Below, one piece after another: positions 1 through 43,947 of a DNA stretch of 43,947 bases (within the stretch, counting starts at the first letter, position 1; each line of letters opens with the position of its first letter). The stretch comes from a virus: positions 1 to 43,947 of IMG/VR virus record IMGVR_UViG_3300024351_000036; one strand, 5' to 3'. The translations under genes and the position numbers were made by a program. The notes under the pieces were generated by a model, which made no database searches, was not told the origin of the DNA, and saw nothing but the letters and a program-made list of their open reading frames with translations.

Positions 1-450
1 AGCTTGTTTTAATGTTACAGCTGCTTGAATTAAATCTTTGCTTGAAACGCCTAAAGATGTAGATAGTCTAGTTACTTCATCAACAACACCTTGAATGGCA
101 GAACCAGTATCTCCAGAAACCTGAACCAACTTAACCATCTGGCGATCAAAATCTATAGCCTCTTCTGTACCTTTTCTAATGGCATTAGATAATGAAATCA
201 TAGATCCAGCAGCTAAACTAAAAGCACCAAACCTTTTTGCTGCCAAACCAGCTTGACGACCAAAGCTTTCTACGGATGTGATTGCACCTTCAATGTCAGC
301 TTTAATTCTTTTGATTGAATCGGCATTAGCCATATTCAAATCAATATTGACCTTTTTATTTCCTAATTGTTTATTTAAATCGTTAGATATCTTAGTAGCT
401 GCCCCAGAAGCTAGGGCAACATTCATTATAGCTGTAATATTAAAGGCCAT
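1..450 (-). CDS. Tail tape measure protein, N-terminal part (cut by window edge)
   Basis: This frame starts at an ATG at 450, with AGAGGATAGCA just upstream as ribosome binding site, and stays open for 150 codons to the window edge. The visible part is alpha-helical and Ala/Ser/Gly-rich. It includes a stretch reading FDRQMVKLVQVSGDTGSAIQ and then LGVSSKDLIQAAVTLKQA, which is the pattern of TP901/lambda-H type minor tail (tape measure) proteins near their N-terminus. In that family the protein sets tail length and helps DNA ejection. The position fits: tail tube, then chaperone-type genes, then this gene. The full protein is probably long, but its length is not visible here. The gene follows a hairpin terminator by 14 bases, so its transcription probably depends on read-through. 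Confidence 0.82.
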   Translation of the reverse strand, partial: MAFNITAIMNVALASGAATKISNDLNKQLGNKKVNIDLNMANADSIKRIKADIEGAITSVESFGRQAGLAAKRFGAFSLAAGSMISLSNAIRKGTEEAIDFDRQMVKLVQVSGDTGSAIQGVVDEVTRLSTSLGVSSKDLIQAAVTLKQA

Positions 451-463
451 TGCTATCCTCTAT

Positions 464-508
464 AAAAAGAAAGGGAGCAATCTCTTATTTTAAGAAAAGA
501 CTGCTCCC
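464..508 (-). terminator. Rho-independent terminator or attenuator before the tape measure gene
   Basis: On the minus strand a 10-bp stem (GGGAGCAGTC pairing with GATTGCTCCC, one G-U pair) encloses a second short TCTTA/TAAGA stem. It is followed by TTTCTTTTT. It sits 35 bases past the stop of the upstream gene and ends 14 bases before the tape measure ATG, so it would reduce expression of the tape measure gene relative to the chaperone and tail tube genes. Confidence 0.75.
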
Positions 509-528
509 ATTAGACTATCCTATTAAAT

Positions 529-537
529 ATTACACCA
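529..537 (-). promoter_or_regulatory. TGGTGTAAT motif, copy 1
   Basis: The minus strand reads TGGTGTAAT five bases after the stop codon at 543. The same nonamer or a close variant recurs in four other gene junctions of this window. It has the form of an extended -10 promoter (TGn plus TGTAAT), but no convincing -35 is seen. The function is inferred. Confidence 0.35.
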
Positions 538-542
538 ATTTT

Positions 543-1358
543 TTATTCTTTATCTTCCTCAATTGGCTTGCCTTCATCATCCAAAAATGGAGTGAATTCA
601 ACAATATAATTACCTTCTTCATCCACTAAATTTCCTTCAATATCAACAAGTTTTCCGTCTTCGTTGATATATCGACCATCTTCATTAACAAGACGGCCTT
701 CAGAGTCAACTCTACGGCCCTTCTTATCAATATAATTTAGCTGATCATCAACAAACTTATACTTCTTCAAGAATTCGTTTTCTGGAAGACGCTTTTCATA
801 ATCTGGGTCAATTCCATAAAGCATCATAGCCAAGTTAGAAGCTGCTGGCCCGATAGCTGGATCAATTTCTTTTGCAAGAAAGTCCTCATAAGACTTAAAG
901 TATGGCTTGCCAGTATCATTAAATACAGTGCATGCCGAAACAAAGAAATTAAACTGGGCGTTGTCTGCCTGACCTTCAGCCGTATTATTATCAAGGCCAA
1001 TACGGTCAGAATTAAGTGTGCGTAGTTCGGCCCTATAACGCTTCATCTGTAGGGCTACTTCTTTTGCCTCACTAAGCTTAATACCGCCAGACTTAATTTT
1101 TCGCTCAGACTCGGCGATCTTTTCCTGTAGATCACGAAGTTGTTTTTGCTTATTATCATCCCAAAGCTTCTGCTCTCGCATAACGCTTTCTACTTTAGCA
1201 CGAAGAATACCGCCGGACTCAACGGCATCACGAAAGGCTTTATTATAAACCTTTTGTCCTTCTTGCTTTTGCTTGACAGTTGGACGCTGAACTGCAAGTT
1301 CAACTTCCTTATTATCAAGCGTTACTTTAAAAGTCCTCTTATTGTCAGGTGCACTCAT
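543..1358 (-). CDS. Tail assembly chaperone-like protein with acidic heptad repeats
   Basis: This 271-residue soluble protein lies directly before the tape measure gene, the usual place of tail assembly chaperones. The ATG at 1358 follows AGGAGGATCGTC and overlaps the previous stop (ATGA). Residues about 40-125 are charged and helical, with a patch reading LWDDNKQKQLRDLQEKI that is closely mirrored in the gene at 1736-2761, so the two look like paralogues. Residues about 209-250 are six near-perfect seven-residue repeats of the form (Y/L/R)(I/V)(D/N)xxG(R/N/K), a very acidic tail of unknown role. The function is assigned from position and paralogy, not from a recognised family signature. It could also be a minor structural protein. 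Confidence 0.55.
   Translation of the reverse strand: MSAPDNKRTFKVTLDNKEVELAVQRPTVKQKQEGQKVYNKAFRDAVESGGILRAKVESVMREQKLWDDNKQKQLRDLQEKIAESERKIKSGGIKLSEAKEVALQMKRYRAELRTLNSDRIGLDNNTAEGQADNAQFNFFVSACTVFNDTGKPYFKSYEDFLAKEIDPAIGPAASNLAMMLYGIDPDYEKRLPENEFLKKYKFVDDQLNYIDKKGRRVDSEGRLVNEDGRYINEDGKLVDIEGNLVDEEGNYIVEFTPFLDDEGKPIEEDKE
609..734 (-). repeat. Six-copy 21-bp coding repeat (acidic heptad repeat)
   Basis: This stretch encodes consecutive heptads such as LVNEDGR, YINEDGK, LVDIEGN and LVDEEGN near the C-terminus of the chaperone-like protein. The amino-acid pattern is conserved better than the DNA. Confidence 0.75.
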
Positions 1359-1726
1359 GACGATCCTCCTTTAGAAAAATTTCGAGTGTAACCATCCCAA
1401 GAAACAGAGTATTGGTCTATCTCAGCTTCCATAGCCCTAAGCTGATTATTTCCGTTATTTAATATTTCTGCTCTACACAATTCCCAAACATTTTTCCAGA
1501 ACTTTTTATCAGCAATTAAATCTTCTTCATCGTCTGGGAAAATCTCCCAAAGTTCACTGAAATGTTTTTCTACAGCAGAAAGAGCACCTATAAACGATGT
1601 TCGCATTTTTGTTTTAGAGACTTTTTTTAATTTATCCTTAGACAAAAAATAATGTTTTTGAGTTAACTTTTTTTCGTCTTCCTTATTGATCTTAGACGCT
1701 TTTTCAAAATTATCGTAAACTCCCAT
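1355..1726 (-). CDS. Hypothetical protein in the tail chaperone cluster
   Basis: This is a 123-residue, lysine-rich, probably helical protein with no signal peptide or membrane segment. The start is ATG at 1726 preceded by GAGAGGAAAAC, 9 bases after the previous stop. Its own stop overlaps the next ATG by four bases, so the three genes between the two terminators (2761 to 543) look like one translationally coupled unit. I do not recognise the family. Position between two related chaperone-like genes and ahead of the tape measure gene suggests a tail assembly role. I saw no slippery heptamer that would support a lambda G/GT-type programmed frameshift into the next gene. Confidence 0.6.
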   Translation of the reverse strand: MGVYDNFEKASKINKEDEKKLTQKHYFLSKDKLKKVSKTKMRTSFIGALSAVEKHFSELWEIFPDDEEDLIADKKFWKNVWELCRAEILNNGNNQLRAMEAEIDQYSVSWDGYTRNFSKGGSS

Positions 1727-1735
1727 GTTTTCCTC

Positions 1736-2761
1736 TCACATTGAGTTTTTCTTTAATTGAACATCACGCCTAACATCGGCAAATTCAAGATCTGTAACTT
1801 CTCCCTTTTCCAAAATCGTCTTTTGCCTAGATCTTTTAATTGCCATAACTTCAGGAGTATTCATAGATTCTATCCGCTCTCTTTCTTTTTGTGAATGAGC
1901 AACTATGAAAATTTCTGAAGAATTTTTAACTTTGTCACTTAATGAACTATCTACTGAATTTTGACCCTTCTTTAAATCTCTTTCTTTCTTTTGAGATATC
2001 ATCCATCCATCTAAAGCATCATCATCTTGAACTAAATCATCTGGTGGAACTTCTGGATGTTCAGCTATATTATCGTACAATTGACTCCAAGTTATTAAGG
2101 ATCTCCGTTCGTCATCTAGATCAATGATAGGTATTCCAAAAATGGAACTTTCAGATTTTTTAACATTCCAATAACTTTTCCAAACAGAACTTTTAGCTAG
2201 TTGTCTTAGTTTTTCATCACCCAATTTACTTTGATTATAAAAAACAACCGCCTCATCTAATAAATCACTTCTGTTTTTCCAAAAAGAAGACTTGGTAAAA
2301 ACCCTATCTCCATATTGATGATATAAACTACTGCCAACTAAATATTTAGTTTTTAAAGTAGATGCATAACCAGTAGCACTTATATGTATGTACGAATATT
2401 TTTCTGAAAATAAATTAACACGATCTATTTTTGCAACAAGAAGCACTTTCCTAATGACAGCACTTTCTTTGTCTTTATAAAAATTTTTATATAAATTAAC
2501 TTTTAGTTCTTCTATTTCCTTATTTAGTTTTTCAAGAAGTTCTTCTTTTTCATCATTCCAAATACCATGTTCTATTAACATATCATTAATTTCATGATCT
2601 GTATAAAGACCTTCTACACTAGCATCAACTAATGCTTCTTGATATATCTCTTCTGCTATATATCTATCGTGTCTTTCTGGATGTTTAATTAAATAAATTT
2701 TATCTTTGTAATTAAATCTTATAAATCCAGCTATAATCCTAGCTATTAATAGTTCGTCCAA
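1736..2761 (-). CDS. Tail assembly chaperone-like protein (paralogue of 543-1358)
   Basis: This 341-residue charged protein begins with TTG at 2761. That start is chosen because AGGAGG lies four bases upstream and the next in-frame ATG is about 60 residues in. Residues about 38-95 share a pattern with the gene at 543-1358: an A..DA..EG segment, then GIWNDEKEELLEKLNKEIEE, against LWDDNKQKQLRDLQEKI there. It carries no acidic heptad repeat; instead it has a longer hydrophilic C-terminal region. It is the first gene after the tail tube terminator and sits where tail assembly chaperones usually lie. The role is inferred from position and paralogy. Confidence 0.5.
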   Translation of the reverse strand: MDELLIARIIAGFIRFNYKDKIYLIKHPERHDRYIAEEIYQEALVDASVEGLYTDHEINDMLIEHGIWNDEKEELLEKLNKEIEELKVNLYKNFYKDKESAVIRKVLLVAKIDRVNLFSEKYSYIHISATGYASTLKTKYLVGSSLYHQYGDRVFTKSSFWKNRSDLLDEAVVFYNQSKLGDEKLRQLAKSSVWKSYWNVKKSESSIFGIPIIDLDDERRSLITWSQLYDNIAEHPEVPPDDLVQDDDALDGWMISQKKERDLKKGQNSVDSSLSDKVKNSSEIFIVAHSQKERERIESMNTPEVMAIKRSRQKTILEKGEVTDLEFADVRRDVQLKKNSM

Positions 2762-2771
2762 AAGTCCTCCT

Positions 2772-2812
2772 AAAATAAAAAAACCAAGAGGATTTTAACC
2801 CCCTTGGTTTTA
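2772..2812 (-). terminator. Rho-independent terminator after the tail tube gene
   Basis: The minus strand has a 12-bp stem AAAACCAAGGGG/CCTCTTGGTTTT (one G-U pair), an eight-base loop and a following T-rich tract TTTTATTTT. It begins 23 bases after the stop of the tail tube gene and overlaps the leader of the next gene. Confidence 0.85.
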
Positions 2813-2834
2813 TTATAATCAGTTTTCCAAATTA

Positions 2835-3890
2835 TTACATAGGATCTGATGGATGTGTTACAGTAAAATCATTGAAGGTACGATAGCTATAAGTAACAGT
2901 TCCGTTACCGCCATCAGCACCACCGCCAGCATTGTTTACTGAAGTCAACTTACAGCTAGTTCCAAGATCTACTGCAAGACCTTCTTCAAATACAAGCTTA
3001 ATAGATTGATCAGTAATGTTATCTTCAATTTCGTCGGCTTCTACTAAGTCACCAACTTTGTTCATAACTTCAAACTCAGCGGTAACTTCAACAGGGAACT
3101 TGACATAGCGGAAGTAAGGAGCCTTACGACCCAATTCAAGCATCTGTTCACGACCAAGATTTGCACTAACGCTAACAGATTGAACACTAGCTCTAAAGCA
3201 ACCAAGAGCAGTATCAATTTCATTAACGCCATTGCTGCTAACACCTGGAATACCACCTTTTTTGGTAGCACCACTGTTGCAAGGAAGCAAGCTAGAAGCA
3301 AAAACAATATGCTGCCTACGATTAACACCACTGGCATTATTGTCAGTAGCTTTTTCTTCTGCACCAAGACCAGTTCCATCAGCAGTTGTTTGTGTATAAC
3401 CTGTAAAATAACTTGCGTCACTAGCAGTGATTCTATGCCACTTCTTGTTATTAGCCACTAAAGTCACGCTTTCGGTAGCATTTCCTTCAGTTGCAAGCTT
3501 ATAAGAAATCTGGCTTACGAATGCACCAGAAACAATAACTTCAGAAAGTGGAGTACCACTAGCTAAACCCTGAGTGTCATTATAAAACTGCATAGCAACT
3601 TTACACTTGGCATTGGATCGACCAACCAAAGTTGAGTCAGCACCTTCTTGAGTTGCCAAGCAATAAACTGGAGCAGTTCCATCAAGAACACGCTCAACAG
3701 TGATCTCAATATCAGGAACATTTTCAACGATTTGATAAAGAGCAAGTTGGCCAAGTTCAAAAATGTTTTCAAGATTAAAAGTGGTATTCATACCAACGCT
3801 TTGAACGCCATGTACGAATGCGTAATTGTCAGTTGCATCTGGAGAGATGCTGAGTGCTTCTACAGCATAAAACATTCTTCTATTTGCCAC
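2835..3890 (-). CDS. Probable major tail tube protein
   Basis: This 351-residue protein starts with GTG at 3890, five bases after AGAGGAGAA, a strong ribosome binding site. It is beta-rich with few charged clusters. Residues about 40-70 read as FELGQLALYQIVENVPDIEI followed by TVERVLDG, which is typical of phage tail tube and major tail proteins. Later segments (VSVSANLGREQMLELGRKAP, FPVEVTAEFEV) fit the tube beta-sandwich. It is followed at once by a strong terminator, as expected of a highly expressed structural gene, and then by chaperone-like and tape measure genes. The tube forms the channel through which DNA passes. A sheath gene is not seen nearby. Confidence 0.75.
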   Translation of the reverse strand: MANRRMFYAVEALSISPDATDNYAFVHGVQSVGMNTTFNLENIFELGQLALYQIVENVPDIEITVERVLDGTAPVYCLATQEGADSTLVGRSNAKCKVAMQFYNDTQGLASGTPLSEVIVSGAFVSQISYKLATEGNATESVTLVANNKKWHRITASDASYFTGYTQTTADGTGLGAEEKATDNNASGVNRRQHIVFASSLLPCNSGATKKGGIPGVSSNGVNEIDTALGCFRASVQSVSVSANLGREQMLELGRKAPYFRYVKFPVEVTAEFEVMNKVGDLVEADEIEDNITDQSIKLVFEEGLAVDLGTSCKLTSVNNAGGGADGGNGTVTYSYRTFNDFTVTHPSDPM

Positions 3891-3933
3891 GGTTATTCTC
3901 CTCTAAGCAGTTTAGGTAATTACCTATATAAAA

Positions 3934-3942
3934 GTTACACCA
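3934..3942 (-). promoter_or_regulatory. TGGTGTAAC motif, copy 2
   Basis: The minus strand reads TGGTGTAAC, 11 bases after the stop of the gene at 3954-4907 and about 44 bases before the tail tube GTG. It is one base different from the motif seen at 529, 36770 and 39618. It could be an extended -10 element for the tail tube gene. Confidence 0.35.
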
Positions 3943-3953
3943 AAATTGACATT

Positions 3954-4907
3954 TTAAGGCAAATCACTTTCACAAGTTAATCTTATCTCACATCCAACTA
4001 ATGGATATGGCAAAAGAACCTCTCTAGACTTAACATTTTCAAATCTAATCTGTTTCCAAGCATAATCGCCACTAACCATAGCTGGATATTGAATTCCGCT
4101 ACTAGAAACAGAACCGTCATAATTTAATGGGTATTTCTTATCATTTACCAATTTATACCTATCAACGCCCATAATTCGTTTTTGCCATTGATATGTAACT
4201 ATGTCATGTATTTGATTACGATCATAAGATGTTTCGCTCAATATAGTTATAATTACTTCTTGTTGATGTTTTCTGCTTAAATTGCCCAATTCTAATGGAT
4301 AAAAGTTAACTTTTGGCATTGCCTCAATAATCATAGCTGGCAATTGCACTCTATTTTGAGACAAAACATCCCAAGTTCCAGATCCATTTTGTAAGAATTG
4401 AGGATCAGCTGCATTATAACTATTAAAAACTAATTGATTAAACCAAGGTTGATTTCCTTTTAAAATCTTAACGCTTCTATTAGAGTACTCACACTGGACT
4501 TTACTTCCAGAAGCTACTGGTGAATTAAAGATAATTTTTCCTTCTGGATATGATATTTTGTAACCAGAAGCACCAGTTTGACTGACTGGTATAAAATTAT
4601 TATTTACATAAACACCGCTTATATTAATTGGCTGATTTGTATAACTAATACCTGTTTCCCAAACCCAATCAGATCTAACGCCTTCCCAAACTCTTCCAGA
4701 AGCATATCTTGGATCTCTAGCCATTCTTAATCTAGAAGGATCTGCCGAATGAGAAGCTATGCCACTAGGATTATTATTAATTCTATTATTAGAGAAAGCT
4801 CCAATATTTAACATCGCCCATTGTGCAAAAAAAGTGAGGGATGTTTCTAAATTTTCAGATGCTAATGGCTGGCCATAATGATTTACGCCATTAAATTCAG
4901 TTATCAT
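3954..4907 (-). CDS. Virion structural protein of the neck/tail region (unknown family)
   Basis: This is a 317-residue soluble, Asn/Ser/Tyr-rich, mostly beta protein without signal or membrane segments. The ATG at 4907 overlaps the previous stop by four bases. An opening segment FNGVNHYGQPLASENLETSL leads into an aromatic region rich in turns, and a middle part contains a SYPEGKIIFNSPVASGSKV beta-hairpin-like stretch. It sits between a tail-completion-like gene and the tail tube gene, so a role in the neck or tail terminator complex is likely. I do not recognise a specific family. Confidence 0.55.
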   Translation of the reverse strand: MITEFNGVNHYGQPLASENLETSLTFFAQWAMLNIGAFSNNRINNNPSGIASHSADPSRLRMARDPRYASGRVWEGVRSDWVWETGISYTNQPINISGVYVNNNFIPVSQTGASGYKISYPEGKIIFNSPVASGSKVQCEYSNRSVKILKGNQPWFNQLVFNSYNAADPQFLQNGSGTWDVLSQNRVQLPAMIIEAMPKVNFYPLELGNLSRKHQQEVIITILSETSYDRNQIHDIVTYQWQKRIMGVDRYKLVNDKKYPLNYDGSVSSSGIQYPAMVSGDYAWKQIRFENVKSREVLLPYPLVGCEIRLTCESDLP

Positions 4908-5605
4908 GAAAATCTACCCTCTCTATTAATAATTTCATTTATCTGAGGTATAGCCCGATCAAAAGACCTAGTTATCCAATTATCTTCTTCTGTTCCGCTA
5001 AACTCTGGGCTAATATTAAAACCATCTACACCTTTAAAGTATCCGCCATCGTAAAATTTTGAATATTTAACTCTAGCTGCTATAGTTGTCGGTTGAACCA
5101 TAAGGGCAAATCTACTTCGTGAGTTTTTCTGTATAGAGTTATAATATCTAACTTCATAATTCTGTATAAGTATGCCAGAACCTTCTAATAATAACCACCT
5201 CAACCAAGGTATTGTTCCTGCTTTAGACTCATAACTTCCCAATGGATGATCTGCTACTCCTTGTATACCTTCTCTGCGTAATAAATAAAGTGCCATTCCG
5301 CCCAAAGAATTTGCAGTAGCATCTTTTTTAACAAAGTTAATTTTACTAGTTATATAACTGGCTATAGTAGGAATAATACTTTCTGGGTTTTCGACACCAA
5401 GATCTAATCTTAATCGCCCCCTAAGATCAGTTAAAGATTCAGCTTCTGGAGCAGTTTTAATGTAATAATCTATTATGCTAACTATAGAAGGTCTTATTCT
5501 TTTAATTAAATCACTTATATACTTAGATGTGATTTTTCTAAGTTCTTCTTTTAATCCTTTTTCAAGTTCTTTGCCGTCTAATGATATAGACCATTTATAT
5601 TCCAT
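4904..5605 (-). CDS. Tail-completion/neck-like protein
   Basis: This protein of 233 residues starts at ATG 5605, two bases after the preceding stop. The N-terminal 60 residues are an amphipathic helix-rich segment (ELEKGLKEELRKITSKYISD). Residues about 130-175 contain GTIPWLRWLLLEGSGILIQN and then RSRFALMV, a pattern I associate with small phage neck or tail-completion (virion morphogenesis) proteins. It lies between a zinc-ribbon neck-like gene and the tail tube cluster, which supports a head-tail joining role. The exact family is not certain. Confidence 0.45.
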   Translation of the reverse strand: MEYKWSISLDGKELEKGLKEELRKITSKYISDLIKRIRPSIVSIIDYYIKTAPEAESLTDLRGRLRLDLGVENPESIIPTIASYITSKINFVKKDATANSLGGMALYLLRREGIQGVADHPLGSYESKAGTIPWLRWLLLEGSGILIQNYEVRYYNSIQKNSRSRFALMVQPTTIAARVKYSKFYDGGYFKGVDGFNISPEFSGTEEDNWITRSFDRAIPQINEIINREGRFS

Positions 5606-5607
5606 AA

Positions 5608-6129
5608 CTAAGCACCAACTCTTGTCCAGTTAGCAACCCAGTATTTGCCTTGCACTATATTACCTTGATCTATAGGTTCGCCCAAAAGTTCATATGTATA
5701 TCTAATTAAGCCTTCAATATCTAACTGAAAGACCATCTTTCTTGTTTGCAAAACATCAGGAAGATCTTTCATGTAGCCTTTTGTTTGTATACTTCCGTCT
5801 GGCAATTGAATATGTGCTGGAAGTTTTTGAAAAAAATCTTTAGGAGAGTTAGCTACTAAAACTTTTATATCCTTAGTCATTGAATTAAAATGCAAACCGC
5901 TGCCATCACACATTGGACATGTAGATCCATTTTCAAACGGTATTGGGCCACCATTAGTCCATGTATTGGAAGATTTATTTCCTATTGGGTCGAATAGACA
6001 GTTTACGCAAGGAGAAGCAATAGGTGGATATATAAGTCTACAAGTTTTTCCAAGTTGATCTATAAGATCATCTATGGCGAATTCCGCTATTTGTTTAATA
6101 TCATCAGTTAATGAAAATATTTTTGCCAT
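5608..6129 (-). CDS. Neck-like protein with a zinc-ribbon insert
   Basis: This 173-residue protein starts at ATG 6129, overlapping the previous stop by one base. After an N-terminal helix (DIKQIAEFAIDDLIDQLGK) it has two CxxC pairs, CVNC at about 41-44 and CPMCDGSG at about 71-78. The second resembles half of a DnaJ zinc centre and predicts one bound zinc ion. The rest contains short beta segments (DIKVLVAN, KMVFQLDIEGLIRY). Its place ahead of a tail-completion-like gene and the tail tube suggests a head-closure or stopper role. The zinc site is directly visible and the stopper role is inferred. Confidence 0.5.
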   Translation of the reverse strand: MAKIFSLTDDIKQIAEFAIDDLIDQLGKTCRLIYPPIASPCVNCLFDPIGNKSSNTWTNGGPIPFENGSTCPMCDGSGLHFNSMTKDIKVLVANSPKDFFQKLPAHIQLPDGSIQTKGYMKDLPDVLQTRKMVFQLDIEGLIRYTYELLGEPIDQGNIVQGKYWVANWTRVGA

Positions 6130-7382
6130 TATTTTGTCCAGTATATTTTAATGGGTCTTGATCTAAATCTAGTGTCAGTAGAAGTTACACTTAAATTTGC
6201 TACAGCTATTTGATTTGGATTTATTCCATAATTACCAGATAAACTCAAAGATAAATCTTTAAACACTGCTATGCCATCGGTTGGAGTAACGGTAGTTGTT
6301 CCATTAAGAGAAACCGTTGGATTACCATAAATATTTTCAACTCCAGCAACACTGATTGATATTGTTCCTGTAATATTTTGATATGTCATATTGGCTTGAC
6401 CATCAGCAGGAACATTAACTATAGATCCTGTAAAATTATCTCCATTGTCATAAACATTGTCATATCCAGTTACAGCTTCTATAACTATTGGAATAGTAAA
6501 TTGTTCGCCAGCTTTTTGTATTTGTGAGTTTTGTGGATAAATAACGGCATTAAGTCTGGCTGGTATACTTCTAGCTCTTGTATTTGTATAACCAAATATT
6601 CCTGTCGGAGAAGCTCTAAATGGGTGATGTGCAGCTGGAATACTATTCATTATGCTTAAATTATTAATGCTATTGTGAGAAATTAAAATATTGAATGTGG
6701 ATGGATTTAAATAAGATTCCTGTGGTAATATTTTAAAATAACCAGATGATCCTAAATTATCATACTGTAATGTTAAATAATAAACTTTATCAGCAGCTGG
6801 TATTCCCCATTTGTTTGCAGAAGTAACAGCACCAAAAGATGTGTATAATGTTGGTTTAAAAGTAGCACTATTATTTGATGAGTGCCAAGAACAGCTGAAA
6901 CTGGTATTGCTTAATGAAATAACATTGTCTTCTTTATCAAAAAATTGAAAAAAGTAAGTTATAAATCCTTCGGTTGGATAATTAGCTGGCCCATTTATTT
7001 CTACTTCGTACTCTGAAGGAATCCTTCCGTTAATAGGTCTTTCATAAGGTAAACTATTAATGGTTTTTGGTAAAACCTTAGTGACTAAATCTGTATAATT
7101 ACTATGATAAAGTTTCATATAAGATGGATATATTACATTAGATAACTGGCAATTTGGGAGAATTGGAATCCACTTACTTAAATTATCACGCCAAATATAG
7201 ATAATATTATTTAATGTGTTTTGCCACAACCCTCCTTGTTTATCGGCTAATGTTGGTGCTGTTGGTGCTCTAAATATTCTTTCTCTTTCAATTCTTTTCC
7301 ACCCATTAAAATTACTAAAAATAAATAGATTGTTATCTACTTCATAAACTTCATTTTCTTGTGGATTAATTGGAAAAGGCAT
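6129..7382 (-). CDS. Beta-rich virion protein with the 'MPFPINP...YxW...WIPI' module
   Basis: I place the start at ATG 7382, eight bases after the previous stop and close behind a GAGG. That gives 417 residues; a longer frame to 7466 would overlap the preceding gene heavily. Residues 1-75 match the 80-residue protein encoded just upstream: both begin MPFPINP and end with an aromatic strand and WIP. The remainder is Asn/Ser/Tyr-rich and beta-sheet-like, and residues about 290-400 resemble an immunoglobulin-like or other beta-sandwich domain (VPADGQANMTYQNITGTISI). It is probably a tail or fibre accessory protein. No catalytic motif is seen. Confidence 0.55.
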   Translation of the reverse strand: MPFPINPQENEVYEVDNNLFIFSNFNGWKRIERERIFRAPTAPTLADKQGGLWQNTLNNIIYIWRDNLSKWIPILPNCQLSNVIYPSYMKLYHSNYTDLVTKVLPKTINSLPYERPINGRIPSEYEVEINGPANYPTEGFITYFFQFFDKEDNVISLSNTSFSCSWHSSNNSATFKPTLYTSFGAVTSANKWGIPAADKVYYLTLQYDNLGSSGYFKILPQESYLNPSTFNILISHNSINNLSIMNSIPAAHHPFRASPTGIFGYTNTRARSIPARLNAVIYPQNSQIQKAGEQFTIPIVIEAVTGYDNVYDNGDNFTGSIVNVPADGQANMTYQNITGTISISVAGVENIYGNPTVSLNGTTTVTPTDGIAVFKDLSLSLSGNYGINPNQIAVANLSVTSTDTRFRSRPIKIYWTK

Positions 7383-7389
7383 TTTAACC

Positions 7390-7632
7390 TCATGTACATT
7401 TAGTCGAAAAGTATGGTATCCAATTATTGTTTTCCCAAAAATAAATAACACCACCGTCTTCGTCAAACCAAATTGCTATTCTTGAAGAATCTATATTTTG
7501 AGTTGGTCGATCTGGTTGTGCAAAAAAATTGGTAGGTTCTTCTTGTACCCAGCCAATATCTTGTTTGTATCTAAAATATTTGTTTCCAATTACATGTATA
7601 TCATCATTAACTGGATTTATAGGAAAAGGCAT
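7390..7632 (-). CDS. Small stand-alone copy of the shared aromatic module
   Basis: This 80-residue protein starts at ATG 7632 and ends TGA eight bases before the next start. It begins MPFPINPVNDD and has GWVQEEP, then QPDRPTQ, and ends with a VIYFWENNNWIPY strand. The same layout forms the N-terminus of the next protein (6129-7382), the N-terminus of the 2,647-residue protein and the C-terminus of the 981-residue protein. A free-standing copy could cap or connect those fibres. Its biochemical role is unknown. Confidence 0.6.
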   Translation of the reverse strand: MPFPINPVNDDIHVIGNKYFRYKQDIGWVQEEPTNFFAQPDRPTQNIDSSRIAIWFDEDGGVIYFWENNNWIPYFSTKCT

Positions 7633-7633
7633 A

Positions 7634-8443
7634 TTAGTTCCCCTTTAAATCGCTTAATATAGTTCCTGGAGGTTCATAATTTGCAAAAACATAAAAATAT
7701 CTAGGTCCAGTGTTTTGATAAGACAATTCATGATCAGCAAACCCAAAATTTTGAACTCTTGTTTCTGGTAATTGTGCAGTTTCTAAATAACTCCATTTCG
7801 GCCCTTTTTCCATTCCGTTAAAAATAGCTGCGTCAAAATTTATTGGGTTTCTTACTTCTAGGTTTCTTTTGTCAATTGAACCTGTATAACAATTATGTGC
7901 ACCCAAAGGAATTCCCTCTGGTAGTTCAAACTTTAAATAGTTTACATTTGTTAAATCGGTCAAACTTTTCCATCTATCAAAAGGAAAACCATTAGTTGAA
8001 GCACTAATAAATTTTTCTAAACTTGGATCTCCTAATGTATAATAGTACTGTTTACTTTTTGGATCTTTTCCTGCGTTACATTCATATAAAAATGATATGT
8101 ATAAAAAAGGTTTTTCTTCTAAATAATAAAATTTAAAATAAATACTTGTTTTAAATCCGACTTCCTTAACTAATTCCTCTGGACAACAACCAATAGGATG
8201 TCCTGATGAAAAATTTTGATCGTAAATCATAATATCGACATTTGATTTTCCATAATTTGAATTTTTTATATACTGTTTTGTCTGTGGAAACTCGTAGTAA
8301 AATTGATGATTAAAATCTCTTGGGTTAAAATTTAAATTTTTATTTTTTAAAAAAAGCCAAGATGGACTTTGTGATCTCCAATTGAATCTTGGATCTGTAA
8401 AGAAAAATCCAGCTGTTAAATTATAAACTTTGTTGTTTAACAT
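7634..8443 (-). CDS. Hypothetical protein related to a segment of the giant fibre protein
   Basis: This protein of 269 residues starts at ATG 8443, overlapping the giant gene's stop by one base. It is aromatic-rich and beta-like. Its C-terminal half (an A.H.C pair, then HELSYQNTGPRYFYVFANYE) runs parallel to residues about 1,610-1,710 of the adjacent giant protein (A.HGC, then HESTLTRQNSNPIFYVAASY). It therefore appears to be a detached duplicate of one domain of that protein. An accessory fibre role is likely; I do not recognise a named family. Confidence 0.55.
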   Translation of the reverse strand: MLNNKVYNLTAGFFFTDPRFNWRSQSPSWLFLKNKNLNFNPRDFNHQFYYEFPQTKQYIKNSNYGKSNVDIMIYDQNFSSGHPIGCCPEELVKEVGFKTSIYFKFYYLEEKPFLYISFLYECNAGKDPKSKQYYYTLGDPSLEKFISASTNGFPFDRWKSLTDLTNVNYLKFELPEGIPLGAHNCYTGSIDKRNLEVRNPINFDAAIFNGMEKGPKWSYLETAQLPETRVQNFGFADHELSYQNTGPRYFYVFANYEPPGTILSDLKGN

Positions 8444-11400
8444 TATTTTCGTCCTGCTGCAACATAAGGTGGTTTATTTGGCTTGCCATTAAACTCTCCA
8501 GTTGCCCAATCTAAATAAGCTTGTTCTGCCGTAAGGTTTTTGCCTGGTATACTATAAAAACAAATATCTTTAGAGATGTTTTGCTCTCCGGTTACTTGAT
8601 ATTGTTTTTGCTCTCCTTTGACATTTACATTAACTGTATCTAATGAATTTCCTGGAATAGATTGCAAGCATCCATCTTCATCTATGTATGTTTTGTATTT
8701 AATAGTCATTTGTGCACAAAAACCAACTTCTTTTGGTTGTTGTACAACTTCACCATTAACCAAAGCATTTTTAACATTTGATTTACAAAAATTACAAGGT
8801 TCAAGTTTGCCTCCAAAATTATCTATGTTTGTATCTGTGTAAGGAGGAGTTGCAAATTTTTGTCCATTATAATCTCTTTGAACACAAGGAGGTTTTGGTT
8901 CATTACCACGCCTTAAATTATCTACAACTACAGCTGGATTGCCTGGTTGTGGTACTCCAGCTATACCTCCACCACCACCAAAACCACCACCACCTAAACC
9001 AAGACCTCCTAAACCACCTAATCCGCCTAAACCGCCTGGATAACCATATCCACCGCCAAAACCTCCTGGTCCTGGTCCTGGAGGCAAACAGTCTAAAAGA
9101 CCTGGAGTTCCTCCATAAATAGCATGTTCACATATTTTTTTAATTCCACAAGCTGTATTTATAAGTATAGATTTACAACATTTATTAACTATATTAGTTA
9201 TAATTCCATAAACACCTCTTATATAAAAAGTATATACTTCTTCTCCTGGTGGACATGATCCATTAACAGGATTAGTTCCGGTTGGTAATGGATTTGGTGG
9301 TTGTGGGCGTGTAGGACCAGTAACAGGATTTGTAGAATTAGTACCAATAACACCTGGGCCAACAGCATATGGTTCTGGTTTAACCAAAGGACTGTCTGGG
9401 TTAATAGCTAAAGCAGAAGAATTAAAATTATCATCTGGATCTTCAGCACCTTCTGGATTTGCTAAATCTTGCGAAGGAACTATTTCTCCAGTAGGATTTC
9501 CATCTTCATCTACATAAGGTCTTCCAGTCGCAGGATCTATTTGTAAGTTATAAGTTAAATTATTAAAATTTGAAACAGTTGTACATTTTCCATAAGAAAG
9601 CATGAATGGATCAACATTTTTAATGTTTGCTGACCAATGAGACATAATGTCAGCTTGCGTAACTGGTGCTATATTAGATAAAGATGTTAATAATTCTCCC
9701 CATTGAGCAGCACTAATAACCATGCCCTGACCTTCTGCCATAGCTGAAGGAGAACCATTAAATCCAATAAGATTTTCACCACAAGGACCATTCTTTTCTA
9801 GAATAGCTTGTTGTAATGAACCACTCATATTTGAACTACTGAATGGGCCTACAAGCGGAACATAATCGCCTTCGTTATATAATTCATTTGGCTTATTTAT
9901 TGAAAAATATTTTTTAGGATCTGTTTCTTTTCCATGAAAGTAAGAAGAACATGCTTGTCCAACTAAACTAGCAGCACTATCAATAAACTTGCTTCCGTTA
10001 TTTCTATTTAACCAAAGACCTTTTAACAAACACGGTCCAAAACCAAAGTTAACAGCTGAATTAGTTCCATTTAACATATTTCCTATTTCAAGCGTGTTAT
10101 GATTACCTATAAGTGCTATAGTTCCATTTTTAAATCTATGTAAACCAACTTCTGATTCTGGATCTGGATAATAAACCTCACATCTTGGATTACAAATTGC
10201 ACCAGCTACGAAATTTGGTAACCAACCAGTATCTCCAGATATATTTACAGAACCTCTATAGTATGGGTCTGGTCCATAAAGAAAACCACGCTCATATGGA
10301 TCGTTATAAAAACCAATAGTATTAAAAGTTACAACTAAGAAATTAGAATAACCATCTTCTTCATTACCTCTTCTTGTAAAAGCAGGACTTAATATAAAAT
10401 AAGCTGTTTGTGCAGAAAATGTGTAGCCTTCTGGGGTTGTATATTTACTTGTTTTACAACCAGTTTTTATGTGTTCATCAATTTTTATATTTAATGAATC
10501 AGTGATTGGATAAGAAGGTTTTCTACAATTTGTAGCATCTAAATGAGGAACTGGAAAAACATTGCTATTAGCTAAAACATTTGTTAACGCAAAATAATTT
10601 CTTTGTGCCTCTAATAATCCCATTGCAGACGCAGATATTGATGGTAACACAACGCCAAAATCTGGATTATTTTGTGCTGGAAAATCACCGCAATTAAAAA
10701 GATAAGATGTATCACTTCTGTCGGGACTTCTAATATCGTGAATATTTGTTCCATGAACTGAATGTTTTAACTGAGTAAATCTTAACCAAGATCTTCCAAT
10801 TCTACCCTTTTCTTTTTGTGAGTAGTTCCAATAACAAACGGTATTCGACATAACTGGACCACCAGAATTATTTACTGGATCGCCAATGTCATTTTCAATA
10901 ACTTTTCTTACATAACCACCAACAGTTATATAGATTTTACCATTTCTAAATGTAATTCCATCGGGCATTTTAAGAGCAGTACCAGAAGGACCAACGGTTG
11001 TAGTTGTTCCTCCCGGCCCTGTAGTTGTTGTAGTAGCTGTAGTCGTGGTTGTAGTTACAACAGGAGGTAATGGAGGACGATTAATACTTATTTTTGTTGT
11101 TGTTGTTTGAGTATTTGGTGTTGTTGTAGTAGTTGTTATTAAACCTGTGCAATCTGGTTCTAATGTAATTCTTGTGGTATTATTATATTCAATATTTGTT
11201 CCGCCTATATGCCTTATTTCTTTTAACATACCTCTGATATTATATATATTTCCTATAGAGTATGCATCTAATGTTTGGTATATAGAAAGAGGGTTTTTAG
11301 GATTATAACTTGCAGCAACATAGAAAATCGGATTTGAATTTTGTCTTGTCAAAGTTGATTCATGAACATAAAATTCTGGTTGAATATAACCATATTTTAA

Positions 11401-14400
11401 AAGCGATCTTCCATAAGGTAATTGTTTAAAAGAACATTCCCACCTAGATATAAAAGCTTTTTGTTGTTCTTCATTTTGATAAGGAACAATTTCTTTTATA
11501 TTTTTATCATAAAATACTATACCAACTAAACAACCATGACTTGCATGCCAAGGATCTCTATTCAATACGACAGAATTAAGATATTGTTTTTGACTTGGAT
11601 TTCTAATTATTATAGGAACAAATCTTTCATCTTTAAATATAGAGCCTGTTCCTGAAAGTTGATCGATTATTTGTTTTTGTGAATCATTTAATTGTGGATA
11701 TGATTTTTTCCAAAAATAAAATGTTGTTCCTCCAGATTGATATTCTTCCTGTGTATCAAACCAAAGTTGTAATTGCCAAGTTATATAATGAAGACCTATA
11801 TTTATATTTGATCTAGAAGAAAAACCTCTTAAAATAATACTTGTGTTTATAAATCTTTTTGTGTTTAAGTTGAAAAGACACTTTCTTGGAATGTTACAAC
11901 TTTTTAAAAAGTCATAATATGGACCAGTTTCTTCAGGTGGATATTCATTGGTTAATGGATCTGTTAAAATAGAAATTGGTTTATAAGCAAAATAATATAA
12001 AGTTGGATCATTATTAGTAATAAAATCATTAGATGTTAATTTTTCAAATCTTCCATCTGGCAAATCTGTTACATAAATTCCAGTATAAGGACTAGTACTA
12101 TATTGTTTATAATAATTTAAAAATAAATTTAATTCAGGACAACAATTATTTGCTGGTTTAGATAAATTATTTAAATTAAAACAATATTGAAAAGTTGATG
12201 TCAATTCTGCTTTAGCTAAATCGCATGGTGTAGGAGGTGCACTTGTAGTAGTGGTTGTAGTAGTGGTAGTGGTAGTTGTACAGATAGCTAAAGAAGCTGC
12301 CTGTAAAGCAGTTTCACATTCTTCCTGAGATGTGTATATTCCACTTCCATCAACTTCACAAACACAATCAAAACAATCTAAAGCTTCGTTATAAACAGAT
12401 TTCCAACTTGGACATGGAGTTGTACTAGTGGTAGTTGTTGTGGTTGTTGTAGTAGTCGTAGTCGGAGGAGTAATACTACTACATTCAACATGGTGAACAT
12501 GAGCATTGCCATTAAAGAAACTGGTTATTACAAATTTATCGGTATCGGTGTTTTCATTTTTTGGAAAGAATTCTATGTTATGAAATAAATAGTCTTCACC
12601 GAGATCATATTCATGCCAATTAAAACTATCAAATGTAAAATATATATATCTTTTATCAGTTAATGCTATCGCACCTATTCCATTTGAAACTACATCTATA
12701 AATTTTACTGGGGCATTAGCATTAATATTATTTATTATTACTGATTGCCACTGAGTAAAATTATTTGGATATGAAACTTTAAGATTACCATTATTATCTA
12801 TTGCTAAATAATGCAAAGAATCAAAATCTATTCTTTTGTAAGTGGATTTGAGTGTTATGCCTTGGTTTTGAGCTATTATAAATGTATTTGAATTTCCTTT
12901 TTTAACATAAACATCATCCGATGAACTTGTTGATAATATAAAAATATCACTATTATTTGTAATTGGTTCTAAATAAGCATCTCCATTAAATGTACCTTCA
13001 AAAATTTTACCACTTCCAAAATAACACTTATATACATTGTTGTTTTTAGTTAAAAAATAGTTTTTTGTAACAGAAACTACATATTCTTCAGAAGTTTCAA
13101 AAATTAATTGTTCTGGAGGTAAAATACTTGGAGCAATAATCATAGAAGAATCTGTGTTTAAAACAGCTTCTATATTAAAATTAATATCAATAGGCGTATT
13201 AAAACTAGAATTATTTGGTGTGTTTATTAAGTTATAACCTAAATTATCAAAAAGATCATATCTAATTTCTGTATCAAATAAATTAATGTCATTTGTTTTA
13301 TAAAATGTCTCTAAATTTCCAAGTATATAAATAATGGCTGTTTTATTTGTATTATTACCAATAGAAGATAAATAACCTTTTTTAATATATGGACTTGGAG
13401 AAGTAGCTTTTTCAACTTTTACTGTTTTCCAAGTTCCAAAACACTCTGGAGGTGCTTGAGTAGTTGTTGTAGTCGTTGTTGTGGTTGTTGTCGTTGTTGT
13501 CGTAGTAGTTGTGGTGGTATTTAAACTAGTAGTTGTTGTAGTTGTATTAAAATTATTTTGTAATACATGCACATCGCAAGAACATGATTCTGTTAAAAAT
13601 TCAAAATTTGGAATTGACTGAAATTTATTGAAAGTTGTAACAAATTTAGGTTCTATTATTGAAGTGTTATTTTTATTAGTTGGACTATTAAAACTTCTAT
13701 ACATAAAAGGAAATTTTTGATCATCAGTATTTCCAAAATAAACCGGAAGAGTTTGATAAAGCAAAACAGTTTCTATGCCGGTTTTTAATGGAACAGAAAA
13801 ATTATTTGAAACAAGAGATATTTTAAAGTTATCTAATCCTAGATCACCAAGTTCTGTTAAATTAGGTTCAAAAAGTTTTATATATGGTATTTTTATAATA
13901 TTTAAACATTCAACTGGAGAACCAAAAAAAAGCACATCATTTAACTGATCGGTTAAGCTTTTTCCGGCTTCGCCAGGTTCATAAAATTCATAACATTGTT
14001 TTCGCAAAACAATATACAAACTGTGCCAATCAGCATCAGATGCAACATATTCCAAATTACATTTATTATAATCGGTATCCAAAAGTATTTTATAATCTGT
14101 AGCGTTGTCATCGCCTTGCTCAAGAATAAATTTAGAAATACTTGGTGCAGTTCCTGATGGAAGACCGTTATTTTGTAATAAATATTTAAATGTATAAAAT
14201 TCAAATGGTGTAGCTACAAAGAAATTTGAAACAAAGGTTGTGTTTCCATTTATAATTTCGGTAGTACGATTTTCATGAATAAAAATAGAACCTTTAATGT
14301 CATATTTATCTTCAAATATTTTTACAAAGTTATAAGTTATAAAACCAGAAGCATTTTGTGTTAAAGTTCTGCATTTTGTTTGTGCTTCTTCTATTTCTTC

Positions 14401-16386
14401 AGTATTGGATTTAAAACCAACAAATGTTCCTGTATTAACTAGTCCTAATGACGCAGAAGGATTTGATGTAGAAAAATAACCTGTTAAAAATTCATTGTTA
14501 TTAAATAATTTACCAGATAATACACATTGACCATCCCAAGCACCTTCTACTTGTTCTTGTGACCATCCAAAAATATCTGTCTGAACACTCTTATTTGCAA
14601 AAAAGTTTGGTATAAAAACTGATTTAATTGAGTTGTATAAATTTGGATCGTATTGTGGAGCGGTTGCGATTATATGCGTTCCATCGGCATATGTATTAGA
14701 AGATGTTTTTCTACCACCTGATAAAACATAAAATCTTGAATTAGAAGATACTATATTACTGTAATAATCATTTATTTTTGAAGTATTTAAAGTAAATTTT
14801 GAATTAAAAGAACTAGGGGCAGCACTATCAGAATATAAATTAGATAAAAATCTATTTTGTATATATAACTGTCTTTCGTTCTGTGGAAAGATAGTATTTT
14901 TTAGATCATATTTATCTAATCGAACAAAGCCTATTGATGGAGGTCCAAAATAATTATTTTCTATAATACTAGAAAATGTTAAAATTATACCGTTTCCAAA
15001 CTTGCCTACAATAATATCAAAATCCCAATTGAAATTTCTATTAGAATTGTCTTTATGAGGAATGTAATAACTAGATGTTTTAAAGTTATGTCTAGTGTCA
15101 TAAGTTGAAGCATTGAGATGTAAATTAAATCTATAGTCATTTAATTTTAATACTGCTGAATTACTTGTATAGTTTAAATCTTCAGATGTTATAAATACCG
15201 CAAATTCATTATTTTGTGGTGGATTATTAGGTCTTACAGTTGTTGTTGTAGTGGTTGTAGTTGTAGTGGTCGTGGTAGTTGTGGTTGTAGCAGTCGTAGT
15301 CGTTGGTGCTGTCTTTACATTAATTGGTATATTATGAATAATGTCTTGCAATGAATTGAATATAGAACCGTTTTGCCTAAGTTTTATAGAAGTTTTTACT
15401 GTGTCTAGTAAATAAGATCTTAAAATATATCCTAATGTTAATTTAAATGATGGTATTGAAGACACGCCATTAGTTACATCTCTAGAACCAAACGAAAATG
15501 TTTCAACAAAATCATTTTGGCCATTATCTATTACTTGTATAATTATTCCAGTAACTGCATTAGAAGCAGACATATTAAAATTATTAGCAAGTACTCCATT
15601 TTCATCTAAAAAAGATATATAAATATTATTTGTATTAACAAATGTTTCATATGCTTCTAAACTTAATTGATCATGTTGTGTGCTTGAATTTGCGATTGTA
15701 GCTGGATTAGTCATACTAGCTACAATTTGAGAAGCGACAGAACCTGGTCTTAAAACAGTAACTGGTGACCAATCTGGATCACTATTAGATATTTGTGCTG
15801 CATTATCTAAAGTCAAAGTAAATGTTAAATATACTATAATATTAGCATTATTCGCAAAAATAGATGGATCTGTTCCTATCCATTCTAATCTTAAAGAATT
15901 AGCATCTATAGTATAAGTAGAATTTGTGGATATAGATTTAGAAAATGTTCCACCAGAAGAATTTTTAATTAAAAAATTATTATTAGAAGAAGTAACTGTT
16001 AATGTGCCTACTGCTTTTATTGGTGATAAAGGTAATCCAGAATTTGTAAAAGTTAATACTATATTTTCTGAAATAAGAGATTTTCCAGAAGAATCTAAAC
16101 TAATAGATGTGGGAATTCCAGCTGTTACACGAAGAGTATCTGGGTATACAGCAGTAGGACTTAATGTCGTTGTGGTAGTTGTTGTAGTAGTCGGAGCGGA
16201 ATTAATAGATTTAATAGGAATCCACTGTTGTGAGTTTGGATTCCAAAAAAATGTATCATTGCTTGCTGTATTATACCAAAAAGCAGGTCTTTTTCTTTCA
16301 ACTATTTTTGGTTCATTGGGCTGTCTATATACTAAAGAATCTCTAGAAGGATTAGAAATTCCTGGCAATTCGTTAGGATTAGGCAT
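8443..16386 (-). CDS. Giant 2,647-aa modular surface protein with poly-threonine linkers
   Basis: The start is ATG 16386, overlapping the upstream fibre gene by eight bases and preceded by CAGGAAA. Modules in order: the shared aromatic 'WIPI' module (1-60); poly-Thr linker (about 65-74); beta-sandwich region; linker (360-383); a large Asn/Ser-rich beta region (390-945); linker (947-976); a probable beta-propeller-like region (980-1,305); linker (1,308-1,323); a six-cysteine mini-domain (about 1,324-1,368); linker (1,369-1,382); a domain copied in the neighbouring 7634-8443 gene; threonine-rich linker (1,748-1,798); a long region; a Gly-rich segment (about 2,433-2,479); and a Cys-rich C-terminus. 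No signal peptide is seen, as expected for a virion protein. It is probably a fibre or adhesin. The linkers look mucin-like and may be O-glycosylated; that is inference. Confidence 0.75.
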   Translation of the reverse strand: MPNPNELPGISNPSRDSLVYRQPNEPKIVERKRPAFWYNTASNDTFFWNPNSQQWIPIKSINSAPTTTTTTTTTLSPTAVYPDTLRVTAGIPTSISLDSSGKSLISENIVLTFTNSGLPLSPIKAVGTLTVTSSNNNFLIKNSSGGTFSKSISTNSTYTIDANSLRLEWIGTDPSIFANNANIIVYLTFTLTLDNAAQISNSDPDWSPVTVLRPGSVASQIVASMTNPATIANSSTQHDQLSLEAYETFVNTNNIYISFLDENGVLANNFNMSASNAVTGIIIQVIDNGQNDFVETFSFGSRDVTNGVSSIPSFKLTLGYILRSYLLDTVKTSIKLRQNGSIFNSLQDIIHNIPINVKTAPTTTTATTTTTTTTTTTTTTTTTVRPNNPPQNNEFAVFITSEDLNYTSNSAVLKLNDYRFNLHLNASTYDTRHNFKTSSYYIPHKDNSNRNFNWDFDIIVGKFGNGIILTFSSIIENNYFGPPSIGFVRLDKYDLKNTIFPQNERQLYIQNRFLSNLYSDSAAPSSFNSKFTLNTSKINDYYSNIVSSNSRFYVLSGGRKTSSNTYADGTHIIATAPQYDPNLYNSIKSVFIPNFFANKSVQTDIFGWSQEQVEGAWDGQCVLSGKLFNNNEFLTGYFSTSNPSASLGLVNTGTFVGFKSNTEEIEEAQTKCRTLTQNASGFITYNFVKIFEDKYDIKGSIFIHENRTTEIINGNTTFVSNFFVATPFEFYTFKYLLQNNGLPSGTAPSISKFILEQGDDNATDYKILLDTDYNKCNLEYVASDADWHSLYIVLRKQCYEFYEPGEAGKSLTDQLNDVLFFGSPVECLNIIKIPYIKLFEPNLTELGDLGLDNFKISLVSNNFSVPLKTGIETVLLYQTLPVYFGNTDDQKFPFMYRSFNSPTNKNNTSIIEPKFVTTFNKFQSIPNFEFLTESCSCDVHVLQNNFNTTTTTTSLNTTTTTTTTTTTTTTTTTTTTQAPPECFGTWKTVKVEKATSPSPYIKKGYLSSIGNNTNKTAIIYILGNLETFYKTNDINLFDTEIRYDLFDNLGYNLINTPNNSSFNTPIDINFNIEAVLNTDSSMIIAPSILPPEQLIFETSEEYVVSVTKNYFLTKNNNVYKCYFGSGKIFEGTFNGDAYLEPITNNSDIFILSTSSSDDVYVKKGNSNTFIIAQNQGITLKSTYKRIDFDSLHYLAIDNNGNLKVSYPNNFTQWQSVIINNINANAPVKFIDVVSNGIGAIALTDKRYIYFTFDSFNWHEYDLGEDYLFHNIEFFPKNENTDTDKFVITSFFNGNAHVHHVECSSITPPTTTTTTTTTTTTSTTPCPSWKSVYNEALDCFDCVCEVDGSGIYTSQEECETALQAASLAICTTTTTTTTTTTTSAPPTPCDLAKAELTSTFQYCFNLNNLSKPANNCCPELNLFLNYYKQYSTSPYTGIYVTDLPDGRFEKLTSNDFITNNDPTLYYFAYKPISILTDPLTNEYPPEETGPYYDFLKSCNIPRKCLFNLNTKRFINTSIILRGFSSRSNINIGLHYITWQLQLWFDTQEEYQSGGTTFYFWKKSYPQLNDSQKQIIDQLSGTGSIFKDERFVPIIIRNPSQKQYLNSVVLNRDPWHASHGCLVGIVFYDKNIKEIVPYQNEEQQKAFISRWECSFKQLPYGRSLLKYGYIQPEFYVHESTLTRQNSNPIFYVAASYNPKNPLSIYQTLDAYSIGNIYNIRGMLKEIRHIGGTNIEYNNTTRITLEPDCTGLITTTTTTPNTQTTTTKISINRPPLPPVVTTTTTTATTTTTGPGGTTTTVGPSGTALKMPDGITFRNGKIYITVGGYVRKVIENDIGDPVNNSGGPVMSNTVCYWNYSQKEKGRIGRSWLRFTQLKHSVHGTNIHDIRSPDRSDTSYLFNCGDFPAQNNPDFGVVLPSISASAMGLLEAQRNYFALTNVLANSNVFPVPHLDATNCRKPSYPITDSLNIKIDEHIKTGCKTSKYTTPEGYTFSAQTAYFILSPAFTRRGNEEDGYSNFLVVTFNTIGFYNDPYERGFLYGPDPYYRGSVNISGDTGWLPNFVAGAICNPRCEVYYPDPESEVGLHRFKNGTIALIGNHNTLEIGNMLNGTNSAVNFGFGPCLLKGLWLNRNNGSKFIDSAASLVGQACSSYFHGKETDPKKYFSINKPNELYNEGDYVPLVGPFSSSNMSGSLQQAILEKNGPCGENLIGFNGSPSAMAEGQGMVISAAQWGELLTSLSNIAPVTQADIMSHWSANIKNVDPFMLSYGKCTTVSNFNNLTYNLQIDPATGRPYVDEDGNPTGEIVPSQDLANPEGAEDPDDNFNSSALAINPDSPLVKPEPYAVGPGVIGTNSTNPVTGPTRPQPPNPLPTGTNPVNGSCPPGEEVYTFYIRGVYGIITNIVNKCCKSILINTACGIKKICEHAIYGGTPGLLDCLPPGPGPGGFGGGYGYPGGLGGLGGLGGLGLGGGGFGGGGGIAGVPQPGNPAVVVDNLRRGNEPKPPCVQRDYNGQKFATPPYTDTNIDNFGGKLEPCNFCKSNVKNALVNGEVVQQPKEVGFCAQMTIKYKTYIDEDGCLQSIPGNSLDTVNVNVKGEQKQYQVTGEQNISKDICFYSIPGKNLTAEQAYLDWATGEFNGKPNKPPYVAAGRK
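8950..9085 (-). repeat. Glycine-rich low-complexity segment
   Basis: This encodes about 45 residues of GPGPGGFGGGYGYP type followed by repeated GGL and GGGG units near the C-terminus of the 2,647-residue protein. It is probably a flexible or phase-forming linker between two cysteine-containing regions. Confidence 0.8.
10994..11145 (-). repeat. Threonine-rich linker of the giant protein, tract 6
   Basis: A composite linker with three runs of Thr separated by Pro, Gly, Asn and Val, including a PPLPPVV stretch. Threonine codons are mixed. Confidence 0.8.
12243..12280 (-). repeat. Poly-threonine linker of the giant protein, tract 5
   Basis: Twelve consecutive Thr codons follow the cysteine of the mini-domain and precede Ser-Ala-Pro-Pro. 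ACA, ACT and ACC codons are mixed. Confidence 0.85.
12276..12420 (-). other. Six-cysteine mini-domain flanked by poly-threonine
   Basis: About 45 residues with the order C-P-S-W ... C-F-D-C-V-C ... G-I-Y-T-S-Q-E-E-C ... I-C lie between two poly-Thr linkers. Six cysteines in this spacing suggest a disulfide-stabilised knot-like unit. Confidence 0.65.
12418..12464 (-). repeat. Poly-threonine linker of the giant protein, tract 4
   Basis: A Thr run interrupted once by Ser lies directly before the cysteine mini-domain. Threonine codons are mixed. Confidence 0.85.
13459..13546 (-). repeat. Poly-threonine linker of the giant protein, tract 3
   Basis: Two Thr runs, the longer of about 20 residues, are separated by Ser-Leu-Asn. 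All four Thr codons occur, so this is not a simple trinucleotide repeat. Confidence 0.88.
15238..15307 (-). repeat. Poly-threonine linker of the giant protein, tract 2
   Basis: About 23 residues, Thr except one Ala, precede Val-Arg-Pro. The codons ACA, ACT, ACC and ACG are interleaved. Confidence 0.88.
16166..16193 (-). repeat. Poly-threonine linker of the giant protein, tract 1
   Basis: Nine Thr codons follow Ala-Pro just after the N-terminal aromatic module. Confidence 0.85.
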
Positions 16387-19324
16387 ATGCGTTTCCTGAG
16401 AATGATACCCAATTAGAACCGTTATTATCAGTTATCCAAAAATATAATACAGAATTAGTAGTGTCATACCAAACAGCAAAAGAATTGCTTGGTGGATTTG
16501 ACGGCCTACTAGGCTGTTGATAAAAGTTTACCACAGCTAGTCCTGGAGTTCCAGCAGATCCTTGATAACCTTGAAATCCTTGTGGGCCAGTTGGGCCAGT
16601 AGGACCATTTTGGCCAGCTTGACCGGTTGGACCAGTTGGACCAACAGGACCAGATGAACCATTAGATCCTGGAGTTCCTGGAGTTCCATTAGAACCATTA
16701 GCACCAAAAATATCACGCAAAGTAAAGGTTCTATTTTTTGAAGATTGTGTAGATTCAAGTATCAAAGTTGTAGAAGATTCATTTATAGGAATATCCCAAA
16801 CAACTATGTTTTTAGTTCCTGCTAATGGGTCATTATTTTGAGTTGTAGCTACAGTAGAATTTGATCCTGTCGCTGTTCTAATAGCTAATAATTCTGGAGA
16901 AGATGTGAAATCAAAGAAGTATCTTTGACCCCTTATAATTGTGATCGGTTCTGTATTACCAAGACCTTGTATTTCAATTAATGAAGAATTATTTGTTACT
17001 GTATATAAAGTTCCGCCTCTATCTCCTTGATAACCTTGAAAACCTTGAAAACCTCTTGGGCCAGCAGAGCCAATTAAGCCTTGTCTTCCTTGAGAACCTT
17101 GTGACCCAGCACCACCTTGAAAACCTTGAAAACCTTGTGGACCAGTAGAACCATTAGATCCAGCATTACCTTGAAAACCTTGTGATCCTGTAGTTCCAAC
17201 ATTTCCTTGAAAACCTTGCGGACCAGTAGAACCAGAACTTCCAGATAAACCAGTAGAACCTTGAAAACCTTGTGGGCCTGTAGAACCAGATGTTCCAGTA
17301 GACCCCTGAAATCCTTGAGGACCAGTAGATCCATTTGTACCATTTGTTCCAGCAGATCCTTGGAAACCTTGACTTCCTTGGTTACCTTGAAAACCTTGAT
17401 CTCCCTGAAAACCTCTAGATCCAGACGAGCCAACAAGTCCTTGTCTACCCTGAGATCCTTGCGGACCAGTTAAGCCAGTTAATCCTTGAAAACCCTGAAA
17501 TCCTTGGGGTCCATTAGAACCACCGGTAGCACCAGCTTGTGCAACAGTAGCCCAATATAAAGGATTTAAATCTGGCTGTTTTGGAGAAGAACTAGTACTT
17601 GCAAGTATAGCTATATAACTAGTGCCACCATAATAAACTACATCGTTAAGAGAGTAATTAGTAGAAGATGACCAATCACCCTTCCAAGATATACCAGTAT
17701 TACCTTGGATACCTTGAAAACCTTGAGATCCTTGAGGACCAGCAGCACCTTGAGAACCTTGGGAACCATTATTTCCAGCAGCACCTTGAGAACCTTGAGA
17801 TCCTTGGGAACCATTATTTCCAGAAGCACCTTGAGAACCTTGAGATCCTTGAGGGCCAGAAGATCCAGCAGCACCTTGACTGCCTTGACTGCCTTGTGAA
17901 CCATTACTACCGGCAGAACCTTGTGCACCTTGAGAACCAGTAACTCCTACTGGACCTTGAGATCCTTGAGAACCTTGTGATCCAGAAGAACCAGTAGATC
18001 CTTGAGATCCTTGTGGACCAGAAGAACCTTGAAAACCTTGAGAACCTTGAGTTCCGGCAGATCCTTGATTTCCTTGAGATCCAGTAGATCCTTGATCTCC
18101 TTGAGAGCCTTGAGAACCTTGATTACCAGTAGACCCTTGATTTCCTTGAGATCCTTGTGGTCCAGTAGAACCAGTAAAACCTTGATTGCCTTGACTACCA
18201 GAAGAACCTTGTAAACCTTGAGATCCAGTAGAACCCTGTGGTCCAATGACACCAACTACACCCTGAGAACCCTGAGAACCTTGAAAACCTTGAGTACCAG
18301 TAGATCCTTGAACACCTTGGACTCCGTTACCACCCTGCAAACCTTGCAAACCCTGAGAGCCTTGTGATCCTTGAGATCCTTGTAAACCTTGAACACCTTG
18401 ATTGCCTTGAGGACCAGTATAATCGGTAACGGAAATAGATCTTATAATTGCAGGATTAGTTATTGATTGAACAACTATACCGCTAGAAGGAGCATCTAAA
18501 GGTATTTCATAAGTAATGATTTGACCTGTACTTCCAGAAGATTCATTATTATTAGAACTAGTTCCAGCAACATTAGTAGTTAAACCATCTCCATTTCTAA
18601 TAGCTACAAAGTTAGATGTTAATGCGGAAAAATCGAAAAAGAATTTTTGTCCACGACAAACAGTTATTGGATCTGAATTGTTAGAAATGCCTTCAACGGC
18701 AAATTGATTACTTACTATAGAAAAAATAAATTTGGTTCCACCACTTATACCTTCAGAACCCTGATATCCTTGTAGACCTTGAGATCCAGCCGAGCCTTGA
18801 CCTCCTTGACTACCTTGACGACCTTGACTTCCTTGAGAACCTTGTGATCCTTGTGAACCCTGCGTTCCTTGAGATCCTTGCGATCCCTGTGTTCCTTGTG
18901 ATCCCTGAGATCCCTGACTACCTTGAACACCTTGCGAACCGGTATAACCTCTGTCTCCCTGAGAACCTTGTGATCCTTGAGAACCCTGAGATCCTTGCGA
19001 ACCTTGTGAACCCTGAGAACCTTGATTACCTTGCGAACCTTGAGATCCAGAAGTTCCAGTTGATCCTTGGGAACCTTGTGATCCTTGAGATCCCTGAAAA
19101 CCCTGACGACCTTGTGCTCCTTGTGCTCCTTGTGCACCAGTAGCACCGTCTCCAAAAGCTGCCCAATAAGTAGAAGCCGTTTCTGGATTTTGATTAGTAG
19201 ATGACTGAATGGCTATATAAGTAGATGAATTATATTCAACTATATCGTTTGCAGTATATGATGCAGAAGAAGACCAAGTGCCCTTATAAAGAACACCTAT
19301 AGAACCAGTATTAATTAACGGCAT
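16379..19324 (-). CDS. Collagen-like fibre protein, 981 aa
   Basis: The start is ATG 19324, four bases after the upstream stop and close behind AGAGGGATAAGAA. Residues about 9-58 form a small Trp/Tyr-rich domain (YKGTWSSSASYTANDIVEYN) resembling carbohydrate-binding modules of the CBM5/12 type. A related copy reading WKGDWSSSTNYSLNDVVYYG lies between two collagen blocks. Four collagen-like Gly-X-Y blocks, mostly with Gln in Y, are separated by two copies of a beta domain containing DPITVCRGQKFFFDF and EPITIIRGQRYFFDF. That domain recalls cupredoxin-like fibre modules, though I see no copper ligands. The C-terminus carries the shared aromatic module. It is probably a trimeric tail or head fibre. 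No peptidase or lyase motif is visible. Confidence 0.8.
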   Translation of the reverse strand: MPLINTGSIGVLYKGTWSSSASYTANDIVEYNSSTYIAIQSSTNQNPETASTYWAAFGDGATGAQGAQGAQGRQGFQGSQGSQGSQGSTGTSGSQGSQGNQGSQGSQGSQGSQGSQGSQGSQGDRGYTGSQGVQGSQGSQGSQGTQGSQGSQGTQGSQGSQGSQGSQGRQGSQGGQGSAGSQGLQGYQGSEGISGGTKFIFSIVSNQFAVEGISNNSDPITVCRGQKFFFDFSALTSNFVAIRNGDGLTTNVAGTSSNNNESSGSTGQIITYEIPLDAPSSGIVVQSITNPAIIRSISVTDYTGPQGNQGVQGLQGSQGSQGSQGLQGLQGGNGVQGVQGSTGTQGFQGSQGSQGVVGVIGPQGSTGSQGLQGSSGSQGNQGFTGSTGPQGSQGNQGSTGNQGSQGSQGDQGSTGSQGNQGSAGTQGSQGFQGSSGPQGSQGSTGSSGSQGSQGSQGPVGVTGSQGAQGSAGSNGSQGSQGSQGAAGSSGPQGSQGSQGASGNNGSQGSQGSQGAAGNNGSQGSQGAAGPQGSQGFQGIQGNTGISWKGDWSSSTNYSLNDVVYYGGTSYIAILASTSSSPKQPDLNPLYWATVAQAGATGGSNGPQGFQGFQGLTGLTGPQGSQGRQGLVGSSGSRGFQGDQGFQGNQGSQGFQGSAGTNGTNGSTGPQGFQGSTGTSGSTGPQGFQGSTGLSGSSGSTGPQGFQGNVGTTGSQGFQGNAGSNGSTGPQGFQGFQGGAGSQGSQGRQGLIGSAGPRGFQGFQGYQGDRGGTLYTVTNNSSLIEIQGLGNTEPITIIRGQRYFFDFTSSPELLAIRTATGSNSTVATTQNNDPLAGTKNIVVWDIPINESSTTLILESTQSSKNRTFTLRDIFGANGSNGTPGTPGSNGSSGPVGPTGPTGQAGQNGPTGPTGPQGFQGYQGSAGTPGLAVVNFYQQPSRPSNPPSNSFAVWYDTTNSVLYFWITDNNGSNWVSFSGNAYA
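16541..16704 (-). repeat. Collagen-like block D of the 981-aa protein
   Basis: A Gly-X-Y run that is richer in Pro and Thr (GPTGPTGPQ) than the other blocks, hence closer to classical collagen. Confidence 0.85.
17012..17533 (-). repeat. Collagen-like block C of the 981-aa protein
   Basis: A Gly-X-Y run with frequent GPQGFQGSTG and GNQGFQG units. The 9-base periodicity throws long shadow open frames on both strands. Confidence 0.88.
17694..18415 (-). repeat. Collagen-like block B of the 981-aa protein
   Basis: The longest block of this protein, about 240 residues of Gly-X-Y dominated by GSQ, GNQ, GPQ and GST triplets. Confidence 0.88.
18741..19152 (-). repeat. Collagen-like block A of the 981-aa protein
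   Basis: A run of about 137 residues of nearly pure GSQ triplets with occasional GTQ, GDR and GYT. Confidence 0.88.
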
Positions 19325-19327
19325 TTC

Positions 19328-19786
19328 TTATCCCTCTTTTGCAACAAATTCTTTTCCAGAAGATGCACATATTACACTAACAGCCCCATTTGGAATAAAA
19401 CCACTTTCAAAACTTAATTGACCACCAGTAAGAACTGGGTATGAATTTGTATCTGTAGCAACACCATCTATATTTACATACATAACTGTATCGGACAAAT
19501 TAACAAATAATAAATAATTTCTTTGTGGTCTTGCAGCAAAAACAGTTTGAGCCACATTGGCTTGAGTTATAGTTCCAGAGCCATCTGTTAAAGTACCAAA
19601 AGTTGAAGCGTCTACATAATTAATGCCAAAAGTTTCTTCTATGGCTGGTTGTGGTAAGTCTTGATATATTTTTGCACCACCAAGATAAGTTCCTCTATCA
19701 GTACTTTCAACTCCTGGTGGAGTTTGAATATAAGCACCGCCATAAACAAAATTTCCACTACCATCAATCCTATTTAAATCTGCCAT
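19328..19786 (-). CDS. Small virion structural protein (unknown family)
   Basis: This 152-residue protein starts at ATG 19786 behind GAGGTGAGAA. The N-terminal 75 residues are Gly/Thr-rich. Residues about 80-150 form a beta-sandwich-like pattern (RPQRNYLLFVNLSDTVMYVN, then a GGQLSFESGFIPNGAVSVIC segment ending near the C-terminus) that I have seen in small phage structural proteins whose exact role is unclear. It sits between a candidate head-tail adaptor and the 981-residue fibre protein, so it may be a decoration or fibre-attachment protein. Confidence 0.5.
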   Translation of the reverse strand: MADLNRIDGSGNFVYGGAYIQTPPGVESTDRGTYLGGAKIYQDLPQPAIEETFGINYVDASTFGTLTDGSGTITQANVAQTVFAARPQRNYLLFVNLSDTVMYVNIDGVATDTNSYPVLTGGQLSFESGFIPNGAVSVICASSGKEFVAKEG

Positions 19787-19794
19787 TTCTCACC

Positions 19795-20325
19795 TCATCT
19801 AAAATATGAATTTCCACCTTGATTATTTGGATAGTATGTCTGATCACTGTAACCAGCAAATACTCTAAATGGTGCTATGATAGCTGCTCCAGCTATAACG
19901 CCACTTCTACCAGTTTGATAGTCTAATTTAGCTTCGTCATAAACGGCACACCAACCTTTTTCAATAAGTTTTAGTCTGCCGTCCATTGATCCACGCAAAT
20001 CTATAGAAGAACTACCATCTCTAATAGCTATGCCTTGACGAACACTTGTTCTTGCTTCAGATCTTTCAATAATGCAAGCTGCTTTAAAACATACTAAATT
20101 TATAAAGTTTTCATCTCTAGATACATTACGAACAGTAGGATCTGGACTTATTGTTAGTCCTTGAATATCAACACTATAGTTTACAGGAAAGTCTATATCT
20201 GTAATAACAATTTGTGCAGCAACTGCTAATGTCTGAACTAATCTACCATCAGTATAATTTGGATTTGCTGAAAGATCATCTATCAAAACTCGCAGCAAAG
20301 TTGTCATTTCTGACTGCCACAACAT
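19795..20325 (-). CDS. Candidate head-tail adaptor protein
   Basis: I choose ATG 20325 because a GAGG lies six bases upstream. A TTG at 20337 would add four residues but has no spacing for a binding site, since it overlaps the previous stop. The product is 176 residues. Residues about 10-45 (LRVLIDDLSANPNYTDGRLV, QTLAVAAQIVITD) are helical and recall HK97 gp6/SPP1 gp15-type adaptor proteins, which bind the portal and prepare it for the tail. A central FKAACIIERSEART helix fits too. The similarity is modest and the assignment tentative. It lies far from the portal gene (about 17 kb), separated by fibre genes. Confidence 0.4.
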   Translation of the reverse strand: MLWQSEMTTLLRVLIDDLSANPNYTDGRLVQTLAVAAQIVITDIDFPVNYSVDIQGLTISPDPTVRNVSRDENFINLVCFKAACIIERSEARTSVRQGIAIRDGSSSIDLRGSMDGRLKLIEKGWCAVYDEAKLDYQTGRSGVIAGAAIIAPFRVFAGYSDQTYYPNNQGGNSYFR

Positions 20326-20333
20326 AGATAACC

Positions 20334-20654
20334 TCAAGCAAAAGGAGTAATCTTTATCGTACCAACAAATAAAGTAGAAATATGGTTGTTAGGAAATAAA
20401 GCTCTTATTTCAAAAAACCATCTTCCATAACCCATTTGTTGTAATTGATTTTCAGTCAAAACTAACGAAAGTTCTGTTGGAGAAACAACCGTCATATTTA
20501 CTGAAATATCTCTTACAATAAATATTACACCAGCATTAGTTATATATGTGCTTTCATCTAATGTAAAAGTATCTGTAATCGGAATGTAATTGGAATCTAA
20601 TATTTTTTGCAAAAAAACATTTTTAATTATAGTTTTATTTAATAAATTTGCCAT
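20334..20654 (-). CDS. Small beta-rich protein, paralogue of the C-terminal half of the next gene upstream
   Basis: I place the start at ATG 20654, two bases after the upstream stop; a TTG at 20678 would overlap that gene. The product is 106 residues. Its pattern (VIFIVRD ... TELSLVLTENQLQQMGYGRW, FFEIRALFPNNHISTLFVGT) runs parallel to the C-terminal half of the 215-residue protein at 20656-21303 (VQFIIAG ... LRLELSSAELAIIGAGRWSY, EVKATLYNGHVLTLLVANMI). It resembles the N-terminal domain of BppU-type baseplate proteins, but this is a weak impression. It is probably a tail-tip or fibre-attachment protein. Confidence 0.5.
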   Translation of the reverse strand: MANLLNKTIIKNVFLQKILDSNYIPITDTFTLDESTYITNAGVIFIVRDISVNMTVVSPTELSLVLTENQLQQMGYGRWFFEIRALFPNNHISTLFVGTIKITPFA

Positions 20655-20655
20655 T

Positions 20656-21303
20656 TTAGTCGCCAAAAGGTGGAACAATTATCATATTTGCCACCAATAG
20701 CGTTAATACATGACCATTATATAAAGTGGCTTTAACTTCATAAGACCAACGACCAGCACCTATAATAGCAAGTTCAGCAGAAGAAAGTTCTAGTCTAAGA
20801 ACAGTATCATTTATAATAGTGAAGTTTTTAGTAAATGTTTCTTTGCCAGCAATAATAAACTGAACAATAGCACCTGATAAAGTAGGCCATTGAGAAGATG
20901 TTAAATCTATAGACCTTCCTTCAGCAGCAAAATAATCATCTATTAATCTTAACTCTATTGGTTCTGTTATGTCTGCTGGAACAGGACTCTGTTGGGTTAT
21001 AACAGAAACACCACCAGCACCAGCCCTAGTACTTACTTTGACATCTACATATTCTAATTCTTCTGGATTTATAGCTAAAAAACCAATTATTTCAGTTCCA
21101 GATTTAAACTTAACGCCACCTCTAAAGTTTTGTGGATAAGCTGAATATGTCCATAAATAATTACCATTTCCTATTTCAACAAAACCTATTGATATAGGTA
21201 ATGTTATATCTGTTCCATTAGTATCTACTAAAGTGGCTGTTAAATTAGTCAAGCCAATATATCTTTTGCCTAAATCTAAAGATATAGAAGCTTGATAAGA
21301 CAT
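20656..21303 (-). CDS. Two-domain beta-rich structural protein (BppU-like pattern)
   Basis: This 215-residue protein starts at ATG 21303, overlapping the stop of a 53-residue gene by one base, with a GAGG upstream. Residues about 1-80 form one domain that ends in a GGVKFKSGTEIIGFLAINPE segment. Residues about 105-215 form a second domain whose relative stands alone in the next gene. Such domains are found in phage baseplate or fibre-attachment proteins. The function is inferred from position between fibre genes. No catalytic residues are seen. Confidence 0.5.
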   Translation of the reverse strand: MSYQASISLDLGKRYIGLTNLTATLVDTNGTDITLPISIGFVEIGNGNYLWTYSAYPQNFRGGVKFKSGTEIIGFLAINPEELEYVDVKVSTRAGAGGVSVITQQSPVPADITEPIELRLIDDYFAAEGRSIDLTSSQWPTLSGAIVQFIIAGKETFTKNFTIINDTVLRLELSSAELAIIGAGRWSYEVKATLYNGHVLTLLVANMIIVPPFGD

Positions 21304-21464
21304 TAAACAACCTCATAATTTATTTTTTGTTCTGATTCACTTGAAATAGTAGAATCAGAATACACATGACCAAATACAATATATTCATTAAGCATTAAGC
21401 TTTCTGAAATTTGTACAATGCCACTGTTTGCTAAAATCTCAAAATTAACTTCTTGCTGGCTCAT
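21303..21464 (-). CDS. Small protein of 53 aa (unknown)
   Basis: An ATG at 21464 follows AAGGGAAGAAA, a good ribosome binding site lying inside the end of the membrane protein gene. The frame runs 53 codons to a TAA that overlaps the next ATG by one base. The product is acidic and beta-like (MSQQEVNFEILANSGIVQIS at the start) with codon use like its neighbours. The compact start and stop overlaps on both sides support a real gene. The function is unknown. Confidence 0.6.
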   Translation of the reverse strand: MSQQEVNFEILANSGIVQISESLMLNEYIVFGHVYSDSTISSESEQKINYEVV

Positions 21465-21735
21465 TTTCTTCCCTTATTTGTCTTTTTAAAGCTTGTATCT
21501 CTCTTGTATTTAAAAGAACTTGATTAAGAATTTCAAGGCTTTTATTCTGAGTATTTACTACAGTTTCTATTCCAGCTTCAAGTTTATCTAAAAACTCCAA
21601 ATGCCTTTCCTGCATTGGTAAAATAACTTTTTCACCCAACCACATGCCTGATTTATATGCACACCATACAAAAAACACTAAAAATGAGAAAGAAACGCCA
21701 AATCTTTCAACTAACTGAATAAATTGGTCGCTCAT
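21445..21735 (-). CDS. One-pass membrane protein with coiled coil, candidate holin
   Basis: This protein of 96 residues starts at ATG 21735 behind AAGAGGATAATCAA. Residues about 13-30 are hydrophobic and aromatic (GVSFSFLVFFVWCAYKSG), a single membrane helix. Residues about 38-90 are a charged helix likely to form a coiled coil (LEFLDKLEAGIETVVNTQNK). This layout fits small phage holins such as BhlA-type proteins, which open the membrane during lysis. No endolysin lies next to it, so the role is only a candidate. It could instead be a membrane protein involved in virion assembly. Confidence 0.5.
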   Translation of the reverse strand: MSDQFIQLVERFGVSFSFLVFFVWCAYKSGMWLGEKVILPMQERHLEFLDKLEAGIETVVNTQNKSLEILNQVLLNTREIQALKRQIREENEPARS

Positions 21736-21768
21736 TTGATTATCCTCTTAAGAAGTTGTGCAAATTTA

Positions 21769-21777
21769 TATACACCA
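21769..21777 (-). promoter_or_regulatory. TGGTGTATA motif, copy 5 (weakest)
   Basis: A variant of the recurring TGGTGTAAT motif directly after the stop of the 39-residue ORF and about 34 bases before the membrane protein start. It differs at two positions, so it may be chance. Confidence 0.2.
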
Positions 21778-21897
21778 TTATAGAATACCTTTATTTTTAC
21801 CTATCTTATCAATTGCATATAAAAACATACCTACAGATTGAGCCACTTCTGGATCAGCAGCAGCTTCTGCATAAATATCATCTATATTTTTATACAC
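21778..21897 (-). CDS. Very small ORF of 39 aa (unknown)
   Basis: A GTG at 21897 overlaps the stop region of the upstream gene. It is preceded by a weak AGAAG, and an in-frame TAG lies a few codons upstream. The frame codes for 39 residues, acidic then hydrophobic then basic (NIDDIYAEAAADPEVAQSVG), and fills what would otherwise be the only gap between its neighbours. It has the amphipathic look of a real small phage protein, but the evidence is only the open frame and its packing. Confidence 0.4.
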   Translation of the reverse strand: MYKNIDDIYAEAAADPEVAQSVGMFLYAIDKIGKNKGIL

Positions 21898-22402
21898 CGT
21901 CAATTTCTTCTATACTTGTGGCATTTTCAACAGCTTTTCTTCTACTTGCAAACACACTTGACAGTTGTGCCCTAGCAGAACCATACTGTAATAATAATTG
22001 TACCATTTCGTTTATAGAAGTAAAACTTATAGCTGTATTATCTAAGGCTATAATTTGAGGTAGTGGCAAATTTAAAGCAGCAGCTTCTTTTGCAAGAGCG
22101 AATACGCCAGATATAAGAGCCACATCATTGGCTGATAAACCAAGACTAAATCCTTGATTAGAATTCCAACCTTGAGCAATGGCAGCTTCCCATTCCTCAT
22201 CAATCTTGGCCAATTTTTCAAGTTTCTTTTCTTGTAGTGGCCATTCACTAATAACTTGTTGTGCAGCTTGTTTTTGCTGGTCTGTGGAAATATCTGGGTC
22301 TTTATAAACTATTCCTATAAGTCCATCTTCTTGAAAATAAACATTTTCAATAGGGCAAACTGCCATTACTTTTTCGTTCAAAATTTGCATATTGTTATTC
22401 AT
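21890..22402 (-). CDS. DUF4376-like protein, candidate fibre assembly chaperone
   Basis: This 170-residue soluble protein starts at ATG 22402 behind AGGTGAAAC, seven bases after the 2,248-residue fibre gene. Residues about 40-65 are a charged helix (QQVISEWPLQEKKLEKLAKI). The C-terminal part (an ALDNTAISFTSINEMVQLLL segment, then SRRKAVENATSIEEID) has the pattern of DUF4376 domains, which often lie at the end of phage tail-fibre proteins or in fibre-assembly proteins. Its place directly downstream of a fibre gene supports a chaperone role. The family match is from memory of the pattern, not a search. Confidence 0.5.
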   Translation of the reverse strand: MNNNMQILNEKVMAVCPIENVYFQEDGLIGIVYKDPDISTDQQKQAAQQVISEWPLQEKKLEKLAKIDEEWEAAIAQGWNSNQGFSLGLSANDVALISGVFALAKEAAALNLPLPQIIALDNTAISFTSINEMVQLLLQYGSARAQLSSVFASRRKAVENATSIEEIDGV

Positions 22403-22409
22403 GTTTCAC

Positions 22410-25400
22410 CTAGCACCACAAAACAATTCCACAATTCACTCCATACCAATTTGCTGTTGATGATGCGTTTTGAATAGGGGTTACATAATGGTAACCAATA
22501 CTGCTGGTATATCCATGTGTTGAAATAGTTCTTACAACATATCCTGAGATTTGCGAATCAGTATAAGCTGTTCCAAAAAATGATGTTGTAGAATCCAATC
22601 CGAAACCAGCTTGAGCAGTTGATCCGGCAGCACCGGTTCCAACAGCCAATACCCCAGTTATTAAAACTGGAGACTCATTAAGTCCATTAATAAAATTAAG
22701 TCTGGTAACGCTTGCTCCACCATTCCATTCTCTACTTGCACCACTCCATGCAAAATTAAGTGAAAAAGCGGTAACAAAACCATGCCTTAAAATTCTGTTG
22801 TGATTGTTCCATAGGTAACGATTGGCAGCAGAATCTTCAGTTGTAGTTGCAGCAGTTGCCCTAAATGTTCCAAGATACCTTCTGCTTAAATCTGTTGTTT
22901 TTACATAAACACCATTTTGAAAAGATATTGCAGAACTTCTTGAAGAAGTAGTACCCCATGCTACTGGAGGGTCTAATGCTAATGTTCCAGAACTTAAATA
23001 ACCAAATACATCATACAATGTTCCAGAAGATAATCCTGAAAGTGCTAATGTTTTTTCTGTGAAAGAACAATTTACCCAAGAAGAAGATGATGTGTTATAT
23101 AAACTTATTTTATCACCATTATAAGGTGTGTAGTAGACATTAGATGCTGATGTGACATCAGAAGTTGTTACTGGTGTACCAGATGTTAATGTCAATCTTC
23201 CACCTGAAAATAATCCTTGTACTTCCCAACTAGGTGCTGCTGTTCCGTTAGAACGCAAGACCTGACCAGATGTTCCAGCAGCAAGAAATGAAGTCGCTCC
23301 TGAACCTGTGTTGTAGGGAATCTGTCCTGCACCACCGCCAAGCAAATTGGTAATTCCGTTTGTCCAGCTTAAGTTTCCGCTACCATCTGTTTTTAAAACA
23401 TAGTTGTTGGTTCCAGCAGTAGTAGGCAATGTTAATGTGTAATTGGTGGCTATAGTTGCTGGAGATTGCATGGCAACATAATTGCTGCTATCAGCGTCTG
23501 CAAATCTTATGTCTGTCTGTGCATTTAGGTAAAGATTTCCGGTGGCATCAAAATAACTGTATACAGTAGTTCCTAGATAATCTCTGAACTCTAGTAATGG
23601 GTATGTCTGACCACTTGCACCAAAAATTCCAAAAACACCAAATGCAGCATTATTGCTGTAAAGAGCTAATTGATCATAAGCTGATGAGCCATATGAAAAG
23701 GAGGAAGTAGCTGTAAAACCAGCAGAACCATCATTGTATTGAATATCTCCAGTAGAGCCAGCAGCACTTGCACCAGCAGCACTAGTCCAAGATAATGTTC
23801 CTGCACCATTAGTTGATAAAACTTGTCCAGATGTTCCATCGGCTGTTGGATAAGATAATCCAGCAGCAACAAGAGTACCAATAGTAGCTTGTCCAGCTAT
23901 TCCAGCACCACCAGCAACAATTAATGATCCAGTACCAGTAGTTGTACTAGCAGTAGTATCATTGATAGTAGTAGCACCAGTTGGACCGATAGAAAACAGA
24001 GTTGCTGTTGTACTATCTTTTAATATAACTAAATTTCCAGTTTGTGATGCAACAGCATTTATCGTTAAAGTATTGTCTGTTGTTACAGTTTCAGTAATCG
24101 TTAATCCACTTAAAGTTCCAACACTAGTTATAGAACTAGTATTCATCCAACTTGGTGCTGAAGTTCCATTGCTTTTTAAAATTTGACCACTTGTGCCAGC
24201 AGCAAGAAATGATGTAGCACCAGAGCCAGTATTATATGGAAGTTGTCCTGCACCACCGCCAGCAATATTTGTTGCAGATGTAGCATTACCGCTTAATGAA
24301 GCAGTTATAGTTCCAGCCGAAAAATTTCCCGAAGCATCTCTTTGTACTACATATGAAGCAGTATTTGTTGAACTGGAATTAATTCCTATTGTTCCAGTTG
24401 ATGTAATAGTTCCACCAGTAATTGGCGAATTTGTGGCAATCGAAGTTACTGTTCCATTACCTGTACCAGCACCGATAGAAGTTCTAAATGTAGATGCAGA
24501 CTCTGCTGTAACAGTATTGTCTGCATTAACTTTTAAAAATGTTACTGCTGAAGGATTTGTTAGCGTAAATAAATTACTTCCTACTGTTGTACCACCAAGA
24601 CTAGTTCTTCCTGTAGCAGCTACTAAATTTGTTGAGCCACCATCCCATTGACGGCGTTCAGAATATGCGGAATCCCAGTTGGTCTGACTTGCCGAAGTTG
24701 GTAGTGCATAGCCAGTATCCATCGCAATAGCGATTGTTCCACTAGATGTAATCGGAGAATTTGTAACTTTCATTCCTGTTGGAACAGATACGCCAACAGA
24801 TGTTACAGTTCCACCTGAAGATGGAGACGAGTTAGTAATTGTAAACGAAGGGTAAGTACCAGTAACCGATATGCCAGTTCCAGCAGTCAATGTTACAGTC
24901 TGATCTGGTGAACTATTGGTAATAGTGAAATTTGGATAAGTACCGGAAGTAGAAATTCCTGTTCCAGCAGTCAAAACAACAGTTTGATCTGGTGATGAAT
25001 TAGTTATCACACCAGTCGTATTATTGTATGAAATACCAGTTCCAGCAGAAAGAGCGGACCTAGCCCTAGTATCTGTGTAATAAAGATTTGAGCCTTCACT
25101 TATACTAGATGTTGATCCAGCTACATTTTCCCAAACTTTAGAAGAACTATTGTATTGAATAATATCATTATCAGCTAAAGTTCCACTATTAATGCTGACA
25201 TTATGTAATTCTTCTAACTCATAACCATTTTGTATATTTACTAATATAGAACCTTGATTAACACTTACATTTACTACAGTTCCAATAAATACAGCATGAT
25301 CTGGAGCAGTTGGTTTAGTAGTAGTTAAACCACCAGCAGTAGTTGGCGATAACCACAATGTATTTCCAGCAGAAAAGCTAGAAGTGTTTACATTTTCTAA

Positions 25401-28400
25401 AAGTCCTTGAGCTACAACAAAACCATCAGCATTATGATTTATTGTTTCTGCAACAAGGGCATATGTTTTACTAGAATCAGTCTCTGTATTTGCTTGTGCT
25501 AATGCTACTGTTGGTGTGCTACCACTTGCACCGTTTACATAAACAACTTGTTTTGGACTTAATGTAGATCCAGTAGAATTTTTAACTTTAGTTCTAAAAT
25601 TTAATACTTCTTTAAATTCTAATTCACCAAAACCATCTGTGCTTAAAAACTGTCCACCTATTCCATCAGAAGGTGGTAATGTCCAAATTGTGTTTGCAGA
25701 AATTGAATCAGGAGCTTTAAATCCAACATAATTACTTCCATTAGCCACCAACTCTAAAAAACGAAGTTCGCTAGTATTTCCAGCAGAAGAACCATATGGG
25801 GCGATGCTTATTTGACCAGAGCTATATGTGAATTCAGCAGTTCCATCAAATGATCCTGCGTTATTATATTGTAATTCTCCAGAACTTCCTCCTGGCGTAA
25901 CAGTAGCTGGATCGCCTTGAAACCCTTGGTTACCCTGATCACCTTGGAAACCCTGATTACCTTGGTCACCTTGGAACCCTTGGAACCCTTGGTCACCTTG
26001 GAAACCCTGATCACCTTGATCACCTTGGAACCCTTGGTTACCCTGATCACCTTGGAAACCCTGATTACCTTGGTCACCTTGGAACCCTTGGAACCCTTGG
26101 TCACCTTGGAATCCTTGGTTACCTTGGTCACCTTGGTTACCCTGATCGCCTTGAAACCCTTGGTTACCCTGATAACCTTGGAACCCTTGGTTACCTTGGT
26201 CACCTTGGAAACCCTGATTACCTTGGTCACCTTGGAAACCTTGATTACCTTGGTCACCTTGAAACCCTTGGTTACCCTGATCACCTTGGAATCCTTGGTT
26301 ACCTTGGTCACCTTGGTCACCTTGGAAACCTTGACTACCTTGGTTACCTTGTAATCCTTGATTGCCTTGGAAACCTTGGTTACCAGTATCGCCTTTATCA
26401 CCAGTTCTAGCGAAAGTTAATAAAACTTCATCTTGATCAGAAAAAGAACCACTACCAGAAAGATAAGAAACATCTATATCAAAATAACTTGGACTAGAAT
26501 CAGATAAAGAATTTATTGCGTATATAGCAAAAACATTTGGTGAAAACTTTTTAGATATCTTTACATGACCTTTAATAGTACTTGTTGAATCATCTATTGT
26601 ATTTAAATAGATAGACAAATCTATATTTGCATTGTTTGGATTATCATCAATTAATAAATGTGTTGCAGAAGAAATATCAGAATTATTAAATCTTATATAA
26701 TTATCGCCTGGATCGCTTATAGATGTATTTAATCCATCAAATTTATACTCAACAGTTACACCGCCGAAATTTCCATCATTACCTTGTGAGCCTTGCGATC
26801 CTTGAATTCCTTGTAAACCTTGTAATCCCTGATTACCCTGTAAGCCTTGAGTGCCTTGATAACCTTGAGATCCACGATCAACAATCATATCCCAAAAATA
26901 TTCTTCTGGTGCATTTCCAGCAGAACCAATCGTAATCATCATTACCCATAATTGGCCGTTATAGGAAACTGCATCTCCAGCATTATAAACTATGCCACTA
27001 TTATAAGTACCAACATAATTAAATGGTTGTGATCCTTGATAACCTTGATTGCCTTGGTAACCTTGAAAACCTTGATCACCCTGAAAACCTTGTTCGCCTT
27101 GATAGCCTTGAAACCCTTGGTTACCTTGATCACCCTTGCTTAATACTAAATCCCAATTGCCTGGATAAGCAGGAGGAATGTATACTGCTGCACCAATGTA
27201 ATTACTCATTACATAAAGAGAACCATCATAAGTTACTGCTTGACCAACAGAATATGTGACTCCATTATTATAAGCACCAAGATAATTAAAAGGTTGAGAA
27301 CCTTGATCGCCTTGGAACCCTTGGTTACCCTGATCACCTTGGAACCCTTGATTACCTTGGTCACCTTGAAAACCTTGGTTACCCTGATCACCTTGGAACC
27401 CTTGATTACCTTGGTCACCTTGAGAACCTTGGTTACCCTGATCACCTTGGAACCCTTGGTTGCCTTGGTCACCTTGAGAACCTTGGTTACCTTGATCACC
27501 TTGGAACCCTTGATTACCTTGGTTACCTTGGAACCCTTGGTTGCCTTGGTTACCTTGAAAACCTTGTCTACCTTGAAAACCTTGGAACCCTTGGTTGCCT
27601 TGGTTACCTTGAAAACCTTGTCTACCTTGAAAACCTTGAAAACCCTGTATACCTTGAAAACCCTGCGGTCCTTGATTACCAGCATTATTTGGTTCAAAAA
27701 TAGTATGTATAATTCCATTACTGTCTAAAACAAAACCTTTCTTATCTACAACATTTATAGCAAATTCATTTATTTGCATATCGCCAGAATTTGGTATAGA
27801 TCCAGCTATGTAAGATCTTTTTGGTTTTATTGCTATATAAGGATCTTGTGTTGTATGCGTAGGTGCTACTGTTGTAGTAGTAGTCGTTGTAGTTGTGGTT
27901 GTGGTCGTAGTAGTTGTAGTTGTAGTAGATTGATTATATGCAGTTATTGATACATTAAAATTAACATTACTAATCCAAGAACTTGAATAAAAATCAAAAT
28001 AAAAAGTAGATCCAGTAGGAACAACAAAACTTTCATTAAAACTTAAATTTATTGGATATACATATGGTTCTGGAGGTTGACTAAAATTTGTATATGTACT
28101 ATCTGAAATTGGATAATTAAAACTACCTTTATAAACTAAACCACTACCAGATATATTTAATGTTACGAATGGTGGATATGCATCTCCTGTTTCTGGATCA
28201 TAAGAAAGTATCTCTATAGTTACATTTGAAGATGGCGTTATTGGAGGTTCAAGTGGAGAATGAATTGGACCTGGTCCAGATGGAGAAAGAACCATAGAAA
28301 ATGAATCAGAACTAGCATATGGCCAATCTGTACTTGGACCACCAATAGAACTAAATGATGTTTGATAATTTAAATAAGATCTAAACTTAACAACAGATTG

Positions 28401-29156
28401 TTGAGGTGATTGCGTTGTAGTTGTGGTTGTTGTAGTAGGATTTGGATTGATATAGCAATCAAGTTTTGCAAATTGATCACCGCTAAATGTAATTAATTCA
28501 GTTATTATATATGTTCCACTTATATCTCCAAAACCACCACTTAAAATAATAAAATCATTAAATGATAATATATCTCCAACTTGTAAATCATAAGTAGTCC
28601 ATGTAGAACCATTAAAAAAATTAATTGCCGGACCAACACCAACCATACTAGCTGTCAAAAGTTGATAAGGGCCACCAGTAAAATAAAATCCGTTATTTGA
28701 AGTTATTGAAGCTCCACTAGGGGTATTACTAGCAGAAGAGCTTGAAACATCTATGCTCCAATTGGCAAAACAATCTCCTGAGTTATCTGGAACAAAATAA
28801 AAACTACCACTAGAACCCACTTCAATTCCATTAGCAATAATTGAAATTTGTGATCCAGCATCAATATATATAGGAAAAGAAAAAGAAAAAACATGAGGAA
28901 GCATTGAAGCTGTTTCATTAATATAATCTATAGTTCCATTAGGACCATAGACTCTTAATATTAAAGAAGCACCAGTAAATTGAGCAAAAGCTGAGTATTG
29001 GGCTAATAAATAACCAGACTCTGATGCATTAAAAGAAAATACAAAATAACCTGGATTTGGTTGATTGTTTGCCTGATAAACTAAATATGGATCTTGATAT
29101 GTTCCAGAGCCTGTATATGTAGCATTTATTATAGATTGATCGATTGTAAATGACAC
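22410..29156 (-). CDS. Giant collagen-like tail fibre protein, about 2,248 aa
   Basis: I choose GTG 29156: it overlaps the upstream TAG by one base and lies eight bases behind GGAGGA, whereas an in-frame TTG two codons earlier is too close. Modules: N-terminal beta domain (about 1-235); poly-Thr (240-248); beta region (250-405); poly-Thr (410-430); collagen blocks (about 491-622 and two shorter ones) interleaved with two copies of a YNxGxxYxxGxAVxYxGxLxVM module; a beta domain ending FARTGDKGDTG; a long collagen block (about 919-1,082); then a C-terminal receptor-binding-type part with repeated GTGIS/TITNSSPDQTV strands and a SERRQWDGGSTNLVAATGRT segment typical of phage tail fibres. It is a probable trimeric tail fibre; the C-terminus likely contacts the host. 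Confidence 0.8.
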   Translation of the reverse strand: MSFTIDQSIINATYTGSGTYQDPYLVYQANNQPNPGYFVFSFNASESGYLLAQYSAFAQFTGASLILRVYGPNGTIDYINETASMLPHVFSFSFPIYIDAGSQISIIANGIEVGSSGSFYFVPDNSGDCFANWSIDVSSSSASNTPSGASITSNNGFYFTGGPYQLLTASMVGVGPAINFFNGSTWTTYDLQVGDILSFNDFIILSGGFGDISGTYIITELITFSGDQFAKLDCYINPNPTTTTTTTTQSPQQSVVKFRSYLNYQTSFSSIGGPSTDWPYASSDSFSMVLSPSGPGPIHSPLEPPITPSSNVTIEILSYDPETGDAYPPFVTLNISGSGLVYKGSFNYPISDSTYTNFSQPPEPYVYPINLSFNESFVVPTGSTFYFDFYSSSWISNVNFNVSITAYNQSTTTTTTTTTTTTTTTTTTTVAPTHTTQDPYIAIKPKRSYIAGSIPNSGDMQINEFAINVVDKKGFVLDSNGIIHTIFEPNNAGNQGPQGFQGIQGFQGFQGRQGFQGNQGNQGFQGFQGRQGFQGNQGNQGFQGNQGNQGFQGDQGNQGSQGDQGNQGFQGDQGNQGSQGDQGNQGFQGDQGNQGFQGDQGNQGFQGDQGNQGFQGDQGSQPFNYLGAYNNGVTYSVGQAVTYDGSLYVMSNYIGAAVYIPPAYPGNWDLVLSKGDQGNQGFQGYQGEQGFQGDQGFQGYQGNQGYQGSQPFNYVGTYNSGIVYNAGDAVSYNGQLWVMMITIGSAGNAPEEYFWDMIVDRGSQGYQGTQGLQGNQGLQGLQGIQGSQGSQGNDGNFGGVTVEYKFDGLNTSISDPGDNYIRFNNSDISSATHLLIDDNPNNANIDLSIYLNTIDDSTSTIKGHVKISKKFSPNVFAIYAINSLSDSSPSYFDIDVSYLSGSGSFSDQDEVLLTFARTGDKGDTGNQGFQGNQGLQGNQGSQGFQGDQGDQGNQGFQGDQGNQGFQGDQGNQGFQGDQGNQGFQGDQGNQGFQGYQGNQGFQGDQGNQGDQGNQGFQGDQGFQGFQGDQGNQGFQGDQGNQGFQGDQGDQGFQGDQGFQGFQGDQGNQGFQGDQGNQGFQGDPATVTPGGSSGELQYNNAGSFDGTAEFTYSSGQISIAPYGSSAGNTSELRFLELVANGSNYVGFKAPDSISANTIWTLPPSDGIGGQFLSTDGFGELEFKEVLNFRTKVKNSTGSTLSPKQVVYVNGASGSTPTVALAQANTETDSSKTYALVAETINHNADGFVVAQGLLENVNTSSFSAGNTLWLSPTTAGGLTTTKPTAPDHAVFIGTVVNVSVNQGSILVNIQNGYELEELHNVSINSGTLADNDIIQYNSSSKVWENVAGSTSSISEGSNLYYTDTRARSALSAGTGISYNNTTGVITNSSPDQTVVLTAGTGISTSGTYPNFTITNSSPDQTVTLTAGTGISVTGTYPSFTITNSSPSSGGTVTSVGVSVPTGMKVTNSPITSSGTIAIAMDTGYALPTSASQTNWDSAYSERRQWDGGSTNLVAATGRTSLGGTTVGSNLFTLTNPSAVTFLKVNADNTVTAESASTFRTSIGAGTGNGTVTSIATNSPITGGTITSTGTIGINSSSTNTASYVVQRDASGNFSAGTITASLSGNATSATNIAGGGAGQLPYNTGSGATSFLAAGTSGQILKSNGTSAPSWMNTSSITSVGTLSGLTITETVTTDNTLTINAVASQTGNLVILKDSTTATLFSIGPTGATTINDTTASTTTGTGSLIVAGGAGIAGQATIGTLVAAGLSYPTADGTSGQVLSTNGAGTLSWTSAAGASAAGSTGDIQYNDGSAGFTATSSFSYGSSAYDQLALYSNNAAFGVFGIFGASGQTYPLLEFRDYLGTTVYSYFDATGNLYLNAQTDIRFADADSSNYVAMQSPATIATNYTLTLPTTAGTNNYVLKTDGSGNLSWTNGITNLLGGGAGQIPYNTGSGATSFLAAGTSGQVLRSNGTAAPSWEVQGLFSGGRLTLTSGTPVTTSDVTSASNVYYTPYNGDKISLYNTSSSSWVNCSFTEKTLALSGLSSGTLYDVFGYLSSGTLALDPPVAWGTTSSRSSAISFQNGVYVKTTDLSRRYLGTFRATAATTTEDSAANRYLWNNHNRILRHGFVTAFSLNFAWSGASREWNGGASVTRLNFINGLNESPVLITGVLAVGTGAAGSTAQAGFGLDSTTSFFGTAYTDSQISGYVVRTISTHGYTSSIGYHYVTPIQNASSTANWYGVNCGIVLWC
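25911..26403 (-). repeat. Collagen-like block with 27-bp unit (GFQGDQGNQ)
   Basis: About 160 residues, largely repeats of the nine-residue unit GFQGDQGNQ with little DNA drift. The near-identical DNA copies make it a likely site of copy-number change. Confidence 0.9.
26777..26874 (-). repeat. Short collagen-like block of the 2,248-aa fibre
   Basis: About 33 residues of GYQ, GLQ, GNQ and GSQ triplets before a beta domain. Confidence 0.8.
27028..27135 (-). repeat. Short collagen-like block of the 2,248-aa fibre
   Basis: About 36 residues of GFQ, GYQ, GEQ and GDQ triplets between the two copies of the YNxG...AVxYxG module. Confidence 0.8.
27294..27681 (-). repeat. Collagen-like block with 27-bp unit
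   Basis: About 129 residues of GFQGDQGNQ and GFQGNQGNQ type. The DNA repeat unit resembles that of the block at 25911-26403, so recombination between the two is conceivable. Confidence 0.9.
27869..27929 (-). repeat. Poly-threonine linker of the 2,248-aa fibre, tract 8
   Basis: About 19 consecutive Thr residues before Val-Ala-Pro, in mixed Thr codons. It resembles the linkers of the 2,647-residue protein. Confidence 0.88.
28413..28438 (-). repeat. Poly-threonine linker of the 2,248-aa fibre, tract 7
   Basis: Eight Thr residues between Asn-Pro and Gln-Ser-Pro. Confidence 0.8.
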
Positions 29157-31216
29157 TACCAAGTTCCTCCATCTACATCAACCCAAACAAGTTGATTAGA
29201 ACTATTGTATGTTAATATTTGTCCGGTAGATCCACCAGATGGAAAACTTGCTTCACTGCCTTGAAATCCTTGATCTCCTTGATAACCCTGATCACCTTGA
29301 TAACCCTGTTCTCCTTGATAACCCTGATAACCTTGTTCTCCTTGGTATCCCTGAAACCCTTGTGAGCCAGCAGTAAGAATTATATCTTCTTTTGCCCAAT
29401 GATTTATAGAATTTGGATCATATCTATATACCCATAAAATTAATGGATCTGTGTCATCTGGAGCAAATGCCCATTGATAAACTTCTGGAGGACCACTCGG
29501 ATAAGTTGTTAAAAGATGAGTTTCGTTTTCAAAAGTTCCTATAAATTCTGAATAATGACCATCAATACCTTGATAACCTTGAGAGCCTTGATAACCTTGT
29601 GTTCCTTGAAATCCTTGATTACCTTGAAGACCTTGATTACCCTGTAAACCTTGATTTCCCTGCAATCCTTGATTACCTTGAAGTCCTTGGTTGCCTTGAT
29701 TACCTTGATGACCTTGAAAACCAATAGAGCCAACAAGACCTTGTCTACCTTGACTGCCTTGAAGACCTTGATATCCTTGTAAGCCCTGATAACCTTGTGG
29801 TCCACGAATCGGGCCAACATTATCCCAATAAACAGGGCTAGTGCCTGTGTATACAACTCCGTCTCCAATAGCAGCAGTTCCATTGTCTGGATTAGGACAA
29901 GATTGACTAGCAGATCCTTGTGCTGTAGATGTAAGTAACCACATATCTCCAATAGTGGCAGTTCCAGTTTGATTATTGAAAATATTTTGCCAAGTATCAG
30001 AACCTTTTATTTCAACTCCAGCACCTGTTTGTCCTTGATTGCCTTGACTTCCTTGATAACCTTGTAAACCTTGACTACCTTGATTACCTTGCAAACCTTG
30101 ATTGCCCTGTAATCCTTGATTACCTTGAAAACCTTGATTACCCTGAAAGCCTTGACTACCTTGAAGTCCTTGATTTCCCTGAAGTCCTTGATTACCTTGA
30201 AGACCTTGATTTCCTTGAAATCCTTGTAAACCTTGATTACCTTGAAGACCTTGAAAACCTTGACGACCCTGAAGACCTTGTAAACCTTGATTTCCTTGTA
30301 AGCCTTGATGACCTTGTGTTCCTTGATTACCAATATCACCAACAAGGAGTAAAGATATTGTAATTTGTTGGTTGTTACTTAGTGAAAACCCAGAAGATGT
30401 ATTAACATGTTCTATGTTAAACGAAGCATAAGTACTATTAACTGTATTTGAAGATGTTATTTTAAAAATAGAAAATTTAGAATTATCATTAATTGGTTGA
30501 ATAACTATATATGATTTTACAAAATTAGTAGAATCATCTAATAAAGAATAAATAGAACTAATATTATTAGAATTTATATCTAGACCACTAAATAAGGCTA
30601 TTGTCGCAAGAGAAAAATTAGAGTTATTTAATCTAAACTGTTCTGGAGTTGGAACACCAGATGTTAATGTACTAAATAAATAATTTATATGTAATGAACT
30701 AACGCCTTGATAGCCTTGAGATCCAACTTGTCCAGTTATATTAACATCCCAAACATTACTACTTCCAGTGCCAACTACATAATCCACATCAACAACTATG
30801 CTCGATGTGTTTGGATCAGTAGATAATATAAGACCTTCTAAAAAATGAGATGTATTATTATTATCTACTATCCTTACTCTAATACCAGCCCTAATAGCAT
30901 CTATAGATAATACAGAAAGAGTTTTTAGTCCAATAGTTTTGGATATAGTTGATAAAGATGATGTAGCACCGAAAGAAATGCCTATTGAACCTTGATCACC
31001 TTGAAAACCAATAAAACCTTGGTTTCCTTGATTACCTTGATTACCTTGATTTCCTTGATTGCCTTGTGAACCCTGAATACCTTGAAGACCTTGAGAACCA
31101 GTAACAACTCCTGGAATAAAGTTAGTGCCATCAAATTTAATGACATTTCCAGAAGAAGGAACACCTACAAAATCGTCTTGATCTTGTATTCTTGATGGTC
31201 TTTTGCTGAAATGCAT
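29156..31216 (-). CDS. Collagen-like fibre protein, 686 aa
   Basis: The start is ATG 31216, three bases after the sulfotransferase stop. A short N-terminal segment (residues 1-38) leads into four Gly-X-Gln blocks separated by beta domains. One domain at about residues 175-290 (FRLNNSNFSLATIALFSGLD) matches the beta domain of the following 2,248-residue fibre (IRFNNSDISSATHLLIDD), and both end with GD.G running into collagen. The C-terminus (GSTGQILTYNSSNQLVWVDV) is the kind of short motif seen where phage fibre chains join, and it recurs inside the next gene. It is probably the proximal part of a fibre whose distal part is the next gene; the one-base overlap would couple their translation. 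Confidence 0.78.
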   Translation of the reverse strand: MHFSKRPSRIQDQDDFVGVPSSGNVIKFDGTNFIPGVVTGSQGLQGIQGSQGNQGNQGNQGNQGNQGFIGFQGDQGSIGISFGATSSLSTISKTIGLKTLSVLSIDAIRAGIRVRIVDNNNTSHFLEGLILSTDPNTSSIVVDVDYVVGTGSSNVWDVNITGQVGSQGYQGVSSLHINYLFSTLTSGVPTPEQFRLNNSNFSLATIALFSGLDINSNNISSIYSLLDDSTNFVKSYIVIQPINDNSKFSIFKITSSNTVNSTYASFNIEHVNTSSGFSLSNNQQITISLLLVGDIGNQGTQGHQGLQGNQGLQGLQGRQGFQGLQGNQGLQGFQGNQGLQGNQGLQGNQGLQGSQGFQGNQGFQGNQGLQGNQGLQGNQGSQGLQGYQGSQGNQGQTGAGVEIKGSDTWQNIFNNQTGTATIGDMWLLTSTAQGSASQSCPNPDNGTAAIGDGVVYTGTSPVYWDNVGPIRGPQGYQGLQGYQGLQGSQGRQGLVGSIGFQGHQGNQGNQGLQGNQGLQGNQGLQGNQGLQGNQGFQGTQGYQGSQGYQGIDGHYSEFIGTFENETHLLTTYPSGPPEVYQWAFAPDDTDPLILWVYRYDPNSINHWAKEDIILTAGSQGFQGYQGEQGYQGYQGEQGYQGDQGYQGDQGFQGSEASFPSGGSTGQILTYNSSNQLVWVDVDGGTW
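29258..29368 (-). repeat. C-terminal collagen-like block of the 686-aa protein
   Basis: About 37 residues of GYQ, GEQ, GDQ and GFQ triplets. Confidence 0.8.
29557..29804 (-). repeat. Collagen-like block of the 686-aa protein
   Basis: About 83 residues dominated by GLQGNQ units. Confidence 0.85.
30018..30340 (-). repeat. Main collagen-like block of the 686-aa protein
   Basis: About 107 residues of GLQ, GNQ and GFQ triplets. Confidence 0.88.
30980..31099 (-). repeat. N-terminal collagen-like block of the 686-aa protein
   Basis: About 40 residues, with a run of repeated GNQ triplets. Confidence 0.82.
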
Positions 31217-31219
31217 TTT

Positions 31220-31783
31220 TTATTCCAAAAATTTTGGTGTTATTCCATTTATACAACCGTCTATATAGAATACACCACAAAAAGCAGCTATTTGTTTTGC
31301 TGTAGATTCAGTATTTTGCATTAAGTCTGAGTAATTAACTATTAATTTTCTGCCTGAAAAATTATTAAAAATATTTTCAGCTGTATTATACTGTTTTTCT
31401 ATAGTATCTGGAAAAGCTTGATCGCCCATAAGCATAGAATATTCAATATTGGCTTTGTTTATATTTCTTTTTGCCCATATTATACTAGTTTGTATTGAAG
31501 TTTCTGATATGAACTTATTCCATGCATCTTTTTTTAGAAATTCAAATGATCTTGTTCCAATTTTTCCTTGTTGAACTGTTTTTAGTTTTAAATCCCAGTA
31601 ATTTTTTGGATTTGTATAAATATATCTTGTGTACTTATCATTGAAACTTCCTGTTGGATACCAGTCTGGATTATCATTTGCATTCTCTCTTTCTCCCATA
31701 TTTATGCCAAGAGAGTTTAATATTTTGGCTATAACGCTAGTTCCAGATCTATAAGAACCAATTATAATTGTGCAATCTTTCAT
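31220..31783 (-). CDS. Sulfotransferase family protein
   Basis: This 187-residue protein starts at ATG 31783, overlapping the glycosyltransferase stop by four bases. It opens with IIIGSYRSGTSVIAKILNSL; the SYRSGTS loop (residues 10-16) is the 5'-phosphosulfate-binding loop of PAPS-dependent sulfotransferases. A later strand (RKLIVNYSDLMQN) fits the position of the 3'-phosphate-binding region. Such enzymes move sulfate from PAPS to a hydroxyl group, often on a sugar. Its placement directly after a glycosyltransferase and before collagen-like fibre genes suggests sulfation of a glycan, possibly on the virion. At 187 residues it is on the short side, but the core motif is intact. The acceptor is unknown. 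Confidence 0.8.
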   Translation of the reverse strand: MKDCTIIIGSYRSGTSVIAKILNSLGINMGERENANDNPDWYPTGSFNDKYTRYIYTNPKNYWDLKLKTVQQGKIGTRSFEFLKKDAWNKFISETSIQTSIIWAKRNINKANIEYSMLMGDQAFPDTIEKQYNTAENIFNNFSGRKLIVNYSDLMQNTESTAKQIAAFCGVFYIDGCINGITPKFLE

Positions 31784-32715
31784 TCTAAATCCTCGTTTCG
31801 TTCTTTGAAATAATTCTCAATTGATTTTAAAAAGTCTTTATTGTCGCCTACATATCTATACAAACCTTGATCGTTAACTAAGTCTTTAGAAACATTAAAA
31901 TTAGTATCTTTTAAAATTTTTTGTCTTTCTATATATTTTCTATTAACTTTATCGCCATGATTTAAATGAAAAATAGGTTGATCTATATAATCAAAATTTA
32001 TTTCTACATTAGATTTGTTATTTAGTATATCTTTTAAAAAACAAATAACGCTATCTTGTTTTCTTTTTATAAAAGGTATTTCTATGTCTAGGCTTAAATT
32101 AAGCCATTTAAAAAGATTAATAGTGTCTCCGCCACCTATAATGCATTTATCATATAATGGATTATTCAAAAGTGTTTCTTTCTTTGTAATCCATGCCATT
32201 CCTGGGTTACCAAAAGTATAATCACTTGAATTAAAAGTTTTAATGTAATTTTCTTTTCCGTCTGATTTAATTATTTGCGATGAAACACTCGGAGTGCTAT
32301 GACTATAAAAGCCATGATTTCTATAATGATTTTTTGGTAAATAATAAACATCAGAAAATGGTTGTATAAATAAATTTTCTTTTTGATCCAATTTATTTTT
32401 TGCTTCTTGCACCCAATTATCATCACTAAATAAAACATCACCATCAATAAAAGCTATATACTTAATAGAATCTGGCATTTTTTCGGCTAGATAATTTATA
32501 ACTCTTTCCTTTTGCCAAAGTAATTGATCTGACTTTAAAGCAAAAAGACCTTGCATATTTAAGTCAAAACTATTATTTGTAGAAATTTCTATAGGAACAA
32601 TTACACATTCATATTTAAGCATATGATTATAACAAACATTAAAATTTCTAAATAAAGATATTCTTTTAAAATGATTCCAATAATACATTATTATTGCAGT
32701 ATCTAAATTTTTCAT
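31780..32715 (-). CDS. Glycosyltransferase (GT-A type, DxD motif)
   Basis: This protein of 311 residues starts at ATG 32715 with a four-base overlap on each side. The N-terminal half has strand-helix alternation, a LLWQKERVINYLAEKMPDS segment, then IKYIAFIDGDVLF, in which D91 and D93 form the DxD motif that holds the divalent metal and the nucleotide sugar in GT-A enzymes. A later GGGDTINLFKWL segment fits the acceptor side. It is cytosolic by sequence. The donor may be a GDP-sugar made through the dehydratase at 42191-43186; that link is inference. It lies between a glycosyltransferase-like unknown and a sulfotransferase. Confidence 0.8.
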   Translation of the reverse strand: MKNLDTAIIMYYWNHFKRISLFRNFNVCYNHMLKYECVIVPIEISTNNSFDLNMQGLFALKSDQLLWQKERVINYLAEKMPDSIKYIAFIDGDVLFSDDNWVQEAKNKLDQKENLFIQPFSDVYYLPKNHYRNHGFYSHSTPSVSSQIIKSDGKENYIKTFNSSDYTFGNPGMAWITKKETLLNNPLYDKCIIGGGDTINLFKWLNLSLDIEIPFIKRKQDSVICFLKDILNNKSNVEINFDYIDQPIFHLNHGDKVNRKYIERQKILKDTNFNVSKDLVNDQGLYRYVGDNKDFLKSIENYFKERNEDLE

Positions 32716-33716
32716 GCTTTTACCTTAATTTCTTGTGAATAAGGAATAAGTTGCATTTGATTTAATTCAGCTTCTTTTGAAGCTATGGATTGACCAAAAA
32801 ATACTGTGTTTGGAAAATAAGCTAAATATTTTGTAAACATAAGTTTATCTATATCATCGTATGATGAATAAACAAAACAATAAGATTCATCTTCTGGATT
32901 AAATTTTTCTGGATCTACAAACTCAACTCTTTTTTCTAATCCAAATCTTTCTAACCAAATTTTTGTGCCAATAAAATTTATTTTAGTTTTAATTGGAAAA
33001 GCTATAATTTTACAAGCCGATTGTGCCAAGACAATAAGTTCTGCTGGAGATGAACCTACATAAACAACTTTTTTTTGATCAGCTAATTGATAAAGTTTTA
33101 AATAATCATCGGCTATAAAAGATTGATCTATTCCGTCTGGAAGAATTAAAGGAAAATCAAGTTCATCAAAATCAATTTTTTTATTATCAAAAAGTAAATT
33201 TAACTTAGGCCAAAAACAAACTAGGCTATAATAACGCATAAAAGAATTTATGCTTTCTGTTATACTATTTTTTACTTCAAAATTTTTATATAGATCTTTT
33301 ATGTATCTAGATGAAAATAAAAATGGACCAAATGTATTTTTTTCTAAAAAATTTGTAATGTTATAGTCAGGGCTTCTAGATTGAAAAATTGGTCCTACAT
33401 AAAGTTTTAAAATTGCTACATCTATTTGATATCTAATTAATGGTTTCCATGTAGACAGATTATTATAAAAAAATTTAGAAAGTTTTTGTTTTCCGTCTAA
33501 AAATAAAAAATATTCATAAGAGTCTAAAGATGAAGCTTCATATAAGAAACTTTCAAACAAATCTCTTCTGTTTTTTCCATTTATATATACTACTTTTCCG
33601 CCAAAGTCAGTTTCTTCTAAATTGCTTTTGTTTCTTGCGTTGTCAAAAACTACCAAATTGCTAAATGGTTTTGTTCCAACTTTTATTTCTGATACTCTAG
33701 GACTGCATATTTCCAT
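32712..33716 (-). CDS. Unknown protein, possibly glycosyltransferase-related
   Basis: I place the start at ATG 33716, seven bases after a perfect AGGAGG. A longer frame to 33758 would run over the candidate promoter and binding site. The product is 334 residues. Residues about 65-105 (SYEYFLFLDGKQKLSKFFYN, then NLSTWKP) recall the acidic metal-site region of GT25 or similar GT-A enzymes, but the second Asp is replaced. The C-terminal third (KKVVYVGSSPAELIVLAQSA) looks like a Rossmann-type fold. It is first in a three-gene unit with a glycosyltransferase and a sulfotransferase. It is not a confident family match. Confidence 0.6.
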   Translation of the reverse strand: MEICSPRVSEIKVGTKPFSNLVVFDNARNKSNLEETDFGGKVVYINGKNRRDLFESFLYEASSLDSYEYFLFLDGKQKLSKFFYNNLSTWKPLIRYQIDVAILKLYVGPIFQSRSPDYNITNFLEKNTFGPFLFSSRYIKDLYKNFEVKNSITESINSFMRYYSLVCFWPKLNLLFDNKKIDFDELDFPLILPDGIDQSFIADDYLKLYQLADQKKVVYVGSSPAELIVLAQSACKIIAFPIKTKINFIGTKIWLERFGLEKRVEFVDPEKFNPEDESYCFVYSSYDDIDKLMFTKYLAYFPNTVFFGQSIASKEAELNQMQLIPYSQEIKVKA

Positions 33717-33737
33717 AGTATATCCTCCTACTAATAT

Positions 33738-33766
33738 ATTATATAAAAAATCCATCAATGCAACAA
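33738..33766 (-). promoter_or_regulatory. Candidate promoter of the sugar cassette
   Basis: On the minus strand TTGTTG (33761-33766) and TATAAT (33738-33743) are 17 bases apart, followed by AGGAGG and ATG of the first cassette gene. It starts where the capsid-gene terminator ends, so it would restart transcription. The region is AT-rich, so the match could be chance. Confidence 0.45.
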
Positions 33767-33795
33767 AAAAGGGCAGAGCTTTCGCTCCACCCTTT
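33764..33795 (-). terminator. Strong terminator after the major capsid gene
   Basis: The minus strand has a 12-bp stem AAAGGGTGGAGC/GCTCTGCCCTTT (two G-U pairs) closed by a GAAA tetraloop and followed by a run of T. It lies 25 bases after the capsid stop codon. Confidence 0.92.
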
Positions 33796-33820
33796 ATTGA
33801 TTTTTATATTGGAAGCTTTA

Positions 33821-34810
33821 TTAGAAAGCACCCAAAAGAACACGACGATTATCGAGAACTGCAAAGCCATGTTCGCCGAAACCGTACATGCCCATTCTAC
33901 GCTGACGATGGAAAGTAGGATCTTCAAAGATCTCAATTTCCTGACGAACAGGCATTACAAAGCTGTCACGCTTCTCAAGGTCAAGACCAACAACCAACTC
34001 GCTCTTGCCAGACAAAGATCCAGACAAGGTAGAGGTATAGTACAGCTGGTATTCCTGACCAACGCCAAGTTCATCGATCTCATGGAGATTTACGCCAAAG
34101 ATCTGTGCCAAACCATTTTCTGGAGATACAAAGATCTCACGGCGGGTAAAGTCGTCAACCTCATCAATATCCCAAGTGCGAATGTCTTCCATCGCCTCTG
34201 GAGATACATAAAGGTCAGTCAACTTACCACGATTAATCGAGGTGCTGTTACCACCAGCATTTCTACGCATTACGGTCTTCATCAAGGCAATAAGCCTCTT
34301 GCTGAAGTATCCAGAGGTAGCAACGCTGTCAGTTACAAGCAAGTTGCGACCCTTACCAGCAGCAATGATAACATGCCAGCCATCATTGTTATTCTTGCGG
34401 GTAAAAGAAGCTTCGAGAACTTGCATTGCACGACCTACGATATCCCAACGAGCATCACGAAGATACTTGAGGGAGAAGTCGATGGAAGCACCAACTTCAT
34501 AAGTCTGAACAGTCAAATAATCGCCTTCTACATGGCGTTCAGGAATACGACCCTGTGAAGGAATAGTATAAGCGATGAAATCCTTCTCAGAACCAGGAGC
34601 CAAGAAATCCAATGGGAATTCTACGGAAGTACCTGGTTGGAAAACAACCTGTTCAAAGATGTTTCCAAGAATATCGCCCTTCAAAACGCCCTGACGCAAA
34701 GGAAGAGTAAGAGCCTTTGCAAGTTCTTTCTGAGCAGCTACAGCAACTTCATAATTGTTGCTACCAGCCTGTTCAGCAAGTTTTACCATTTCTGGAGTTG
34801 GAGTCTTCAT
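33821..34810 (-). CDS. Major capsid protein (HK97 fold)
   Basis: This protein of 329 residues starts at ATG 34810, behind AGAGGAGATAATAGAATT. An N-terminal helix (PEMVKLAEQAGSNNYEVAVA) is followed by an extended arm and the P-domain and A-domain pattern of HK97-like capsid proteins (residues about 100-125 GASIDFSLKYLRDARWDIVG; near the end PVRQEIEIFEDPTFHRQRRM, then GMYGFGEHGFAVLDNRRV). The C-terminal aromatic and Gly-rich segment with a final short strand is typical. Its order (protease-scaffold, small decoration protein, capsid) is the standard one. Base composition and codon use are visibly richer in G+C than the fibre genes, fitting high expression. A strong terminator follows. Confidence 0.85.
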   Translation of the reverse strand: MKTPTPEMVKLAEQAGSNNYEVAVAAQKELAKALTLPLRQGVLKGDILGNIFEQVVFQPGTSVEFPLDFLAPGSEKDFIAYTIPSQGRIPERHVEGDYLTVQTYEVGASIDFSLKYLRDARWDIVGRAMQVLEASFTRKNNNDGWHVIIAAGKGRNLLVTDSVATSGYFSKRLIALMKTVMRRNAGGNSTSINRGKLTDLYVSPEAMEDIRTWDIDEVDDFTRREIFVSPENGLAQIFGVNLHEIDELGVGQEYQLYYTSTLSGSLSGKSELVVGLDLEKRDSFVMPVRQEIEIFEDPTFHRQRRMGMYGFGEHGFAVLDNRRVLLGAF

Positions 34811-34832
34811 AATTCTATTATCTCCTCTCTAA

Positions 34833-35294
34833 TTATACGATTGGAAGGTCAATGAATACTTTTGCATACCCATCTGCGTCAACTCCGCCGAGGAACTGAC
34901 CGACCTTTGGAGTACCAGAGGTCTGGGTATCGGTAAGATTACCGTTAGAAGTAAGATAAGCTGAGTCACCAGCTGCTGGTGAAACACCAGAAGCAATTTT
35001 ATTGGTAACAACCCAACCTTTTGTGAGAAGAGGGAGCTTTTCACCAAGAAGCTGCTCATCTTTGTGCCAATTTCTATGCTGACGAGTAATGTCAATAGAA
35101 ACCATATCGGCCAAAGAAAGACCAGCTGGAACAAGGCCGGAAGGATTAGAAGCCCTAGTTACAGTAGCTACATCATCGTTCAACGCACCGGAACCGGAAA
35201 CGCTGAAAACGAGTACTTCGCCCTTTTCGATAGCAATATTGCAGATATTGCTAATATCAGTTACAACAATGTTACGATCTGGTTTAAGAGCCAT
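34833..35294 (-). CDS. Probable capsid decoration protein
   Basis: This 153-residue protein starts at ATG 35294 behind AAGGAGAAAAACTCTC, a strong site. It is beta-rich with Gly, Val and Ser and lacks long helices (NIVVTDISNICNIAIEKGEV, then SVSGSGALNDDVATVTR). Small beta proteins at this position, between scaffold and major capsid, are usually decoration or head-stabilisation proteins, as lambda gpD is. It has no membrane or signal segment. The assignment rests on position and size rather than a recognised motif. Confidence 0.6.
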   Translation of the reverse strand: MALKPDRNIVVTDISNICNIAIEKGEVLVFSVSGSGALNDDVATVTRASNPSGLVPAGLSLADMVSIDITRQHRNWHKDEQLLGEKLPLLTKGWVVTNKIASGVSPAAGDSAYLTSNGNLTDTQTSGTPKVGQFLGGVDADGYAKVFIDLPIV

Positions 35295-35308
35295 GAGAGT
35301 TTTTCTCC

Positions 35309-35950
35309 TTATTCTTCGTTCTTGCCAAGGTTTTCAATTTCAACACCAAGATATGAAGCAATCTGAGAAGCTACAGTCTGAATTGGATCTACATTATTAA
35401 GAGCAGGAGCGTTTAAAGCTACCTCTTCCTTAACTTCTGCATTTTCCAAAACTTCTTCGGTAGCAACTACTTCTGCCTTGTCTTCTTCAGCCATAGCTGC
35501 TTTTGGACAGGAGCAAGTTTCTTCTTTCTCATTCATGTCTTCTTTAGGCATCATTTCTGCTGCCTTCTTCAACATCATGAGTTCTTCATTCATCTTCTTG
35601 GCAGCTGCTTCATACTCTGCCATTTTCTTAGAAAGATAATCACTCTGTTTGGCAACAACGCCAGCAAATGACTCATCTTCAAGGTTGTTAGTAAGAGCGA
35701 CAATCTCTTCTGCTTCGGTCTTGGACATGCCAAGCTTTTCTGCAACAAGAGAAATTCGATCACTCTTCTTCTTTTCATCTTTCATCTTCTGCAACTCTTC
35801 GGTAGCTTTAGCAAGCTCCTGCTGCATAAGATTGGCCTTGGCAACAGCTTCAGAAAGTTCAGATTCAAGTTTTACTGTATTTTCAACAGCTACTTCAACC
35901 TTCTTTTCCATCTCAGTTGCCTCAACCTTTTCGACAATCTGTTCAGACAT
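35309..35950 (-). CDS. Scaffold domain made from an internal in-frame start
   Basis: Inside the protease gene, ATG 35950 (Met268 of the full protein) is preceded by AAGGAGA with nine bases between AAGGAG and the ATG, better than the start of the full gene. It would give a 213-residue protein, acidic and helix-rich with coiled-coil character (ELSEAVAKANLMQQELAKAT), ending in a conserved-looking capsid-binding tail. This mirrors lambda C/Nu3, where the scaffold is translated from within the protease gene. That the internal start is used is inferred. Confidence 0.65.
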   Translation of the reverse strand: MSEQIVEKVEATEMEKKVEVAVENTVKLESELSEAVAKANLMQQELAKATEELQKMKDEKKKSDRISLVAEKLGMSKTEAEEIVALTNNLEDESFAGVVAKQSDYLSKKMAEYEAAAKKMNEELMMLKKAAEMMPKEDMNEKEETCSCPKAAMAEEDKAEVVATEEVLENAEVKEEVALNAPALNNVDPIQTVASQIASYLGVEIENLGKNEE

Positions 35951-36751
35951 TGAAATATTCTCCTTAACTTCTGGAGTCTCAAGACTTTCATACCCCAAAT
36001 CGATAGTTTTTGCTTCGGTTTGGAGTATCACGCTTTCGGGGTTAGCCGGTTTTCGCACAAGTCCTTTTCCAGAAAATATAATATTTCGTAAAACACGACC
36101 TATCTTCTGGTTACCGTAAACACCAGTACCGCCATACGCCCTTAAATATTTAGTTAAGAATGAAGTGGCTTCATTTCTAGCTATAATTCTAGTTCTTGCT
36201 CCATCAGTAACCGCATAATCAAAATTGCTAAACAAAGCTTCCATGGAAACAAACCAGCCACCTTTCGGTATTTCATTAACTATATTTTGTATTTGTAATT
36301 TTTTTTCTGGATTTTCCCATTCTTTATAAATTACAGCAGAAGTAACAATGTTGTAATCTTCAGGTGCAGATTCAGCATTAATCGGCAATCCATTTTCATC
36401 TGCTGGATAACAACCAGTAATATGACCAATGATAATATCTTGATTGTGTTCTAAATTAAACGGTTTGTCTTCTGGGGTATTTCTAGCAGTCCACATTTCT
36501 TGAGAATCAAAAACATCATCGTTTTTATTCCAGCCAGTACTAACCAAAATAGACTTTAAATAATATAAGTCTTCTTGGTTTTTGTTTTCTGCTTTTGCTA
36601 TTTCAGCTACTGTTCTATTAGATTTGTTTTTAACAAACTCTTGTTCTTGTGCAGAAGATACAGAAGCCACCATATCAAAAGCAATAGAATTACTTGCTTT
36701 AACAAGTTCAGAAACACCGTCTTCAATTTCTGTTTTATATGCTTCAATCAT
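35309..36751 (-). CDS. Prohead protease fused to scaffold
   Basis: This protein of 480 residues starts at ATG 36751, behind AAAAGAGGTGAACC. Residues about 62-240 are a prohead-protease domain: GWNKNDDVFDSQEMWTA, then LEHNQDIIIGH with the presumed catalytic H102, then GGWFVSMEAL with the presumed nucleophile S169. This is the herpesvirus/HK97-type serine protease pattern (S78/U35 families). Residues about 268-480 form an acidic, helical scaffold with long Glu/Lys/Ala heptads. The protease matures the head by cutting scaffold and capsid N-termini. It precedes the decoration and capsid genes, the usual order. The third catalytic residue cannot be fixed by eye. Confidence 0.85.
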   Translation of the reverse strand: MIEAYKTEIEDGVSELVKASNSIAFDMVASVSSAQEQEFVKNKSNRTVAEIAKAENKNQEDLYYLKSILVSTGWNKNDDVFDSQEMWTARNTPEDKPFNLEHNQDIIIGHITGCYPADENGLPINAESAPEDYNIVTSAVIYKEWENPEKKLQIQNIVNEIPKGGWFVSMEALFSNFDYAVTDGARTRIIARNEATSFLTKYLRAYGGTGVYGNQKIGRVLRNIIFSGKGLVRKPANPESVILQTEAKTIDLGYESLETPEVKENISMSEQIVEKVEATEMEKKVEVAVENTVKLESELSEAVAKANLMQQELAKATEELQKMKDEKKKSDRISLVAEKLGMSKTEAEEIVALTNNLEDESFAGVVAKQSDYLSKKMAEYEAAAKKMNEELMMLKKAAEMMPKEDMNEKEETCSCPKAAMAEEDKAEVVATEEVLENAEVKEEVALNAPALNNVDPIQTVASQIASYLGVEIENLGKNEE

Positions 36752-37503
36752 GGTTCACCTCTTTTAAAAATTACACCAAACCAATTAAGTATTCTTTTAT
36801 ACCAAGGTATATAACCATTTATATATAAATATGTTGTGTCATTACAGTACTGAGGTTTGTCTTCAAATTCCGGTAAATACTCAGTTGTATTTTTACTTTC
36901 AAATAAAATATTATCTGAATATTTATTAACTTTTATTTTATTTTTTATATCATAACTTAATGACTTTGGCCAAGCAGATTCTAATACATCTCTATGATTA
37001 TTGCTTAATACTGGTGGCCAAGAGTGTTTATTATTTGTTATTGCAAAAACAGCTGTTTTCCAAGCTTCTAAATAGTCATTATTCCATTTAAATACAGATG
37101 CTAAAAAACCATCATTAATTTGTTTTTCAAAAATTTTATAAGCAACTGGACTAACCCTTGTATCTGTAGCATGAACAATGATAAAGCAACTATCTCCGTG
37201 TTCTTGAAAAATAATAGGAAAAGCTTTTCTAAAATTTATACTCTCATAAAAACTGGTATTTCCTACTTTGTCCAAAGTTTCTCTGTAAATAATATCATGA
37301 ATCAATTTCCTTTTTTTTAAATCGTCTAAAATCCATTTTTTAGAAATTTCTGGATCAGCCCACAAAATATAAATAATGGGGCTGTGTTTAAAGAAAATTC
37401 TACATCTATAGATATGCTGAACATTATCTATTAGTTCGTGATATCTACGATGCAGAGTTATCAATATTATCGGTCTTTTGTAAGCCGATTGTGTGCATTG
37501 CAT
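36748..37503 (-). CDS. Unknown protein with glycosyltransferase-like pattern
   Basis: This 251-residue protein starts at ATG 37503, inside the end of the portal gene (59-base overlap), so the true start could be a little later. Its stop overlaps the protease start by four bases. The N-terminal half has alternating strands and helices (RPIILITLHRRYHELIDN, SPIIYILWADPEI) and then CFIIVHATDTRVS, an H..D pattern reminiscent of GT-A nucleotide-sugar binding. This is suggestive only. It interrupts the usual portal-protease order, which marks it as an accessory gene. It could be a third sugar-modifying enzyme of the window. Confidence 0.55.
   Translation of the reverse strand: MQCTQSAYKRPIILITLHRRYHELIDNVQHIYRCRIFFKHSPIIYILWADPEISKKWILDDLKKRKLIHDIIYRETLDKVGNTSFYESINFRKAFPIIFQEHGDSCFIIVHATDTRVSPVAYKIFEKQINDGFLASVFKWNNDYLEAWKTAVFAITNNKHSWPPVLSNNHRDVLESAWPKSLSYDIKNKIKVNKYSDNILFESKNTTEYLPEFEDKPQYCNDTTYLYINGYIPWYKRILNWFGVIFKRGEP
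36770..36778 (-). promoter_or_regulatory. TGGTGTAAT motif, copy 3
   Basis: The minus strand reads TGGTGTAAT, 18 bases before the protease-scaffold ATG and within the last codons of the upstream gene. It is identical to copies at 529 and 39618. Since it lies in coding sequence, it is kept at the DNA level despite that constraint. Confidence 0.35.
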
Positions 37504-39577
37504 ATACAGAAGCTTGTATCTTTCTTGTTACTTCTGATGTTGGTAAATTTCCAGTTTTTTCTAAGTATTTAGCCATGCAAGTCTTAAAGAAATCTTCTAC
37601 TTCAAAAGGTATTTCTATTTTTTCTTTTAATGAATTATGAACAAAAGCTTTTGTTACTTTTTGATCTGGTTCAACTCTGCAAAGCAAAGCAAACTTTATA
37701 TGTTCAAATTCATTTATTTGAGCAACAGAAAGATCCCTAAGAGTTTTCTTGTTAACACTTTTTAAATATGCGGGCTGTACAATTTCAGCTATAGTTTTTT
37801 GGGTTTGCTCTGCCCAATTAAGTCTATCTACAAAATCTGATGCCATGGCTGGTTTAATAGTTCTTCTCTTCCTTGGTAGCGTATCTGTCTTTCCTTGAGG
37901 TCTGCCTTGTCCAGATTCGCCCTTTGGTTGCTCTTCTGTATTTTTAGTTGGACTTGTTTGTATAGATAAACTTGCATTTGGATCTTTTATTCCAAAATAT
38001 TCTGGAGATAACATACCTAATTGAGCAAATAACTTTTCAACACTTTCTTTGTGCTGTGGACTATGGAATGGTGAAGCTTTAGGAGGAAGCATATCTTGTT
38101 TTCTATAATCTCGTTCTCTGCGTAATCTAACGCTTTCTATTTCTGGTATAAGATTAAATCTTTCCTGAACAGCTTCTTCGCTAATAATATCTCTATCTGC
38201 AAGTTCTATTAACAATCTCTTTTCAGCAGCTTCGTCGGATAAAGTTTGATGATCAAAGACTATTTGGGCTGGTAATTTAAACCCCATAGCCATTTGAACA
38301 AGTTTAATTTCTCTTTCCCAAAATTCAGTTACAACATCTCTGCCGTACTGAAGTCTTTCAATTAAAGTTCTCAAACTAATGTAGTTATTTGAAAATCCAG
38401 AACCTACTGGCAATCCTGTTAATGAAGGAGGAATACCAAGTCCTGCATAAATAGAGTTTAAGATAGGTTTATATTTTTCTTCGCCTAAGAAATTTACTAA
38501 ATCTGTTTTTGTTTCAACAACATCTATTTCTGGACCCCAAATAAGATCCATGCTGCCACCACCAACATTGTTCATAAGCATATCAGCAAGTCTGCTTATA
38601 GCTTCCTCAGTTGGTAAAATACGATGTTCTAACGAACCCAACTTCCAAAGTCTAATGTGACTGATAGCACCGTCTAATGCTGCTAAATCAGCAAGCTTCA
38701 TTTTTTCTAACATTTGCAAATCTTTTAGCAAAGCATATAACATCGGCTTTGCCCAAACTTGCCAGTCATCTCTTTTATAATAGAGGGCAACCGTTTTATT
38801 AACATCTAGTGGCATTAAAAAACCGCCACGAACAGCATAATCATCCATTTGAGTTGGCAATGATTTTATAATTTCTTTTTCAATATCAGACTTGGGATTT
38901 TTTAACTTCCTTGAAAAATTTTCTGTAACCCTAATGCCAAAACGAAAAGCTCTTGGTCCAATAAATGGGGCAATTTCTTCGCCGTATACCTCAATAGAGG
39001 TTGGATTATAAATTGTATATTCCCAAGGTACTTCTGATTGTTTGGGTTTTTTAATAAAATTCTTTTTGGTTTCAGCTGCCATTCCTTTTTGAATAATATC
39101 TATTTCTTCTGGTTTTAAAATTGCTGTTGCTCTTTTAATAATTACATTTCCAGCACGATAAAGTAAATTAAGTATTCTTTCTGTTCTTTCGTTACCACGA
39201 ATTTTTTTAAACCACTCTTTATAAAACTTTTCAATCTTTGGGTTTGGATGTACTAAATCTACTCCTTGACAAGCAAACTCACTCATCATATCTATGGTAT
39301 TACGAACTATACCTATACGCTCATACGCTTGCATACAAGCAGTCATAATATCTTTGTCTTTTACTGGTATTTGTTCATTCGGTCTAAAAAAATCGTAATC
39401 CCTACGATCAAAACCTTCACGCACAGAAATATTTGGGGATTCAACATTTTTAAAACTGCTAGAAGCAACTGTCTTCTTTACGACATGACCTTGATTATTG
39501 CTTTTTGCTATAGCTTTTTCTTTAGATTCAAGGCTGTTTTCTTCCCAAGTAACAAAAAGATCTTTTTTTTCGCTCAT
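37445..39577 (-). CDS. Portal protein
   Basis: This protein of 710 residues starts at ATG 39577, behind AGTAGGATTATC. Portal-type features include a helical region rich in the wing/stem pattern (LADLAALDGAISHIRLWKLG), a conserved IYAGLGIPPSLTGLPVGSGF motif typical of the portal core, and REIKLVQMAMGFKLP. The C-terminal 170 residues are charged and contain a low-complexity TSPTKNTEEQPKGESGQGRP linker followed by a helical end. The portal forms the dodecameric DNA channel at one capsid vertex and binds terminase and head-tail adaptor. It follows the large terminase after 49 bases. The length exceeds many portals, due to the C-terminal extension. Confidence 0.87.
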   Translation of the reverse strand: MSEKKDLFVTWEENSLESKEKAIAKSNNQGHVVKKTVASSSFKNVESPNISVREGFDRRDYDFFRPNEQIPVKDKDIMTACMQAYERIGIVRNTIDMMSEFACQGVDLVHPNPKIEKFYKEWFKKIRGNERTERILNLLYRAGNVIIKRATAILKPEEIDIIQKGMAAETKKNFIKKPKQSEVPWEYTIYNPTSIEVYGEEIAPFIGPRAFRFGIRVTENFSRKLKNPKSDIEKEIIKSLPTQMDDYAVRGGFLMPLDVNKTVALYYKRDDWQVWAKPMLYALLKDLQMLEKMKLADLAALDGAISHIRLWKLGSLEHRILPTEEAISRLADMLMNNVGGGSMDLIWGPEIDVVETKTDLVNFLGEEKYKPILNSIYAGLGIPPSLTGLPVGSGFSNNYISLRTLIERLQYGRDVVTEFWEREIKLVQMAMGFKLPAQIVFDHQTLSDEAAEKRLLIELADRDIISEEAVQERFNLIPEIESVRLRRERDYRKQDMLPPKASPFHSPQHKESVEKLFAQLGMLSPEYFGIKDPNASLSIQTSPTKNTEEQPKGESGQGRPQGKTDTLPRKRRTIKPAMASDFVDRLNWAEQTQKTIAEIVQPAYLKSVNKKTLRDLSVAQINEFEHIKFALLCRVEPDQKVTKAFVHNSLKEKIEIPFEVEDFFKTCMAKYLEKTGNLPTSEVTRKIQASVYAMHTIGLQKTDNIDNSAS

Positions 39578-39617
39578 GATAATCCTACTTATTAAATTGT
39601 AATTGGATCATAATTGA

Positions 39618-39626
39618 ATTACACCA
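39618..39626 (-). promoter_or_regulatory. TGGTGTAAT motif, copy 4
   Basis: The minus strand reads TGGTGTAAT immediately after the stop codon of the large terminase, 40 bases before the portal ATG. Identical copies lie at 529 and 36770. Confidence 0.35.
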
Positions 39627-41753
39627 TTATTCTTCGCCGGTTCTCCTAACTGCTTCTCCATAATTTCCAACTTTTTTAATACCTTGGTTAAACCATTCTG
39701 GAGCTATATACATAGACTTGTTTCCTTTTCTGCCAGATAAAGTATTAGAAAATCCACCCAAAGCTGTATATTCTTGTTGAGTTACAGTTCTTTGAATTTG
39801 TCTGGCCGTCATATTAGCCATTAGCAAAGATGAATATCTATCTTTTCTGGTTTTGCTTCCTCTAATTTGATCCTTAAAATCAGGAGTATCCCAGCGATCT
39901 CTACCACCACCAGTTAATGTATGCACTATACTGGCAAGTTCGTCTTTCAGTTCTTCTATTTCCATAACACAATCTTCTAGTGTGTCATATAGTTGTATAT
40001 CTTTTCCTGCTGAATTGTCATATACAATACGCCCTTTATCTCTGTCATCTTCAAACGCTAAACCTAAAGAAACGCTATCAAAGAAAGGAAATAAAAGTAC
40101 TTTATCTTCCATATCTTTGCGAAGTCCATGATTGGCTTCTACAACCCACTTTCCATCAGCAAAATTAACCATATTAAGAATGTGTTTTCCGGGTTTATCG
40201 TCAGAGTCTTTTCTTTTCTTAATGTCTGGATCTATAGTTCTCCAAAAAGCCACTTCTCCTGATTGGAGCTTTGAGTCATCGTGTAAAGCTTCTTCTACAG
40301 ATATACCACCACCCTGACTATCTATAGCTATCTCTCTACATGGAAATAACTTAGCTAAATCCCTTATTTTTCTTGCACAATAAGAGTAGAAGTTTTGTTC
40401 CTTTGTTATGCCTCGTTTTAATTTTTCTCTATGTGCTGCCCTATTCGTTGTCCAGCAATAGACAATCCTTCTAGTATTTTGATGTAAAGCCAAAATAATA
40501 ACGGAAAAGTTATCTCTTTCAGAAGCTGGATCTACAGCCATCACATGTTCTATTCCTGGCTCACCAACTAAAGAGGCAGAAAAATTAATATCTGACAATG
40601 GACCATCAGGTTTTCCTACAACGCATGACTCTATCAAACTACGCTTGAAAAATCCTTCTGAATCAGTTGCAAATGTCGCCCCATACTCAATCATGTAATT
40701 CGCTCTTGTACTTGTCGCTTTCGCTGATGATATCTGTTTTTGATCCATGAAACCAATTGGTAGTAACTCTACTGGTATTCTTATAATTGAGTAGTCACGC
40801 CAGTTAAAACCAGCAGGTATTGGTCCTTGGAAAAACTCTTCGAGCTTTTTTGTATCTCCGCCACTATTGATGATTGTGCGATAAGAGTTCCAGTTCTTAT
40901 AGAAATGATTAAATGAATAGTAAGCTGTTCCTGAGATTATGTTTTGGTTTGCTCTTAAAGTTCTACTTTCTTCTTTTTCATTTTCTTCACTCCATAATCC
41001 AAGTTGTTTCATTAACCTAATTCTTGCTTGATCTTTAACAGATTGAGCAGGAGAAGCAGCTACTGATGAGAAGCCCCTAACAACATTCTGGTAAATTTCT
41101 TCTTTAATAGATGCGAATTCGTCAGCGATTGTATAGTTTGCTCTTTGACCACGGATCTTATCGCCATTACCTAAAGGAAGTGCAAATCCAACACTATCGC
41201 CAACGATCATGTCAAAACGATCTACTGATCTGCTTGGTCCTTGTTCACGATTGTTTTTGCCACGACCAGTTCCACATAAATCTCTATAGATATGTCCATT
41301 TACCCAAAGATTTTCCATGTATTCAAAAATAACTTTGGCCTGTCTAAATGCAGCACCAACGATTGCAATTTTACAACCTTGTGTAAATAAAAGTCGTAAC
41401 ATTGCATATAAACCTAAGATAAAAGACTTTCCACTACCACGACCAGCAATAAGCATAGGGAAGGGGCGATTCCAAAGCTCTTTCAAAATCAAATGCTGGA
41501 ACGGCATAATTTCAATATCGAATAATAATTTACATGTAAAAGGAAAATAATCTGGATTACGCATGATTTTTAAAAGATGCACATGCGGATTCTCTTTGTC
41601 ATAATGCGTCATCACATTGAAAGGATGAATAGTTCCGATTGGCAAATCTAAAAGAGACTCTATGTGCGAAATGTCCGCTCCGGGCCGAATGCCCTGAATT
41701 TCTTTTTCAGAAAGCATCCAAGCTTTATCAAGAACTTTCTTTAGTTTGTCCAT
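39627..41753 (-). CDS. Terminase large subunit
   Basis: I place the start at ATG 41753, giving 708 residues; a TTG at 41813 would overlap the nuclease gene by 86 bases and has no clear binding site. The ATPase has a Walker A GRGSGKS (about 104-110) and Walker B YTIADEF (Asp-Glu about 211-212). The C-terminal nuclease shows HVMAVDPASERD (Asp about 408) and REIAIDSQGGG (Asp about 478), the metal-binding acids of RNase H-like terminase nucleases. It packages DNA into the head and cuts it. The upstream and downstream genes (nuclease, portal) fit a packaging module. It is larger than typical, with an N-terminal extension of about 80 residues before the ATPase core. Confidence 0.92.
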   Translation of the reverse strand: MDKLKKVLDKAWMLSEKEIQGIRPGADISHIESLLDLPIGTIHPFNVMTHYDKENPHVHLLKIMRNPDYFPFTCKLLFDIEIMPFQHLILKELWNRPFPMLIAGRGSGKSFILGLYAMLRLLFTQGCKIAIVGAAFRQAKVIFEYMENLWVNGHIYRDLCGTGRGKNNREQGPSRSVDRFDMIVGDSVGFALPLGNGDKIRGQRANYTIADEFASIKEEIYQNVVRGFSSVAASPAQSVKDQARIRLMKQLGLWSEENEKEESRTLRANQNIISGTAYYSFNHFYKNWNSYRTIINSGGDTKKLEEFFQGPIPAGFNWRDYSIIRIPVELLPIGFMDQKQISSAKATSTRANYMIEYGATFATDSEGFFKRSLIESCVVGKPDGPLSDINFSASLVGEPGIEHVMAVDPASERDNFSVIILALHQNTRRIVYCWTTNRAAHREKLKRGITKEQNFYSYCARKIRDLAKLFPCREIAIDSQGGGISVEEALHDDSKLQSGEVAFWRTIDPDIKKRKDSDDKPGKHILNMVNFADGKWVVEANHGLRKDMEDKVLLFPFFDSVSLGLAFEDDRDKGRIVYDNSAGKDIQLYDTLEDCVMEIEELKDELASIVHTLTGGGRDRWDTPDFKDQIRGSKTRKDRYSSLLMANMTARQIQRTVTQQEYTALGGFSNTLSGRKGNKSMYIAPEWFNQGIKKVGNYGEAVRRTGEE

Positions 41754-42210
41754 AGTGCTCACATACTCTCTTGAATAAACTAGATGCAACTTCTTTTCCG
41801 TATTTTCCTGCAAGGATAATCTTGGTCTTATACTTTACTTCTATATCTAAAAGTGCTTTGACAATAAACTGCGGAGTTATTTTTATATACTTATACTTAC
41901 TTGGCGGAATTTGTGTCGATTGTGGAAATTTGTAAATGTCTTCCATAGTAAATTCTAAAACTATAAATGGTAATTCAAATTCTTCAAGCCTTAATAACTC
42001 GTCGTGAAATCTTTGTTGCGTAATGTTGTTTGAAAACTCGCTAAGATCACCTTTGCGTTCTATGACAAATTTATTTTCAAAACCCTCTAATGAATAATCG
42101 CCGGTTTTTAGTGTAGCGATAGTCATTCCATCACAAGATGGACCTGGGTTAAACTCCCAACCAAGCTGTTCTCTAGTGTCTTTGATTACTTTATATTTTT
42201 TGCTGTTCAT
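41728..42210 (-). CDS. ERCC4/XPF-type nuclease
   Basis: This 160-residue protein starts at ATG 42210, inside the end of the dehydratase gene (20-base overlap). It has KDTREQLGWEF (residues 10-20), then KTGDYSLEGFENKFVIERKG, matching the GD...ERK signature of XPF/MUS81-type nucleases (GD at 37-38, ERK at 51-53). The usual Asp four residues after ERK is replaced by Ser, with Asp and Glu nearby (ERKGDLSEF). The family cuts branched or 3'-flap DNA. Its place just before the large terminase suggests a role in trimming or resolving DNA before packaging; that is inference. No partner subunit is evident here. Confidence 0.82.
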   Translation of the reverse strand: MNSKKYKVIKDTREQLGWEFNPGPSCDGMTIATLKTGDYSLEGFENKFVIERKGDLSEFSNNITQQRFHDELLRLEEFELPFIVLEFTMEDIYKFPQSTQIPPSKYKYIKITPQFIVKALLDIEVKYKTKIILAGKYGKEVASSLFKRVCEHYGQTKESS

Positions 42211-43186
42211 AAAGTTGATAGTCAGACATAACCATGTCTTTAACTAACTCTTCAAAGGTGAAGGTGGGTGTCCAACCAGTCACTTCCATGATCTTTGTAG
42301 GGTTTCCACGAAGGTGTTTTACTTCAGATGGTCTAAAAAGAGACTCATCTATATCAACATATTGCTTGTAGTTGTCAATTCCTGCAACAAGGCAAGCTTC
42401 TTCTAGAAAATCTTGAACGGAATGGGTGTTACCAGTAGCTACTACATAGTCGTCTGGCTTGTCTTGATCAACAATTAGCTTCATCGCCCTAACATAATCC
42501 TTTGCATGACCCCAATCTCTTTTAGCTTTTAGATTTCCAAGACTTAATTTAGGTAAATGAAGACCTCTTTCATAACAATACATGAACTTTGCTGCCCACA
42601 AACTGATTTTTCTGGTCACAAAGTTGTGTCCTCTGCGTGGACTCTCATGATTAAAGAGAATTCCGCAGCTTGCATGTATGTTATATGAGTTGCGATAGCA
42701 GTTTACGAAGTTGTGTGCTGCTACTTTTGCTACTGCATAAGGACTTTCTGGTACAAATGGAGTAGTTTCGTCTTGAGTTCCGTCTTCTTCGACCATATTT
42801 CCAAATTGTTCGGACGAACTAGCCTGATAAAACTTCGCCCAAGGAGTAATTTCCTTGAAAGCTTGCAAAACATTGAAGCAACCTAGTGCAACTGAGTCAA
42901 AAGTTAGCTTTGGTTGGTCAAAAGATATGCGAACATGTGATTGTGCAGCTAAATTGAAGACATAGTCGGGCTTTTCAGCAGACAAAATGCTCTCAATCGA
43001 GTGATAATCGGTCACATCGCCATAAACTAGACTAAAATCGGACGAATTCATCGCATTTCTTATGCGAGAAATGTTTTCAAACGATGTTCTTCGTGTAACA
43101 CCTACTGTTTTGATGTTATTTTCAAGCAAATGCTCGGCTAAATACGATCCATCTTGTCCTGTTACGCCAAAAATTACTGCTTTCAT
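42191..43186 (-). CDS. gmd: GDP-mannose 4,6-dehydratase
   Basis: This protein of 331 residues starts at ATG 43186, behind AGAAGGAAAGCAC, and overlaps the previous stop by four bases. It belongs to the extended short-chain dehydrogenase family: GVTGQDGSYLAEHLL carries the GxxGxxG nucleotide-binding motif (residues 7-13), NLAAQSHV follows at about 78-85, and the catalytic set is S124-S125/E126 in ASSSEQFG plus Y150 and K154 in SPYAVAK. The segment GILFNHESPRRGHNFVTRKI is characteristic of GDP-mannose dehydratases. It converts GDP-mannose to GDP-4-keto-6-deoxymannose, precursor of fucose, rhamnose and perosamine. The enzyme that would finish the sugar is not in the window. Confidence 0.9.
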   Translation of the reverse strand: MKAVIFGVTGQDGSYLAEHLLENNIKTVGVTRRTSFENISRIRNAMNSSDFSLVYGDVTDYHSIESILSAEKPDYVFNLAAQSHVRISFDQPKLTFDSVALGCFNVLQAFKEITPWAKFYQASSSEQFGNMVEEDGTQDETTPFVPESPYAVAKVAAHNFVNCYRNSYNIHASCGILFNHESPRRGHNFVTRKISLWAAKFMYCYERGLHLPKLSLGNLKAKRDWGHAKDYVRAMKLIVDQDKPDDYVVATGNTHSVQDFLEEACLVAGIDNYKQYVDIDESLFRPSEVKHLRGNPTKIMEVTGWTPTFTFEELVKDMVMSDYQLYEQQKI

Positions 43187-43947
43187 GTGCTTTCCTTCTG
43201 TTCTTCCATAGTGTCAGCGTTCAAAATTGGCAAATCGGAGTTCCCATCCTCATAAACATGGGCAGATCCTAGTCTTTCCATCTCCTTAGATGACACATGC
43301 TTCATGATTTCCATGTGTCGCCCCATAAGTTCTCTGTTCTCTTCGTCTTGTAACTGCTTGATAATAGCTAAAAAGCTCTGTTTTGACGACTCAATTCTTG
43401 TAACTCTCTGCTCTCTAGTGGCTTTTAGGTCTTTTAGTAGTGCCTGATGCTTCTCTTCAAGCTTAATGAACTCACTAGATCGTGCTTGCTCTGCCTGTTT
43501 TGCTGCCTGAATCTGTGCTTCGAGCGATAAAACATACTCTCTGTCTTGTTCTGACATTGCAGAACGGTCTGGAAAAGTAGAAAGATAGTCATTTTGCATA
43601 GAGACAAGCCTAGCTATCTCTTGTGCTGCACTGTATTTTGCTTTCGCATTACGGTGCATCATAATTTCAAACTTTATAAGCAGAGAAATTTGAGTTTGTT
43701 CGGTCACTAACACATCATCTTTGAACTGAGCCATATACTGAGCGTACTTTTCTTCATAATAAAGCAACTCATTGGGCGAAAGTTCTTCTGTTAACTGCTG
43801 CCAAGTCTTTGTTCTCTTAATATCCTTAGCTATTTCAACTTCTTTTTCGTTTAAAGAAGCCAATCGGCGATCAGCCTTGAGCATTAGTTCGCTCTGTTTA
43901 ATCACTCTCTTTACTTGAGCCTGGCTCTTATTTAATAGAGTAGCAAT
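43183..43947 (-). CDS. Candidate small terminase subunit (N-terminus cut by window edge)
   Basis: The frame is open to the window end; a GTG at 43905 is only an internal codon. The 14 codons before it continue the protein as IATLLNKSQAQVKR, which looks like the recognition part of a helix-turn-helix, as found at the start of small terminase subunits. Residues after that are long charged helices with coiled-coil character (ELSPNELLYYEEKYAQYMAQ, LEEKHQALLKDLKATREQ). It is first of the packaging genes, ahead of the large terminase by three genes. The DNA-binding role is inferred from the partial motif and position. The gene continues upstream of this window. Confidence 0.55.
   Translation of the reverse strand: MATLLNKSQAQVKRVIKQSELMLKADRRLASLNEKEVEIAKDIKRTKTWQQLTEELSPNELLYYEEKYAQYMAQFKDDVLVTEQTQISLLIKFEIMMHRNAKAKYSAAQEIARLVSMQNDYLSTFPDRSAMSEQDREYVLSLEAQIQAAKQAEQARSSEFIKLEEKHQALLKDLKATREQRVTRIESSKQSFLAIIKQLQDEENRELMGRHMEIMKHVSSKEMERLGSAHVYEDGNSDLPILNADTMEEQKEST

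Follow-up and report, generated by a model that had tools for sequence, protein, structure and literature searches.

A putative exchangeable glycan-tailoring cassette encoded ahead of candidate fibre genes in a tailed-phage structural operon

Between the major capsid gene and the first of several collagen-like genes in the 43,947-nucleotide stretch of viral DNA analysed here (the window) lie three tightly packed genes, encoding a 348-aa protein, a glycosyltransferase-like protein and a sulfotransferase-like protein. We propose, with a probability of roughly 0.4, that these genes form an exchangeable glycan-tailoring module for the putative fibres, encoded just ahead of them. The cassette would be translated directly before the fibre genes, with the glycosyltransferase-like and 348-aa proteins building or extending a short glycan that the sulfotransferase would cap; priming of the Thr runs may fall to a separate enzyme of the GT2 family, whose gene lies in another part of this genome, and the decorated fibres would vary between phages together with host recognition. 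The glycan would presumably sit on the virion, with Thr as its acceptor and sulfate as an addition. The window is best explained as part of a large tailed-phage genome that includes a structural operon, probably a late one, and its relevant features are as follows.

8443..16386, minus strand: poly-Thr protein, 2647 aa, with nine Thr runs of 5 to 20 residues and without a collagen block
16379..19324, minus strand: collagen-like protein, 981 aa, with CBM_5_12 (PF01391 3.1e-90; CBM_5_12 2e-9)
22410..29162, minus strand: collagen-like and poly-Thr protein, 2250 aa, with CBM_5_12 (PF01391 1.9e-55; CBM_5_12 1.2e-8; Thr runs of 8 and 19)
29156..31216, minus strand: collagen-like protein, 686 aa (PF01391 2.9e-43), starting 3 nt after the sulfotransferase gene
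31220..31783, minus strand: PAPS-sulfotransferase-like protein, 187 aa (PF13469 2.7e-7; 31.5 bits against a cut-off of 27)
31780..32715, minus strand: DxD glycosyltransferase-like protein, 311 aa (PF00535 0.003, below cut-off), overlapping each neighbour by 4 nt
32712..33758, minus strand: 348-aa cassette protein without a family match
33821..34810, minus strand: major capsid protein, the upstream edge of the cassette (PHROG 3922, 1.5e-5; 104 relatives)
36748..37503, minus strand: 251-aa protein flanked by portal and protease-like genes; clades A to C have it, as do many loci of clade D
42191..43186, minus strand: GDP-mannose 4,6-dehydratase-like protein (PF16363 5.5e-107)

The four large fibre-like reading frames described in an earlier note on this DNA are confirmed, all on the minus strand; three of the four are collagen-like, two carry poly-Thr and one has both. 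In a Pfam profile search the 686-, 2250- and 981-aa proteins matched PF01391 at 145.9–296.3 bits against a cut-off of 27.2, identifying them as collagen-like, and the 2647-aa protein had no match. Among the four, Thr runs of at least five residues are confined to the 2250- and 2647-aa proteins, so that collagen and poly-Thr occur together in the former only; with runs of up to 20 residues, both contain the long Thr/Ser tracts expected of mucin-like proteins. The CBM_5_12 carbohydrate-binding modules of the 981- and 2250-aa proteins are a feature beyond those given in the earlier note. With collagen stalks, poly-Thr linkers and carbohydrate-binding modules, the large proteins are putative adhesion fibres, presumably of the virion.

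The 187-aa cassette protein is supported as a member of the PAPS sulfotransferase fold, as had been suggested, at the level of family and predicted structure, and its sulfate transfer is putative. It passes the PF13469 cut-off, two homologues fall slightly under it (24.5 and 26.2 bits against 27), and NCBIfam gave no match. A Foldseek search with its AF2 model (pLDDT 68, pTM 0.70) returned 4gbm (1.4e-5) and TPST2 (2.8e-5) as best matches; ranks 1–13 were all sulfotransferases, with a kinase first appearing at rank 14 (6.2e-4), and superposition on these 13 best matches was loose (TM to query 0.45–0.63, rmsd 5.7–9.4, 11–17% identity). In the alignment a Y-R-S-G-T-S loop and R106 are invariant across three lineages and Ser116 varies; the loop and R106 are candidates for the phosphate-binding loop and part of the Arg/Ser motif of PAPS sulfotransferases. 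Sequence searches with this protein returned nothing usable among solved structures and no match at E 1e-3 in a phage collection.

For the 311-aa protein, described earlier as a DxD glycosyltransferase, the motif holds and the family assignment falls short: D91 and D93 are invariant in four sequences, including a homologue from Xanthomonas phage XaC1, and the PF00535 score is 18 bits against a cut-off of 23.3, below the GT-A profile threshold. It had no significant match to the GT2 profile, and a sequence search of solved structures yielded nothing usable. The 348-aa protein had been called glycosyltransferase-like, a description that finds no confirmation in Pfam, PHROGs or NCBIfam (no family at E 0.1). 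Its AF2 model is poor (pLDDT 50), no solved relative was found by sequence search, and its profile aligns colinearly, at low significance, with the C-terminal portion of a GT2 fusion from clade D (E 0.062, probability 0.9%). The longest frame of its gene starts at 33758, slightly past the 33716 given earlier. The three cassette genes overlap one another by 4 nt, and the gap to the first collagen gene is 3 nt.

Comparison with relatives shows cassette and fibres diverging to a similar degree, unlike the head-side genes. Between clade B and the window the three cassette genes share 48, 58 and 55% identity and the large repeat proteins 42–59% over their aligned parts, whereas the eight genes running from the dehydratase to the capsid gene all share 71–97%. 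The cassette is also replaced in other lineages, and some collagen-bearing relatives carry unrelated glycosyltransferase genes in the block. In clade D an 83-aa Cys-rich gene occupies the cassette slot, and the opposite end of the block carries a PF00535 glycosyltransferase fusion (4 of 4 D regions read); in three collagen loci of clade E the main collagen genes are preceded by genes for an FkbM methyltransferase and a GT25-type enzyme. Such variability by lineage would also be expected if a hypervariable block merely tolerated insertions in the gap behind the capsid gene, with no functional tie between enzymes and fibres. We regard this hitchhiking as improbable: the divergence of all three cassette genes in step with the fibres speaks against it, and the fact that 11 of 20 collagen/mucin blocks lack a visible sugar enzyme speaks in its favour.

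The same question was approached by counting across 46 capsid clusters. Sugar enzymes lie near the capsid gene in 9/20 collagen/mucin clusters against 3/26 others (p=0.017), and GT-type genes alone in 7/20 against 1/26 (p=0.014), in categories chosen post hoc, after the data had been seen, and on records that are mostly fragments. Short R-S-G-S-H proteins (L209, L226, L233) were scored as sugar enzymes by motif alone, so two of the nine positive clusters (L209 and L226) depend on that motif, of which the GT-type count is independent; those of L209, L226 and L320 had no significant Pfam match. Corrected for descent, the association has two supported independent pairs (seven on all branches) and is without power, which again suits hitchhiking. 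The 11 clusters without a sugar enzyme within 10 kb include two D clusters in which one lies further away, and L244, which has collagen and no sugar enzyme; five clusters with P/T/S-rich linkers likewise have none within 10 kb. Comparison with relatives suggests a tie between sugar genes and fibres.

The earlier note had proposed strict co-occurrence of sugar enzymes with poly-Thr proteins as a check on its reading. The sulfotransferase is rejected as a poly-Thr marker, with counter-examples both ways: clade D records have collagen in 17/17, the poly-Thr pattern in 7/17 and the sulfotransferase in 0/17, and G025 and the 11-kb fragment G065 have a full sulfotransferase, with neither poly-Thr nor collagen seen. 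The case that would have counted against the earlier note, fibres kept and all sugar genes gone, did not occur in the 13 poly-Thr records checked: seven have PF00535 genes, four of clade B have the cassette, and G011 and G033, fragments of 24–32 kb, keep at least the dehydratase (at L032 and L070). A strict link of this sulfotransferase to poly-Thr is not supported. The proposal of glycosylated, possibly sulfated fibres is partly supported, by the sulfotransferase fold, the gene packing, the co-divergence of cassette and fibres and, before correction for descent, the association across capsid clusters.

Apart from the cassette, members of the GT2 family go with poly-Thr in this capsid family, at the level of gene content, and do not do so universally. 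In a sample of 30 records picked mainly by size, poly-Thr is present in 9/9 records with GT2 and 1/21 without; since the nine include near-duplicates, capsid clusters were counted too (5/5 against 1/17, p=2.3e-4). Five further poly-Thr fragments outside that sample (G003, G005, G006, G011 and G033), in which PF00535 found nothing, were later scored as GT2-negative, which changes the record count to 9/9 with GT2 and 6/26 without it, and the cluster count to 5/5 and 2/18 (p=6e-4). Among blocks with a fibre motif, poly-Thr occurs in 5/5 with GT2 and 0/20 without, the 20 controls excluding clusters with a GT2 gene (L231, L233/L238); the poly-Thr clusters L002, L026, L039 and L070 lie outside these controls because their blocks have no fibre motif, and counting them against the pairing gives 5/5 against 4/44. 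In all five clusters with GT2 in a fibre-motif block a poly-Thr gene lies within four genes, a point against hitchhiking. Outside this family the pairing fades, with GT2 in 4/30 poly-Thr contigs and 0/27 controls (p=0.11, not significant) and at 5/80 poly-Thr loci whose flanks were searched, so that GT2 as a universal poly-Thr partner is not supported; a GT2 query found no match in the phage collection at E 1e-10.

In 30 of 39 clusters the GT2 gene has replication-type genes around it. This speaks against fibre tailoring and in favour of another role, in which the glycosyltransferases, above all this family, and perhaps the sulfotransferase, would hypermodify phage DNA or nucleotides. Against such a role, which we consider very unlikely, stand the place of the cassette in a structural operon and, in the phage of the window, the apparent tail genes next to the GT2 copies that were read. 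The GT2 genes of this phage do not adjoin long Thr runs. The most elaborate form of our proposal, sulfated mucin-like fibres in which GT2 primes the poly-Thr linkers and a swappable cassette, exchanged like fibre tips, extends and sulfates the glycan, we consider unlikely as a whole. If real, the GT2/poly-Thr pairing would allow glycosylated fibres of uncultured aquatic phages to be recognised from sequence.

Of the two sugar genes placed further upstream by the earlier note, the dehydratase is secure as a Pfam family member and falls short of the NCBIfam equivalog (355.6 bits against a cut-off of 415). It is seen in some loci of every clade and was not found in L053, L056, L057, L066, L068 and L071; the last three bear collagen and, though the dehydratase was not detected there, its neighbours are present. 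It also occurs in relatives without collagen, and it is therefore rejected as a fibre gene. The other, encoding the 251-aa protein, had been called glycosyltransferase-like, which was not borne out: searches of Pfam, PHROGs and NCBIfam at E 0.1 gave no match, and it had no significant match to the GT2 profile. Six of its sequences could be aligned, and the gene is missing from L027, L029 and L070.

A dehydratase independent of collagen would sit well with modification of the host surface, in which glycosyltransferases, sulfotransferase and dehydratase would change the surface polysaccharide of an infected host, for instance against superinfection; their genes would lie near those of the fibres as a result of the selection that a varying host surface exerts on both. 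The 7–8 PF00535 matches scattered across the phage genome point the same way, as do pelagimyophages with collagen repeats and glycosyltransferases, whose authors prefer the host O-chain as the target of modification (PMC7029224). The position of the cassette within a structural operon, between capsid and collagen genes, is presumably too late to change the host, and the GT2/poly-Thr pairing is left unexplained; we consider host-surface modification somewhat unlikely.

XaC1_205, the Xanthomonas phage homologue of the 311-aa protein (28% identity, 2e-17, DxD kept), has nearly all hypothetical neighbours, and the first gene with a structural annotation begins 9.4 kb downstream. The 187-aa protein has its predicted fold and a candidate P-loop in common with PAPS sulfotransferases of known structure (4gbm, TPST2, 3-OST), from which it departs in its short length, low identity and loose superposition. 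Sulfotransferase genes of PF13469 occur in marine OM43 phages and Synechococcus phage S-SRM01, their phage function being called unclear (PMC10580990), and sulfotransferase is named as a viral gene elsewhere (PMC8290583, PMC10829341); in the relevant passages of these accounts the gene is not tied to fibres, and the window protein, at 187 aa, is short. Among the titles and abstract openings returned by searches of open-licence papers, none dealt with sulfated or poly-Thr fibres of phages. A sulfated fibre, if true, would give phage sulfotransferase genes a function. The host-recognition region of the pelagimyophages resembles the window in having collagen repeats in structural proteins and glycosyltransferases in the tail-fibre region, in the portion of the account concerned (PMC7029224); it differs in its authors' preference for the host as target, and its main text does not contain the word sulfotransferase. 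BclA of Bacillus spores has a collagen-like stalk with short O-linked glycans and a putative glycosyltransferase gene near F-BclA, in the passages describing it (PMC11952670). It belongs to a spore rather than a virion, its modified collagen region is itself Thr/Ser-rich, whereas the Thr runs of the window are separate from the Gly-X-Gln blocks, and those passages mention no sulfotransferase. In mycobacteriophage virions glycans are reported, at second hand, on capsid and tail tube (PMC12619734), and phage glycosyltransferases have been described that suggest capsid glycosylation (PMC11256854); relative to the glycosylated mycobacteriophages, the candidate targets in the window are collagen/poly-Thr proteins, and a sulfotransferase-like protein is encoded beside them.

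All of the genes considered here lie on the minus strand of the window, whose virus record comprises 43,947 bases; two longer records, of 206 and 221 kb, encode a capsid protein 100% identical to that of the window. On the head side the order of translation is GDP-mannose dehydratase-like protein, ERCC4-type nuclease, terminase, portal, a 251-aa protein, a protease-like protein (named by eye), a small protein and major capsid. The genes that follow, with small genes between the 2250- and 981-aa proteins, are:

32712–33758, minus, 348-aa protein (cassette)
31780–32715, minus, glycosyltransferase (GT)-like protein, 311 aa (cassette)
31220–31783, minus, sulfotransferase-like protein, 187 aa (cassette)
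29156–31216, minus, collagen protein, 686 aa
22410–29162, minus, collagen/poly-Thr protein, 2250 aa
16379–19324, minus, collagen protein, 981 aa
8443–16386, minus, poly-Thr protein, 2647 aa

The cassette genes overlap one another by 4 nt and are separated from the first collagen gene by 3 nt. Repeats, modules and gene position suggest a role as virion fibres for the large proteins. CBM_5_12 carbohydrate-binding modules are found in two of them (16379–19324 and 22410–29162).

The PAPS-type sulfotransferase proposed in the earlier note is upheld at the level of fold: the protein scores above the PF13469 cut-off, its P-loop is conserved, and the 13 best PDB matches to its predicted model are sulfotransferases, albeit loosely superposed. 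The fold assignment is sound, for a short and putative enzyme; PF13469 occurs in phages, with unclear function there (PMC10580990, in part). The claimed DxD glycosyltransferase retains its motif in comparison with a Xanthomonas phage XaC1 protein of 28% identity, but its Pfam score falls below the cut-off, and two other genes described as GT-like have no family support.

Relatives were collected with the capsid protein (the best 80 loci in each of two listings) and grouped into clades according to how closely their capsid protein matches that of the window: A, 100% identity; B, 97%; C, 93%; D, 76–80%; E, 62–72%; F, about 50%. Among the listed loci the cassette genes are present in clades A, B and C, and in 0/59 of loci L023–L081, some of which end shortly past the capsid gene. 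The sulfotransferase profile matched 8/40 records (three over the cut-off), seven from clades A–C plus the clade E record G025, and two of 41 additional records, G065 strongly and G075 weakly. Strict co-occurrence of sulfotransferase and fibres, the check proposed earlier, fails in both directions, because the 17 clade D records have collagen (17) and the poly-Thr pattern (7) with no sulfotransferase match, while G025 has neither collagen nor poly-Thr, and G065, an 11-kb fragment, lacks collagen and a long Thr run. Every clade includes loci in which, as in region 41728–43186 of the window, the dehydratase gene adjoins nuclease and terminase genes, with collagen present or absent; it was undetected in L053, L056, L057, L066, L068 and L071.

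Compared with their clade B counterparts, the window's cassette proteins show 48, 58 and 55% identity and its large repeat proteins 42–59% (aligned parts only), whereas all eight dehydratase-to-capsid genes show 71–97%. In other lineages the block holds enzymes unrelated to the window cassette. The four clade D regions examined carry a GT2 fusion some 600 aa long (PF00535 at 9.9e-12 and 5.3e-12 for the pair scanned). In E loci L066, L068 and L071 the block instead contains a TPR/FkbM methyltransferase together with a GT25-type protein, the latter passing the PF01755 cut-off in 1/3 records. The likeliest reading, at a probability of roughly 0.4, is an exchangeable glycan-tailoring module that evolves with the fibres; poly-Thr would be the glycan acceptor, and sulfate may end on the virion. 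The E collagen loci (L068 11163–14762, L066, L071) have a cassette of their own: a 325-aa protein, the TPR and FkbM methyltransferase, and the GT25-type protein. In L032 (11088–11339) and other clade D loci, the post-capsid slot encodes a Cys-rich protein of 83 aa whose match to DUF6171 stays below threshold.

Among 46 capsid clusters with at least 6 kb downstream, sugar enzymes lay within 10 kb in 9/20 clusters with collagen/mucin-like tracts versus 3/26 without (p = 0.017), and GT-type genes alone in 7/20 versus 1/26 (p = 0.014), with mucin-like, fibre motif and sugar enzyme defined post hoc on data already seen, mostly from fragmentary records. L244 has collagen and no sugar enzyme. The capsid tree offers just two supported independent contrasts (seven if every branch is counted), too few for any test corrected for descent. 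That the enzymes simply hitchhike is rather improbable. L209 (12742–13275), L226 (15781–16320) and L320 (7520–7996) encode short proteins that carry a P-loop-like R-S-G-S-H motif and have Thr/Ser-rich proteins nearby; in L320 one is flanked by a poly-Thr gene on one side and a GT2 gene on the other.

The GT2 family of the clade D fusion recurs in L231 and L233, distant capsid relatives with poly-Thr genes, at most 0.6 kb past one such gene. One L231 poly-Thr protein (16117–17961) also bears an FGE-sulfatase-type domain (PF03781, 1.9e-16). Within the capsid family, poly-Thr occurs in 9/9 records with GT2 versus 1/21 without (G004, a 55.7-kb clade B fragment), or 5/5 versus 1/17 clusters (p = 2.3e-4); counting as GT2-free five further poly-Thr fragments from outside the GT2 search gives 9/9 versus 6/26 records and 5/5 versus 2/18 clusters (p = 6e-4). 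Of 39 GT2 clusters from the best 80 of 271 loci, five are in fibre-motif blocks, all with a Thr run of at least six within four genes, compared with poly-Thr in 0/20 GT2-free fibre-motif blocks (4/44 counting all GT2-free blocks). A further 30 lie among replication-type genes, 0/30 with nearby poly-Thr, and two of the remaining four have poly-Thr. DNA modification by the enzymes is a distinctly unlikely alternative; nucleotide sulfation is named in part of PMC10829341. In many of L257–L324, GT2 loci of other phages, the neighbours resemble, by eye, helicase, primase, nuclease and polymerase genes. Poly-Thr is found somewhere in 13/23 GT2 records, and the reverse test is weak (GT2 in 4/30 poly-Thr contigs versus 0/27 controls, p = 0.11). 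The window's phage has one GT2 copy in the 206-kb record and two in the 221-kb record, adjoining a protein whose VWA match is sub-threshold, and distant from the phage's long Thr runs. Seven to eight PF00535 glycosyltransferase matches are scattered across its genome (G001/G002, the records of L004 and L006).

Phage GTs are treated in parts of PMC10202952 and PMC12619734, and BclA in part of PMC11952670 (see also passages in PMC8290583 and PMC10434257). Alongside a fibre-tailoring module, modification of the host surface is the strongest rival, although itself unlikely: pelagimyophages combine collagen repeats with GTs, which in the relevant part of PMC7029224 the authors take as host modification.
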